A stretch of DNA of 64,000 nucleotides from Xanthostigma xanthostigma (lineage: Eukaryota; Arthropoda; Insecta; Raphidioptera; Raphidiidae), in contig OY754465.1 of NCBI GenBank assembly GCA_963575645.1, positions 61,465,901-61,529,900 of the forward strand, in the 5' to 3' direction. A model generated the notes under the pieces. That model did no database searches. It was not told the origin of the DNA and was given only the letters and a program-made list of their open reading frames with translations. Shown in pieces: positions 1 through 64,000 of this stretch. Made by a program: the position numbers and the translations under genes. The number at the start of each line of letters is the position of its first letter. Positions within the stretch are counted from its first letter, which is position 1.

Positions 1-869
1 AAATGTTAATATTATTGCTGCCTTCATGACTTGCTATATTATTAGTTACTACAAATATGACACATGTGCAGCGTGACGCCTACCCGTAGTGACAACGGTA
101 TAACGTGGAGAAATGTCTAACTGAATTTTTGAAGTAGAATAACTGTTATTTTCAAAGAAATTGCAAAAAGCGTTCCGCCAAAAGCATTTGTTTCTTTACC
201 CTTACAAAATGAAGAAAATGCCCATTTTTATGGTTTCTTGTATGATGATATCTAGAAGAACCTCGAAAATGGCTGAACCGATTTTGATGAAACTTAGTAC
301 ACTAAGAAATGTACCCAAATTTAAAAATTAAGGAATGTTTTCTCGGCTATTTTCGGGATAAGATAAGGTTTCTGTTAAACTCGAAATTAAATATGAGCGA
401 AGCAACGAACAAAAGCTAGTTATAAATAAAAAAGAAACAAGTAGTAACAGAATACGAGACAATACAAATTCTTCTTGGCCTATGATCCACATTTTTATAT
501 GTTTAAAGATCGCCAAAAACTATATAGAATATAGATTGAGAACTTGACATTTAAAAAAAGCTTCAAGAAAGCTAGACACAGGTATATAAAATGTCTAATT
601 TTCTTTTGGCAAACAGCATTTTATTGAGAACCAGTCGTTGTAAACTAACATCTAAATATAATTTTCTATAATATTTCATATTGTATATTTTCGATGGTGT
701 ATATTTTCGATGGTGTATATTCTTATAATACTATCAACTAAATAATATCGATAATTTTAAATGTTTTAAATAAATATATCGTTTTTTTTACTTATCAAAA
801 TTACTGTTTTTAATTCAGTGGCAGCAAGACAGATTGTAGATTACCTCTCGAAAAATCTATCTTTCAAGA
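1..869. other. AT-rich stretch without assigned features
   Basis: I see no supported gene or recognised element here. There are runs of A and T and a short direct duplication near 692-718 (tattttcgatggtg occurs twice). Open frames are short and lack start context or splice signals. Confidence 0.5.
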
Positions 870-945
870 ATTTTATAAGTTTAATTCAAATTTTTGATTA
901 CCGTCTGATTACTCCTCAATAAATACAATTATCGACCAATTTTAT
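870..945 (-). repeat. Fragment of a dispersed repeat shared with 18.33-18.48 kb and 2.64-2.78 kb
   Basis: The text around accgtctgattac and aattatcgaccaattttat recurs at 18.34-18.40 kb and, in the opposite orientation, near 2.73-2.76 kb. The longer copies continue into a hammerhead-like motif that this fragment lacks. It is the distal end of the same family. Confidence 0.6.
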
Positions 946-1608
946 TTATTTAAAAAAAAAAAAAAAACATGGGCTAAACCGTACCAACTAGTTGTCAAAT
1001 TTTAACCTTGGACAAATGACGCCAGATTTGAAAACTGAACATGACTGTTAAGTACCTACACTTTTGTAGCATTACTTTAGTACAGTGCAGTACAAGAGCA
1101 AAAGAGAAACACAAAAAAAACTGTACTTTTAAATGTTCCCAATATATTTTTGGGCAATTCTTTAGCATGAAATAATATACCTGTAGTCTATTCAAATTTC
1201 TAAAATTCAGAGAAAATAACACGTTTCAGGGGCTAAAGAATAGCCGAGTGTGTAGCAACACCATTGTATGGTGTTTCTACAAGATGAATTTCTAAAATCC
1301 CTCTACCTTTTTTTGGTAGAGGAACGGTGGTTTCAAAAAAAAGTTTCGGTATAAAAGTTGCACTTTGCAGGGATTAAACGAGGAAAAACGTCAAGGTAAA
1401 CGTCCACATTTTAAATAGGAATCCATATTTTTTTATCTCGGATTATGATTCTTTGGGTCAAAGAAAATAACTTTTGTATCAAACATTTTTCAATTTGATG
1501 CAATCCTGAACCGCTGTTTGTGTCTCAACTCAAAATGTAACAATATGCTCAAAACGAACGTCAGAAAGTTTTACGAAGTCACACAAGCCGTAATACGCAC
1601 TTAATATA

Positions 1609-1850
1609 CAGTAGAACCTCTTTAACCCGAACCTCGATAAGTCGAAAACCTTCAAAACTCTAAAAAAAGTTTTGTTTCCTTCCCTTCAAGTCCCAAAGCC
1701 TCAATTACTCGAAATCTCTATAGGTGGAAATAATCAGCCATTTCAGTACATATTTTCTCTCCATAACTCGAAAAAATAAAATGGAGCTCCCTATTTCCAA
1801 CATAGCAATGTTCTCAAGCTCAAAATGAATGAATCTTAACCTCTACAAGT
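1609..1850 (+). mobile_element. Pogo/Tigger-like MITE 5' end
   Basis: The segment begins cagtagaacctc after a TA dinucleotide, a typical terminus of pogo/Tigger-type elements with TA target duplications. It continues with repeated short 'aactcgaa/agtcgaa' motifs (1630-1850). A matching inverted end is not visible nearby, so the element is truncated or its 3' end was replaced. A complete relative lies at 23.70-24.03 kb. Confidence 0.55.
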
Positions 1851-2045
1851 CGAATATAATGGCCGCCACATAGATCATAATACCTAACCTATAAACGTGG
1901 AGTATTATATCTGCAGTTGCTCTTGTGAATTTATTTATGTATTGTTTATTATCCTTTTGTGAAGTGTATAGTTGTACAACATTAAAGTCAGTGGAAGTTT
2001 TGTGTGCAATTAGGTTAGAATAAAACATTTTTGTTTTAATGAAAC

Positions 2046-2057
2046 TTTATTTTTGAC
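2046..2057. repeat. 12-bp target site duplication, left copy
   Basis: The 12-mer TTTATTTTTGAC occurs here and again at 2323-2334, immediately outside the fold-back element. It is absent as a pair from the homologous unoccupied copy near 35.97 kb. Confidence 0.75.
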
Positions 2058-2322
2058 AATAAATAAAAAAATCGCAGGATTGTGGACAAATATTAGATTT
2101 TTTAATTGTACGACGTTTCGTCTATAGATTTAGACTTTTTCAAGAACAAATGTGAAAATTCGAAACAATAATTATGAAAATATTTTCATAATTATTGTTT
2201 CGAATTTTCACATTTGTACTATAGACGAAACGTCGTACAATTATTAAACCTAATATTTGTCCACAATCCTGCGATTTTTTTATTTATTTATTATTATTTC
2301 GATGGACACCATATCTAATATA
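2058..2322. mobile_element. Penelope-type fold-back element A with hammerhead-like motif
   Basis: This 265-bp insertion is a near-complete inverted repeat. The outer arms carry atcgcaggattgtggacaaa and its complement. The centre (about 2150-2216) is a perfect palindrome. The left arm (2108-2144, minus) reads CTTGAAAAAGTCTA...TAGACGAAACGTCG, that is a five-base-pair hairpin GTCTA/TAGAC followed by GAAAC. The right arm keeps GACGAAACGTCG but lacks the first part. It is flanked by a 12-bp direct repeat. The insertion is seen directly. Assignment to Penelope-like elements rests on the known presence of hammerhead motifs in that group and on the long target duplication. Confidence 0.6.
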
Positions 2323-2334
2323 TTTATTTTTGAC
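2323..2334. repeat. 12-bp target site duplication, right copy
   Basis: Second copy of TTTATTTTTGAC, directly followed by gtttacactaac, which continues the interrupted repeat. Confidence 0.75.
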
Positions 2335-2642
2335 GTTTACACTAACGGCATTGGTCAGATTTTTGGGTAAGCGTTACAATATTCAACAAAAATACCAAGG
2401 AGTATAGTGCAGTATGTATATTTATTCTTCAACTAACTGTTTTACCTGATAATTTGGTTGGTGAATGGAAAGTAAATTTTATTGTAACGAATAAATTTGT
2501 TCCACGATTAGTAATTTCTATCTTTAATAGTGTTCGATGAATATGGTCATGAATCATATATTAATTTGTTTGATTCATTCGTGCATTCTATTAGATAATA
2601 AATAACTTAATCCTAATTAATTTTTATATTTTTTAGATTTTT

Positions 2643-2790
2643 CTGAAGAAGATCCAAATCCGGATCGAAACGCCATCCTTTGTTACTTTGATTTATATTT
2701 TTATAATATTTTTGTAAATATATGGTCTGAAAAAAATTGGTCGACAATTTTATTTATTTGATAAATCATATATATTGTATACGATTTGTC
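2643..2790 (+). repeat. Penelope-like module with a hammerhead-like core
   Basis: Positions 2643-2672 read CTGAAGAAGATCC, AAATCC, then GGATCGAAACG. This is a CTGA-type box, a perfect five-base-pair hairpin GATCC/GGATC, and the GAAACG box in hammerhead order. The following sequence (gtctgaaaaaaattggtcgacaattttatt) is shared with 18.33-18.48 kb (minus) and, in part, with 870-945. The cleavage-site strand was not resolved, so activity cannot be claimed. Confidence 0.5.
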
Positions 2791-4020
2791 ATTATACCGT
2801 TAGCGTTAAATATTTAAACTCACATAAGAAGTTGCACTTCAAAAAGGCGACCTTAAAAATACAAATAAAATAAAGTGTCATAAATAATAGTAATGAAGTT
2901 AAAAAACCCCCTGACAAAGGTACGTATCGTTTCTATATAAAATGAACTGTGGCTATTTTTAATACCTGAGCGGCCATTCTTTATTAATTAGTTCCTGAGT
3001 TACTGCTCGCGGATCCCTGACCTATAACGAATTAAGCTGCAAGTTGTTACGGAAAATCACTGAAAATTAATTGAAAACGTATACTTATATACATGAAATG
3101 TTATGTAATTTTATTAAATAAATGTGTTTCGAAACATTCCAGTAAGAAATGATTTCAGGATATTTATTATTCATCATCACAGATAAATCAAACTTGAATC
3201 AATAAATTTTCTAAAAAAAATATTGCACTTTATTTTTCAAACTGTAACTTGCACAATAATTTCCTAAAAGTATAATAACCGACATTCCCAAAACGTGGAG
3301 GTCGTGTATTATGTAACTTACTCATCTGTTCCATTCATGATGAGAAAGTTACTTACGCAAAATTGTAGTCTACACGCCGATGACCCCAGTTGTTGTGCGT
3401 CTATAATCTAAAATGCCTCTTTCTCAAAACTGCAATCAATTTCTAATTTTTCACTTGATTACTAAATTTCACCAAGCTGCAGTTATTTTTAACGAAACAT
3501 TTGCACCTGGAAGTTAACACTAATAAGCGCTAAGAAAATATTTAAAAATTTTATGAGCGGAAAAACGGCGCAAGGTAGGTACTCTTTTCAGAGATAATTT
3601 AGATTCAGTTAGGTATTCTGAATTTATATCATTTAAAATTCATCGCTTCAATATGATCGTAGATATTGAAGATTATAGACGCTCGACAATGAAGGCCATA
3701 ATTTGACATAGAAGTTCAGTATAAATTAAAAAAAAACTTACATTCTTCTCGTTTGATGTAATCGTAGACACTGCCCATTATTATTGTCCACTATTATCAC
3801 AGCAATATACACAAGATATTTAAAACAAAAGAGTGTCGGTTAAAACAAAGGAATGTACACAAAATTCAGTTCACACTACAAAATTATTACGTAACCGCAT
3901 CAAACTGTAACAGAGAATAGTGTTTTCAGCTGTATGGCACATGTAGAGAGAGGTGACGATTGTCTTCCGAACGAATGGCTGTTGCGTGCACGATTTCGTT
4001 ATTGTCAAAATGTTTCGTTC
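2791..4020. other. Non-coding stretch with no clear element
   Basis: No gene is supported. A short motif, gcgtctataatcta, lies near 3399 and its complement near 3675. It recurs across the window (see findings), so this stretch probably holds old repeat termini. Confidence 0.45.
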
Positions 4021-4302
4021 TACTGTAGTTAGCTATGGAGCTCTTCTATCACTATAATAATAATATGTCTACCATCTATATTAGCTTTCGAGATAAAAGT
4101 GATACAGCATCGCTGCCGCTTGGCGTTGGCCCCGGTTGTCTGCGCAAAGACGATTCCCTCCGCTACTGCAGCGCTGCCGTTCAATCATTCGAAACTTCGA
4201 GAGTTGGAAATTATGATATATCGACACGACGACGCCAAATTACTTCGAGGAGACGTTTAATTTGTGAAAGAAGAATTGAATTTTGTCGTACAGTTTTGTG
4301 AC
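4021..4302 (+). other. Slightly GC-richer stretch with an 88-codon open frame, probably not a gene
   Basis: An ATG-initiated frame runs from 4035 to 4301. It encodes an Arg- and Ser-rich peptide with no recognisable domain. Base composition rises around 4100-4200. There is no convincing splice donor or poly(A) signal, and no repeat was identified. It could be a 5' exon or chance. Confidence 0.15.
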
Positions 4303-4499
4303 AATTCAAATTTCGACCACGGTCAATATTAAATTTGAAATTTAAATGAATCTATCGTTCATTTTTGGCGTCTATATATTTCATCTAGAAATAAGTTGGT
4401 GAATTTCAGGTTCATCTACCATACAATGGGATCGACTTGAGATTATTACAATGCCAGAAGGATATCCATTGCTTAGATGTATTTTCAAAATTTTATTAG

Positions 4500-4830
4500 C
4501 TGACTCATGAGGCTCTATTTGCTTTGAATTCCAAGCAACCGTCTGAGATAATAATATGTTTTACCATGTTTATTAACCGGGTATGTAAGCAACAATTTGA
4601 GATGGAAATACATGGTTTTATTTCTATCTGGGGAAAAAAAGCGTTCCGCGCCACCGAAGTATCTTTAATAAGGCAAAAGAACCATTCAATTGGCCGCGAA
4701 GTTCCGAACAAAAAGAGATACAGTTTTCTACACATGGATTATGCTGTTCTATATGGTCGGTTACATTTTCGAAACAAAATACGACATAGAGAATTTTATA
4801 GATATATGGTTCTAACCTTCTAACCCACTG
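4500..4830. repeat. Degenerate relative of the 55.9-57.0 kb tandem repeat
   Basis: The phrases ttcaattggccgcgaagttcc and aaaaagagatacag at 4684-4722 resemble the 300-bp unit found four times near 56 kb. The overlapping open frames on both strands lack coding features and are treated as by-products of this repeat. Confidence 0.4.
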
Positions 4831-5039
4831 TTTCTGCGCACCACCGAACCAAAAATTGAGAGGTGGGGTGTCCGTTTACGTACAAAAATGTTGAAACCAT
4901 TTTATTGGTTTTGATTTCTTTTTCAAAACGCTTTATTTTAAATGGAGTATTCTGTAATAATCAGAGGATCGGTTTTAAGTACTGAATGCTTCGTTTCCGA
5001 TATACGACCTTCAACGCTACATCTTTCAAATTATTTTTA

Positions 5040-5357
5040 ATTCCAAGATCAAGACCAAGACCAACTACGCAAGACTAAACTTTTGATATTTTTTTGATTG
5101 CAGTGAAATAAAGTTTTATTAGTAAGATATTGTATATAATTTATACCTATAAAAAACCTTGATAATAATAGTATTTCGAAACACTATTAAAAAAACGTGA
5201 GTAGCAGGTTAAATGAGCAAGACCAAGACTGAATAAGCAAGACCAAGACTATAGAAATATATAGGCTAGAACAAAACCAAGACTGAGACCAAATAATCAA
5301 GACCTAGACCGATAGACTATTTCAGTCTTGGTCTTGGTTTTGCTTTGCTCATCACTA
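5040..5357. mobile_element. Short-motif element built of 'caagaccaagac' repeats
   Basis: Copies of the 6-bp theme aagacc/caagac are scattered from 5045 to 5335. The right end reads cttggtcttggttttgctttgctcatcactaatg. The same composition and the same TAGTGATGAGC terminus occur at 46.13-46.30 kb. The TAGTGATG end resembles that of the larger element at 28.90-30.23 kb. No protein is encoded. Confidence 0.5.
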
Positions 5358-5934
5358 ATGTTGAGCGTCTATAATCTACAATTATTCGAAATCTATTTTC
5401 AACGGAGTACCAGAAATCGATGAGCCAATTTTAAAGAACAGTTTTCAGGTCGGTCTCGCTTTAATACGGACCCTGTGAGTAGCGTCGATGTGTAAATAGA
5501 CTTCTGAGACAGTGCAGTGGTCAGTTGTCCCGTTATAAGGAGGATGTTTGCTTTACGACGGCAGCAGAAGTAGCTGCGCGGAGAGGTAATTGGCATTGGG
5601 CCCGTTGTATGTTACCAAGTACAAAGAAAATTTGTATGTACTCCGAGCGCCGCTACCAGCATTAATTGTTCAAACCGATAAAATAAAAGATAACAAACGT
5701 TTGTTCAATGAGATAATATTATTATAAAAGAACCATTATGTTGTAACTAGTTGAAATTTGTTTTCAGATAATTTTGTTAATTGATGTTTGTTATTTCTGG
5801 GAAAACAAAATTCTTTGAGGTATTTATTAAAATGGAAAAACAATAGTAAAAACACAAAAAAATATACATTTGAAATGAAACTTTTTTAAATTGTTAGTAA
5901 TCGATTACAAAAAAACTACTCAAATCTATACTAA
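5358..5934. other. Non-coding stretch with no assigned element
   Basis: It starts with another copy of gagcgtctataatctacaat (5364-5383). The rest is AT-rich with no repeat partner that I could find by eye. Confidence 0.4.
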
Positions 5935-6168
5935 TATTATAAAGAGCGAGTGCGAGTTTGTGTATATGCGGGGGGTAATCTCCGAAACTACTCATCCGAT
6001 TTTTAAATTTTTTCACCAAGATTTAGAGTGGATTTTCAAGATGGACATAGACTATAGATTATCGCGTTAAAATAAAATCGCTTTTTGTGGAGCTCAATTT
6101 TGCAACGTATGTCGACAAAAAAACGGTAGCAATCTGCAAATTTGGGCGAAGCCGAATCAAACCGCTAT
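5935..6168 (+). mobile_element. Non-autonomous Helitron, short subfamily, 3' end decayed
   Basis: It starts TCTATACTAATATTATAAAG after an A, as Helitrons do. It shares accgattt, tggacatagactatagattatcgcgttaaaataaa and gacgaaaaaacgg with the better preserved copy at 27181-27422. The expected CTAG end has become CTAT. The length matches the other copy (about 240 bp). Confidence 0.65.
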
Positions 6169-6176
6169 ATTTAATA

Positions 6177-6382
6177 CCAGCGGCCCGTCCCAGTTTCACC
6201 CTGGTGCAAAAGAACGAATGGGTAGAAAGGACATAAGTACGCACGTTCATCTTAATTTACCGAGATGAACATTGTGTCCAAATTTCATGATGATCGGAGT
6301 TACCGTTCTAAAGTTTTTATAGGACGGACAAATTTTGAGTTATATTTTGCAACATTTTTCATTGATGCTCTGCTCCTACTCT
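6177..6382 (-). mobile_element. Helitron family A, 3'-end fragment
   Basis: On the minus strand this ends with a GC-rich hairpin segment and CTGG. It shares the block 'aatttggacacaa..ttcatct' and 'ttttgcac' with full copies at 42.67 and 59.94 kb. The 5' half is missing. It abuts the preceding Helitron tail to tail. Confidence 0.65.
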
Positions 6383-6409
6383 TAAAACTTGATTACAGCT
6401 TAAAAATAC

Positions 6410-6830
6410 AAAAAATTGGGGTCGCAGTGCCAAACCCTGGCGATAATATAATGTATTTGCTATTATAGACAGTGTGACTTTATTATGTGAACAAGACTGT
6501 TTTTGACCAAAATAAAAAAAATTAATTGCTTAAAATAAGACGTTCTTTTCTCAATTGCAATATTGTCAATCCAAACTCTGCACCAAATTAACTACATCCT
6601 TCAGTCAGAAAATTCATATTTGATTCCGCTAACTATTGATTTCTTAAAATTTATAAGTTCAGTAATGTCGGGCCAATTTTGTTTAAATTTTAGCAGCACA
6701 TTTCAATCTAGACTAAAAGGTTAAATTTCAAATTTGAAACGTTTCTGAATATTTTCAACCCCTAAACACTATCTTTAAAATGACCCGATCAAAATGATGC
6801 TAGAAAAATAACAGTAACTGATACGAATCC
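6410..6830 (-). repeat. Dispersed repeat family D, copy 1
   Basis: Minus-strand copy of a family also present at 32.89-33.41, 44.21-44.61 and 53.22-53.61 kb. Common landmarks are 'gcactgcgacccgagttttt', a 'gacaatatagtg..cagtgtggct' block, 'ttgtttttggacaaaataaa' and 'ggttaaatttcaaatttgaaac'. No coding sequence is present. The class is unknown to me. Confidence 0.6.
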
Positions 6831-7081
6831 GTTAGCATGACGACGTTAATGTTTACAAACGATGACGAAATGTTTTTGAATACGGTTAAACATTATGGTG
6901 ACGTCACAAAATATTCACTATGTTTACACTGAGACAATAATTTTTGTACAACTGCGTTTGAATTGCACAAACATCGCCGAAAAGTGTTTGATTACAAAAG
7001 GATGTCGAGTCAAAGATTCTATGATACGCTACACAGAGGATGTAGCGCCGAAGGATCTATACTGAAGGAAGTAATAAAGTA

Positions 7082-7195
7082 ATAACTCCGATCATCATGT
7101 AATTTGGACACAACATTCATCTCGACTAAGATGAATGTGCGTACTCACCCCCATTCGTTCTTTTGCACCCGGGTGAAACCGGGCGAGACCGCTAG
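7082..7195 (+). mobile_element. Helitron family A, 3'-end fragment
   Basis: Only the last 114 bp remain: 'aactccgatcatcatg' through the gcacccgggtgaaaccgggc hairpin to gaccgCTAG. The base after CTAG is C rather than the usual T. The 5' truncation is abrupt. Confidence 0.7.
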
Positions 7196-7880
7196 CTTAA
7201 AACAAAAATCGGTTAAGTCGAACGTTAGTCGTATGCCTGATTTTTTTTCAAAATTTTAGACCTAATACTTTCGAAAGCAGGGTAATTTTTTAAAACATTT
7301 TCATTAGTAATTTTACCTTTTTTCCTACAGTATAGTTAAAACGGATCAGTCTCGGTGTAAACATAGTTCATTGTGACAGTTTAGCGCGCACAGAAAGATT
7401 TACAATTCTTTAGAGTCGCGTTTTGAAATTATGTATCCAGCGGTGGTCGTCGAGACGCCACTTGACGCTGTCGGTCGACGCGCTATATTTAACGTGTCCA
7501 CCAGCTCCAAGCCGGTGATTGGCCACTGGCCATTTCAAAGACCGATTCGTACAAACACAGATTATACCTGTCATAATAATTCGCGATACTGCAAATCAAG
7601 TTTTTTTTCACTATCCTCTATAAAACAGTCGCTTTACGTACATGCATGCAGGTTTGTAAACTGGCACATGACGCACTAGTGCTGAAAAGTAAAACAAAAG
7701 TATTCGCGATCTGACCAAATTCAACGGTAATTTTCATAAACCGCCTATCAGCTACCATTTTCCGGGAACATGCGTCAAAAAGTAGGTATCATTTCCGTGA
7801 ACACGACGTACCTGATTGAAAGCATTTTAAAATATGCACTTGGTCGTTATAAAACGTACGATATTTTTTTATAAGCTAGA
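7196..7880. other. Non-coding stretch, GC-richer around 7.43-7.57 kb
   Basis: An 82-codon frame (7431-7679) starts with ATG but shows no domain or splice signals. The phrase catgacgcactagtgctgaaaagtaaaac near 7668 resembles ctcatttcgcactagtgcgtgaggtaaaac near 19.67 kb, so a weak repeat may lie here. Confidence 0.3.
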
Positions 7881-8340
7881 CTAGCCGGTCTTGCCCGGCT
7901 TCACTCGAATTTGTAAGATTACCTCCGTTGTTTCGTCGACATGCGTTGCAAAATTGATATCCACGAAAAGCGCTTAACCTCAAAATGAGTATAGTAAGAT
8001 ATCCTTAAAAGATAAGGCATATGCCATCGCGGACTTTTCTGTAGACCTATATAAAAGAGGAACAATTCCACCATACATTGTTTTGTTATGTGGATTAGGC
8101 AGCGTTTTCGATTAAAGCTCCCGGTCGACTTGATTTTTTCCGACATCTTCAACAATCATTGTCATATTTCAATCAATTTACACAAAACATTAATGAATTA
8201 TGCATGTAAACATTTCTCTTGAATCACTCCGTTCATTGGTGAAAACTGTATGAAAATCCGTTCGGTAGTTTTTGAGTTTATCGCGTACAGAGTACAGACA
8301 GACAGACGAGGCGGGGGAACTTTGTTTTATAATATGTAGT
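7881..8340 (-). mobile_element. Helitron family B copy
   Basis: The minus-strand 3' end is a GC-rich hairpin (gccgggcaagaccgg) followed by CTAG at 7881. The 5' part contains 'ccgcctcgtctgtctgt', 'gcgataaactcaaaaactaccg' and 'atacagttttcacc', shared with copies near 21.2, 23.0, 58.9 and 59.3 kb. The exact 5' TC is not clear. Confidence 0.6.
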
Positions 8341-8420
8341 GATTGTCGTTACTTAATAGTAAAAAACAGCATGCAAATCTGTTCAATAGTTCAAACAGAC
8401 AACTTTCTTTCATATATAGG

Positions 8421-9437
8421 TGACCGGTAATTGCTCGTATTCCTCTCAGGAGAAGAGACTATAACTGATTTTGAATGCTTTAACCTTATCACTTGGGGGT
8501 CGGAAATGCGTCATTTTTGACGTGATAACGTCCTATAAATTGATGAATCACCAATCTTATAAATTGATAAAACACCGGCTGCATGTACGAAAAAGTGTAA
8601 CGTTCCTAACGCGTAACGTTCCGCCTGACCCTGTGCGTGCTTTTCTCGAAAACGGCCCTAACGATTTGGATGAAATTTACTGAAAAGGGATTTTGGGGGG
8701 CAAAAAATCGTTTTAGCTAGGTCTCATCTCTCGAAAAAATCGTTTTCTTACAAATTTTATCATTATAAAAATCAATTTTTTGACGTATGAAAATACTTAA
8801 ATATTGTAAGTAGGTTTTGGAATTTTATATTATAATTTATAAACAGTGAAACAATTGTTTTATAAATATTATGACAGCTAATCTTTGAGACTTAAAATAA
8901 AAATACGAAAGAAAGAAAGTTAAAAAAAAAAACAATTATATTATATGGTGAGTAATTTAAATAAATAAAATTAACCTAAATTTGAAGCGAAAGATGCAAT
9001 ATCATAGATTCGAATTATTATAATTATTATATAAATTTAGGTTATGTATTACGGAATACGTTATCACGTAAAACTATCGTCCGTAAACCGACTTTACAGA
9101 CAACCAATTTTTTTATGATAATGATACTTCTGTGAAGAATTTTTATTTTATAATATTTTTTATTTAGTGTAAGTTTTAACACCTAACTTAAAACCTGTAA
9201 CAGTAAATTTCGTGGTTTTTAGCTTTAGGAATTGGTTGGCCAATCAGATCATGGAAAAAAGTGACAATATATATTTTTTTTAATTTATAACTCCCAAAAT
9301 TCGGATTTTCGTAAAAAGAAAACCGAAGTAGTTTTCTCGAAAATGACGCGTATCCGACGCCCAAGTGATAGAGGTTAAATCATTCCAAATTAGCCATAGT
9401 TTCATCTCCCGAGAGGAATACGAGCAATTACCGGTCA
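8421..9437. mobile_element. Long terminal-inverted-repeat element
   Basis: Arms of about 95 bp face each other. 8421 reads tgaccggtaattgctcgtat, then a block ending 'tcacttgggggtcggaaatgcgtcattttt'. The complement is at 9340-9437 with about 80 percent visible agreement. No target duplication was clear. A family C copy (8514-9114) fills most of the interior. Confidence 0.6.
8514..9114 (+). mobile_element. Family C MITE-like element, copy 1
   Basis: It begins ttttgacgtgataacgtc and ends with cgtaaaccgactttacagac and caaccaatttttt. Both ends hold a subterminal acGTGATAACGT facing inward. Related copies are at 16.02-17.11 (minus), 34.76-35.18 (plus) and 49.85-50.55 kb (partial). The interior varies in length and holds no long frame. 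Confidence 0.65.
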
Positions 9438-10039
9438 ATATTGATTTTACGTTTTTTTTTATCAATTACTATTAATGTTCAAATTATGTACTAAACTTTT
9501 CTGACAAGGTGGCATTTGTAAACAAAGAAATTAAAAACACGATATTACTGTCACCCACAAAAAAAGTAATTTACAAAATATGTTGATTTCATTTTTAATA
9601 TCAAATCATTTTTATTACGATGCGTTCAATTGAATTCGAGTATTGCCTTTACTGCAGTATATCATGTCCAATGACCTTTGCATATACCAAAGTCACGTGG
9701 CACATAATTCAACGTCAACAATATAATTACTTGTTTAAAAATGCAAAAAACGACAAATCGAAATGCGAGCACGCACACAATCGCATTTTTTTTTATTCTA
9801 TCAAACTGTTTTACAACTTGAACGCATAAAAAACAAAACGCAACTAACCTATAAAAAAATTACACAAAATCTAACCGAACCGTTCACACATTTCAACACA
9901 CCAACACCACCTACAGGTTTTTGGGTTAGTTCACTTCGTCGGGGAAGAATTTTCTTTTTTCTTTAATGAAGTTCGCGCAGAGAATTCGATTTTAAAAGAC
10001 GTTTAACAATTTTCACTCGACTACCCGACTGCAAACAAA
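9438..10039. other. AT-rich stretch without features
   Basis: No supported gene. Two overlapping frames near 9.62-9.97 kb are low-complexity and Asn/Lys-rich. Confidence 0.4.
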
Positions 10040-10330
10040 GCCAGGATAGGGCAAGGGCACGAAACAGTTATTCAATTTGACACCGCGCAGAGAGTCCTAT
10101 ATTGGGGTAATGTACTACACGACGATACAACACGAACGCAATATACAACCCCCGACTCAGGGGAGGTTCAAGAGCCGCGCTCGCGTACTATAACACAACC
10201 CTGCAGCGCTCTCCCTTCATCTGTCGTCATCCCTTTCTTCGTCGATCAATACAAAACCTGCGTTTAGTCTCACCGTGACGGTACAGTTAGGTAGCGGTTA
10301 ACCGGCTGTCGTCAAATATGGGCGACACGA
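10040..10330. other. GC-richer block, possible promoter or old element end
   Basis: Composition rises well above the surroundings between 10.04 and 10.33 kb, with several cg-containing words. I see no TATA-Inr pair that fixes a start and no adjoining coding exon. It may be a decayed repeat end instead. Confidence 0.2.
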
Positions 10331-10420
10331 ATATATTTTGACTAGTGTGACCTGTGCGAATTATTCGCACTAAATAAGTATAATAATTATCACTTTACAA
10401 AATTATTTTGATTATTATGA

Positions 10421-10770
10421 TTGCAGGCATTCAATTCGTTTCTAATTTTGCACACTGCTTATAACGTTCTTCTTTGTGTTGTATTACAATATGAAGCTCA
10501 GATGACAGATCGAAGAAATATTTTACTAAAATTATTATATAGAGGCGCAAGTAGCAAAAGCGTTGAGCTAAGCCGTCAGATGGCATCATGCAGCATTGCT
10601 GTGACGTTGTTCAGCTTTGCTCGCTGTTTCAAAATTAAAACCGTCAGATGGCAGTATGCAGTATTGTGTCTGTTGTATTATAATATGAAGGCCAGATGAC
10701 AGATCGAAGTGTTGACGTTGTTTCAAAATTAAATCCGTCAGATGGCAGACGTTATTCAGCGTTGCTATAT
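10421..10770 (+). repeat. Imperfect tandem repeat centred on 'ccgtcagatggca'
   Basis: The word ccgtcagatggca appears near 10574, 10650 and 10734. It is accompanied by repeated 'cagatgacagatcgaag', 'gtttcaaaattaaa' and 'tattacaatatgaag'. Units are roughly 80 bp and poorly conserved. The 92-codon frame through it has no coding features. Confidence 0.6.
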
Positions 10771-11119
10771 TTTAATTAATTTACAAAAACAAAAGCAATA
10801 ATAAATTTTTTAGTTGTCGATGTCAGTAGAGCAAGCAATTATCTGTAAAATGATATATAATTTATGTGGAGAAATTGTGAGATTTTTTCTAAAATGGGAG
10901 GCAAACATCTTTAACCTTAGTGTATTAATGTATATGATATGAAACATCTACCGGCGCGTTTGGATGAGAGTAAGAACGCGCAAATGTCGCGACGCTCAAC
11001 GCTGTTTAATTTAGTAACTATAAGTTTCGTTAGAGGACAGCGCGAAAATGTGTGTTAGCGTTCGCTGTATGTATGCGTTGGATTTTATAACACATGGCTT
11101 GTGTCGACATCTAACTTAC

Positions 11120-11400
11120 ACATTAGTCCCTAGAATACACATTTAAGTGGCGCTGTTTGTAACTTCAAGTTGCATACGGCGAACACGGCGGTCGTTGATT
11201 GCTACATACAAATTACATTTATTATAGTCACTAGAACGGTCATTTTAGTGGCGCCGCTAGTAACTTGAAGTTGCATACGGCGAACACGGCGGTCGTTGAT
11301 GACGACCTCCAACTTAAATTTATCAGTCACTAGAATAGTAATTTAAGTGGCGCTGCTTGTAACTTAAAGTTGCATGCCGGGACTTTGCCGGTGAGCCGCC
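11120..11400 (+). repeat. Three tandem units of about 100 bp
   Basis: The block 'aagtggcgctgtttgtaact' plus 'aagttgcatacggcgaacac' and 'ggcggtcgttgat' occurs at about 11147, 11249 and 11347. Each is preceded by 'agtcactagaa'. The third unit diverges after the tgcat word. Confidence 0.75.
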
Positions 11401-12084
11401 GGTTCTCCGTGAATCGGTTCGGACTTTTTTCTTCTTAGTTACACGGGCTCGTAGGGGCGTTTGACAAAATTCCCGGTAATTTTTTTTAGGTCCCAGACCG
11501 ACCCTGGTTCTGTTCGCCGTACCAGTGTCCAACAGGGATGTTACAAAAGTGGGTTTTATTGACATTTTGAGATGCGGACGTAAAAATAATAATATTTTCA
11601 ATAATAAATGTGATTTCTGATTGGTAAATATCAAATTCTCGTGAAACTAAGTTAAAGAAATTGCAATTTATTACCAATTTCAGTAACAGTCATTATTTTT
11701 TCATTAAATCAACAACCTTTTCGGGATCATGGTGATTTCTCAAAGGTTGATAATAATAATATACCAAGTCCCTATTATGGCGAAATATTTAAAGAGCTCG
11801 AGCACGCATCGCAAGACCCAGACCCGCTCCCGATAATCTTAATGACTTGCATCGCATCCGCCAAAAGCTCCGCAACGACTGTTGCGGATGCGGATGTTAA
11901 AAACGATGTGAATGCAGACGTCGGCAGCATCTCAAGTTACAGCCGCTTTTTAATATCTCCCGGTATAATTTTTGAACACTTATTATTTGCATTAGCTATG
12001 TAACGCTATCAGATTCGGATTACCGACACTCAACTGTATAAAATACGTTACGTTATTCAAATTGTACCTTTTACCTGATATCGC
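11401..12084. other. Non-coding stretch with a 'gcggatgcggatg' inverted motif
   Basis: Near 11846-11898 the words gcatcgcatccgc and gcggatgcggatg face each other. This suggests a decayed foldback or satellite piece. The minus-strand frames at 11323-11677 overlap the preceding tandem repeat and are not credible. Confidence 0.35.
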
Positions 12085-12250
12085 TTATTTATTATTTATT
12101 TTTATGCTTCGTCGCTGCACGTACGCTAACGACCTGAGTTGCCGAGCGTCTATAATATACAATACTATACGTCATTAAGTAATATCATGTTACTATAAAC
12201 TTTGAACTGACACGAAAATAACCTGTGATCAGGTATATTTTTTCTAAGTT
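12085..12250 (+). repeat. Dispersed repeat, copy 1 of a pair with 20.11-20.26 kb
   Basis: The two copies are nearly identical over 'tatttttatgcttcgtcgct', 'gcacgtacgctaacgacctg', 'gagcgtctataat', 'atcatgttactataaac' and 'cttgtgatcaggtatatttttt'. The 20-kb copy continues into a (TATG)n-bearing repeat that occurs separately here at 13.46-13.60 kb. Confidence 0.75.
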
Positions 12251-12554
12251 TATAGTATGGTTACACTTTAGTATAACAAACGCATAGTGTCAAAAGTGTG
12301 ACACATTTTACACTGAAGCACGATATACCAAAAAAACACTAATTATAGCAATTATTAATAGTATATTACACCACAAAGGCAAAAAGTTTGAGATTCTTGC
12401 ACTGCGCATCATAACGCGCAGTTCAAGGCTCTCAAACTTTCTGCTCGTGAACCCATCAACACATACGTGCCATTTTTTTTTTCAAAAACGTTTAATGTAG
12501 CCATTGATGCCGACAGTAAGTACTTTCGACCGAGGTATAAAAAAAAATAATATA

Positions 12555-13031
12555 CAGAGTAACCTCTTTATAACGAATCTCAAGGGACCGAGCATTTTTT
12601 TCGTTATATGGAGGGAAGAAAGAAAAATAACCAAATTTCACGTAATTAATTTATTCTAAACACATATAGTCTGTTAACTTTGGCTGACGTTTTTTTTACT
12701 ATGTCAATATTTGTTTTGTATTTATTATCTTATGCATGGCTTGGAATGTGGTGGAATCATCTTCATTAAACAATAGGAATTTTTCGATAAGTTTGGCGGC
12801 ATCAAGTGCTTGTTGAATAGTTGGTGATGGTTCAGAATTGTTCTCTTTACGTCTGTAAATATTTGCTGACGCCTAAATATGAACATATTATTTCGTAATA
12901 GAGAATGGCTGTTGCGCTATAAAGAGGGTATTGATGTATGGGCTTTAAGGTAAACCAATCAAATTGTAAAAATTTCTACGTTATAGGGAGTTTTTCGTTA
13001 TAACGAAGGACGTTATAAAGAGGTTACACTG
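12555..13031. mobile_element. Mariner/pogo-type MITE with TA target duplication
   Basis: The 477-bp segment starts CAGAGTAACCTCTTTATAACG and ends with the complement of CAGTGTAACCTCTTTATAACG. It is flanked by TA at 12553-12554 and 13032-13033. Interior copies of 'cgttata' occur near both ends. It has no transposase frame and depends on another element for mobility. Confidence 0.8.
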
Positions 13032-13454
13032 TATTCTTATTTGATAATGACCAAACTTTCTTCTTATGGGAAAAGACGAAATAAATTTCACATCACAGGT
13101 GGATGTACGTTTCGGATACAATGCTCCCACCATCCGTAAAAACAGTTTAGTTTTTGCTTTGAAATGTGCATCCAATTAAATTGTTGTCATTAAGAAGTTA
13201 CTGAATTGTTCTCTTGAGTTACAGTCCTCTTTTTTCTTTGATGAAGATATCGGTCTACACTCCACAATTACTGCACTCCACACTTACTACACTCCACAAT
13301 TAGTGTTCCGTGTCATCAGCCCAGACTTGTAAAGTACTTGATTAAAAGTATTTCCCCAAAAATCATTAAAAAATTTAAAAATAAATATGCAACAAAATTA
13401 TTGTATCTTCCGGAAGTTTTCATTTGACACCCTTACACGGTGCACTTGAAAACA

Positions 13455-13600
13455 GTTTGTTTTTACACGCTTTATATTAGTTTCACTTGTAAGTTTTTAT
13501 GTATGTATGTAAGTATGTATGTTTGTAAACTCGTTTGGACTACAGCAAGTGGTTTGTTACAGTAGTATAATATGCCAGCAATGTAACTACAGTGTTTAGC
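13455..13600 (+). repeat. Repeat with an internal (TATG)n tract
   Basis: The words acacgctttatatta, cttcacttgtaagttt, a tatg tract and ggactacagcaagtggttt match 20.25-20.41 kb. The tatg run is short and interrupted here. Confidence 0.7.
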
Positions 13601-13672
13601 CGTGCGGTCTAAAGCACGGGTCTTCGCTAACGTCAACTCTCGGAATCACGGGTCGTGGGTTCGTCCACGCCG
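13590..13672 (+). repeat. Degenerate tRNA-like head (Ser/Leu type)
   Basis: The stretch 'tttagccgtgcggtctaaag' resembles a class II tRNA D arm. 'gggtcgtgggttcgtccacg' resembles a T arm with a B-box-like GGTTCG. Acceptor pairing and the anticodon stem are not intact, so this is not a working tRNA gene. It probably heads a SINE-like unit whose tail is at 14.16-14.22 kb. Confidence 0.45.
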
Positions 13673-13740
13673 AAAAAAAAAATTGTTTTTTTTTTAGAAA
13701 ATTTTTGACAATAAATCGAACTAAAAAGTGGAAATCAATA

Positions 13741-14028
13741 TAGTTTAAAAAAAAACTAAAAAACACGCTTTATATCGAACTAAAAAGTAAAAAATATTTT
13801 TTTTAAATAAGCTTAAAACAATAATGAATAAAAAATACTAGTATTATTGTGAAAAAAGCGTGGGGCGCTCGATGTACGAAAATGTGGAACAAAGCGCCCC
13901 ACGCTTTTTTTCACAATAATACTAGTATTTTTTATTCATTAGATATTGTTTTAAGCTTATTTAAAAAAAAATATTTTTTACTTTTTAGTTCGATATAAAG
14001 CGTGTTTATTAGTTTTTTTTAAACTATA
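13741..14028. mobile_element. Fold-back MITE, 130-bp arms
   Basis: Near-perfect inverted arms (13741-13868 and 13894-14028) are separated by a 25-bp loop. Landmarks are 'cacgctttatatcgaactaa', 'aataagcttaaaacaata', 'aatactagtattattgtg' and 'aaaaagcgtggggcgct', all mirrored. A diverged relative is at 33.50-33.77 kb. It interrupts the SINE-like unit 13.59-14.22 kb. Confidence 0.8.
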
Positions 14029-14154
14029 TTTATTTCATTCCCCATTTCACCTCGAAAATCAAAATTCAACTCACATCTGTCATTGGGCCACCTCACTCTA
14101 TCTCTGCGCCAAACTTAAAATTTTTACGTCGAACAATTTCAGAGAAAATCGCTC

Positions 14155-14220
14155 GTAACAGACGGACGGACAGACACCGAAGTGTTTCCATAAGTGTTTC
14201 GTTTGCACGGAACACTAAAA
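14155..14220 (+). repeat. SINE-like 3' terminus with 'gttccg..cggaac' type palindrome
   Basis: The sequence 'cagacggacggacagacacc' is followed by 'gtgtttccataagtgtttcg' and 'cacggaacactaaaaaa'. Related termini are at 15.36-15.43, 31.07-31.13 and 34.65-34.71 kb. All consist of gacgga/gacaga words, an imperfect palindrome and ctaaaaa. Confidence 0.6.
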
Positions 14221-14658
14221 AAAGATGTGCAGGAGTAGAAAAAATCGTGAGCTGTTTGAAAAGCCCTGACTTGCAACTGACAACAAGCAGCTAAATTCAT
14301 GTTGTAAATGTAAGCAAGTCTCTTTATAGCAGGAACTTCAAGGAGGGTGCGTTATATAGGTCAACACAGCAGGAATGACTGTCCTTGCAGGATAGATTCT
14401 GTCCATAACAGACAGGCATTCGTGCACTAAATGGAATTGGGGAACCACGCAGCACACAAATGGGAAATCTTTTAAACCTGTATGCATAGAAAGGATCGAA
14501 CACCTGGCATTTTATTGTTTTTCATTAGCTTTATTGAGAACGAAGGTAAAAATAGACGGACAAGTGCGAGTAGAACTCGCGCCTTCAGGGTCCCGTAACG
14601 TTATTTCATAAAAATTAAATTTGTCATGTAATAATTCTATATATATAAAATCAGAAAT

Positions 14659-14670
14659 TTATGATTTTTT
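14659..14670. repeat. 12-bp target site duplication, left copy
   Basis: TTATGATTTTTT occurs here and at 14920-14931, on the two sides of the fold-back element. Confidence 0.7.
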
Positions 14671-14919
14671 AAGATGAAGGAAGGTTTTGGTTGAGGATCA
14701 TAAAATGAGCTTTACCAGTGTTTCGCTAGTGGCCAACGTTTCGAAAAATTTATTTTCATCTTCAGGGCCTATGAACATGTATATAATTTAGAACATATTG
14801 TATCACAATTTTAATGTAAAAAGAAACCATGCTCAAAAGATAAGTAAAGCTTATTTTATGATCCTCAACCAAAACCTTCCTTCATCTTAACATTCTATTG
14901 GATCAACACTACTTTATAC
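14671..14919. mobile_element. Penelope-type fold-back element C with hammerhead-like motif
   Basis: This 249-bp element has 45-bp arms (14671-14715 and 14844-14888) carrying 'aagatgaaggaaggttttgg' and 'ttgaggatcataaaatgagc', mirrored. A 31-bp tail then leads to the right duplication. On the minus strand 14731-14769 read CTGAAGATGAAAA..TTTTCGAAACGTTGGCC. The CTGA box, a GAAAA/TTTTC hairpin and the GAAAC box are in hammerhead order. It is flanked by exact 12-bp repeats, the same length as for element A. Confidence 0.65.
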
Positions 14920-14931
14920 TTATGATTTTTT
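14920..14931. repeat. 12-bp target site duplication, right copy
   Basis: Second TTATGATTTTTT. The sequence continues with ctttacttgcgc. Confidence 0.7.
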
Positions 14932-15057
14932 CTTTACTTGCGCTATGCAACCTTCTTTCGCGCCAAACAAGATTCTAGGTTAACGGGAAACATTAAAAGT
15001 ATATTGAAAAGTATAAAAAAAATAATCAAGTGACTTGCAATTTTAAAAACAATAAAA

Positions 15058-15135
15058 ATAATTGTATCGGTTGAGAATCGAACACAGCCCGCGTAGCAGA
15101 CGAGCATTCTACCACTGAACCACCATCGCTCGCGA
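15058..15135 (-). repeat. Degenerate tRNA-Gly-like head of a SINE-like unit
   Basis: The minus strand reads 'gcgatggtggttcagtggta', 'gaatgctcgtctgctacgcg' and 'ttcgattctcaaccgatac', close to metazoan tRNA-Gly. The anticodon loop is CTGCTAC, so the GCC anticodon has become GCT. The T stem also has mismatches. It could be a pseudogene or the head of a SINE. I favour the latter because a repeat-type terminus follows at 15.36-15.43 kb, although the orientation is opposite. Confidence 0.6.
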
Positions 15136-15354
15136 TGACTTGTTGCTTACATTGCATTACTAAGAGCTGTAACTGTGTACGTGCGTAGCACGTTGTTGCC
15201 GTTTAAAAACATTATTATTTTTCGTAATATATAACTACAAATTTACGCTTTTCGGATTTTTCCCTTTACTTGTGCTGTAAGACATTGCTTCTTGCCAAAT
15301 TTCATGATTTTAGGTCTCCGGGAAGTATCCCGTACGTTTCTTAAAAGTCTTGAC

Positions 15355-15430
15355 AGGCAGACGGATGGATAACAAAGTGATCCTATAAGGGTTCCATTTT
15401 TTCTTTTATGGCACGGAACCCTAAAAAGAC
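15355..15430 (+). repeat. SINE-like 3' terminus
   Basis: 'gacaggcagacggatggata', then 'gggttccattttttctttta', then 'ggcacggaaccctaaaaa'. This tail type is widespread in insect genomes, particularly Lepidoptera as I recall. It is the best formed of the four examples in the window. Confidence 0.6.
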
Positions 15431-16020
15431 CACGCTATTGTTTTCACTATATAAAATGAAAACAAAATATTTACTAAAAATTTTATAAAACCCTCAACAA
15501 AAGTCGTTTGCAAAGAAACTGTCGCGTGAGCATATACTTATACAATAATTGTCTACTGTTATTATTTACGAAATCAAATACCAACTAATAACGTCCAAAT
15601 GCCGGCAAAAATAGTTCCCGGAAGTCGCGCTAAACTATTCGCAACCGAACACGTGGTCCTAGCAAGCTGCGCACTTTAAAACAAATGAGCATCGCGAGCT
15701 TTAAATAGAAACTTGACCCATTCGCAGATAAATAATACTTATTCTAATATAAATTATTCCAAAACATTTATATTATAGACACAGCTGAGAGGGTTTAGTA
15801 AAACTTGCGTGTCTCTTCTAAAACAGTGTTGTTAATTTCTGTATAAATGCGTTTAGAAACTCGTCAAGAAGCGAAACTAACTATAGGCAGGATTCGTTCG
15901 CACCGCAAAGTGATTATAAACGCTAGACAACTAAAGTCATAGCCGCAAGGTAGAAATTCTTTGATTTATGGATATTTTAAAGTTCGTAGACATGCAGTCT
16001 TTCGAGATAACCCTATAATA
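15431..16020. other. Non-coding stretch without assigned element
   Basis: No open frame of interest and no obvious partner elsewhere in the window. Confidence 0.4.
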
Positions 16021-17112
16021 AAAATTGGTTGTCTGTAAAGTCGGTTTACGGACGATAGTTTTACGTGATAACGTATTCCGTAATACATAACCTAAACCTC
16101 CCAAAATTTGGTTTCAATCCGCTTATCCTTGGTGTCGGAATGATAAGGAATGTCAAAAGTGACGTTTGCAACTTACAAAGTATTATGTTCTAATAATAAT
16201 TAGTTATTCCAATACTTAACTTAGAAGGCTTTGCATTTCACAATATACTAATGTCAAAAAATTGAATTAAACATTAGAAATGCAGCCGTTTTCATGTTAA
16301 GACAAGACATACGTTTGCTTCTAATTTCCATGTACGGCAAACAAAGACAACCGACCGCGTCGCGCCATGCATTACACAACATTGCATTTATACAGCTATT
16401 TTTCTATATAAATTTGTATAAAATATGTTTCTATATGTATAAAAAAAATTGGTTGTCTGTAAAGTCGGTTTACGGACGATAGTTTTACGTGATAACGTAT
16501 TCCGTAATACATAATCTAAACCTCCCAAAATTTGGTTTCAATCCGCTTATCCTTGGTGTCGGAATGATAAGAAATGTCAAAAGTGACGTTTGCAACTTAC
16601 AAAGTATTATGTTCTAATAATAATTAGTTATTCCAATACTTAACTTAGAAGGCTTTGCATTTCACAATATACTAATGTCAAAAAATTGAATTAAACATTA
16701 GAAATGCAGCCGTTTTCATGTTAAGACAAAACATACGTTTGCTTCTAATTTCCATGTACGGCAAACAAAGACAACCGACCGCGTCGCGCCATGCATTACA
16801 CAACATTGCATTTATACAGCTATTTTTCTATATAAATTTGTATAAAATATTTTTCTATATAAATTTGTATAAAAAAACTGTTTAGGCAAATTCTGTTATA
16901 CGAAATCTATGTAAAATGTTCTCCTCTTTCGTTTAAGACTGGTTTCAAACCGATCTGATTTAAATTGAGCGAGAAATTACTAAAAAGCACGCACAGGGTC
17001 AGGCGGAACGTTACGCGTTATGCGTTACACTTTTTCGTACATGCAGCCGGTGTTTTATCAATTTATAATATTGGTGATTCATCAATTTATAAGACGTTAT
17101 CACGTCAAAAAC
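16021..17112 (-). mobile_element. Family C element, copy 2, with an internal 424-bp tandem duplication
   Basis: Minus-strand copy of the family at 8.51-9.11 kb. The end 'ttggttgtctgtaaagtcgg' begins at 16025 and again at 16449, so about 424 bp are duplicated head to tail with very few differences. The far end near 17.1 kb reads 'gacgttatcacgtcaaaa'. The interior holds 'cctcccaaaatttggtttca', which is shared with the 50.5-kb copy. No transposase is visible. Confidence 0.75.
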
Positions 17113-17533
17113 CGGTTGAGTGGTTTCTCAGATTTATAGCTTCGTCCGATGTCGCTAGTTAGGTATTTCATTAGCGCCACCGATCTAAAAGGTTCTGAAG
17201 TTAGTCACAAACAGCGCCGCAAAGGCATATTTTAGAGCCGTTGATACTCCCAACACCTCACAGCTACCTGCACGGAACGTGCGCTCGTCGGTGATTGGCT
17301 GTGATCGCTCGTTGCCTTTGTCACTTGTCGCTTTCCTGCTTTAAAATACAGACGAGTACGCTATTGTCAAGTTGTTATTGTTATCTCTGTTGCTATGTTA
17401 GTTTTGTTGTTTCAACTGACTGTACAAGCGCAAGCCTGCATTCGCATCTAACTTCCGAGCCTTTTAGATTCGTGGCGCGTACTATAACAGCGCAGTTTTG
17501 ACTCCGACCTCGTAAACGAGATATATTATACTA
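17113..17533. other. GC-richer stretch, unassigned
   Basis: Composition increases from 17.17 to 17.51 kb. A 68-codon TTG-initiated frame (17295-17501) is Ser/Cys-rich and not convincing. It could be an old element end or a promoter remnant. Confidence 0.25.
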
Positions 17534-18142
17534 TAGCGGTCCCGCCCGGTTTCACCCGGGTGCAAAAGAATGAATGGAGAAGGAAGGGACATGAGTACAC
17601 ACATTCATCTTAGTTTACCGAGATGAATGTTGTGTCCAAATTTCATGATGATCGGAGTTACCGTTCAAAAGTTTTTGTCGATAAAGAGCAGTATTTAAAC
17701 TTTTTTTAACGAATAATTTTTTTTAAATGAATTAAATAAAATTAAAATAAATTTAAATGTAAGCCTTAGAAGAAAGCAATGTAAAAAATAAAAAAAAAAT
17801 AAAAATATATTCACCCAACGTGGGGCTCGAACCCACGACCCTGATATTGACAGTCGCATGCGCTACCGATTGATCTACCAGAGGTTGCGTTCTTTCATCA
17901 CTAATATGAGTATATCTAGTTAGTGCATTTCACATGAATAGAAGCTTATTTTTGAGATACTTTTTGCAACATTTTTCATTAAAGCTCCGCTCCTAATCGT
18001 CGTAGCGTAATATTATATAGCCTATAGCCTCCCTCGGTAAATGGGCTATCCAACAAAAAAAAAATTTTCAATTTGAACCAGTAGTTCCTGAGATTAGCGC
18101 GTTCAAACAAACAAACTCTTCAGCTTTATATATTAGTATAGA
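17534..18142 (-). mobile_element. Helitron family A, long form with tRNA-Lys-like module
   Basis: On the minus strand it begins TCTATACTAATATATAAAGC and ends with the gcacccgggtgaaaccgggc hairpin and gaccgCTAT (CTAG decayed). Inside, 'gctataggctatataatatt' and 'gtaactccgatcatcatg' match the other copies. A tRNA-Lys-like block lies at 17816-17891. There is no Rep/helicase, so it is non-autonomous. Confidence 0.8.
17816..17891 (-). repeat. tRNA-Lys-like module inside a Helitron
   Basis: The minus strand contains 'tagatcaatcggtagcgcat' (A-box region), 'gcgactgtcaatatcagggt', and 'cgtgggttcgagccccacg' followed by ttggg. The 3' half matches tRNA-Lys almost exactly, including the T arm. The acceptor strands do not pair and the anticodon stem is broken, so it is not a functional tRNA. 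Confidence 0.75.
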
Positions 18143-18149
18143 TAGTACA

Positions 18150-18330
18150 GGCCGCTGCCCACGAGGCTGGTTTTGCCGCTAGATTCGGTTGCTAGGTGTC
18201 AAGTGTGCTGTGGCGCTGCGTCCTGATGGCTTTTATCTGTTCACTTCACACGATGCGTGTTTTAAAGCTAGCTTTCTTGATGGTTTTGGAGCGCGCGCAG
18301 TCACAGTTCAAATGTTAACAAAAGTTGATG
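18150..18330 (+). repeat. Dispersed repeat family F, copy 1
   Basis: 'cacgaggctggttttgccgc' occurs near 18159, and its complement is near 59.75 kb. The partner also shares acaaaagt, acatttattgt and cgcagtcac words. The block is GC-richer than its surroundings and has no coding frame. Confidence 0.5.
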
Positions 18331-18485
18331 TTTATTGTTCAAATCTTTGATTACCGTCTGATTAGTACTCTTCAATAAATAAAATTGTCGACCAATTTTT
18401 CAGACAAATATATTGACAAAAATATATAATTATAATTCAATAAATTTACGTTTTGGTCCGGATTTGGATCTATTTCAGAATTGAG
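18330..18485 (-). repeat. Penelope-like module with a decayed hammerhead-like core
   Basis: Minus-strand counterpart of 2643-2790. It shares 'attggtcgacaattttattt' and 'gattaccgtctgatta'. The core at 18449-18478 reads CTGAAATAGATCC, AAATCC, GGACCAAAACG, so the hairpin and the GAAAC box each carry a substitution. Confidence 0.5.
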
Positions 18486-18703
18486 CTTAAAAATATAAAA
18501 ATAGTTGACAAAACCAAAACTGCACATCCCGCAAGTTTTCCACTGTATGATAAAAATGAAAAAAAAACAATTGAAAAAATATTTTAAAGAAGATTTAGGA
18601 AGATTAAAAATTTAAAGAAATCGATACCTAATTAAATATATAAAAAAAATTTTAAAAACTTGGAAAAATATTTTTTTTAGTTAAATAAAATAAAAAAAAT
18701 ATA

Positions 18704-18889
18704 TTAATAAGAATCGCAGGATTGTGGACAAAAAGTTCTTTATTCAGTGTACGACGTTTCGTCTATAAATTTAGACTTTTTCAAGTACAATTAATTGTAG
18801 GTACTTGAAAAAGTCTAAATTTATAGACGAAACCTCGTACACTGAATAAAGAACTTTTTTGTCCACAATCCTGCGATTCTTATTAATAA
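18704..18889. mobile_element. Penelope-type fold-back element B with paired hammerhead-like motifs
   Basis: A near-perfect inverted repeat about 85 bp per arm, with only about 18 bp between arms. The outer parts share atcgcaggattgtggacaaa with element A at 2.06 kb. Both arms keep CTTGAAAAAGTCTA..TAGACGAAAC (18749-18785 minus, 18804-18840 plus). The right arm has CCTCG where the left has CGTCG. The tail 'tctcgagggacacgatttct' matches element A's tail. Flanks are A/T-rich, so the target duplication cannot be fixed. Confidence 0.65.
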
Positions 18890-18993
18890 TTGTCTCGAGG
18901 GACACGATTTCTAATATATAAAAAAATATATATAATATATAAATACCAAGTGAAATAAAATGGAATAGAAAAAAATTAAAATCAATTATTTCG

Positions 18994-19062
18994 GCCGGAA
19001 TCGAACTCGGGACCTTGCTGACCTAATTGCTTATCCACTACGCCACGAAGCTTGATGTATTA
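18994..19062 (-). repeat. Degenerate tRNA-like sequence
   Basis: The minus strand reads 'cgtggcgtagtggataagca' and 'ggtcccgagttcgattccgg'. D- and T-arm words resemble tRNA-Val or a similar species. The anticodon arm is not well formed. It is probably a SINE head or tRNA pseudogene. Confidence 0.45.
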
Positions 19063-20105
19063 TTTCGAAACCGTACATAATTCGTCGTGTAGTTAGTATA
19101 TGAAACGAAATCCTTTTTATTCAACCGTCACTGATTAATATTAAAGTATCATGGCAACATATTATGCATGTTTACTGATAACAGACAACGAAAGTCATGG
19201 ACTTTATTAAACTTTGTTGATAAACAGTTCATGTGACTAACAATTAATTAATTATTTATTATTTACGTACAGAAAATAAACCATAAATAGGTGCATTCAA
19301 AATAAAAAGTCGTTGATGACGGAAAAAGCAGCGAAAATAATTCTGAAGGCGTAATCCGGTCAACCAGGAAAAATTTAAAAGAATAGTTTCCCGAATTCTA
19401 AAATTTTGTTAAATATAATCGATACGCTGTTGCATATTATACCAAAATTCCTGAACTGTGTTATTTATATCAGAAATGTTAAAAACAAAGAGCGTCGTTC
19501 AATGTTTGTCTCATTTTAGCTCACACAGTATTCAACTCGTCAAGAAAAGAGAACAGAATGTAAAAACACCGTTAATTTTAACATTTCTATCATGCAGCAA
19601 AAAACAATTTTTGCACACCCCTAAAAAAATAGCTGTTTTTCCATGTCTTTACAACGGTCGTGAAATGACTCATTTCGCACTAGTGCGTGAGGTAAAACAA
19701 AAAACGCGATTTTACCAAACCAAGAGTAATTTTCAAAGTCAGCTATCGTTTAATTCTATAAGATGAAGAGAGATAGCAAAGCGACACAAAGCAGGCTAAG
19801 TTTTCGTAAATAATCTAAATGAAATGCAATATGGTCGCACACAGCGATGACACCAGCCATCAGAAATATTATTATGAAGTGAAAATCGGCTTTTTTTTAG
19901 GTGCGTGCAAAAAATCGGCTGTGATGTTATTTTGGCTCGTGTGACTATAATTCGCTATCACTCGTGTAACATAGTGTCATTTACTCACCTAAAATAAACT
20001 TCATTACAAAAAAAGTATATAGTTACGCCCCTGCCTATAAAAAAGTCGGTTTACCGTGTAAATTAATAATTTTTTTTTGTGTTCGTACGCCGCACAACCT
20101 AATGT
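19063..20105. other. Non-coding stretch without assigned element
   Basis: The longest frame (19458-19766, 102 codons) is basic and shows no domain, splice or poly(A) context. A few words recur near 7.66 kb. Confidence 0.35.
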
Positions 20106-20415
20106 TTTCTTTATTATTTATTTTTATGCTTCGTCGCTGCACGTACGCTAACGACCTGAGCTGTCGAGCGTCTATAATTTACAATACTGTAATATCATGT
20201 TACTATAAACTTTGAACTGACACGAAAATAACTTGTGATCAGGTATATTTTTTACACGCTTTATATTAACTTCACTTGTAAGTTTGTATGTATGTATGTA
20301 TGTATGTATGTATGTATGTATGTATGTATGTATGTATGTATGTATGTATGTTTGTTTGTTTGTAACTTTCATTTGGACTACAGCAAGTGGTTTATATAGC
20401 GGTATAATATGGAGT
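20106..20415 (+). repeat. Dispersed repeat copy 2 fused to a (TATG)n-bearing repeat
   Basis: 20106-20255 copies 12.085-12.25 kb. 20250-20415 copies 13.455-13.60 kb. The (TATG)n tract has about 16 units at 20286-20350 and produces the open frames seen on both strands there. Confidence 0.75.
20286..20350. repeat. (TATG)n microsatellite
   Basis: Uninterrupted tandem TATG, then three TTTG units. Confidence 0.95.
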
Positions 20416-20864
20416 TTTACAACGACATTAGACTGCTCCTTAAAATATAAAAATTGTAATTTTATGTTCTAAGGTCATTATTAAATAAAAAAATTTGATA
20501 ATTCTTCCTTTCATTTTTCATTTTATTAAAAAAAAAATTTAAACCATAATAATTTAGTCTGTACACTAATAACACGATCCAGGCATAGTAAATGAATTAA
20601 TATGAGTGCTATTTAAAATTTAAATTTTGTTTCTTTGAAAGACGCAAACATCTCCAAAATATATACGTCTCAGCACCTCTCCATGCGAATAGCAAGGTGA
20701 TAGTCACGCCATAGTTTCGAATTTAGTACAGAAAGATAATAGTATTCGTGACTTGAACCATGTATTTATCTAGTTATTGACTAAACTGCATTTGGACACG
20801 ACTGTTACCGTCAGGGCCGGCCTAAGAAATACCAATATAATCATCACAACCATCATAATCATAA

Positions 20865-21201
20865 TCTATACTAATATTATATAAAACCGAAGAGTTTATT
20901 TGTTTGGTTGAACGCACTAATCTCAGGAACTACTGGTTCATATTGAAACATTTTTTTCTCGAGGAAGGCTATAGGCTATATAATACCACGCTACGACTAA
21001 TAGGAGCGGAGCATCAATGAAAAATCTTGCAAAATGTAACTCAAAATGTGTCCGTCCGAAAAAAACTTTTGAACTGTAACTCCGATCATTATGTAATTTG
21101 GACACAACATTCATCTCGGTAAACTAAGATGAACGTGCGTACTCATGTACCGCCCCCCATTCGTTCTTTTGCGCCCGGGTGATACCGGGCGAGACCGCTA
21201 G
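20865..21201 (+). mobile_element. Helitron family A, short form without tRNA module
   Basis: Starts TCTATACTAATATTATATAA after A and ends gaccgCTAG before T. The expected A^T insertion and the 3' hairpin (cgcccgggtgataccgggc) are present. Length is 337 bp. The 5' and 3' halves join at 'tgtccgtccgaaaaaaactt', the point where long forms carry the tRNA-Lys-like block. Confidence 0.85.
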
Positions 21202-21202
21202 T

Positions 21203-21470
21203 ATATTATAAAACAAAGTTCCCCAGCCGCGTCTGTCTGAACGCGATAAACTCAAAAACTAAGGAACGGATTGCCATACGGTTTTCACTAATAGAAAGAG
21301 CGATAAACGAGGAAGGTTTTTGTAAATATTCTGTACAAAATAAGGATATTTTGTAAATAAAAACGATATTCGTATTATGTCGCGACATCACGTAGGCGGG
21401 AGCAAGCTCGTGCAATAAGGAGTCGGAAACAGCTATCATATTCTGTGCAAATGCGAGGCTTTGGATCGTT
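21203..21470 (+). mobile_element. Helitron family B, 5' part
   Basis: It follows the previous Helitron directly. It shares 'cgcgtctgtctgaacgcgat', 'aaactcaaaaacta', 'gttttcactaatagaaagag' and 'cgataaacgaggaaggttt' with the copies at 22.78, 58.87 and 59.26 kb. A CTAG end could not be placed. Confidence 0.55.
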
Positions 21471-21654
21471 GAAGACAGGACAATCAAGAATGAGTTCAGA
21501 AGATTATATCAACCATCCAGTCCACGGCCTGCACAAGCCAGTACAAGGAACGAGGATACTGGATCGGGTGACATAAGACATTGGGAGATATAGCACAATA
21601 AGCCCTAGTAATGTTCCCGGTAACAAACTGACTCCCATAAACAAAAAAAGACGG

Positions 21655-21675
21655 GTTGCACTCCGGGAGTGCCTG
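21655..21675. repeat. Short perfect palindrome
   Basis: gcactccgggagtgc is a self-complementary 15-mer with one central base. It lies beside the start of the tandem array. Confidence 0.5.
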
Positions 21676-21697
21676 CAGAAGTGAAAACATGAATATT

Positions 21698-22215
21698 AAC
21701 GTCTTATGAATTTTCGATCAAGTCACGTGTCCTGACGCGAGTTTAACATTTTTTACCCATTACAAAAAAAGTGTACAAAAGTTTTCGTCTTACGAATTTT
21801 GTCTTACGAATTTTCGATCAGGTCTTACGAATTTTCGATGAGGTCACGTGTCCTGACGCGAGTTTAACATTTTTTACCCATTACAAAAAAAGTGTACAAA
21901 AGTTTTCGTTTTACGAATTTTGTCTTACGAATTTTTGATCAGGTCTTACGAATTTTCAATCTGACGCGAGTTCAACATTTTTTACCCATTACAAAAAAAG
22001 TGTACAAAAGTTTTCGTCTTACGAATTTTGTCTTACGAATTTTCGATCAGGTCTTACGAATTTTCAATCTGACGCGAGTTTAACATTTTTTACCCATTAC
22101 AAAAAAAGTGTACAAAAGTTTTCGTCTTACGAATTTTCGATCAGGTCTTACGAATTTTCAATCTGACGCGAGTTTAACATTTTTTACCCATTACAAAAAA
22201 AGTGTACAACGCCAC
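21698..22215 (+). repeat. Two-level tandem array
   Basis: A larger unit of roughly 100-130 bp contains 'tgacgcgagtttaacatttt', 'ttacccattacaaaaaaagt' and 'gtacaaaagttttcg'. It repeats about five times, with different numbers of the short sub-unit 'gtcttacgaattttcgatca' inserted between. The last unit exits into 'caacgccactaaag'. Confidence 0.85.
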
Positions 22216-22775
22216 TAAAGAAGTTTTCACTTCAAAAATAAAATTACGCTACCAGATAGACGTTCTCCTATTAGCTAGTTTTTGAACGCTTTGCGTCCTC
22301 ACGCATCCCTACATATTCTGCAACTAACTACCAAAGAGTACGTGGATCTCGAGTCGGCGCAACTCCGAAGATTCAAACGGCAACACACAAACGTCTGTCG
22401 TCAGGCAACACCCAACTCAATTGGCGTGCTTACGTTTACCGCTAGAGCGGCGTCACACATCTAGCCTCAAATCTATCTTATGTCGGTAATATCACTGCCT
22501 ATCGCAATATAGATCCGTCAATCAATCCATCACTTGATCGATGATCAACCGATATGCACTGTAATCTACATGAAAAATATTAAACATTTTTTGGTAGAAC
22601 GGGCCTTTTATATAGTCTTAATGACTTTTTATGTTGCTGATAGCTTTATAATTTTATCTTGTATTTCGTTGACGTGTCAAATAGATATGTCTCAACTGGC
22701 CAAATAAATATCTATCTATCTATTACGTAAAAATCTTCGTATACATGTATATTTATTATTTGTATTTATATTAGA
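22216..22775. other. Mostly unassigned, with one GC-richer open frame
   Basis: A 60-codon TTG-initiated frame (22282-22464) has balanced composition and no domain. It may be a degraded coding piece of an element. Downstream sequence is AT-rich. Confidence 0.2.
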
Positions 22776-23076
22776 CTAGCGGCCCGGCTCGGTTCTACCA
22801 CTGCACGCCACCCATACTGCTAGTTGCCGCTCGGTGTGCTACAGTGACGCGCCATTTGAACTGCAATTGCGCTCGCCTACTTGAGAAGATACAATTTTTC
22901 TTGACAAAACACAGTTATTTTTTACAAAATATTTACATGTTATATACAAAAACCATCCTCGTTTATCGCTCTTTGTATCAGTGAAACTGAAACCCGTATG
23001 AAAATCGTTCGATAGTTTTTGAGTTTATCGTGTTCAGACATACAGACGCGGCGAAGGAACTTTATAAATTATATAG
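22776..23076 (-). mobile_element. Helitron family B, full-length
   Basis: The minus strand begins TCTATATAATTTATAAAGTT and ends with ggtagaaccgagccgggccg then CTAG. It is inserted between A and T. Length is 301 bp. This is the clearest family B boundary set. Confidence 0.75.
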
Positions 23077-23699
23077 ATACAATGAGGTCGCGATAATCGG
23101 GAGGTAAAAAGAGAGGTAGCATTCATCCTCTATCTCTCTTTCGTCTGTAAACAAAGATCGGCTACAGCGCGCTATTCATGCCCGTTTATTAATAAATACG
23201 CTTCGACGAATTCTCATCCGATGTCGCTAAGGTAATTTTCAAAGCGAAGATTTTTACTCCGACGTCGAAAATGAAATATAGACAGCACTGCATATTTAAA
23301 AGTCGGTTTATCGCGATCCAATGTACAAACGGAGCAGGTACTTGACCGAGTTGTTTTTTTTTATTAATTCCAATTAACTTCCAAAGCGAGTGGATTTTCA
23401 GTATTAAATTAATCATACAGCGCAAAAATATTTGTTGTTATACGATGTATTTTTATACTATTATTAATAGCATTAATATTTTAAAACGCATAAAAATTAT
23501 CGAATAAGCAAAGTACAAACCGGTACAGTCAATAACCCACTTTACCTAACGATTAAAACATTTCCATAAGACATGATAACGTTTAATCGAGAAAAACAAA
23601 GATTTACAGAATAAATAATATTATACTGAACTGCTATAATATAAAAGTATATTTTTTAATTTAGGGTCGTATTTTCATAACACGGGACGCTTTAAACTA
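23077..23699. other. Non-coding stretch without assigned element
   Basis: AT-rich. The minus-strand 78-codon frame (23189-23425) has no supporting features. Confidence 0.35.
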
Positions 23700-24025
23700 C
23701 AGTAGAACCTCGATTATCCGAGCCAAACTAATGCGAGGTACGCGCGTCTATGATCCGGATTAATCGAGCCACTAAAGACCCAATATCCGTATTAACCGAG
23801 CTTCTAAAATATAGTACCTAATGTACATATTTCCATTTAAAATCGTCGGGGCAATAAAATAATTTATTAATAAAAAAATTTACATGGTAAAAACGTTTAT
23901 AAACCGTTTAACGCACATTTGTGTTTATTTTTTTAATGAATAAAAAATAAATCTGGATTATCCGAGTTTTCAGTTATCCGAGTAGAGTGTTCCCCATGAA
24001 ACCTCCGATAATCGGGGTTTTACTA
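23700..24025. mobile_element. Pogo/Tigger-type MITE with TA target
   Basis: Left end CAGTAGAACCTCGATTATCC after TA. The right end is the complement of 'TAGTAAAACCCCGATTATCG' before TA. Internal copies of 'ttatccgag' occur near the right end. Length is 326 bp, with no transposase. Confidence 0.75.
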
Positions 24026-24320
24026 TAACAATCAATTTACAATAATATTGTCTAGTTCACATGTCCCTTTTTGATGAATTCCAGTCATCCTTCACTGAAA
24101 ATTACCATCAATCCATTCGGAATGACATCTAGAAACTTTTTGGAAAAAATTGAAGATGGGGGGACGAAAAAATTGCAAAATTTATAAACATTTCAGTAAA
24201 AGAAAAAAGAGGGGTTTGGTTTTTTGCGAATGTTTCAAAAACTATTGCAGATATCTGAAATCACAAAAAAGATTCTGAAAGAGCAGGAAATTTCCTACAA
24301 AAAAGTCCCATCTCCCGGAA

Positions 24321-24476
24321 CTCTACCACCAATATTTATAATTTTAATTTAGAGGTGAAAATAGGGCTAAAATATTTTAAATAATTTCGTTTTTTAGCTT
24401 GTATAAAAAGTAAAAAAAAAACATTTTTAGCCCTATTTTCACCTCTAAATTAAAATTAGAAATATTGGTGGTAGAG
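24321..24476. repeat. Long hairpin (about 50-bp arms)
   Basis: Arms 24321-24373 and 24425-24476 are complementary over 'ctctaccaccaatatttata', 'attttaatttagaggtgaaa' and 'atagggctaaaa'. About 50 bp of A/T-rich loop separate them. It could be a MITE or give a long RNA hairpin if transcribed. Confidence 0.75.
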
Positions 24477-24479
24477 TTG

Positions 24480-25040
24480 CCAAAATAATTTTTAACATTT
24501 ACCTACTTTGTGCTTGCCACGTCGAGGAAGGGAACGAAAGCTTATATCAATATTTAGTTACTAACACAATTAGGTACTGCACAACACATATCGTGCTTCT
24601 TCTTCGATTTTTCAATTGCGTGTTTAACTTCAACAACTGTAATCAATAAAATATTTACAAAAATGCGTAGTGCGCGATGCTTCACTATATGGGACGCTTC
24701 GCATAGGTAAGTTCAGAGAAATGATGAGTAGATGGCACATGGTCGAACTGTCGAAGTAAAATCCCAATACGAACAAAGAAAACACGCCAAGGTTAACAGC
24801 AAAACAAAATTAAAATCGTATCAGTTAATTCAAATTTCAAATCAATTCACACTGACACTTGAGCAATTTTGAATTGTTAGGATGATATTGGGATCGTTTT
24901 GCATCCCCTTCTGAAGATCTATAAGAGTTTCGTGCTGGAATTATCACGTTTTGACTACAGAAAAAAAAACTAAACTATTAAACATTCTTTGGTACATAAG
25001 CTCACCTGTTGGATGTAACCTTTCAGGGTTGAACCAGGTA
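24480..25040. other. Unassigned stretch preceding a possible minus-strand exon
   Basis: No repeat partner was noticed. Composition is less AT-extreme than neighbours between 24.84 and 25.34 kb, which may indicate unique sequence. Confidence 0.3.
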
Positions 25041-25041
25041 T
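25006..25041 (-). CDS. Possible 36-bp microexon, unidentified
   Basis: On the minus strand, 'ttctattttgttgcag' is a good acceptor and 'catccaacaggtgagc' contains a good donor. Between them lie 36 bases, divisible by three, that would encode about twelve residues (ACC TGG TTC AAC CCT GAA ... , TWFNPERLHPT). The surrounding frame is open from 25204 to 24944. Splice signals of this quality occur by chance, and no neighbouring exon was recognised, so the call is weak. Confidence 0.2.
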
Positions 25042-25447
25042 CTGCAACAAAATAGAACCTTTGAATTATGACTGAATATTGTTCATAAGCGGTGCAATGG
25101 CAGAATATGAAAGTGTTCTGAACTACCCTGTGACCAACCAGGGTTAATAAATCTACATGAAGTAACTGAAACACAATATTATCTCGGGGGTCATGCTTCA
25201 CCAAGCTACCAATGGCAGCTCAATTGGTTAAGATGTTAAGATGCATGTTGTTTTTCAATTGCTTCCAGTCTGGCTAGTAGCTTGGTGGCGGCCCATGGTA
25301 CCATGGTAGTTCGATGGAACAAGATCATTAAACAGTGCCCAAGAGATTTAATTCCGGACAGGGATAAACGTACTGCTGGTAGTCAAAAAAAAGACATTAG
25401 TCACAGCCTTCTAGCTTCTAATTTATAAGTGAACTACCTATATTCGG

Positions 25448-25464
25448 TTAAAGGAAGCGTTATC
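25448..25464. repeat. 17-bp target site duplication, left copy
   Basis: TTAAAGGAAGCGTTATC here and TTAAAGGAAGCGTTGTC at 25592-25608 differ at one base and bracket the fold-back. Confidence 0.75.
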
Positions 25465-25591
25465 CAAGTGTGTAGGCTTTCACGGCCGGTGTTGATCCAA
25501 ATCTTCTTGGTTTCCGGGCTTGTATTACTACCTGTAGGTAGTAATACCAATGGACCACGGCATACAAGCCCGGAACCAAGAAGATTTGGAT
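25465..25591 (+). mobile_element. Short fold-back insertion E
   Basis: The 127-bp insert opens with 'tgtaggctttcacggccggt', then 'atccaaatcttcttgg' (25495). It ends with the complement of the latter (25576-25591). A second pair, 'cgggcttgtattactacc' and 'ggtagtaatacc', forms the inner hairpin. The 17-bp direct repeat outside proves an insertion. Sequences beginning with this GC-rich leader accompany Penelope-like ends in other animals as far as I remember, but I cannot verify that here. Confidence 0.65.
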
Positions 25592-25608
25592 TTAAAGGAA
25601 GCGTTGTC
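25592..25608. repeat. 17-bp target site duplication, right copy
   Basis: Right copy with one substitution relative to 25448-25464. Confidence 0.75.
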
Positions 25609-25609
25609 A

Positions 25610-26412
25610 AAAAATCCGATTTGACAATGAACTTAGATTGTGACTATACTATTTCATCATGAGAAAAACAATAAAATTTAAAATCGACCCTGCTCGAAAA
25701 ATAATTGATCGGCTTCCTTTTTAAAGACATATTTCTAAATGCAATATAATTATAAAACGTTACCTGTAATTGCTTCAAGCTATTGTTTTTTCTTTTTTAA
25801 TTCGCAACTAAAAATTATTTCGAACGCATTTCTTGATAACTGTAAATTATTCTTCCATACCAGAACACTATATTTCTTGTTTTTAAGTTGGCAACGAAGC
25901 GCACTACTTGATAAAATTAAACTACTGTCGCAAACGATATTATTTATCATTGAAAAAGATCACAAAAAATACGTTTTATATTAAAGTTTGTTTTTGCTAT
26001 AGTTTCGTGGCAATATATCAAAATGAATAATTCGATAGTTTAGTATTGTGTACACAAGTCCGCGTTGTGTCGCGAACTACTAAACCGATTGATAGCTACG
26101 GCAGAAAACCATCTTTTGTTCGTATATAAAATGAAATATTAAATTTACATATGTTTTATAAATTTACATAAGAGAAACTATCGCGTTTTGACTATACAAA
26201 TAAAGATCGGAAACGTAACCAGCTTCTCTGATGGATGAAACATGCCCTTTTTCGTTTTCTGCGGGAATATTGCCTTAGTTGCTAGTATATTCAACCGTTT
26301 AATGACACACTAAAAGACAAGAATAAAAATATTTGCCATCATAATATTTTACACACACTTCCTCTAGGTCTCGTTATCCGACTAACAGTGCATATTTTAT
26401 GTCTATGTATAA
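25610..26412. repeat. Unassigned, beginning with a dispersed repeat fragment
   Basis: 25620-25680 starts 'ttgacaatgaacttagattg', a theme shared with 26.93-27.13 and 36.30-36.50 kb. The remainder is AT-rich. 26.05-26.11 kb holds a 'gaactactaaaccgattgat' phrase of the kind found in Helitrons. Confidence 0.35.
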
Positions 26413-26878
26413 TCTTTTATAAAAGAAAACCGTGACTGACTATCAACGCACAGCTCAAACCTCTGGACGGAATGAGCTGAACTTTGGCACACAGACAGTT
26501 ATTATGACGTAAAAATCCGCTAATAATGGGTTTTTGAAAATTCAACCCGTAAAAGGGTTCAAAATTTGCATGGAGAAATCATACAAGATAGATGTACCAA
26601 TTTGAAAGCGTGCAGGATTACTCCTGTTAACAAATAAATAAACACGTGTTTCATGCTTTTTAAAAACAACCCCTTCAGAGAGTGAAAAGAGGTAAATAGT
26701 CTAAAAATCAACATGCGGGTGTCATTTTCAAGATTTGTCGGGACGTTGATCACGTTAATGTCATCAATTTTGAAATTTATAAGGGGGGTCTACGTCGAGA
26801 AAGGAGTAACTATGCCAAATGATGGGAATGCATCCGTGTTTCGTCTCAATCGCGTACGAAGCTGCGGGTAACGGCTAG
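26413..26878 (+). mobile_element. Non-autonomous Helitron, third family
   Basis: Begins TCTTTTATAAAAGAAAACCG after A and ends gctgcgggtaacggCTAG before T. The interior has 'ctctggacggaatgagctga' and 'aactttggcac'. The 466-bp element has no coding capacity. Confidence 0.7.
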
Positions 26879-26924
26879 TATGTAATATGTAGTCAACATA
26901 ACATTTATTTAAACTTCATTTAAT

Positions 26925-27130
26925 TTTAATTGACAATGACCTTAGATTGTGACAATATTAACAAAGTTTTGATACATGCAGTAGATGTGACATTAGATTG
27001 TAAATTGCACTCACACAAAAACAAATGATTCATCATATAGAAAAAGTCGCTAAATATTTATTAAAATACATACAAAAATGCTGTTTCGAAGTGGAAATTG
27101 CACAAAAAAAAACTATGCTAAATACATGCA
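26925..27130 (+). repeat. Dispersed repeat, paired with 36.30-36.50 kb
   Basis: Shared in order: 'gaccttagattgtga', 'atacatgcag', 'acattagattgt', 'aaacaaa', 'catagaaaaag' and 'aaatgc..gttcgaa'. The copies have diverged considerably. Confidence 0.6.
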
Positions 27131-27180
27131 TACACCATTTATAAAAAACATCGTTTCAATCGATCAATTGTTTTTCGAAA

Positions 27181-27422
27181 TCCATTTAATATTATAAAGA
27201 GGTCAAATTTGTAAGTCTGGATGTCGAAGGTAATCGCCGAAACTACCCAACCGATTTCAAAAAAAATTCACCAATATTTAGAAGGGGCCTTCAGGATGGA
27301 CATAGGCTGTATATTATCGCGTTAAAATAAAAGCGCTCTTCGTGGTGACCAATTTTGCTACACAAGTTGACGAAAAAACGGCGGCAATCTATAAACTCGG
27401 CCGAACCGGACCGGGCCGCTAG
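27181..27422 (+). mobile_element. Non-autonomous Helitron, short subfamily
   Basis: TC start after A, then 'attataaagagg' and 'tcgccgaaactacccaaccg'. It ends with 'gaaccggaccgggccgCTAG' before T. Partner of 5935-6168. Length is 242 bp. Confidence 0.75.
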
Positions 27423-27689
27423 TTCAACAATAATTTTTAATGGAGAAATATTTGTGGTCAACATTTAAAGGTCATTGTCAATAACATGCTTTCTGCAATA
27501 GCATTATTGATACCCAAACAAGTATAATTAATAACTACAGAGTGATTTTTAAGTTGATTCTTCTTTTTTAACAGGGTGTAGAAATCATATAGACGAACAA
27601 ATATTTAAGTAATTTTTTTATCAAAAATCAAAAATAAGAGAAACAGCCGTTCAAAATATAATTACATTTTTAAAATTTTATTTAATTAA

Positions 27690-27860
27690 TTCAAAAGCCC
27701 GGTTAACGCACGCGAAGAAATGATAGCACGAATCGGAAATGCATCCCAAATAATTCGCGGAAGGCCCTTATCGCTACTACAAGCATGTACAAAAGCATGG
27801 CTACGACGCACACATCTTTGTGTCCAACAAAACGGGGACGACTTCGAACGATTTCCGTAA
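27690..27860 (+). pseudogene. C-terminal remnant of an IS630/Tc1-mariner-type transposase
   Basis: The frame, open after a TAA at 27687, encodes 56 residues that begin FKSPVNAREEMIARI and end LCVQQNGDDFERFP before TAA. The pattern PVN..EEM(I)xRI..A, then LRR..LC...NG..FE, is characteristic of the extreme C-terminus of mariner-like DDE transposases found in many arthropods. The N-terminal DNA-binding region and the catalytic triad are absent, so it cannot be active. An ATG exists at 27720 but is internal to the homologous region. It sits inside a TA-flanked element with matching long terminal repeats. Confidence 0.7.
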
Positions 27861-28205
27861 ATACTTGATAATGACATAACATATTATTTCCATAGTGACA
27901 TAACATAACGCCAGGACCGACCTCAAAATTTGATAAAACTTAATAAAACTTTGAAAGCCTGTTCCTCTTTCATTTTTAAGTTCTGATAATTATTAATAGG
28001 TATATTTGATATAAAATTTGGCGAATATAGAAGGGTCTTAACTGTCCACTTACTTAATTATGTAAATTAACTGAATGAATTTTTATATTATGTACAACAT
28101 AGTATTGAATTCTGCATATTCAAATTTTCTTTATTTTTTATCTCTTTTTTGTTGTATGGTTTTCTTTATATTTGTTATATGTAATCTGTTATTGGGTTTT
28201 ATACC

Positions 28206-28250
28206 TGTTGATTACTATAATAATAAATAAATAAATAAATAAATAAATTC
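28206..28250. repeat. (AATA)n low-complexity tract
   Basis: Tandem aaat units end at attcacc. It sits inside the mariner-type element. Confidence 0.8.
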
Positions 28251-28383
28251 ACCTATAACTCTCGCTTCTGTGAAGGTTCATATCTAGCGTTACCTAAAAT
28301 AAAATTAGCTCTCGCATGATGTGAAATAAACAGTTACAAATTGCTATATATTAGAATGATGAATTGATCTTGTTGTGTCACTG

Positions 28384-28455
28384 TGGAGTAATGTAACTCA
28401 GTCCGCCGCGATAGTGGAAAGATTCGGGGTTCGTATCCCGATGGTGACATTGTTT
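28384..28455 (+). repeat. Weak tRNA-like sequence
   Basis: 'gtaactcagtccgccg' resembles an A-box region. 'tcggggttcgtatcccga' forms a perfect T arm with a GTTCG loop. The anticodon arm is not formed. Confidence 0.35.
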
Positions 28456-28896
28456 GAGAAATAAATTTTTCTAATATGCAATGTAACAATGGGTGTTTCT
28501 TAACAATGTAGCGAACGGTGGCTACGCCTGTATCTTAATTGGTAGTTATGCGTCCTTATCGTATGAATATTCACATATAAATAAATAAATAATAAAGTTA
28601 TTTGAAATATTTGTTCGTCTATTTGATTTCCGCACGTTGTTAAAAAAAAGAATCAACTATAAAATCATTCTGTATATGTACATAGATTTGCAATAAACAA
28701 TTCCATAATATTATTGTTAACTTATTTCAGTGATATGCACAATCACGATGCCTATAGAATTACTTTTATATATGAACATTGGACGCTGTGGACAAACTAA
28801 ATATAGCCATATTACATATCATATTTCAAGGACGTCGAGTTTAGTGCATTGGAAAAAAAAATAATAGTAGCATCCAATCGTATCTGCTCACTGCTG

Positions 28897-30226
28897 TAGT
28901 GATGAGTCCACATGACTCTTATTTAGAGCTGGCTCCGCTCACTAAAAAGAGTCGCTCAGAGCGAGTAGTTCAACGGAGCGACGCTATAGAGTATAGACAA
29001 TACGCACTACACAATAGTGCAGACTGCAGAGGTGTCATCATGCATGCTCAGGAGTCACATAGCATTGCACAGCACAATACACACACTCAGCTCTGAGCTC
29101 ATTTTAATATGTTTCTGATCTTATATTACTCGCATTTCAAATAAACTATAAAATTTAATAAAAGCTTAACAATAATAATGTTTATTGTTACAATATTACA
29201 TATTTGTCAACGACGTCAATGTGAATGGTTTAAGTCACTGTAAGCTTAGTACTATTACACTTAAGGCCCCCATACACCTCGTTCTTTTTTGGCAGTTTTA
29301 ACCGCCGGGTAAAACTGTACGGTTAAACACGAACAACGGCCATCCCCATACACCTCGTTTTTTTATGGCAGTTTTAACCGCACGGGTAAAACTGTACGGT
29401 TAATTAAACACGAACAACGGCCATATCCACACAGAGGCGTAGTTTCGTTCAGTTTTTCTGAAGTCGTGGCATCATTAATACGATCTGATTTCATGGAAAA
29501 TACAATAATATTGATATTATTTTATGTTTAATAAACATTAATAAACAATAAAATGCAAAAATAATTAATAAAATTGATTGATATTTGTCTAAATTAGAGT
29601 GTTTTATTTGACACCATTATTTTTTCCTCTAAATTAATCAATATGTTTATAGCAATTTTCATTTATTTTTGTCAAAATTGCTTAGCACTAAAACGGTTAA
29701 AATATAAATCAATACTCAAACTAATTACAATCATTTAATTAATATGACTTATTTGCTGTACGTCGCACCACTGAATAAACACGTCGATTCTTATCGGAAA
29801 GCGCCACACATTACGATTTGAAACGACAACCAGCAAACACGTCGTGTTTAAAATCAAGATTCGGCAGATAAAAAAACTGCCGTGTTTCATCGACAGTTTT
29901 TGCCCATACACTTCGGTTTTGACCGACGTGTTTTATCGTGACGATGAAAACTGCCAAAAAAGAACGAGGTGTATGGGGGCCTTTACAGTGTGTCATTTAA
30001 CATTAAATGACTCAGCAAAGATAACTACGTACGTGCAAAGTTCACTAGTGCCTCTGTGACCTGTGCTGTGTGAGCTCTGCAAATGTGCGAATGCAACAGT
30101 ACAGAATAGCTCAGCACAGAGCAATGGCGCTCGGAGTGATTCATTCACAAAAAAAGAGCGACTCGCTCCACTCCGAGAAAGGAGTCTTTCATCATGAACG
30201 ACTCGCTCAGGAGCGACACATCACTA
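28897..30226. mobile_element. hAT-like element with TAGTGATG ends
   Basis: The left end is TAGTGATGAGTCCACATGAC. The right end is the complement of TAGTGATGTGTCGCTCCTGA. Short 'gagcgagt' and 'gagtcgctc' motifs crowd both ends. The 8-bp target duplication expected of hAT elements is not seen. A separate Harbinger-like MITE occupies 29264-29982. Confidence 0.55.
29264..29982. mobile_element. PIF/Harbinger-type MITE with TTA target duplication
   Basis: A 36-bp perfect terminal inverted repeat starts AGGCCCCCATACACCTCGTT. TTA lies on both sides (29261-29263, 29983-29985), the TWA-type target typical of PIF/Harbinger. The left end is partly duplicated in tandem (a second 'ccccatacacctcgttt' at about 29344). 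No transposase or Myb-like frame is present in the 719 bp. Confidence 0.8.
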
Positions 30227-30493
30227 ATCTACTGGTCTAATTGGAGAGAAAATAAGCTGTTCGCTACGTGCGTATCACGTGTCAACCCTCTGGCGGCTGA
30301 GAAGTGTAAATAAAACTGGATTATCAAGCACAGTGTCTTATGGAAAGGCAGTGGCGGTTCCGCTATGAGCGCTGCAGAGCTGCCGAACAACCTAGGTACT
30401 TCGTAATTTAAGAATGAATTATATTTTCCACATTTTTTAAGGTTAGGAATTTACACAATTTTTGCAGCACATCAAACGTCATCATCAGATACA

Positions 30494-31021
30494 CTAGCGG
30501 TCCGTCCCGGCTTCAACCGGATGCAATAGATATAATTCTGCAAAATGTATTTCGTTTGCGGCCCGGCGTCTGAACTAATAGCTTTGAGCGAATTCTATCA
30601 GATGTCGCTACTTGGTACTAAAACAATTTTTTTTGTTTAATTCTGAACTAATAGTTTTAAATAAATTGTATCAGATGACGCTGCATGTTACTAAAACAAA
30701 CTTTTTTAGAAAACACCGTAATTTTTTACAAGATATTTAATAAATTTAATAAAAACAGGCCACTAGCGTAACATTGGTAAAGCTTATATAAAAACTATCC
30801 TATAGTGCAGTAAAGGCGAACCTTTTTGAGAAGTAGGTCACATTTTGTTAATTATTTTTTTTAGTACTAGCTCGTGGGTCACTAAGTCAGTGCCATCACT
30901 GCTATAGTGTAAGTTGTATCAAGCAAGACAAATATACAAAATATCATTAAAATCGTTTGTTTTTTTCGGAGATTAGCGCAGACGAACATCGTGATACGAG
31001 ATTTTCATATATTATATAAGA
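30494..31021 (-). mobile_element. Non-autonomous Helitron
   Basis: The minus strand begins TCTTATATAATATATGAAAA and ends 'gggacggaccgCTAG' before T. Internally there are two related blocks with 'ctgaactaatag' and 'atcagatg(t/a)cgct' (30.57-30.71 kb). It is about 528 bp long. Confidence 0.7.
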
Positions 31022-31064
31022 TTTAAAATTATACAATGCAGAATACTAATGAAAAAAATCGCTT

Positions 31065-31130
31065 GTAGACGGACGGACATCGAAATGATTCCATGAAGTG
31101 TTCCGTTTTGCACATGAATACTAAAAACGT
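31065..31130 (+). repeat. SINE-like 3' terminus, diverged
   Basis: 'gtagacggacggacatcgaa', then 'gtgttccgttttgcac', then 'gaatactaaaaacg'. Same architecture as 14.16 and 15.36 kb. Confidence 0.5.
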
Positions 31131-31374
31131 CACAATATAATTACGTGAACGATGACAGTTAATATTTTCCAGTCATGAGTATAATTCAATTGTTTCACTA
31201 CGCAATGTTATAAATATAGCAATTTAGTGAATACGCGATTAGCACACACAATGTATAAAATTGTGTCTTTTCTATTACAAACTAATTACATAGTATTAAA
31301 GACTGTGAAGGTTATTAATTTGAGCCAGGTTTGAGCGCAGACAAAACAGATCCCTTATAATTTCTCAACATAAG

Positions 31375-31816
31375 TAAAGGCTCAAATAATTACATTGAGC
31401 GAGTTTACAAGCTGCTTATTGGCGAATTCGCTAGTTGCTAGTAAACTCGCTCAGTGTAATCAGTTTACTAGCCAAGTAGCAGATTGTAAACTATCTGCGA
31501 GTAAAGTTGAAAGCCGGTCATTTACTCGCTACTCGCTGGCGTTTGGGATTGTTAGCTAGTAAACTAGCCGTGTGTCATCATAGTTGCTAGTGAACTAGAT
31601 GCGTCTTGGTTAGTTTCTGGTTTCAGTGTTTACAAAATGTCGACGGAAATGAAAGAAAAACAACAACAAATTCACAATACGTGGTTCGTTAGCTAGTTGG
31701 CTAGTGAGCGAGTGACAAGTTTGTGTTTCATCATCCGTATCTCACTAGCCAACTCGCCCGCTCCTAAACTCGCCAACAAGCAGCTTGTAAAGTCCCTCAA
31801 TGTAATTGAGCCTTTA
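31375..31816. mobile_element. MITE with many internal 'actagc/gctagt' motifs
   Basis: Terminal inverted repeats of about 50 bp: TAAAGGCTCAA..TTACATTGAG and 'gtttacaagctgcttattgg', mirrored at 31764-31816. The interior is rich in 'gctagtaaactcgctc'-type words in both orientations. An ATG frame at 31638 (MSTEMKEKQQQIHNTWFVS, then stop) is embedded. No clear target duplication. Confidence 0.7.
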
Positions 31817-31935
31817 GGTCTAGAAACGTGAAATTTGGTCACCATTCAAAATAAAATAAAAGGTGCTGATCCACTGCACTGACTTTCTAGTCGTGCTGCA
31901 TCTTCCGCGGGTTTTTGTTGATCGTGTAACCCACC

Positions 31936-32030
31936 CAGTGGCGTAGCTAGGCTTGGGCGACGCAGGCCCACGTCCAAGGTCTCGCGCTTTTGAGGGCCTC
32001 GCGAGACTCTCTTGAAGCCAAACGCCATGA
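31936..32030 (+). mobile_element. hAT-type 5' end fragment
   Basis: CAGTGGCGTAGCTAGGCTTG is a textbook hAT terminus, followed by 'gggcgacgcaggccc'. No partner end was found. The overlapping minus-strand frame is a by-product. Confidence 0.55.
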
Positions 32031-32399
32031 TCTATATTATCTACGCTAAATAAGTAGGACGATTAGTATCGTAAAAGACCTTACCTACTAAATATAATCT
32101 ACATATAAATATGGCAGGATCAATACAATTTTAATTGCTTGACAGAGTTTAAACGTAAAGTAAGAATTCTATTTTTATTATATTCTCCAGTCAGATTTTA
32201 TGCCGCCATTAATTCACTCTCGTGTGTATAATTATGAATTGTGTTTTGTTACACGCAACAGAATCATAAATATGCGTAAAGAACACGCTAGCTAATTTTA
32301 AAAACATTTTCCAAGCTGCATTCTTTTTTTGATCCTGATTTATTGACCCGACATCATGATATAAAACTTAAGGTAGGTACTATAGGTACATGGTGATTT

Positions 32400-32600
32400 T
32401 TAGTTTTAGTTTTAACAGCGTGTAGAAATCAAATACACGAACAAATATTTGAAGTATTTTTTTTATCTAAACTCAAAAAAGGACTTTAACAACGTATATG
32501 ATTACTGTCTAAGGTCATTGTCAAATAAAAAATTTCGACAATGCATCCTTCAACCCAACATTATTATTCTTTACACTTTACAGCATAAACTAATCACATG
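32400..32600 (+). repeat. Fragment of the 27.5-kb mariner-type terminal repeat plus adjoining repeat
   Basis: 'tttaacagcgtgtagaaatc' and 'acgaacaaatatttgaagta' match both arms of the element at 27538-28672. The following 'aaggtcattgtcaaataaaa' matches 20.47 and 27.47 kb. Confidence 0.6.
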
Positions 32601-32779
32601 TTTACAAAGATATAATAATTGATCTTTAAACCCATTGTTATAAGTTGACTGAACTGTTTTATTAGTGTATTTGCCATAAGGCACTTACACTATTGGCGTC
32701 GGTCGGATGGCGGGACCTAGGGGTCGGACCAAAATTTCTCGACGTTTCATAAGTTTCTAAGAAGTTTGGCACCATTTTT

Positions 32780-32818
32780 GGAAATGTTTATATATATATG
32801 TATATATATATATTTATA

Positions 32819-32882
<64 letters not shown>
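32780..32882. repeat. (TA)n microsatellite
   Basis: About 50 TA units with a few interruptions. It yields a false Tyr/Ile open frame. Confidence 0.95.
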
Positions 32883-32886
<4 letters not shown>

Positions 32887-32888
<2 letters not shown>

Positions 32889-33410
32889 ACCACGATAACT
32901 CTCGACAGACTTAATCGATTTAAACGAAATTTGGTCCACATGTTGGAATCCATCATCGCAAGAAGCCTATTTAAAATGGGCCCGATCGGGCCATTTTAAG
33001 GGGGGTATTTAGGGGTTGAAAAATGTTTTTGGGCCCAAAAATACGGAAAAAATTCTCAGAATCACTTCAAATTTGAAATTTAACCCTTTAGTAATTATTG
33101 AAATGTGCTGCTAAAATTTAAATAAAATCGGCCCGACAGGACCGGACTTACAAGTTTTATGAAAACGCAAGTTTACTGATATGGATTTACATACTGAAGG
33201 GTGTATATAATTTGGTACAGATGTTGAATTGGTATGTAGTATTGAAATTAAGTAAAAAAATGTTGTTTTAAGGGGTGTATTAGAGGGTAATTTTTTTTAT
33301 TTTGTCCAAAAACAAAGTTAAGTTCATACAATAGAGCCACACTGCTTATAAAAGCAAATACACTATATTGTCGGCAGGGTTTCGCACTGCGACCCGAGTT
33401 TTTATTATTT
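32887..33410 (+). repeat. Dispersed repeat family D, copy 2 (longest)
   Basis: Starts after the TA tract with 'accacgataactctcgacag'. It includes 'aatttggtccacatgttgga' and ends 'ggcagggtttcgcactgcga', 'cccgagtttttatt'. Microsatellite at one end and conserved other end are compatible with an element that inserts into TA repeats. Confidence 0.65.
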
Positions 33411-33499
33411 TAAGAACTGTTCAATGTATTAGAATTAAGTGGGATTTATAGTGTAGGACCCTATTTTTGATACCATATTTCGCGAATTTCTTCTGGAAA

Positions 33500-33772
33500 A
33501 ATTATAGTCTAAAAAAACACGTTTTAATAGCAAACCGAACAAAAAAGTAGAAAATAATATTATTAACAAAATAATTCAATTATAGTAAAACAGCGTGGGG
33601 TGTTCGATATTAAATGTTACAATTATTTCATTGGTAGCTATTTATAAAATTAGAGTTATAATGAAAATATATAGTAATTGGCACCCCACACTTTCTATTG
33701 TAATTAAATTATTTTGTTAATAATTATTTTCTACTTTTTAGTTTGGTTTGCGTGTTTTTAGGTTTTTAAAAT
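33500..33772. mobile_element. Fold-back MITE, diverged relative of 13.74 kb
   Basis: Arms with 'aaacacgtttt', 'aagtagaaaataatattatt' and 'cagcgtggggtg' are mirrored at 33.68-33.77 kb. The loop is about 85 bp here, versus 25 bp at 13.8 kb. Confidence 0.65.
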
Positions 33773-33970
33773 TTTCTTAATTTTTAGTCTCAAAACGACA
33801 TCAAAAGTATTATTTTCAAATTAAAATTTGTTTCAACATTTTTAAATTCAAATTTATTTTTATGAAATAATTATTGTATTGTCATCGGCCATTGACATTT
33901 GACACGTGTGCAAATTTTCAAGTTAATCAGACTTCTTGAAATTGGTGAAAATTACGCTGAAAGATTCCCT

Positions 33971-34006
33971 TGCATACATACATACATACATACATACATA
34001 CATACA
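33971..34006. repeat. (CATA)n microsatellite
   Basis: Eight to nine tandem CATA units. Confidence 0.95.
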
Positions 34007-34560
34007 GGTCAAGCTAATATAAGCGTGTTAAATAGACTCCAACACTATAAATTCCTGTTAATAATGTATCAAAAATAGGCTGCTACACTAGAAATCCCCA
34101 CTTAATAATAATTGAGATTTTAAAGCCATACGACGATATTCATCTGTCAAGGTGATAGATTATAATCTGGTGGACTTTAATTTCACTTTTATAATTATTG
34201 GTGTGGACTATTTGACTTCAGTTCTAAGGTTCCATCTTTCAGCTGCATACGACATAAATTAATCAATATTTACATGCAGACAGATGATGATAAAAAGTGA
34301 CCTTCATGTACCGTGATCAATGGATGGTCGGAACTGTTGTTCACCTATATTTTAGTTATCTGGAACTGATTTACATCATAGCACGTGCGTCGGGAATAAG
34401 GGGGGCGAGATGTTCGATTTTCTTTAATATCTTTTATTAAACTATGCATTTCCAATAACGAGCTCTTTCATATTTTGATACCTGACATGACGCACTTACA
34501 TTTTTTTTTTAATTTCTAATTTGCTCCCCAAAATTGAAAGTCGTATAATTACGCTATACG
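34007..34560. other. Non-coding stretch without assigned element
   Basis: No open frame of interest and no repeat noticed. Confidence 0.4.
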
Positions 34561-34639
34561 TCCGTAATTGGGTTATCTAGCTCTACACATGTGCCAAATT
34601 TCAACTTTGTTCATCCAGTATAGATACAGACAAAATAAG

Positions 34640-34712
34640 CTGTGACTAACAGACAGATAGACAGACACGAGAAAAGGTTCCGTTTTTTCATCGGATGTAC
34701 GGAACCCTAAAA
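34640..34712 (+). repeat. SINE-like 3' terminus
   Basis: 'cagacagatagacagacacg', then 'ggttccgttttttcatcgga' and 'gtacggaaccctaaaaa', the same tail type as at 15.36 kb. Confidence 0.6.
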
Positions 34713-34757
34713 ATAAACAAAAATGAGTTATTTTGCTAAGCTATAAATACAAACTTG

Positions 34758-35180
34758 TTTTTTGACGTGATAACGTCTTATAAATTGATGAAACACCGGC
34801 TGCACGCACGAAAAAGAGTAACGTTCCGCAAGCGAGAGCGCGATATAATCGGTAGTCTCTCTCTTCTCGCGTGACGTCAGAGAATAGTGTGCGTTCAACA
34901 TTTTTTTTCGGCTGTTCCAGCGAAAGCTACATCTGACAGATGGCCAGATAAATTATACGGTTTGTTAACAAATATATAATATATATATATACATTCTTTT
35001 AAATGTCTTTTATAATTGCTTAAAAATATGTATTTTGCTTTGGTTGATCAAATTATTAGTCGGTATTAGTCGCTATTAAAATTTAGGTTATGTATTATTA
35101 AATATGATATTCGAGCGGAATACGTTATCACGTAAAACTATCGTCCGTAAACCGACTTTACAGACAACCAATTTTTTTTT
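34758..35180 (+). mobile_element. Family C element, copy 3
   Basis: Begins ttttgacgtgataacgtc and ends 'gactttacagacaaccaatt'. It shares 'caccggctgcacg..cgaaaaag..taacgttccgc' with copies 1 and 2. The middle differs and contains a short (AT) tract. Confidence 0.7.
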
Positions 35181-35815
35181 GAGTAGATAAAGTACCTACA
35201 TTTAAAAAAAATGCACAGCTGAACCAAGTATTCGGTGTATTGTCTGTGTTTTGAGTTTTTTTTTTAAACACTGAAATACGAGATCGAACAGAAATAGTTC
35301 TCTTTTGTGTTATTTTCAATTTCAAGATCTAGGATAACTTACATCAAAACAATTGAAACTATGCACGAAATAAGATATTGATGAAGATTGAAGACTGATA
35401 TATTCGTTCATTTAATACACAATAAATTGTTGGTAATTTGCCAAAAAAACAAACTATTGATTCGACCGGGGCGTATGTTAAAAATCGTGGGCGTATATTT
35501 ATATAAAATTTAAATCTTCGTCTGTACTATTCATGGCTGATCCTTTCATTTTCATCTAAATTCTAAGCTAATCTTATAGTTTGTACCACGTTAATATATA
35601 AAACTAAAATATATTGTCTGGAGTAATAATTATTTTGGCTCATGGCTATATTCACAGAACGTAAGTAGTTATTTATTCAATTCATTTGTTCTTCAGGTAG
35701 CTATTCCTCCGAATAAATAGCGATAATTCAATTCAACAAACATAATTATGTTTACTACAGGTATAAATCTATTCTGTCTTACTTCGAGGATATAATTATT
35801 TATTACCCTGCTTAA
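35181..35815. other. Non-coding stretch without assigned element
   Basis: AT-rich. No frame above background. Confidence 0.4.
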
Positions 35816-36205
35816 ATAATAATGGCCGCCACATAGATCATAAAACCAAACTTAACATTTTGCTCTTGTGAATTTATTTATGTGTTGTTTATTAACCTTT
35901 CGTGAAGTGTACAGTTGTAAAATATTAGTGGAAGTTTTGTGTGCAATTGCTTTAAGATAAAACATTATTTTGTGTAAATGTTTACACTAACGCCATCGGT
36001 CGGATTTTTGGGCGAACGTCAAAATATTCAACAAAAAGAGCAAGGAGTACGGTGCAGTGCATATTTATTCTTTAACTTACTTTTCTATCTGATATTGTGC
36101 TTGGTGAATTGAAAGTAAATTGCATTCTAAAGAATAAATTTGTTCCAGAATTAGTAACTTTTATCTTTAATAGTGTTCGGTGAATATGGGCATTAAAGTT
36201 TTGAG
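35816..36205 (+). repeat. Dispersed repeat, uninterrupted copy of 1.86-2.56 kb
   Basis: Carries the same landmarks as 1856-2560 without the fold-back. Around 35965-35985 it reads 'aaaacattattttgtgtaaa' directly into 'tgtttacactaacgcc', showing the unoccupied state. Confidence 0.75.
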
Positions 36206-36299
36206 AAATTCCATCAGTGGTACTCTAAAATAGTATTTTCTTTTAAATAATGCCCAAATTCAGGTAAAGGTTCAATAACCAAATAATCAATAATCTTGT

Positions 36300-36500
36300 C
36301 AAACATTTTGATTTGAAAACGACCTTAGATTGTGATATATTATTAGGTAGTTTTCATACATGCAGGGTCTAATGTTGTTGTAAAACTCCCTGTCCTGTAG
36401 ATTGTAGAACATTAGATTGTTCTCAAACAAAAACAAACGACTGACCTGCATAGAAAAAGATCGCTTTTCAGGCTAAATTTTAATCAAAACTTGTAGAGAA
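36300..36500 (+). repeat. Dispersed repeat, partner of 26.93-27.13 kb
   Basis: See 26925-27130. The order of shared words is preserved. Confidence 0.55.
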
Positions 36501-36890
36501 ATGCCGGTTCGAAATATAAAGCCAAAAAAAAAAAACGTGACAGCATCATACACATAATTTCACGGGAGAAGTGAAACTTCTTTATGAACTTATTTCATTG
36601 ATGCTATCCAGTTTGCGTTACCAATGTTTCTCTTGTAAGTAATGTCGCAAAAGAAGTTTCACTGCACACAGATTATATTAACATTCATATACAGTGAATT
36701 TCATTAAGATGCATGATATATATGAGTTTTGTTGATATAGCAGCTATCACTACAGAAAATTGTTCCGCATGAAATGGGACGCCCAACACACAGAATAGAA
36801 TGTGCCCAAAAGAGGTTCGTATAGGTACATTATGTGGTACGATTTTCTGAAACGCATTGATGATTATCATATCAACAAAACTAATGTATA

Positions 36891-37495
36891 CAGGGTGTCC
36901 CATTAAGAATGGGACATAGAACAACCGCAGATTCTCCAATTCAAAATAAAACGATTATGCGAAATATGCTTAGATAAAATGTTACTCGGTCTACCAGTGG
37001 CGTACGGCAGTAGTAAGTAATGCTTCTACCCCTTCTAAATGTTACGCCGCTGTCTAAATTTTAATTTTGACTATAATTTTAATTTTTTTGATATTTTCCA
37101 ATGACCAATGACTTTACAACAAACTAACAAGTGTACATTATTGACTTAGAAAATATCAAAAAAATTAAAATTATAGTCAAAATTAAAATTTAGACAGCGG
37201 CGTAACATTTAGAAGGGGTACAAGCATTACTTACTCCTGTCGTACGCCACTAGTAGAGCGTACTGAACTAATTTTTTTATTGTTAGGTGCATTTTATGAT
37301 ATTTAACAAGTGTGCCGATTTGAGTAAAATTATACGGTGTATTAAAAAAATTATGGACATTAATAATTTTTCAGTTTTCAACTTCAACACCCTGTATTTC
37401 GTACCATTTTATCTAAGCATATTTCGCTTAATCGTTTTATTTTGAATTGGAGAATCTGCGGTTGTTCTATGTCCCATTCTTAATGGGACACCCTG
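36891..37495. mobile_element. CAGGGTGTCCC-type MITE, middle layer
   Basis: Terminal inverted repeats of about 85 bp start CAGGGTGTCCCATTAAGAAT, with TA on both sides (36889-36890, 37496-37497). A third, partial copy of the same end (acaccctgtatttcgtacc) lies inside at about 37388. The 84-codon minus frame crossing the left edge is an artefact. Confidence 0.8.
36998..37260. mobile_element. Innermost fold-back element (ends resemble hAT)
   Basis: Arms of about 110 bp begin 'ctaccagtggcgtacggcag' and return as 'gtcgtacgccactagtagag'. A 26-bp spacer separates them. The ends CAGTGGCGTA resemble hAT termini, but no 8-bp duplication was found. Confidence 0.7.
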
Positions 37496-37523
37496 TATAT
37501 TGCGCTTTAAATGAAATTCATTG

Positions 37524-38730
37524 TATAGATATCCTATTCAATTAAAAAACATTGCCAGTTTTAATAAAGCGCATTTATCAAATAAAATAACACTGCAGCT
37601 TACTACAATTAACTTTCAAGGTGACAATACTGTCAAAATATTCCATGCTGTTGTTGTGATTCAATATTTACAATATAATCGTCGTCACAGTTAGAACACA
37701 GCGAAAAGTTTGAAGAATAGTAGAAAATGCTTTAGAGGGCAATAATATTTATATTTTTGAAGTAACAATGTCGTAAAAAAATATGTTTTTTTTGTTTTAT
37801 TAAAAAACTGAACAATAAAAAAAGAATTGAAATGGTTATTACTTATAACGAATGATCAAAAAGTCTTGTCTCTTATGTGGCTATGGATTATGGGAAAAAG
37901 CGTCCAGAACAAGACTTTTTGAACGAAATTTAATGGAAAGTTTAAAATGATGAAACTCAAAACCTTTTTTTTTGACAAAATCAACTAAATAATAAAAATG
38001 ATTTATCTAGATTTTTGGTCGTAGTGTCTGATCCGCCGAAGTCTGAAATGAATTTCTGAATTTTTTTAGTCATTCCTAAAAATATTTCAGTCAAAGACCT
38101 AGATACAAAACGATTTGTAGCTTTCACCATAACGCGTGGTTATTCTGCATATTGACCAGTCAATGACAACACCAATTATCTGACTAACATAAAAACGATG
38201 TTTTTTATAAATCACGTTTGCTCTATATATCGTTGTCATTTTTTAACTGTCGGATAAAATTGTATAGACTGAAAATATTTTGTAACATTTATTTCGATTC
38301 GTGTATTTTTATTTAATTATTCCGCGATATTTATTATTCTTCAAACCTCTTCACTGTAACCTACAAATAATAATTCACGCACTAGATATATAAACTGCTA
38401 TAGCTGCATGGTTAGTGACCGTTATCAAATTTTTAAATATATCTGCAGACAAAGAAAAATTCTTTAGTCCATCCTATAGTTTAAAGATAAATCAATTACG
38501 AACGAGCGAACGAGATACAACAATTCCGAAACGTAAGCTCCAATTTAAACGGATTAATTAATAATTAAAACAATCAAAACCGCTGTCGTATATTTATTTT
38601 GTCTCCCCTAATATTTCACCATCACAAAATTTTGCAATTCATCACTGCGACATGATTGATGGTAATAACGTTCTACTACTCATATTTTTTTCGCTTTCAA
38701 TCGATTTGGACAGGGTAATCCTTCATGATA
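37524..38730. other. Non-coding stretch
   Basis: Nothing gene-like. One short hairpin (aaaaagtcttgt / acaagacttttt, 37858-37919) is present. Confidence 0.4.
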
Positions 38731-38731
38731 A

Positions 38732-39065
38732 CTTCAAGCATTCCTTTGTTTTTCTACCCGCTCGATTAAAACAAAATCGAGTTACGCTTCAACCCAGAAA
38801 CACCATCAAAACGAATGTTATGACATCAAACGTAACTTCCAAGCTTTTATTTGTCGTCTGTCCGCTCGACTAAAAAAAACTCTAGTTACGTTCGAAACAC
38901 TTCAAACCCAGAAACACCATCAAAACGAATGTTATGACATCAAACGTAACTTCCAAGCTTTTCCTTTGTCGTCTGTCCGCTCGACTAAAAAAAACTCTAG
39001 TTACGTTCGTAACACTTCAAACCCAGAAACACCATCAAAACAAATTTATTGACATCAAACGTGTT
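38732..39065 (+). repeat. Three tandem units of about 115 bp
   Basis: The word 'cccagaaacaccatcaaaac' occurs at spacing 114 and 115 (about 38793, 38907, 39022). The rest of the unit is 'ttatgacatcaaacgtaact', 'tccaagctttt', 'tttgtcgtctgtccgctcga' and 'ctctagttacgttcg'. Units 1 and 2 are very similar. The last is truncated. Confidence 0.85.
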
Positions 39066-39205
39066 TCTTAAATGCAACGTGTTGATGTTATCATGGGGTT
39101 GAGGTGTATCAATCAATCAATACTCTAAGAATAAAGAACGCATCTAACAACACTCTAGACACAAAGGCCATCTAACACAATTCTAATATAAAGTGAAATA
39201 CATAC

Positions 39206-39395
39206 GAGGATTCAAAAACGTGCACACTGAAGTACCACCGGCGGCGGTGCAAGCTGCAGAAGAAGATCCTCTTGTACCGCACATATACGGAGGATCATCA
39301 TCGTCCACCGCTTGCTTCTTGTTCAATCCGTTGATGGTTTCTGCAAGGACATCATCGACAAACGACTTAGCTGTTGATGTTATCTCGGGATCCAT
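39206..39395 (-). CDS. Candidate 5' coding exon of an unidentified gene
   Basis: The minus strand starts ATG at 39395 and encodes about 63 residues beginning MDPEITSTAKSFVDDVLAET. A splice donor (CCTC|GTATGT) ends the exon at 39206 with one base carried over. The N-terminus has an amphipathic helix with a pattern like a protein-docking helix (A..FVDDVL..TIN). It is followed by an Asp run (residues 31-34) and a Gly/Ser/Ala/Cys-rich segment. GC-richer sequence upstream (39.44-39.79 kb) could be its promoter. Codon use is more balanced than in neighbouring frames. The downstream exons would lie at lower coordinates and were not found. A frame of similar length on the plus strand (39193-39450) is its shadow. 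Family unknown. Confidence 0.4.
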
Positions 39396-39439
39396 AGCTC
39401 TCTATATACCAACTACACACTATTATAACAAAACACACC

Positions 39440-39790
39440 ACACAATCTAGAATTTATTAATCACACGACCAGCTCACGCAAACCCGAATTTTATTGTAAT
39501 TCGCGCGCCGAACACAAAACGACGTACCAGTGTCAAGTGACAAAAAGGTAAGTTAAGTGAATCTAAAACGTAATGAATGGCTCTCTCTCTCTGTGTGTGT
39601 ATAATATTCTCTCGTTGTCGGGTATCAATGCGCAATCGTCACGTGAGTTTCCACAGCGGCGGTTCTCTCTCTGTGTGTGTTTCCAGCAGTGCAGAGGGCA
39701 GCACACAAACGTGTATCTAATCGAACGTCGCGACATAGTGTTGGTGTGGACGTGAAGAGAGACCTTTGGGACGCGTTAGGAGTTGTCCGA
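39440..39790 (-). promoter_or_regulatory. GC-richer upstream region, possible promoter of the 39.2-kb exon
   Basis: CpG words are frequent (gcgcgccgaac, acgacgtacc, aatcgaacgtcgcgac). Two stretches of (CT)n/(TG)n lie at 39580-39600 and 39665-39682. No TATA box is evident. The assignment rests only on position and composition. Confidence 0.3.
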
Positions 39791-40012
39791 CCGACCGAAC
39801 AGATTTCGTAACATTATGTAATTCAAAATACGCGAGATGCAATCGTTATTTCTAGATTTTTATCTCTGATTTCGCGTCGGTTTTTACTGAAACCCTACAG
39901 CGTACAGTCAAATACTTCGTAGTTTAACAAGGTGGACACAGAAAAATGATTTAAACTTTCCCTGATAATTCCAGGTTTTCCAGAAAATGTATTGTTTTTC
40001 CATGATTTGAAT

Positions 40013-40762
40013 GATTACATGTCTTTTTCCCCGACGACATTATCCCCGCGTCATTATCCTCGAACGACAATATCCCGACGACAATATCCCCGACGACAAT
40101 ATCCCCCACGACAATATCCCCGACTAGAAAGAAATAACCCTATTTCAGTTCTATTCAAACAATTAACTATCTAATTCGCATACCCCGTTATCGTTCACCC
40201 CGGAGTTGTTTTTTTTTAAAACTCAACATTTGCCCCTTCCCGTTTCACTGCGGGACAATTCGCATACCCCTTTATCGTTCACCCCGGAATTACAATTCGC
40301 ATACCCGTTTATCGTTCACCCCGCAATTGTTTTTTTAAAAACTCCACATTTGCCCCTTCCCGTTTCACGGCGAGACAATTCGCATACCCCTTTATCAAAA
40401 AAAGCGGTGGTTTTCAATCTTCATGAAAATGTGAGTTTTAAGTTGTAGTCTCAAAGTGAAAAAAAAATAAAAAGTAAAAACAAAACTCATTCCGGTACCG
40501 GGAATCGAACCCGGGCCTCTTGGGTGAGAGCCAGGCACGCTACCAATTACACCTTAATTGAGTATGTCAAGATAGCTTTGTAATTATATATTATTCATAC
40601 AGTAGTCGTACGAATAATTATAAAATCGAGGATATTGTCGTCGGGGATAATGTCGTTCGGGGATTAAAATCGGGGTATTGTCGTCGGGGATAATGTCGTT
40701 CGGGGATTAAAATCGGGGATATTGTCGTCGGGGATAATGGTTCGGGGAAAGTGTCATGTCAC
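40013..40762. mobile_element. Inner element with tandem 'ccccgacgacaatat' ends
   Basis: Ends 'attacatgtctttttccccg' and 'cggggaaagtgtcatgtcac' are inverted. Left subterminal repeats of about 15 bp (ccccgacgacaatat) fill 40030-40123. Inverted 43-bp repeats (attgtcgtcggggataatgt) fill 40632-40740. The middle has a separate tandem of 'attcgcatacccctttatcg' and 'ttcaccccgg' units and a tRNA-like block. No protein. Confidence 0.6.
40484..40556 (-). repeat. tRNA-Glu-like sequence
   Basis: The minus strand carries 'ggtgtaattggtagcgtgcc', 'tggctctcacccaagaggcc' and 'cgggttcgattcccgg'. The anticodon loop is CTCTCAC (anticodon CTC) and the T arm is perfect. The acceptor strands do not pair well. It is more likely a tRNA-derived insertion than a working gene, though this is the best preserved tRNA-like block in the window. 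Confidence 0.55.
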
Positions 40763-41144
40763 CGATTTAAATATCTTATTTGTATGATCGAGATATTTAA
40801 AGTTTTTGATTAAAGCCATTGAGAAAATTTTCAAAACTAGAAATTTTAAACTCCAAAATGATAATTTTCTCCTGATACTTTGTAAAATTCCCTGATATTT
40901 CCAGGTTGCATTAAATGCCCTGATAATTCCATTTTTTCCAGGTCTGTGGCCACCCTGAATTATTATTTAACTCTAGATATAAAGAATGCATCAAATTGGG
41001 GTCTGGACGTTCTCGAGAGATGCTGATACAGACAGACAAAAATTCTGGTTCCACGTTTTTCTATTTACGCGTCATACAAAATGTCTACATAAAAACCCAT
41101 AAGAAAACGAAATATAGATTACAATTTATTAATGTCCTTGTCTT

Positions 41145-41541
41145 CAGTGAATTTATTGTTGATATGGTAGCTATGGAAATCATTAATGCATTAAATTGTT
41201 TTCATAGAGATATTACAATAGAACACGCGAGAGAACAGTGAAAGTGACTGCAATGAAGAGAGAGAACAGTTCCTTATCACTATGGTAATTAATGATGCAA
41301 AACAATGCTGATTTGAGTAAACAAATTTCTGGTTATCTGCAGCGTTCTCTCTAACTGAGGACACTATCACTTATGGCAAGCATACGCACTAGCGTACTCT
41401 AACATAAAATGCATACGAACCTCCCTTGGGCGAACTGTCTATGTTGCATTTTATGTGGAACGATTTTCTGCATCAATTAGTTATTTTCATAGCTACTATA
41501 TCGACAAAATTTATATATTGCGTCTTAAATGGAGTTCACTG
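41145..41541. mobile_element. MITE related to 36.69-37.52 kb
   Basis: The right end is the complement of CAGTGAACTCCATTTAAGAC, before TA. The left end CAGTGAATTTATTGTTGATA has lost about 30 bp. 'gatatggtagctatggaaat' is mirrored near 41.50 kb. The plus-strand frame 40996-41241 crosses the left end and is not accepted as a gene. Confidence 0.6.
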
Positions 41542-41716
41542 TATATTAGTATCATGACTATTTGTTGACGCTTTTCATCTGTTACAACGAATTAATATTT
41601 TCACTGCAGGATATTGCAATGTTTGTAAACTGACATCAAAGGATATTTTTTAAATGTTGTTGATTCATTTCTATGATTAAAAAAAAATATTTTTAGAATA
41701 TATCCGTCGCCTTAAG

Positions 41717-41760
41717 CAGTGCTTCCCAAACTCTAGTTGACTATGGACCGTTAGTAACAA
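41717..41760 (+). mobile_element. hAT-type end fragment
   Basis: CAGTGCTTCCCAAACTCTAG is a common hAT terminus. No partner was identified. The coding-like segment that follows may or may not belong to it. Confidence 0.45.
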
Positions 41761-41836
41761 AAACGCAAAGTATGTATAGGCTCAGTTTTGAAATATCATG
41801 TACCAAATTTCGACAAAATGGCGTTTTCTGTTATAG

Positions 41837-42011
41837 TAGAATGGATAAAATAACATCCGACTTAAAAGAGTACATATTTAAAATAACAGATAAATTTTTC
41901 GAATGTTGTAAAAATAGTCATATTAAAATTATCAGTGATATAGGAAATTATGATAGTGATGCTACTAATGGCAAACAGAAAAGAATAAAATATCTACTAG
42001 ACAAACATTAA
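41837..42011 (+). CDS. Possible 3'-terminal exon, unidentified
   Basis: A frame open from 41772 continues after a possible acceptor (ttttctgttatag at 41823-41836) and encodes about 57 residues before TAA at 42009. It contains MDKITSDLKEYIFKITDKFF, a charged helical stretch with two Cys, and ends in a Lys-rich tail. AATAAA occurs at 42225-42230. AT-rich composition inflates open frames here. It could also be part of the hAT-like element starting at 41717. No family recognised. Confidence 0.25.
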
Positions 42012-42249
42012 AAAGTGTGTTATAATGCTATATACACAAGACTAAGTTTGGATTTCTTTTCTTTTGATTGTTTGGGTTTTTTTATTTGTATTTTTTCCCA
42101 TATTAATACTTTGTAATATTTAATGCTTTTGTTTTTTTTTTTTGTACACTATGCAGTCGGTTAACGGAACGCTGTCCAAAAATTTTTTGTTAATTTATTG
42201 TACATAGTAACATATTTTATAAGTAATAAAAATTTAACATCGACTTATT

Positions 42250-42339
42250 ATGGACTACTTAAAAGAAAATCAGTCTGATAAATCTGAGAATATAACTGAA
42301 GCCGAGATGTTTAATAATTTGCTAATCACCGCTCATTAA
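42250..42339 (+). CDS. Short ATG open frame, 29 codons
   Basis: ATG GAC TAC ... TAA encodes an acidic peptide that starts MDYLKENQSDKSENITEAEM. It follows AATAAA and so would be outside the preceding transcript. Too short to support further. Confidence 0.12.
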   Translation: MDYLKENQSDKSENITEAEMFNNLLITAH

Positions 42340-42599
42340 ATCAATGCAAGTGCAACATTAGTCACGAGAACAGACCTTGGAAATCATTGTAATTGAATTT
42401 GTACTGATTTCTATTTTCACGGACTGTTGGTGTCTACTATACCTTCCCGTTGTTTTTGTTTACACATTTTAACGTTCAAAACAGATTCGATTGGGAGGTT
42501 TTGATCATGAACAAATTGATTATATTATAGTAGGTGAGCTATCAAACATTTTTGGGTAGGTATTTGAGGCAGCGTGAAAATTTGTGTAACACTTCTTTT

Positions 42600-42660
42600 G
42601 CAGGGCCGTCTTTGGAACATGCGAGGCCCTGGACCGAAAAAAGCTTGGAGGCCCCCTTAA
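42600..42660 (+). mobile_element. Fragment of a 'cagggccgtctttgg' element
   Basis: 'gcagggccgtctttggaaca', 'gcgaggccctggaccgaaaa' and 'ggaggcccccttaagg' are typical of the ends of small DNA transposons. The Helitron at 42672 interrupts or abuts it. Confidence 0.4.
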
Positions 42661-42671
42661 GGAATTCGTAA

Positions 42672-43259
42672 TCTATACTAATATATAAAGCTGAAGAGTT
42701 TGTTTGTTTGTTTGAACGCGCTAATCTCAGGAACTACTGGTTCAAATTAAAAACAAAATTTTTTTTTCGATAGCCCTTATATCGAGGAAGGCTATAGGCT
42801 ATATAAAATCAGGCTACGACCATTAGGAGCGGAGCATTAATTTAATGTTGCAAAATGTATCTCAAAAATAAGCTTCTATTCAGGTGAAATGCACTAACTA
42901 AATATACTCATATTAGCGTTGTCAGAATACAACGCCGGCTAACTCAATCAGTAGAGCACACGACTGTCAATATCAGGGTCGTTGGGCGAATATATTTTTA
43001 TTTATTTTCTATTTTCTACATTGCTTTCTTCTAAGGCTTGCATTTGAATTTATTTTAATTTTATTTAATTAATTTAAAAAAATTTAAAAAAGTATAAATA
43101 CTGCTTTTTATCGACAAAAACTTTTGAACGGTAACTCCGATCATCGTGAAATTTGGACACAACATTCATCTCTGTAAACTAAGATGAATGTGTGTACTCA
43201 TATTCTTCCCTTCCCCATTCGTTCTTTTACACCCGGGTGAAACCGGACGGGACCGCTAG
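42672..43259 (+). mobile_element. Helitron family A, long form (type copy)
   Basis: Starts TCTATACTAATATATAAAGC after A and ends gggaccgCTAG before T. The 3' hairpin acacccgggtgaaaccgg precedes the end by about ten bases. A tRNA-Lys-like block occupies 42931-42990. The 588-bp copy has no RepHel coding sequence and would need a helper. Confidence 0.9.
42931..42990 (+). repeat. tRNA-Lys-like module inside a Helitron
   Basis: 'gccggctaactcaatcagta', 'gagcacacgactgtcaatat' and 'cagggtcgttggg' correspond to the module at 17.82 kb, with the T arm partly deleted. Confidence 0.65.
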
Positions 43260-43289
43260 TGGGTCAATAAAAGATCACTGACTTTGGAC

Positions 43290-43930
43290 TATATGACACG
43301 GGATATTTATTAATTACTACAGGTTAATCGTCAACCATTTATACTATTTGATACTTTATTTTTGATCAATCGATAGGTTCTGATTCTAAGTTGACTTTTT
43401 AAAGATTTCCTTCTCGAAATCGGCTACAAACATCCTTCAACATTCCCTACTGCCAGACCCAAATGACCTTAACAATAAAACAACACACATTAAACGAATT
43501 AATCAGGCGGCAAAGAACGAATTGGTCTTGCTAGAGTTGATAAACTTGACCGCCGTTACGTAGCTGGGTACACGGAGCAAGCGTATCCGTTCTGTTATCG
43601 ACCCGCGCGGTGATTCGAGGACACGGGCCTCGACCGTTGCTTAGTTTCGATACCAGAACCGTATTTTATCTCATTCTCGAGCGAGTTCACTGCGATAGTG
43701 TCGTCTTTCTCTGAACGTGTGACGATAGTCTATTGTTCCGAACGGTTTTTATACAACAGCAGCACAGCATCAGCAGCAGCCAACAGCGGACAAGTGGTGG
43801 CTACCCGAGGATGCAGATGAACGGAGTACGATTCTTGAAATCGTTATCAAATTTTAAAAAACAGTTGTGTGGTTTTAAGAAACCACGACACTTTTATTGG
43901 ATTGTAGGCGTTGGATTGTAGACACTTATC
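43290..43930 (+). promoter_or_regulatory. GC-richer block, possible promoter/5'UTR or solo LTR
   Basis: From 43540 to 43830 the composition is much less AT-rich. 'gagttcactgcgatagtgtc' near 43684 resembles an arthropod initiator context. It is followed by a CAG-rich stretch (43757-43785). A TTG-start frame (43733-43921) reads through it. It could be a 5' untranslated exon or an LTR. No pair of LTRs is seen. Confidence 0.25.
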
Positions 43931-44204
43931 CATCACGATTAATTATAAAAACAATATTCACATGAATACACGAATAAAAACATGTAAACACTGTACAGCA
44001 CTTGCCCGCATGACAGACTGACTATGTGTTATACATACTACACGGTCAGCTGATGCTAACCATGGGCGCCGCCATATTGGCCTTGGCTGCTCTACCGAGC
44101 GCCTACTCCGAGCGCCTTTCACTTTACCCCTACTCCGCGGCCGCCTTTAATGCGACATGCAACAGACGGCCAGAAAAATTCGGGGCGATAGAATAAAAGT
44201 TTCA

Positions 44205-44607
44205 CTTTAAAAACTCGGGTCGCAAACCTTGCCGACAATATAGGCAGTGTGGCTTTATTATGTGAACTTAACCCTTTTGTTTTTGGACAAAATAAAAAAT
44301 TTAATCCGTTAATAAATCCCCTAAAATAACATTTTTTTTTAAATATAAATATTACTATCAATTTACCAAATTAAATCCACCCTTCACTAAGTAAGTCCAG
44401 ATCTACAAACTGATGTTTTCATAAAATTTTTAAGTCCGGTTCTATCGGGCTGATTTTAATAAAAATTTGGCAGCACATTTTTATCTTTACTAATAGGTTA
44501 AATTTCAATTTTGAAACGATTCGGAGAATTTTTTCGGTATTTTTGGGCCCAAAAAGATTCGTGCGGTGATGGATTTCAATATGTGGTACAAATTTCGTTA
44601 AAATCAA
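44205..44607 (-). repeat. Dispersed repeat family D, copy 3
   Basis: Minus-strand copy. It begins 'aaaactcgggtcgcaaacct' and contains 'ggcagtgtggctttattatg' and 'tgtttttggacaaaataaa'. It ends near 'aatatgtggtacaaatttcg'. Confidence 0.65.
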
Positions 44608-44697
44608 TTAACTCCTTAAAAATTAAACAACAAAGCATTTAAAAAAAATAATAACTGAGTTGGTGAGCATCTATTATAATCTGCTGAGGGTCTGGAA

Positions 44698-45023
44698 CAG
44701 GGGCGTGCAAATCTTTTGATCGGCGGGCCACGTTGCTGATGAAAATTTGACCGTGGGCCAAAAATTTGGAGAGCAAAAAAAGGTCCTTTCATTTCCGCAA
44801 AATATTGGAGAACAAAAAAAAAGGTCCTTTCATTTCCGCAACAAAATATTGGAGAGCAAGAAAAAAAAAGTCTTACTATTTTCCTAAAAATTTTTTTATG
44901 CGCCAAATAATATTGGCAAACTATTTTCGCTCTTAATAATCATTTATAAAATGTTTCGCGGGCCGGACAAAAGTCTACTGCGGGCCGGATCCGGCCCGTG
45001 GGCCGCCATTTGCCCAGGCCTAG
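44698..45023. mobile_element. hAT-type MITE
   Basis: Left end CAGGGGCGTGCAAATC, then a gcgggcc block. The right end gggccgccatttgcccaggc plus ctag is its inverse. Ends of this kind (cagggg..gcaaa, gggcc) are typical for non-autonomous hAT elements. An internal about 47-bp tandem duplication ('aaaggtcctttcatttccgc') is present. The 8-bp target duplication could not be confirmed. Confidence 0.65.
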
Positions 45024-45324
45024 TATGGAGTGAATTTTTAACTTTGCGACATTTTTTTTAAATTTTGGTTTTGTTGTATTTCTTCATTTAGGTTCGCTAT
45101 ACTTTTTTCGCGTTTGCCAGAATTATTCAAAATTACCCAATCCGTCGAAAAATATAACGACTAACTTGGACGTTTTTTGGCTAGATAAAAGGATCCATTA
45201 GGCATCATTTAGTTCAAAATCAGCACTCCCGAGTTTTTTTTCTTGTAAATAAAATTTCACGGAATTATCTACCCAAACATGTTTGATATAAGTAGTTCTT
45301 GGACTATGTTCCGAAAGAATTTAA

Positions 45325-45500
45325 CAGCGCCTTAACTGGATTCATCGGCGACGATGGCAAGATTCTGATTTAGCGCCCTCAAAATGTTGTTGGTTGATAT
45401 ATTCCAATAAAACAATAATAATCGCATTACTGATTGCGCCCTTTCCGGTTTGCGCCTCTGGCGAGGGCCTCAATTACCAAGCCCGAATTACGGCGCTGAA
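45325..45500. mobile_element. Small TIR element, CAGCGCC ends
   Basis: CAGCGCCTTAA on the left and the complement of CAGCGCCGTAA on the right. The right part has 'gcgcctctggcgagggcctc'. About 175 bp. Confidence 0.5.
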
Positions 45501-46133
45501 AATGGACAAAAAACTTATATGATATTTCCAGGTTTTCCAAAGTCTGTGATAACCCTGTAGCAAGCATTGTTGCATTAATTCTCTCTCTCTCTCTTTTTTA
45601 ATATTGTCAAAATTAGTTTTCCTTAGCTACGCTGGAAAAATGAATGTTGTTATTTTTGGAAAAAATTCAATTGATTAATTACTTCTAATGAGAAAACATA
45701 TTTTTACGAATTGTTATTAATTCAATCAAAATGTTTCATTTATTTTAAAGTAAGAACTTTATTTAGTGCTTACAACCCTGTTACACCCTCTAGGCTAAGT
45801 GCATTTCTTTTCAATTTTGAATTCATGTATAATAACTGATTTAAGCTTTTTAAATTCATTTTTTATTCATATATATTTCAGCGTGCTGTTAATCCCAAGG
45901 GTGTTGTTTACTTGTTACATGTACTGACGTACACGGAGCTATGTGTATGAAATGTGTTCGTGATAATTATACCTAAGTGAAAATAGAAAAACTATCAGCT
46001 TACGATATTTTCATAGTTCAACCTTTTTTGAAGGTCAATGACAGATCTATCTAGAACTAAAAATTGCTGAGTATTCAAAGTTTTCCAGTAGGCACGCAAA
46101 CCAGTTTTCCCTGACTTTTTTGCTAATCAATTA

Positions 46134-46300
46134 GTGATGAGCAAAACAAGACCAAGACTGAGATAGTCTTGGTATCGGTCTTGTTCTTGCTCAAATACTT
46201 CTGGTTTTGATATTGGTCTCTTTTATTCGATCTTGGTCTTCCTAGTGTATTAGTATGGGCTTGGTCTTGCGAAAAAGCAAGATCAAGATTAAGACTGCAA
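46134..46300 (+). mobile_element. 'caagacc' motif element, copy 2
   Basis: Starts TTAGTGATGAGCAAAACAAG, then a series of 'agaccaagactgag', 'cttggtatcggtcttg' motifs in both directions. Partner of 5040-5357. Confidence 0.5.
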
Positions 46301-46354
46301 AACTAACATTGATTATAGTTAACAAAATAAAATAAGACAACTTGATATTATGGT

Positions 46355-46571
46355 ATGATAAAATTATTCGGGATACAAGGCTAAATATAAAAACAATTTT
46401 TATTCACTAGAACATCATTTCATCATCAACGTTTCGGCAGAAATTCATGGATTCATCAGAAAGGTCCTGAATAAGACATGAATTTCTGCCGAAACGTTGA
46501 CGATTTAATGATGTTCTAGTGAATAAAAATTGTTTTTATATTTAGCCTTGTATCCCGAACAATTTTATCAT
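46355..46571. mobile_element. Penelope-type fold-back element D with exact CTGATGA core
   Basis: Arms of about 95 bp mirror 'atgataaaattattcgggat', 'acaaggctaaatataaaaac' and 'tattcactagaacatcattt'. They meet around 46450-46480. On the minus strand, 46428-46459 reads CTGATGAATCC..CTGCCGAAACGTT, so the CTGATGA and GAAAC boxes of a hammerhead are both exact. The intervening hairpin is poor, however. The tail 'ttgatcgtgcaccactat' resembles the tails of A, B and C. A target duplication is not clear. Confidence 0.65.
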
Positions 46572-47227
46572 TGATCGTGCACCACTATAATCAATGCTTT
46601 CTCATTTCGATTATAATCGAAAATTGTTATACTTCTGATAAAAATTAATCCACCGTTCGGTTTTTTTGGTACATTTTTAGCGGTAAAGGAATAATTGAAC
46701 TAGAATAGGCCAGAGTCCAGAAGTTTAAACATCTCAATATCTCTGGCTTCGATAATTATTATCAGTACAAGTTTAAAATTATACAATTTTGTTCAAGTAA
46801 TTTCTAGAACGTATCTTTAGTTTATTAGAGACAGACTGAGATCACTCATAAAAATGTTTTTCTTATTTAATCGTTCTAGATATCAAAGTCCGTTATTATT
46901 TATTAATATAGCTTACTCAAAATCAAGCATTTGTACTTTAATAAAACTTCTTCGAACAATCCACTTGAAAAATAATCTAATCACTATATCTTTCCAAGCT
47001 ACTACAGATGATTAAATGCAAATACACTCGCTGTTCATTCATTCGAGTAGTTTCATTTTTTTTTTCAAAAACGATGTTATCGAAGCACGTACCTATCTCT
47101 TCGACTTTGACAAGCAGCACTCATTTCTAAATTTCGTTTTTCTATAGTTTAGCTAGTTTCAGTAAAAAGTGTTTTTTTTTTTCAAAAAGTTTATAATTTT
47201 GAATTTTCAATGCATTGGTTAATAGTT
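46572..47227. other. Non-coding stretch without assigned element
   Basis: AT-rich. No repeats noticed. Confidence 0.4.
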
Positions 47228-47231
47228 TTAA

Positions 47232-47924
47232 GGAGGTTGATCCGTTTTACGAAGATAAAGAAAAAAATCTGAAATAAAGTTTTTTTAATAGATTTTTTTA
47301 TGACAAAATATTCTGTAAAAAATCCAAAATCATTAGGAGATTTATGAAGTTAAAAATTAAAAAAAACTTTTACATGTAGTCTTATGGAAAATATGTAAGC
47401 TAGCATGCAAACAGTTCATTTTAATGTTTTGCAAATAACCAAATAGTGTCAGCAGTTCCAAAAACTATCTATGTAAAGCATCGATGTCTTACGCATATTT
47501 TAATATTTTTTCCAATTTAATTAGGAGACTTTTAATCAATAAAAAAAATTATTAAACCTTAGCACTTTTCGATTATGGACTTTTATTCTTGACAGATTTA
47601 ACAATTTTAACTGAATTTTCAACTTTTTAATGATTTAATTTTAATTTTTATTACTTCTAATTTCTTTTTTCAATTATTTACTGCAAAAAATATGTAAAAT
47701 ACAGATATTTACATAAATGTATTTTTTTTAACCTAACTTTGTACAAAAAATACAAAAGTTAGTCCATTAAGTATAAAGTACTGAAATAATTAATTAATAT
47801 AAAAAAAAAAAATTATTTACGCCTTTATGACAATAATTTATTGGTATCATCGACTTATAAACTATAAAAGTTCCCATTTAGAATTCGACTTACTTTTGAT
47901 TGGGACTGTAACGGATCAACCTCC
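47232..47924. mobile_element. TTAA-flanked inverted-repeat element (piggyBac-like target)
   Basis: GGAGGTTGATCCGTTttacg at the left and the complement of GGAGGTTGATCCGTTacagt at the right. Each is bordered by TTAA (47228-47231, 47925-47928). A TTAA target duplication is characteristic of piggyBac-type transposition. The 693-bp interior is very AT-rich with no frame. The TIR is only about 15 bp. Confidence 0.7.
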
Positions 47925-48098
47925 TTAAGAAATATAATATACTAAGAAGTAAGAACCGTTTTCGAGATATTCTGTAATGTACTCGTTTTCTTTATTCGTG
48001 GTATATACCCCAGCATGTTAATTATGTACATTTTGATTGTTAATATCTCGTTTTACATTCGGTCAGTGAATAAATTTCATTTTTTTAAATCTATATCT

Positions 48099-48135
48099 AT
48101 ACTAATATATAAAGCTGAAGAGTTTGTTTATAATA
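48099..48135 (+). mobile_element. Helitron family A, 5' fragment
   Basis: 'tctatactaatatataaagc' and 'tgaagagtttgttt', then unrelated sequence. Confidence 0.7.
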
Positions 48136-48373
48136 TATTTTACATACAATATGGTATGGTCGTCCGGTGTCTGTATATATTATAGTAACGGATTACAAAA
48201 TCCAAATACTGTGAGAGTTATTTCTTTGACGAATTATACAGACGTTAGCTCAATTAATTCAAATAAATAAAATCGTAACTTAGTCTGTAATTGAACAGTT
48301 TTAAAGATTCCTAGAGCGAATTTTCAGTTTTAATCACTTTTTTCTGTTTATATTTTTTTGTACCTATTTTCTA

Positions 48374-48719
48374 TCTATACTAATATCTAAAGCTGAAGAG
48401 TTTGTTTGTTTGGTTGAACGCGCTAATCTCAGAAACTATTGGTTCGAATAGAAAAAAAATATTTGTTACATAGTCCATTTATTGAGGAAGGCTATAGGCT
48501 ATAGGTATAATATCGCGCTACGACCAATAGGAACGGAGCATCAATGAAAAATCTAACTCAAAATTTGTCCGTCCGACAAATACTTTTGAACGGTAACTCC
48601 GATCATCATGAAATTTGGACACAATATTCATCTCGGTAAACTAAGATGAACGTGCATACTCATGTACCCTCCCCCCATTCGTTCTTTAGCACCCGGGTGA
48701 AATCGGGCGGGACCGCTAG
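48374..48719 (+). mobile_element. Helitron family A, short form
   Basis: TC start after A, CTAG end before T, hairpin gcacccgggtgaaatcgggc. The two halves join at 'gtccgtccgacaaatactttt' without the tRNA-Lys-like block. 346 bp. Confidence 0.85.
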
Positions 48720-49850
48720 TTAAATATAAGGCACTTTTATTAGCCTTATACTTCAATTTTATTAAATCCCTAAGTAAAGCCGTTTCACGAATGAACTACC
48801 TTAATGAGTTTTTTGTTCGATTTTCGCGTTTCATCATAGAAATAATCAAAATCGATGTCGGAAATTTTCAAGTTTTGGTTTAATTTTCAGGCGTTTAATC
48901 AACAGAAACGACCAAATAATAAAGGTCAGGTTTCAAGAATTGATATAAAAGAAGGAAACGTGGATATGCAATGGTAGTTCTAGCGCAATTGAATCTAGTA
49001 TCTCCGCACCAATTAACATATGAGTTAATTACTAGAAATTTGTTTTAACAATTCACTTGCTCTATACAAGAACGTATCTAGAATTTTTTGAAGGGGGGGA
49101 GCTCAACAAAACAAAATTTTTTACATTTGATTGTAAAATTATTTGTAAAATTTTTTAAGTTGTACTTCTTTTGACGCGTTCTAAAAAAATAATGAGTTTG
49201 AATTTTTACGATGTACGATAAAAATTAACACGATGATGTTATCATCTGTAAAATCAAAATTAACATGAAGTTACCGACTATACCATTTTCTTAAATATTT
49301 TGATTTTAAGTTAATTAAAATAGTTAATATGACAGATGTCAAGTGATGTTTTAGTTCAATATACGAATAAAAATCATATGTACTGCTTATAAATTATATA
49401 CTGATGAAAATGATTGAAAACATTTGTTAGTTATGAATATTAGTAATAATATATCTTTCCAGTCCGATTGTTGTTTAATTTAAATAAATTTCTTGCATGC
49501 AAATTAAAAGTTAGTTTTTAATCACTCCAAGGAGTACAACTTTTAAAGCGCGTTTATATAATATGTTTTCCAATTTGAATTTATTTATTTTGTTTTGGAG
49601 AGACAATGCTAAAGACTTTTAGCTCACTCCTTTAAATCCATGGGTAATTATTAAAATATCGTTTTATATATCTAATTTTTATTCATGCATAATCAATAAT
49701 CATTTTAACTCCACAAAAACGCTTTATCATTAATTAAATATTTACTTTACGGGAGATAGCTATTGTGATTTTGCGAATCATGCTACACTTAGATTCTATA
49801 CCTAGTAGTGATGTAACGAATGTCAATTTTCAAAAAATCAATTCACTAGT
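48720..49850. other. Non-coding AT-rich stretch
   Basis: No gene or clear repeat. 'aacgtatctagaattttttg' and 'aaggggggga' near 49.07-49.10 kb look like a decayed DNA-transposon end. Confidence 0.4.
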
Positions 49851-49852
49851 TT

Positions 49853-50555
49853 TTAGGCGCGAATAGCGTAAGCTAAAGCGCCTATATGTACTCGCTTTGT
49901 CTGTGAATCTGTGAATCTGTGAATCTGTATGTCACGCTTTTTTGTGGATTGTGTACAGCTCAAACGCCTTAACCGATTTTAAAAAACTTTTTTTTGTTCG
50001 ATTCGTCTCCGGGTAACTTAGATCCTAACGTCGCCCGATTTTTGAATTTTTGCTCCAGAGGGGAGCAATTTAGAAAAAACGAAGTTTTTCGCTTATAACT
50101 CGCTCAATTTAAATCAGATCGGTTCGAAACATGTCTTAAACGAAAGAGGAGAAAATTTTACATAAATTTCGTACAACAGAATTCGCCCAATCACTTTTCT
50201 TATACACATTTATATAGAAATAAATTCAATCTGATATAACCGATAGCAAACATCTTTCGGTTATCTCTCTCTGTTGCACGGTATAACATGGTAATTTAAT
50301 TATTGCGTATGTTCTGTCTTAAAATAAAATTGGTCGATAATTTTATTTATGACAATAATAAAACAAAGGAGATAGCATTTGTTCAAAAACGGATGCCATT
50401 TGAAATATTTATGCAACGCCTTCTAAGTTAACAATTTGAATAACTAATTATTATTAAAACATAATACTTTGCAGATGCAAACGTCACTTTTGACATTTCT
50501 TACCATTCCGACACCACGGATGAGCGGATTGAAACCAAATTTTGGGAGGATGTTT
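49853..50555 (+). mobile_element. Family C-related element, copy 4
   Basis: 'gctcaatttaaatcagatcg' and 'gttcgaaacatgtcttaaac' mirror 16.92-16.98 kb. 'gcggattgaaaccaaatttt' mirrors 16.1 and 16.53 kb. The left end carries a short 'ctgtgaat' triplication (49903-49930). The usual outer ends are missing. Confidence 0.6.
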
Positions 50556-50689
50556 GATATGCAAATATGAAGTGGCCTATTGTTTTTTGGGAACATCGGC
50601 GCATGCGTAAAAGAATATATCTCTTATAATGTTGTTTTATATAATAATAATAGTGGAATTATAAAACGGTCGAATAAAAAAAAAAAACT

Positions 50690-50830
50690 TGGTGATTGAT
50701 GATGAGATACTGTTTTAATAACTTGAATATTAAAATAATAGTTGTGTGACTAAATTAATAAGTGAGCGACTAAATTACTAATTGAACAACTGAATTACTA
50801 AGTGAGCGGTAAGAATGCCTTCGGTAATTT
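50690..50830 (+). repeat. Imperfect short tandem of 'gactaaattactaagtgagc'
   Basis: Four degenerate units of about 20 bp precede the satellite. They may be its leading junction. Confidence 0.45.
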
Positions 50831-50908
50831 TAAAGCAGATATCTTCAACCGATTGAGATGAAAATTTGTATACACGTTAAGTTTGGATGACAATGCATGG
50901 TTAGCTGT

Positions 50909-52778
50909 GTGACGTCACTCTAAATCCAATATGGCGAACTTCTAAATATAGCGGATTTTATTATGCTTTCCTACAATATGGGTATCAAATGAAAGGGCTT
51001 GCTGAGAATAACTCGAAAAATAAAGTGACGTCACTCTAAATCCAATATGGCGAACTTCTAAAAATGGCGGACTAATTTTATTTACTTTCCTACAATATGG
51101 GTACCAAATGAAAGAGCTTGCTGTAAATAACTCGAAAAATAAAGTGACGTCACTCTAAATCCAATATGGCGGACTTCTAAAGATGGCGGACTAAGTTTTT
51201 TATGCTTTCCTACAATATGGGTATCAAATGAAAGGGCTTGCTGAAAATAACTCGAAAAATAAAGTGACGTCACTCTAAATCCAATATGGCGGACTTCTAA
51301 AGATGGCGGACTAAGTTTATTATGCTTTCCTACAATATGGGTATCAAATGAAAGGGCTTGCTGTAAATAACTCGAAAAATAAAGTGACGTCACTCTAAAT
51401 CCAATATGGCGGACTTCTAAAGATGGCGGACTAAGTTTATTATGCTTTCCTACAATATGGGTATCAAATGAAAGGGCTTGTTGAGAATAACTCGAAAAAT
51501 AAAGTGACGTCACTCTAAATCCAATATGGCGGACTTCTAAAAAAGGCGGACTAATTTTATTTACTTTCCTACAATATGGGTATAAATGAAAGAGCTTGTT
51601 GTAAATAACTCGAAAAATAAAGTGACGTCACTCTAAATCCAATATGGCGGACTTCTAAAGATAGCGGACTAATTTTATTATGCTTTCCTACAATATGGGT
51701 ATCAAATGAAAGGGCTTGCTGAGAATAACTCGAAAAATGAAGTGACGTTACTCTAAATCCAATATGGCGGACTTCTAAAAATGGCGGACTAATTTTATTA
51801 TGCTTTCCTACAATATGGGTATCAAATGAAAGGGCTTGCTGTAAATAACTCGAAAAATAAAGTGACGTCACTCTAAATCCAATATGGCGGACTTCTAAAA
51901 ATGGCGGACTAATATTATTATGCTTTCCTACAATATGGGTATCAAATGAAAGGGCTTGCTTAAAATAACTCGAAAAATAAAGTGACGTCACTCAAAATCC
52001 AATATGGCGGACTTCTAAAAATGGCGGACTAATTTTATTATGCTTTCCTACAATATGGGTATCAAATGAAAGGGCTTGCTGTAAATAACTCGCAAAATAA
52101 AGTGACGTCACTCTAAATCCAATATGGCGGACTTCTAAAGATAGCGGACTAATTTTATTATGCTTTCCTACAATATGGGTATCAAATGAAAGGGCTTACT
52201 GAGAATAACTCGAAAAATGAAGTGACGTTACTCTAAATCCAATATGGCGGACTTCTAAAAATGGCGGACTAATTTTATTATGCTTTCCTACAATATGGGT
52301 ATCAAATGAAAGGGCTTGCTGTAAATAACTCGAAAAATAAAGTGACGTCACTCTAAATCCAATATGGCGGACTTCTAAAGATGGCGGACTAATATTATTA
52401 TGCTTTCCTACAATATGGGTATCAAATGAAAGGGCTTGCTTAAAATAACTCTAAAAATAAAGTGACGTCACTCAAAATCCAATATGGCGGACTTCTAAAA
52501 ATGGCTGACTAATTTTATTATGCTTTCCTACAATATGGGTATCAAATGAAAGAGCCTGCTGTAAATAACTCGAAAAATAAAGTGATGTCACTCTAAATCC
52601 AATATGGCGGACTTCTAAAGATGGCAAACTAATTTTATTATGCTTTCCTACAATATGGGTATCAAATGAAAGGGCTTGCTGTAAATAATTCGAAAAATAA
52701 AGTGACGTCACTCTAAATCCAATATGGCGGACTTCTAAAGATGGCGGACTAATATTATTATGCTTTCCTACAATATGA
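50909..52778. repeat. 120-bp satellite array, 16 units with a higher-order repeat
   Basis: 'gtgacgtcactctaaatcca' recurs at 50909, 51025, 51144, 51264, 51384, 51504, 51622, 51742, 51862, 51982, 52102, 52222, 52342, 52462, 52582 and 52702. Spacing is almost always 120. The unit also contains 'atatggcggacttctaaa', 'tttcctacaatatgggtatc' and 'aaatgaaagggcttgct'. Variants (gttactc, cactcaaaatcc, agatagcgg) repeat every 480 bp between 51622 and 52581, giving a four-unit higher-order repeat. The minus strand stays open over 40-residue periods because 120 is divisible by three. I do not accept it as a gene. Confidence 0.9.
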
Positions 52779-53218
52779 AACAAGAAGGGGCTAATGTGGA
52801 GTTTTTAAAAAAACAATTCCGTGCTGAACGTTAAATATACACCGATTTTCAAACAAAACACCGGGGTAAAATTTCGCGCCTTGTAATTCTTGAATTACTT
52901 GGGCATATACTCCCACTGGTTATAAATATGATTTGCGAATTTTTTCCATTTTCATAAAGGTTAAATAAAAATCGAGAGACAATGTTTAAAGGATCAGCTT
53001 TTACCCATCTAAATAGAAATTTTAATATCATTTGTTTTTGCTCATTTAATATTTTGAAAATTGAAGAAATGAAATTTATTTTGTTTCTGAACATTTTTAT
53101 TCCCATTATCTACCCTACTATTCATTTATTATCATAAACGATATCAATTTTAATGTAATTTAACTTTTAAGTTAATATAGTTAAGTTCACTACTTGAATG
53201 TAGGAATTAATGGGAAAA
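52779..53218. other. Non-coding stretch following the satellite
   Basis: AT-rich. An 85-codon minus frame (52849-53106) has no domain or splice context. Confidence 0.35.
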
Positions 53219-53613
53219 TTTGAACCAGATAAATAAAATGCAATAACTTCCAAAATGATTGATTTTAACGGAATTTGGTCTGCATGTTGAAATCCATCAC
53301 CACACGAGATATATTAAAAATGGACCAACCGAATTATTTCAGACGTAGTTTTTAGAGGTTGATAATGCTTCCGAGCCCAAAAGTACTGAAAAAATCTTAG
53401 AATCGTTTCAAAATTGAAAATTAACTCTTCAGTGAAGATTAAAACGTGTTGCTAAAATTTTAATAAAATCGGCCAGACAAGATTTTGGCGCAGATGTTGA
53501 ATTGACAATAATTTTGTAATCAATAAGATAAAAATATTTTTAAGGGGTGTTTTAAAGCCACAATGCCTGTTATATTGTTGGCAGGGTTTTGGCACTGAGA
53601 CCCTAGTTTTTAT
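53219..53613 (+). repeat. Dispersed repeat family D, copy 4
   Basis: 'aacttccaaaatgattgatt', 'ggaatttggtctgcatgttg', then 'gttggcagggttttggcact' and 'gagaccctagtttttatt'. No microsatellite at the left end. Confidence 0.65.
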
Positions 53614-54238
53614 TAAATATTTAGACAGGCTTGTTTTTATTCAAAACGAGGTAAACAAAATAAACAACACGTCTAGCTGTCTATATTTGTATTGTTAATG
53701 GTTTTTCATTGCGGATTTTCCACGAACTACAGCTTTTCTAGCATATGCGCTGTAGCCATCTGTGCTGCGCGTTAATAACAAATTCGATATAGCACGGAAA
53801 ACTCATAGGAAAACTCCACTAACTCCGCATCAAGTGGCGACGTCGCGGAAAAGTACTGAACTAAACAAAAGAGCAAACAAGCCGGTACGAATGCACTTTT
53901 AATTGGATTTTGTTAAAAACAATCGCATTTATTCGTAAATTGGTAAGTCGAAATAACCAGTCTAATTTGTATTAGAATTTACAACGCTGTAACGTTTCTG
54001 TCTCACTTCAACTTATGTAATGTTTTTGTTGAAAAATGACAAAAATTTACAAGCACCGTACAAAATATGCGCTCGGGAAATATGTGACCACCAAATTCAT
54101 TTTACTACCGTTTTATTATAGCTGTAATTAACTATTAAGCATCATAAAATTTGGCTTGCTGTTTAAAAATTTCAAAAAACACATTTTTTTCGCCCTAAAA
54201 AATCAGTCAAAAAACTATGCTTAGTAATTTTTGACAGC
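53614..54238. other. Unassigned, possibly intronic
   Basis: No repeats noticed. Composition is moderate at 53.7-53.9 kb. It precedes a possible terminal exon. Confidence 0.3.
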
Positions 54239-54489
54239 GTCATCTGTACAACGTTAAAGAAACGCATGCTATACTGAACACTTTACAGCAACGGGAGCGC
54301 TATATTTTGGACGTTAAAGCAACACACGCTATACTAAATAGTTTAAGGCAACGGGAGCGTCATCTGTTGAACGTAACAGCTGCGCACGCAAATCAGATTG
54401 TCGCTGCAACGCGTGGCCGGGTGCAGCTAGTACAAAATGAAAAGCGAAAAATAGTTATTAATAGAAACACGGGCTATTCTAATAATTAG
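54239..54489 (+). CDS. Possible 3'-terminal exon with internal repeats, unidentified
   Basis: After an acceptor-like 'gtaatttttgacag' the frame is open for about 83 codons to TAG at 54487. It begins RHLYNVKETHAILNTLQQRE, followed by a near repeat, RYILDVKATHAILNSLRQRE, and then a third, diverged unit, RHLLNVTAAHANQIV. Units are about 22 residues (66 bp), helical and charged, and fit a coiled coil. The C-terminus is basic. AATAAA lies 89 bases after the stop (54578-54583). Composition is less AT-rich than its flanks. No family is recognised. It could be the end of a cellular gene or of a transposon protein. Confidence 0.35.
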
Positions 54490-54810
54490 GTATTATAATT
54501 AATTGGGTATCTATTGTTGTCATTCAAGAAATCAGTATAATTAAGAAATTCTCAGAACCTTGAAAAATTATCACAGAAATAAAGCGGAAATACGAATATA
54601 ATACGCTTCTTTTTATATGCGCATAAATTAAGGGCACTTTGAATTTCATCATGAAATCTTTTAAAACACCCTATTCTGTAAGAAAGTGGGTGTTTTATTG
54701 TCAGGTTTTATTCGATTCAAATGGAAATACAAATTAACATATTGCATAAATAATTCGGGAACAAAAAAGATTACGGAAAAGGCTTTGCTACACTTACCTA
54801 TATATATGTA

Positions 54811-55508
54811 CCAGCGGTCCCGCCCGGTTTCATCCGGGTGCAAAAGAACGAATGGGGAAGGAAGGGACATGCGTACGCACATCTATTTTAGTTTACCGAG
54901 ATGAATGTTGTGTCCAAACTTCAGAATGATCTGCGTTACCGTTCAAAAGTTTTTGTCGTTAAAAGCAGTATTTATACTGTTTTTAAGTAATAAATTTCTT
55001 TTAATATAATAAATATTTAATTGAAAACACTGTAGGACAATTATTTTTATATATAGGTGCCTATAGTTGTAACAGTTTTCAAATGAGCTATTAATTAGAT
55101 TTATTTAATTGTAATTAGTCGTTATAAAATTTTAAAAAATTGACATGTAAAGCCTTAGAAGAAAGCAATGTAGAAAAAAAATATATTTGCCGACCCTGGC
55201 ATTAAGAGTCTTACGCTCTACCGATTGAGCTATCCGGACTTGTATGCTTGGCGCGCTAAAATTGCAATATTTAGTTAAGGCATTTCACCTGATAATATTT
55301 GTCGGACGGACTAATTTTGAGTTGCATCTTGCAACATTTTTCATTGATGGTCCGCTCCAATTGGTCGTAGCGTAATATTATATAGCCTATAGCCTTCCTC
55401 GATAAATGGGCTATTCAACAAAAATTTTTTTTTTCAATTCAAACCAGTAGTTTCTGAGATTAGCGCGTTCAAACAAACAAACTCTTCAGCTTTATATATA
55501 AGTATAGA
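54811..55508 (-). mobile_element. Helitron family A, long form with tRNA-Lys-like module
   Basis: The minus strand ends CTGG (a permitted CTRR end) before T, after the gcacccggatgaaaccgggc hairpin. It starts near TCTATACTTATATATAAAGC. The tRNA-Lys-like block is at 55186-55245. Length is 698 bp. Confidence 0.8.
55186..55245 (-). repeat. tRNA-Lys-like module inside a Helitron
   Basis: The minus strand contains 'ccggatagctcaatcggtag', 'agcgtaagactcttaatgcc' and 'agggtcggc'. The anticodon loop reads ACTCTTAAT, so the Lys CTT triplet is preserved. The T arm is deleted. Confidence 0.7.
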
Positions 55509-55879
55509 AGTATATATTGCTGTCTAACAAATTTTACCGAAATAGAAGATTTCGTACATTCCCTTAAGAGTTAAATATACGCATAAACAACCTAGATGCA
55601 TTACATTAGTTATATAATCGACGCAATTATCATACTACGCGTAGATTTTATAATCACGATTACTATATATTTAATGCTTGTCCCTTTCAAGCAATTATAA
55701 TAAAATAAAGATAGATTGTAAATTATAGACGCTCAACAGGTAAGGTCATCAGCGTCTATGTATATCATGTATTCTAGACAATCTGCCAGTCGGCATACTG
55801 CACAAACCCACTGGTACAAGCTCGGATTCCTGGGGAGCGTTAATTCCCAAAAAATATTTGGATGCTATATAAATAAACA

Positions 55880-56990
55880 AATGAAATAAAACCTTCGAAT
55901 GGCCGTGATTTCCAAATAAAAAGAGATACAGCATTTTGCTTACGCTCATTGAATTCAGCGTATTTTTTTCTATAAGCATTCTCAATTTCAAAAGTACATT
56001 AAGAATTCGATTTTTGCAATTTTTTCAAGGCATACCGCTTTAAAACACTGCGCTTTTTGACGACAACCAGAATCTGTCGAACTTTTGCAAAATCATTATG
56101 CTTATAGAAAAAATCGCTGTATCCAATGAGCACAAAAAACGTCTGTATGTCTTTTGGTTTAGAAGTTATTTGCGATTATAGTTTTCAGAAAATCATATAA
56201 AACCTCTGAATGGCCGTAGTTTCCAAACTAAAAGAGATACAGACGTTTGCTTACGCTCATTGAATTCAGCGTTTTTTTTTTTCTGAAAGTATTGTCAATT
56301 TCTCAAGTATGTTAAATAATTCGATTTTTGCAATTTTTTCAAGGCAAACCCCTTTAAAAAAATGCGATATTTGACGAAAACCGAAATCTTTCGGAACTTT
56401 GGCAAAATCATCATGCTTATAGAAAGAAATACGCTGAATCCGTCTGTTTATCTTTTGGTTTAGAAGTTATTTGCGTTTATAGTTTTCAGAAAATCATATA
56501 AAACCTTCGAATGGCCGTAGTTTCCAAGCTAAAAGAGATACAGACGTTTGCTTACGCTCATTGAATTCAGGATATTTTTTTCTGAAAGTATTCTCAATTT
56601 CTCAAGTATGTTAAATAATTCGATTTTTGCAATTTTTTCAAGGCATATCCCTTTAAAAAAATGCGATTTTTGACAAACACCGAAATCTTTCGAAACTTTG
56701 GCAAAATCATCATGCTTATAGAGAGAAACACGCTGAATCCGTCTGTTTTTCTTTTGGTTTAGAAGTTATTTGCGTTTATAGTTTTCAGAAAATCATATAA
56801 AACCTCTGAATGGCCGTAGTTGCCAAACTAAAAGAGATACAGACGTTTGCTTACGCTCATTGAATTCAGCATATTTTTTTCTGTAAGTATTCTCAATTTC
56901 ATAACTATGTTAAATAATTCGATTTTTGCAATTTTTTCAAGGCATACCCCTTTAAAAAAATTTGAAAAGAAGTTTGACCCTGCAGGCCAT
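55880..56990 (+). repeat. Four tandem units of about 300 bp
   Basis: 'gaatggccgt(a/g)' starts units at about 55896, 56208, 56509 and 56808. Shared words are 'aaaagagatacagacgtttg', 'cttacgctcattgaattcag', 'aattcgatttttgcaatttt' and 'ttcaaggcata'. The last unit ends in 'gaagtttgaccctgcag'. Confidence 0.9.
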
Positions 56991-57094
56991 CCCTGTAACT
57001 TCCCGCTATTTTCGAGTTCAAAACGCTCAAAAATATATAAAATATAGCAAGAAGTTTATTTTTTAGCTCTTCGAGCTCAAAAAAAAAAACACTT

Positions 57095-57800
57095 TGTTAC
57101 GAAATTTTCGTTCACTATATCTCATGAACAAATGAACCGATTTTGATGCGATTTGCGGCAGTCGACTCAATTTTTTATCCTAAAAAAGTAATTTATTACA
57201 GAAAAATTGATCTCATAGGAATTTTACGAGCAATTTAAAAAAAAACACTTTTTTACAAATTTTTCGTTCACGATATCTCGTGAACAAATGAGCCGATTTT
57301 GATGCGGTTTTGCGTCGATCGACGCAGTTTTTTTAACCTAGGAAAGTAAATTATTACAAAAAAATCGATTTGATAAGAATTTTACGAGTAATTATAAAAA
57401 ATTACTTTTTTCCTAATTTTTCGTTCACGTTATCTCATGAACAAATGAACCAATTTTGATCTGGTTTGCGGCGATCGACGCAGTTTTTTTAACCTAAGAA
57501 AGTAAATTATTACAAAAAAATCGATTTGATAAGAATTTTACGTGTAATTATAAAAAATTACTTTTCTCCTAATTTTTCGTTCACGTTAACTCATGAACAA
57601 ATGAACCAATTTTGATCTGGTTTGCGGCGATCGACGCAGTTTTTTTAGCCTAAGAAAGTAATTTATTACAAAAAAATCGATCTGATAACAATTTTAAGAA
57701 TCATTTTAAAAAAACACTTTTTTACGATTTTTTCGTTCACGGTATCTCGTGAACAAATGAACCGATTTTGATGCGGTTTGCGGAAATCGACGCAGTTTGT
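57095..57800 (+). repeat. Five tandem units of about 156 bp
   Basis: 'ctc(a/g)tgaacaaatga' recurs at 57121, 57277, 57434, 57590 and 57746. Each unit also holds 'ttcgttcac', 'gattttgatgcggtttgcgg' and 'gatcgacgcagtttttttaa'. It lies next to the 300-bp array but has no sequence in common with it. Confidence 0.9.
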
Positions 57801-58028
57801 TAAGGAGAAGAGCTGATTAGATTTTGGAATTATTCGGTTTAGTAGTTTAGAAAATATTTTACAAAAACAAATTTAAAAAAATTTTTGAAACTTGTTTTTT
57901 TAAGATTTCTCAAAATTTTTTGGGCCGAATCGTTTCAAATTTTCAGGAAGTCTAAGTTCACCAAGATCACGTCAGATGCCGCAAACCGCGTTTCAGTCGG
58001 ACACTCCGTTCAAAAGATATAAAAGGTT

Positions 58029-58065
<37 letters not shown>

Positions 58066-58255
58066 ACATACAGCCCTACGGACATCATCGCCAAAATAGT
58101 TTTAATAGCTTCCTAGGACCTCAAATCGTCGAGATCTGGCGAAAACTCGATTTTCGAAAATCGGGGTGAAACCAATAACTTCCCGATTTTTGAAAAAAAA
58201 AAATTTTTTTTTTTTTTTTAAGCGGGAAGTTAAAAATACGATTTTGACGAAAACC
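57801..58255 (+). repeat. End of the repeat complex with a (CATA)/(CA)n tract
   Basis: 'ccaagatcacgtcagatgcc', a microsatellite at 58029-58072, 'gacatcatcgccaaaatagt', 'cttcctaggacctcaaatcg', and 'aagcgggaagttaaaaa'. The run of A and T at 58190-58220 gives a local hairpin. Confidence 0.6.
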
Positions 58256-58453
58256 AGAATCGGAAGAAGCTGGAATGTATTAAAAAAGCGCGATACTTTC
58301 ATACGTAAACGAGCAAGAGTTGAATTGGATTTGCGTGAATGTGAACCAAATTCTATAGCGACGTTTGCATCTTCAATCTGTACATCTGCTGTGAGAAGCA
58401 ATGAGTCAAGGATTTATTTATATAATTATAATAATGACGATGTAGGTTTATAA
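58256..58453 (+). CDS. Coding-like fragment, unidentified
   Basis: Once the repeat sequence ends (about 58262), a frame runs to TAA at 58451. It encodes SWNVLKKRDTFIRKRARVEL followed by an acidic/Ser-rich stretch and YLYNYNNDDVGL. There is no ATG in the non-repeat part, so it would be an exon or a truncated frame. An acceptor 'cgaaaaccag' at 58241-58255 is weak. The composition differs from the adjacent repeats. Unknown family. Confidence 0.3.
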   Translation, partial: RIGRSWNVLKKRDTFIRKRARVELDLRECEPNSIATFASSICTSAVRSNESRIYLYNYNNDDVGL

Positions 58454-58463
58454 TGAATATTAA

Positions 58464-58682
58464 ATTTACGACGATTTGTGGGGTATTAAAATATGTCCAG
58501 CGTGTAAACTGCACGAGATGACGCTATTCGACATTAATTTTCCTCTTATAAACGGCCATGAACGACCATGTGATTACATGAATACGTTTAAACAAAACAA
58601 GAACGCAGCAGCACATACTGTTTTAGAGCAGAGCAAACAATTGAAAGCTCTAGAAAAAGTCTGCAAAATAGCAAATAAATAA
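58464..58682 (+). CDS. Coding-like fragment with CPxC and poly(A) signal, unidentified
   Basis: Open from 58464 to TAA at 58680. It starts IYDDLWGIKICPACKLHEMT, includes a third Cys (PCDYMNTFKQN) and ends in a helical Lys-rich segment. AATAAA is 37 bases after the stop (58719-58724). It is in a different frame from the preceding segment, with a stop just upstream, so a frameshift or an unseen splice would be needed to join them. The CPAC plus later CD pair suggests a small metal-binding fold, but that is speculative. Confidence 0.35.
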   Translation: MYDDLWGIKICPACKLHEMTLFDINFPLINGHERPCDYMNTFKQNKNAAAHTVLEQSKQLKALEKVCKIANK

Positions 58683-58870
58683 TGTTTACGTACTAAGATG
58701 TCCACTTAAAACATTTGAAATAAAGTGCTAAAAGTTCTTCTGAACAAGGTGAGTAAACTTATATGTATTAAAATTTTTATGAAAGTAAAATTGGTTTATT
58801 GGTGTATTTAGGGGAAGGTAACGCGCCCCGTCTAAATTAAAATTAGCAACAGCATAGGTATAATCTTCTA

Positions 58871-59259
58871 TCTATAAAATAAATTCTCTCCGCTGCGTCT
58901 TGTCTGCCTAAACGCGATAAACTCAAAAACTACGAATTTTCATACGTTTTTCACTAATATAAAGAGCGATAAACGAGGAAGGTTTCTGTAGGTATAATTT
59001 GTATATATTTTGTAAAAATAACGGTGTTTTGTCAAGAAAAACTGTATCCGTATCATGTAGCGACATCAAGTAGGCGGGCGCAACTGGTTACGTTCAAATG
59101 GCGCGTCACTATAGCACACCAAGCGGTAACTACCAGTATGAACTGGCGGGAACTGCCACGTAGCGGCATCAACTTAAAGACATTAGTTCATACGCGCTGT
59201 AGTCGTTTCTCAATTAAATTGCAGAATTGTCCGAACTATTGCACCCGGGTGAAACCGGC
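58871..59259 (+). mobile_element. Helitron family B, 3' end altered
   Basis: TCTATAAAATAAATTCTCTC start, 'gcgataaactcaaaaactac' and 'gagcgataaacgaggaaggt'. It ends in 'gcacccgggtgaaaccggc', then runs straight into the next copy with loss of CTAG. Confidence 0.65.
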
Positions 59260-59460
59260 ATAAAACAAAGTCCCTCAACCGCGTCTGTCTGTCTGTTTAA
59301 ACGCGATAAACTCAAAAACTACCGAACGGATTCTTATACAGTTTTCACTAATAGAAAGAGCGATAAACGAGGAAGGTTTCTGCATTAATTTGTAAACATT
59401 TTGTACAAAATGGCTAAATAGCTATGACGGTGTTTTGTCAAAAAAAAAAACTGTTTTCTT
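59260..59460 (+). mobile_element. Helitron family B, second copy, 5' part
   Basis: 'ataaaacaaagtccctcaac', 'cgcgtctgtctgtctgttta' and the same downstream words as the copy before. The tail is not found. Confidence 0.6.
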
Positions 59461-59785
59461 ACGCTTATAGTTTAGAGTTAGAATGCTGACAAAAGTGGAC
59501 ATTTATTGTCTTTGAACAGAACACACCCACTATGACGTCATGTTTGTTTGTGGGCGTTTGCCCATGCCGTCCACGTGACCAGATAGGTACTGTTTTCTAA
59601 TCGGTTCTCGGTAAAAGTCAGGTCAGAAACAAGCACGAAAAATAGCCCCCGATCTAATTTTGAAATCCAGCTTGCAGTCACGCACGCGAGTCCGCGGTGA
59701 CGTCATTTCCATCCTCGTAGCCGGCACATGTCCCAGCCGTGATTACAGCGGCAAAACCAGCCTCGTGTGTAGCGACCTTAAGACT
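59461..59785 (-). repeat. Dispersed repeat family F, copy 2
   Basis: 'gcggcaaaaccagcctcgtg' near 59.75 kb is the complement of the word at 18.16 kb. GC-richer than surroundings. Confidence 0.5.
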
Positions 59786-60074
59786 TTTTTTAATTACTTT
59801 ATCTAGGCATCTACTTGTATTATTTCATTTTAAAATCGTGCTTGCTGTAATAGTAAAACAGATTTTTTTTGGAACCGGTGGGGGAATTGGGGCAGATTGA
59901 TGCAGAAAAATTCAATCTCATATTTTATGTATCTATCTATACTAATATATAAAGCTGAAGAGTTTGTTTGTTTGTTTGAACGCGCTTATCTCAGAAACTA
60001 CTGGTTCAAATTGAAAAAAAAATTTTTTGTTGGATAGCCCATTTATCGAGGAAGGCTATAGGCTAAGGCTATCA

Positions 60075-60341
60075 TCATACTAATATTATAAATGCGAATG
60101 TAAGTTTGTTTGTTACGCTTTCACGCAAAAACTACTTAACCGATCATCATGAAACTTTGCACATACACTCTTGAAGGTATTAGAAGTAACATAGGATACT
60201 TTTTATTAAAAAAAAATAAAAATTTTTTACGAAAAATAAGAAAATTGTTTGTCAAAATATGTGCAATACCTCAACCCCTGATATGCATGTCAAAAGTCGA
60301 TTTCCATCTCAATCGCGGGCGTAGCCGCGGGTAGCGGCTAG
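60075..60341 (+). mobile_element. Nested non-autonomous Helitron
   Basis: TCATACTAATATTATAAATG start after A, 'tttgttacgctttcacgcaa' and 'ctacttaaccgatcatcatg'. It ends with 'gggcgtagccgcgggtagcg' and gCTAG before T. This subfamily is very common in arthropod genomes. Insertion between A and T without duplication is as expected. Confidence 0.9.
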
Positions 60342-60493
60342 TAGGCTATATAATATTTCGCTATGACCAATTGGAGCGGAACATCAATGAAAAATGTTGC
60401 AAGATGTACCTCAAAATTAGTCCGTTCGACAAATATTATCAGGTGAAATGCCGTAACTAAATATATGGCAATATTAGCGCACGACGCTTACGG

Positions 60494-60558
60494 GTCGAAT
60501 AGCTCAGTCGGTAGAGTGCAAGATTCTTAATGCCAGGGTTCAAGCCCAACGTCGGCGA
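60494..60558 (+). repeat. tRNA-Lys-like module inside a Helitron
   Basis: 'gaatagctcagtcggtagag' (A-box), 'tgcaagattcttaatgccag' (loop with CTT-like triplet) and 'ggttcaagccc' (B-box). Acceptor strands do not pair. Confidence 0.7.
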
Positions 60559-61139
60559 ATATATATTTTTATTTTTTTTATTTTCTACATTGCTTTCTTC
60601 TAAGGCATACATTTCAATTTTTTAAAATTTTATTACGACTAATTCAAATTAAATATGTATTAGGTATATGTCTTGAAAGAAATTTTATTACTTAAAAAAA
60701 AAGTATATAAATACTGCTTTTTAACGACAAAAACTTTTGAACGGTAACTCCGATCATTATAAAGTTTGGACACAACATTCATCTTGGTAAACTAAGATGA
60801 ATGTGCGTACTCATGTCCCTTTCTTCCCCATTCGTTCTTTTGCACCCGGGTGAAATCGGGCGGGACCGCTAGTCAAAAATAAATCAAATATACTCGTATA
60901 TTTTCTTGCTTTATGTATGGCATTAGTCGTGTTAAATATTTGACATTTTTAACAAAATAATAATAATAAAAGTATACTAATTGTACCTATCATTCATTAT
61001 CATGAAAGTGATAAAATGTTCCACGGTCAGACGTATAATCAATGACAATTACAAGTAATATGATAAACTGTTAAACTGTTGATAATAATTGTTTTTATTA
61101 TTATAAAACAGTGGTTCTCCCGCCTTTGGTTAAAGATCA

Positions 61140-61680
61140 CATAGCAATATGTATTTATAGTCCAGGAGGCAGTAATTTTTTTTTGTACTTATTTTCCCAG
61201 TCGATGAATATGAAATAGTTTGTTCGGACGGTGACACAAAAAAGACAATTTGTGAGTCTGGCTAAAATTTTCGGACGGGTTCACTAGATAAAAAAAAGAC
61301 AAGTTCACTTATTTTCCCGGTTATAAATATTTGACATCAATTAAAGTGAATCATTTTATTAATGGAAATAACAGTCTGGCTCATCTCAAGTGGAGGAAAG
61401 TCAGTCTGGCTGAAAATTTGCGGATGCAAACATTTCACCGATTTTTGAAATCCTTATTTTCCCATGCTTGAAATTAAATGTATCATTTGATACTATCATA
61501 AACTATAATCAAAAGTAAGGCTGATTTACGAAATTGGCAAATGAGTCTGGCGGCATCTTAAAAATCGTAAAAATTACAAAATTTTTGCTCTTATTTTCCC
61601 GGATTTGAAAATTTGTCACATAATAAATAATACTATAATTTCATAGAAAATACACGTCTGGCTGTCATTTACAATCACGA
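61140..61680 (+). repeat. Degenerate tandem repeat, about 120-145 bp period
   Basis: 'cttattttccc(g/a)' occurs near 61188, 61308, 61452 and 61590. 'gtctggct' or 'gtctggc' appears near 61254, 61370, 61401, 61535 and 61655. The rest has decayed. Confidence 0.6.
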
Positions 61681-61937
61681 AAGCCCCGCCAACTTTTACT
61701 TTAACATTAAGTAATAAAGCTTTAGACCATATATTTAATAATTTACTATATGAATTATTGTCTATCTACTCAATGTGCGGTGAGTGAAGGCAACTGAGCG
61801 TATCGAAAATATATTTGCGTCTCTTTCTTCGATGTAATTCCCTAATTTCTCCGATGATAGAATTGGTTGATGTACTTGCATTCAATCTGAATAAAGTATC
61901 TCTGTTTCAAAAGCTTTGTCTTTTTCTACGACATTAA

Positions 61938-62036
61938 CATGGGCGTACCCAGCTTTTGACCTAGGAGGAGGCAAATTAGAAATTTCTTAAGCCGGGTCCC
62001 TCGTGCTTGTTTTCCCCTCCTGGATACGCCAGTGCT
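61938..62036. mobile_element. Tiny TIR element with hAT-like end
   Basis: 'gggcgtacccagc..cctagg' faces 'cctcctggatacgccagtg'. The right end reads CACTGGCGTATCC on the minus strand. Under 100 bp. Confidence 0.45.
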
Positions 62037-63300
62037 TACGGCGTAAAAAAAGACAGAAGTATATGTTTGCACCCTAATGGTTTGATTGCGATTTTATTCC
62101 TATACTCAGTATAGAATAAAAGTATATGCTCTAGACTAAGTATTAATAATAATAATCAACCTAGTACCCAGAGCCACCACAAATGTGTGCGTGCCAAAAG
62201 AAGTTTTCCTTTGCGCCGAATATAGAATCACCAACTTTTGTAAGTCGGTTAAAAATTAAAAACGTTTGAGAATTCCTGCTCTAGGCGTACTTATTAATGT
62301 AGTTTGTTAATACCTTGTCATTTTAACATTAGAGCGTCTAACTACTTCCACGGACATATTATTATGTTGACGTGGAGAGCCGTTGACGTTAATTGTAATT
62401 AAGTAATTAATTTAATTAATGGACTACATACTCAGGCTGACCTGTATACAAGCAGTAAATCGTAGGTTCATACGCATATAATTCATACTAATTTACAACA
62501 AAAAGTGTCTTTGACACGCTAACAATTAGAGTAAATAATTTTGAGAGATGAGGATTGAAGAGTATGAGTATTGAGTACAGTCCACGGAGTCCACCAGCCA
62601 AGCTGTCGCTATACAAACCATTTCGAGCCCTTTTCGATCTCCTCTATCTCCGAGGCTATATACGTTACATAACTGAATTTTTTCAGGGTGATTAAGGTTA
62701 CCATAAAGAAGCTGCATTCCAAATTTCATTTGACTAGATGGAATAGTTTCCAAGATACGAATGTTCAAAAATCACGATTTTGGACATTCACTCACTGACA
62801 GACTTACTTAAAAAGCATCATAAAGTATGTATTAGTTAGGAGCTGACGTGCAAAAAAAAAAACATGTCTCAACTTTCTGCCGCCTGGTACATAAGCTGTT
62901 TGTAGACTGCCATGTGACATGACGTATGTGCCATGAGTAAATTTGCTATAGACGCCGCGTGGCACAAATATTGTGCCACTGGCACGACTAGGTTTAAACC
63001 ACTCGTGGCTTTGCAGTTGTGCCATGAAGAGCGTGTATTTATATGGAAACATTTAGAGCTCGGCGCGGTGGACTTGCATGCTCGTTTCCCGCCGAAAATG
63101 TTTTTCTGAAACTAACCCTAACATGCTTAGACTTAGAAAGATGATACTAAGCTGTATTTTATAAAATACGGTGGTGGCCCTGGAGACCCAAAATTTAAAT
63201 AAAGCGTGGCGGTCAACGTGTTAAAGCATTTTTTCTTATATGATATCTGGACCCATTTTAAGATAAGATGGGAGGTAAATCAAAAAAAAATGTCGGCCTA
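62037..63300. other. Non-coding stretch without assigned element
   Basis: Two minus frames (62526-62768, 62804-63052) show no domain or signals. The block 62.88-63.07 kb is less AT-rich and repeats 'tgtgcca' and 'gccatg' words. Confidence 0.35.
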
Positions 63301-63572
63301 ACCGCTTGGTCTTGACGGTATAATTAACTTTCAGTGCTCCACATTCCCGGAAAAATAGTGGCAAAAAAAATTCATGAGCCATTTTTCCGTGCGTAAATTA
63401 AAAAAAAAAGATAACCCTAACAGGATTTAACAAAATTTAAAATTTTCTTTTCGATGTGTACCTACATCAATGGAAAAATAGTGGCAGAAATTTTGGTCAG
63501 GCAATTTTTCCGTAATTTGACGCCAAAAGGTCGAAAATTGGATAAACAATGTCAAAGATAGTAAAAAATGGT

Positions 63573-63778
63573 TTAAATTTAAAAACATTTCTGCCGCTTT
63601 GTTTTTAGGTTCTGTTAGAGCCAAATGACCGAGAAATACCAGTGGCCAATTCATAATTCTATCCTTTTGATGGTGGCTTGGGGAGGGTGCAATTGGTCAA
63701 AAATTTCTGCCGCTGGTATTTCCCGGTTATTTGGCTCTAGCATGACCTAAAAACGAAGCGACAGAAATTTTTTTAAAT
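63573..63778. repeat. Inverted repeat (about 65-bp arms)
   Basis: 'aacatttctgccgctttgtt', 'tttaggttctgttagagcca' and 'aatgaccgagaaatacca' are mirrored at 63706-63775. The spacer is about 65 bp and includes a further 'atttctgccgc' word. Related 'gtggcagaaattttggtcag' sequence precedes it at 63480. Confidence 0.65.
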
Positions 63779-64000
63779 TAAAAAAAAAACACTCTTTTAT
63801 TGCAATGTGGACTAAAAAGTAAAAAATAATTTTTAAAAGATTTTGTTCAACAGCGATAAGAAGTCCCCTAACTCGATATTTTTTTAATTTTATTAATAAT
63901 AAGCTATACCTAGGTAGATATATTCATTTTAAACTTATTCAAAAAAATTAAATTATATATTCCTATATTGCTATAAAAAAGAATTTTTTTAAGCTCTAAT
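63779..64000. other. AT-rich end of window
   Basis: Nothing supported. Confidence 0.4.

Follow-up and report, generated by a model that had tools for sequence, protein, structure and literature searches.

One-tailed palindromes in the genome of Xanthostigma xanthostigma as probable Penelope-like insertions made of two joined cDNAs

The four fold-back units of the window (the whole stretch of 64,000 nucleotides of contig OY754465.1 that was analysed) are probably short non-coding insertions of Penelope-like retroelements, each a palindrome formed anew on insertion by the head-to-head joining of two cDNAs. This kind of element is already known; its many copies suggest how both insertion ends are made and joined. 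The units are labelled by start position (A, 2058; B, 14671; C, 18704; D, 46355), the lettering of a previous sequence-only reading being different (its B is 18704 and its C is 14671). Each represents a dispersed repeat family of the 623-Mb genome, which excludes chance for all four. The inverted arms and the non-palindromic tail reported by that reading were found at all four places (Table 1). The arms do not make up four unrelated sets, A and C having box, tail and upstream sequence in common. The tail of D lies on the left, the right-hand 'gatcgtgcacc' being target flank as judged from other D copies.

Table 1. Coordinates of the four units in the window.
Feature	Positions	Strand	Remarks
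A left target duplication	2046..2057		TTTATTTTTGAC
A arm without tail	2058..2182	-	sense RNA on - strand
A hammerhead-like motif	2106..2149	-	TTGAAAA box
A tailed arm	2183..2322	+	motif broken, lacking the box and one half of stem II near 2217
A tail	2290..2322	+	inner edge approximate
A right target duplication	2323..2334
B left target duplication	14659..14670		TTATGATTTTTT
B long arm without tail	14671..14845	-
B hammerhead-like motif	14728..14772	-	CTGAAGA; stem I GGCC/GGCC; stem II GAAAA/TTTTC
B short tailed arm	14846..14919	+	tail about 14889-14919
B right target duplication	14920..14931
C left target duplication	18693..18704		AAAAAAATATAT, low complexity
C arm without tail	18705..18792	-	hammerhead-like motif 18747-18790
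C tailed arm	18793..18919	+	motif 18799-18842, GAAACC for GAAACG; tail about 18888-18919
C right target duplication	18920..18931
D tailed arm	46320..46459	-	tail about 46320-46353; motif CTGATGA, stem II damaged
D arm without tail	46461..46571	+	motif CTGAATA

The copies follow a common plan: two arms with RNA 5' ends inward, mostly between target duplications of about 12 bp. One arm ends at a fixed site and the other extends ~31-35 bp beyond it, the Penelope "tail". The inward orientation is found at 26/26 two-armed C places and at 18/18 two-armed D places, one of the latter being a double palindrome. Note that most copies were fetched as top matches to palindromic queries, and that the number of "single-arm" C places is an upper bound (L118 and L122 appear two-armed by eye). 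Target duplications of at least 8 bp flank 33 of the 38 A, C and D copies versus 70 of 1406 control pairings, and are 81% A+T; a clean duplication was sought around the window copy of D and not found, the best one having 7 bp. B is strongly asymmetric, with a ~175-nt arm facing a ~45-nt arm plus tail. No pair lies within 19 kb among the exact A/C tails that head the listing, the first 100 of which were taken, from a single contig. Inverted arms, target duplications and high copy number are also features of fold-back DNA transposons or MITEs, but such an origin is very improbable for units whose tail is on one side only, whose ends are not symmetric, whose arms are unequal with different inner ends, and whose A and B arms have Penelope-type endonuclease coding sequence beside them.

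That coding sequence gives substance to the Penelope-like link suggested from sequence alone. A and B are assigned to Penelope-like elements because their arms are located 3' of a Penelope-type GIY-YIG endonuclease coding sequence, C because its upstream sequence is common with A; for D the plan of the copies suggests the same assignment. Beside the A and B arms only an endonuclease piece was found, the reverse transcriptase not being reached. Of 120 Penelope-like proteins, 99 are matched by the piece upstream of A with an E-value no higher than 1e-3. This piece has no match in Pfam; its two carboxyl-terminal pieces had no BLAST match at 1e-3, with a single phmmer match (0.0008). The sequence upstream of B begins 80 bp past a GIY-YIG match, the piece scoring 29.3 bits (cut-off 22.6). 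Reverse transcriptase and GIY-YIG endonuclease are found in a single ORF in a family of the same genome other than A/B (804 aa, with RVT_1 and GIY-YIG domains, in tandem as well as inverted neighbours). A coding partner of D was sought in one copy (L126) and none was found, which counts against the preferred explanation.

The arms carry a motif whose hammerhead ancestry is supported at the sequence level. Stems I and II are complementary across five families, as the idea of a hammerhead-type core had implied for stem I around the box, and each stem was the best of 120 strand permutations at stem positions chosen by the analyst; folding yields both stems for B, C and D only. The anticipated Rfam hammerhead match was not obtained, window copies A and B being scanned at the gathering threshold only. 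At permissive thresholds mainly microRNA and snoRNA hairpin families were returned, as expected of a palindrome, and no hammerhead; in the genome-wide search 73 of 81843 candidates were scored. A multiple alignment of the motif put the stems in the wrong place and thus gave no covariance model. Stem III is shrunk to ACGU, all five families have one extra nucleotide between the box and stem II as read from the sequence, and the A/C core deviates at bases 3 and 8. The predicted CGAAACG box is present, as are the hairpins GTCTA/TAGAC in A and C and GAAAA/TTTTC in B. The predicted CTGA(A/T)GA box is correct for B (CTGAAGA) but not for A and C, where TTGAAAA was found in all 37 boxes recognised in 42 arms by a pattern admitting only NTGANRA. 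Boxes of B and D are mostly CTGAAGA: the exact CTGATGA noted in D belongs to the window copy, and 12 of the 14 boxes recognised among 36 other D arms read CTGAAGA. The pairing of one intact with one broken motif, thought to be frequent, is seen by pattern in A 4/8, C 4/13, D 11/18 and B 12/21 copies, and follows from unequal arm ends and decay; both motifs are intact in 4/8, 9/13, 0/18 and 4/21, respectively. Only 1 of 120 arm starts lies within 1 nt of the predicted cleavage site; in addition, one census arm (L106) begins 1 nt after it. A retrozyme was rejected on this ground and because the arms are inverted and not in direct tandem.

Of 60 copies with two arms, 57 have exactly one tail when scored and 59 when judged by eye, and none has two; L067 has no clear tail. 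A palindromic element that is transcribed whole and then copied, with the tail at its 3' end, would account for the single tail and for the identical junction of L053 and L054. Such inheritance is nevertheless improbable, as junctions differ among most copies and the arms show no tail-side lineages (same-side and opposite-side distances 0.0724 and 0.0724 in A, 0.0183 and 0.0183 in C, 0.0683 and 0.0686 in D; tail side is irrelevant). Furthermore, a three-state marker agrees between the arms of 18/18 D copies (13/13 by script and 5 by eye), each state being common to both arms. Arms of the same copy are closer to each other than arms across copies in A and D (3/5000 and 0/5000 re-pairings reached an equally low divergence). 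In C the difference is not significant (439/5000), a point against the preferred explanation. From the similarity in A and D and the D marker, it looks as if every insertion builds its palindrome afresh and does not inherit it, which departs from their supposed survival as palindromic units. Gene conversion between arms could imitate this signal of one template per copy.

The junctions bear on how the second arm is made. With exact ends, 17 of 34 C junctions (21 from the one-arm census and 13 from the palindrome query; there were 36 in all, 2 of them without a placement) have an overlap of at least 3 nt, versus a fraction of 0.13-0.15 in controls; a coarser measure gave a small excess only in each family, near chance, which weighs against the preferred explanation, a clear signal being seen in C alone and there with exact ends. 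Alternatively, a target-primed cDNA may fold back its 3' end and copy itself into the second arm; self-priming on an antisense template was proposed for Adineta Penelope elements (PMC3846280). Variants common to both arms of a copy agree with this, as do the zig-zag junctions of L105 and L110, whose three turns go beyond a single joining. So does the similar length of C arms within copies (median difference 5 nt, 1/5000 re-pairings as low, an agreement that re-pairing across the two junction sets may inflate). The last two points also count against two joined cDNAs. Fold-back synthesis is still unlikely: a self-copied arm should repeat the outer end including the tail and arm ends differ in 57/60, spacer-free perfect palindromes (e.g., L102 and L111) leave no hairpin loop, and B arms differ in length by a median of 113 nt.

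In the preferred reading of two joined cDNAs, the element's enzyme would make a staggered cut in AT-rich DNA, giving rise to the duplications of about 12 bp, and the DNA 3' end on either side of the cut would prime reverse transcription within a Penelope RNA. One cDNA would start at an outer initiation site and have the ~31-35-nt tail, the other at an inner site and lack it, both extending back in the direction of the hammerhead-like motif or through it. These cDNAs of the same sequence would then be linked, in many cases through a short word that is self-complementary (AATT, AAATTT, AATAATTATT), leaving a one-tailed head-to-head palindrome, so that each insertion rebuilds the palindrome from a one-armed template. 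The motif would be a passenger, with arm ends placed independently of its cleavage. For the Anolis enzyme, cutting and extension of both strands were observed, with initiation at two sites on either side of the tail and no difference in start site seen between strands (PMC11167929). Without such a difference, copies with two tails or with none would be expected, a point against the preferred reading, and the one-tail pattern needs extra coordination under two-sided priming. A tentative proposal is that unequal outer and inner starts are coordinated, for example by a dimeric enzyme with two RNAs, that the gap is closed at self-complementary words, that tiny palindromes are a major product and that the A/C core moved from C3-G8 to a paired U3-A8.

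An arrangement of inverted ends, one of which bears a tail, has been described before for Penelope elements (PMC3846280). Adineta Pen families and Anolis PAc (PMC11167929) share with the present families the GIY-YIG endonuclease (here beside A and B), inverted head-to-head ends with a ~31-bp tail on one, short target duplications, palindromes at the inverted junction and a hammerhead motif described via stems I and II. In contrast to those accounts, the typical copy here is a palindrome of ~200-260 bp that lacks coding sequence, families reach about a thousand copies or more, the rule of a single tail is nearly strict, and TTGAAAA replaces CTGANGA in A/C. The order stem I, box, stem II, GAAA and the weak or absent stem III recall type I minimal hammerheads of Penelope-like elements (Cervera and de la Pena 2014, as cited in PMC7229834), from which the motif differs by the lack of an Rfam match, the extra nucleotide between box and stem II, and the changed bases 3 and 8 of A/C. 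The units would resemble animal retrozymes (PMC7229834) as small non-autonomous retroelements with a type I hammerhead, here a hammerhead-like motif; retrozymes are tandem direct repeats expressed as circular RNAs, while the units here are inverted with ends off the predicted cleavage site. Later steps of Penelope-like insertion are still to be validated (PMC11167929). Numerous small and complete insertions, whose ends and junctions can be read, provide a natural record of these steps, in palindromes that might otherwise be classed as DNA transposons.

Copies of the four palindromes fetched from the host genome share a common plan: a target duplication, a tail-less arm, an inverted tailed arm and the second target duplication. 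The tail, an extension of one arm past the fixed end of the other, is found on either side of the palindrome among fetched copies; it is on the left side in D, and the arms of B are unequal. Many fetched copies are the top matches to palindromic queries, genome searches giving 1383 (A), 1132 (C), 1065 (D) and 1971 (B) first-look candidates, 40 of which were scored per search. A 26-base pattern of the A/C tail has 1001 exact genome matches, 491 on the forward and 510 on the reverse strand; the reversed pattern, used as a control, has none.

Palindromes of the window and near-cut-off hammerhead matches of the host genome (C1, contig)
Feature	Position	Sequence	Remark
A	2058-2322	window	
B	14671-14919	window	C of the sequence-only reading
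C	18705-18919	window	B of the sequence-only reading
D	about 46320-46571	window	
Hammerhead_1 match	L009 1501-1547, C1:5417285	host genome	Rfam
Hammerhead_1 match	L010, C1:46574205	host genome	Rfam

Target duplications of at least 8 bp flank 33 of 38 copies of A, C and D versus 70 of 1406 flank pairings between different copies; for at least 10 bp the counts are 30/38 and 7/1406. Tails were scored in 60 copies with two arms (8 of A, 13 of C, 18 of D and 21 of B), 11 further copies being single-armed within the stretch scanned. The script's background contained real tails, which inflated its own threshold and made its printed labels too strict; a threshold of 16, chosen after a gap in the scores was seen, was therefore adopted. 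It assigns one tail to 57 of the 60 copies, none to three (L061, L067, L076) and two to none. By eye, L061 and L076 each have a single tail that either has been shifted by an insertion or is joined to hardly any arm. The tail was absent from the C query, mostly absent from that of D and included in those of A and B.

The arms of one copy differ on average by 0.0453 (A), 0.0168 (C) and 0.0511 (D), values reached by re-paired arms in 3, 439 and 0 of 5000 trials, respectively. Between copies, same-side and opposite-side distances are equal. Private variants common to both arms number 12 versus 146 confined to one arm. A D marker with three states, six copies each, is identical in both arms of 13/13 copies by script and of the remaining 5 by eye.

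The genome search with PF01541 gave at least 37 GIY-YIG places (150 of 521 candidates scored). One holds an 804-aa ORF that matches both RVT_1 (43.8 bits) and GIY-YIG (25.9 bits); its neighbours are in tandem at 2.7 kb spacing and also inverted. Sequence upstream of the B arm matches contig stretch C7:16729865-16730302 at 81% identity, starting 80 bp downstream of a GIY-YIG match on the same strand; L086, at this locus, encodes a GIY-YIG piece (29.3 bits). Upstream of the A arm (L085, L087, L127) lies frameshifted Penelope-type endonuclease coding sequence. A 93-residue piece of it has no Pfam match and matches 99 of 120 listed Penelope-like proteins at 1e-3 or better, the best among those listed at 46% over 65 residues; the named relatives are arthropods, e.g. 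lacewing, whitefly, mosquitoes and springtail, suggesting an arthropod host. C-arm matches overlap A-upstream matches at C4:3566011, C3:50371483 and C2:65121053, and of the 11 single-arm C copies that were fetched, 6 contain the A-upstream word AATTGCTATGGTTAGTAATTAATG. D, by its plan, is a probable Penelope derivative.

The sequence-only reading had proposed hammerhead-like cores, to be checked with covariance models. The window has no Rfam hammerhead at Rfam cut-offs, and a permissive scan of the surroundings of C and D, and of L037, L085, L083 and L090, gave none either. Five families (A/C, B, D, the Penelope-like L090 family and the 804-aa element) nonetheless share the order stem I, box, stem II, GAA, ACGU (AUGU in the 804-aa element), one base, stem I. 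In that family order, stem I has 6, 4, 3, 3 and 2 pairs and stem II, G-U counted, 5, 5, 4, 5 and 5; without G-U the L090 copy has 0. The true strand assignment alone among 120 permutations reaches the stem I total, and likewise the stem II total. Both stems appear in the minimum-energy folds of B, C and D; the fold of the 804-aa element has stem II alone, that of L090 neither. The A/C box is TTGAAAA, the core combination being U3-A8; in the Anolis element PAc, the double change C3G/G8C partly restored cleavage (PMC11167929). Arm ends avoid the predicted cleavage site (1/120 within 1 nt), in line with cleavage being dispensable for insertion in vitro (PMC11167929). L090-family fragments, Penelope-like and without inverted arms, lie in the window at 884-943, 2614-2758 (hammerhead-like motif retained at 2637-2678), 18338-18506 (tail seemingly retained) and 50326-50350.

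In the genome-wide Rfam search (73 of 81843 candidates scored), only two scored candidates approached the Hammerhead_1 cut-off of 34, both at 33.6 bits. They sit in two identical 3,046-bp stretches, adjoining an ORF whose product has an Ulp1-type peptidase domain (43.1 bits); a further frame has a sub-threshold MULE transposase match. This is apparently a canonical hammerhead within a DNA transposon. At window 40490-40561 (-) Rfam gives a tRNA match of 36.5 bits in which several pairs are mismatched, perhaps a repeat derived from a tRNA.

A census with one-arm queries covered 39 places for C and 38 for D. Arms on both strands occur at 26 and 18 of them, respectively, always with the RNA 5' ends inward; a double palindrome sits at one D place. 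At 25 of the 26 C places the arms overlap slightly or leave an inner gap of 6 to 72 nt (689 nt at the other). C junctions, placed in 34 of 36 cases, overlap by at least 3 nt in 17/34 versus 0.15 and 0.13 in two controls, and arm lengths are concordant within C copies. Several C junction centres are perfect palindromes on words that the template already contains, and the junctions of L105 and L110 switch between sense and antisense three times. From such scars we infer the insertion mechanism. Passages of PMC3846280 describe Penelope elements with inverted pLTRs, a 31-bp tail optional on one of them and a 9-bp duplication, report junction palindromes and put forward self-priming. For the Anolis enzyme, both strands are cut and extended, and the tail is bounded by two start sites (PMC11167929); excerpts of PMC8969392 and PMC7229834 give further prior art. 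In literature judged mostly by titles, neither tiny palindromic Penelope insertions nor a one-tail rule were found. By coordinates only, C8:30615824-30619642 holds two 5'-truncated Penelope-type ORFs head to head, 63 bp apart and beginning at the same query residue: this pair is the fold-back plan at full scale.
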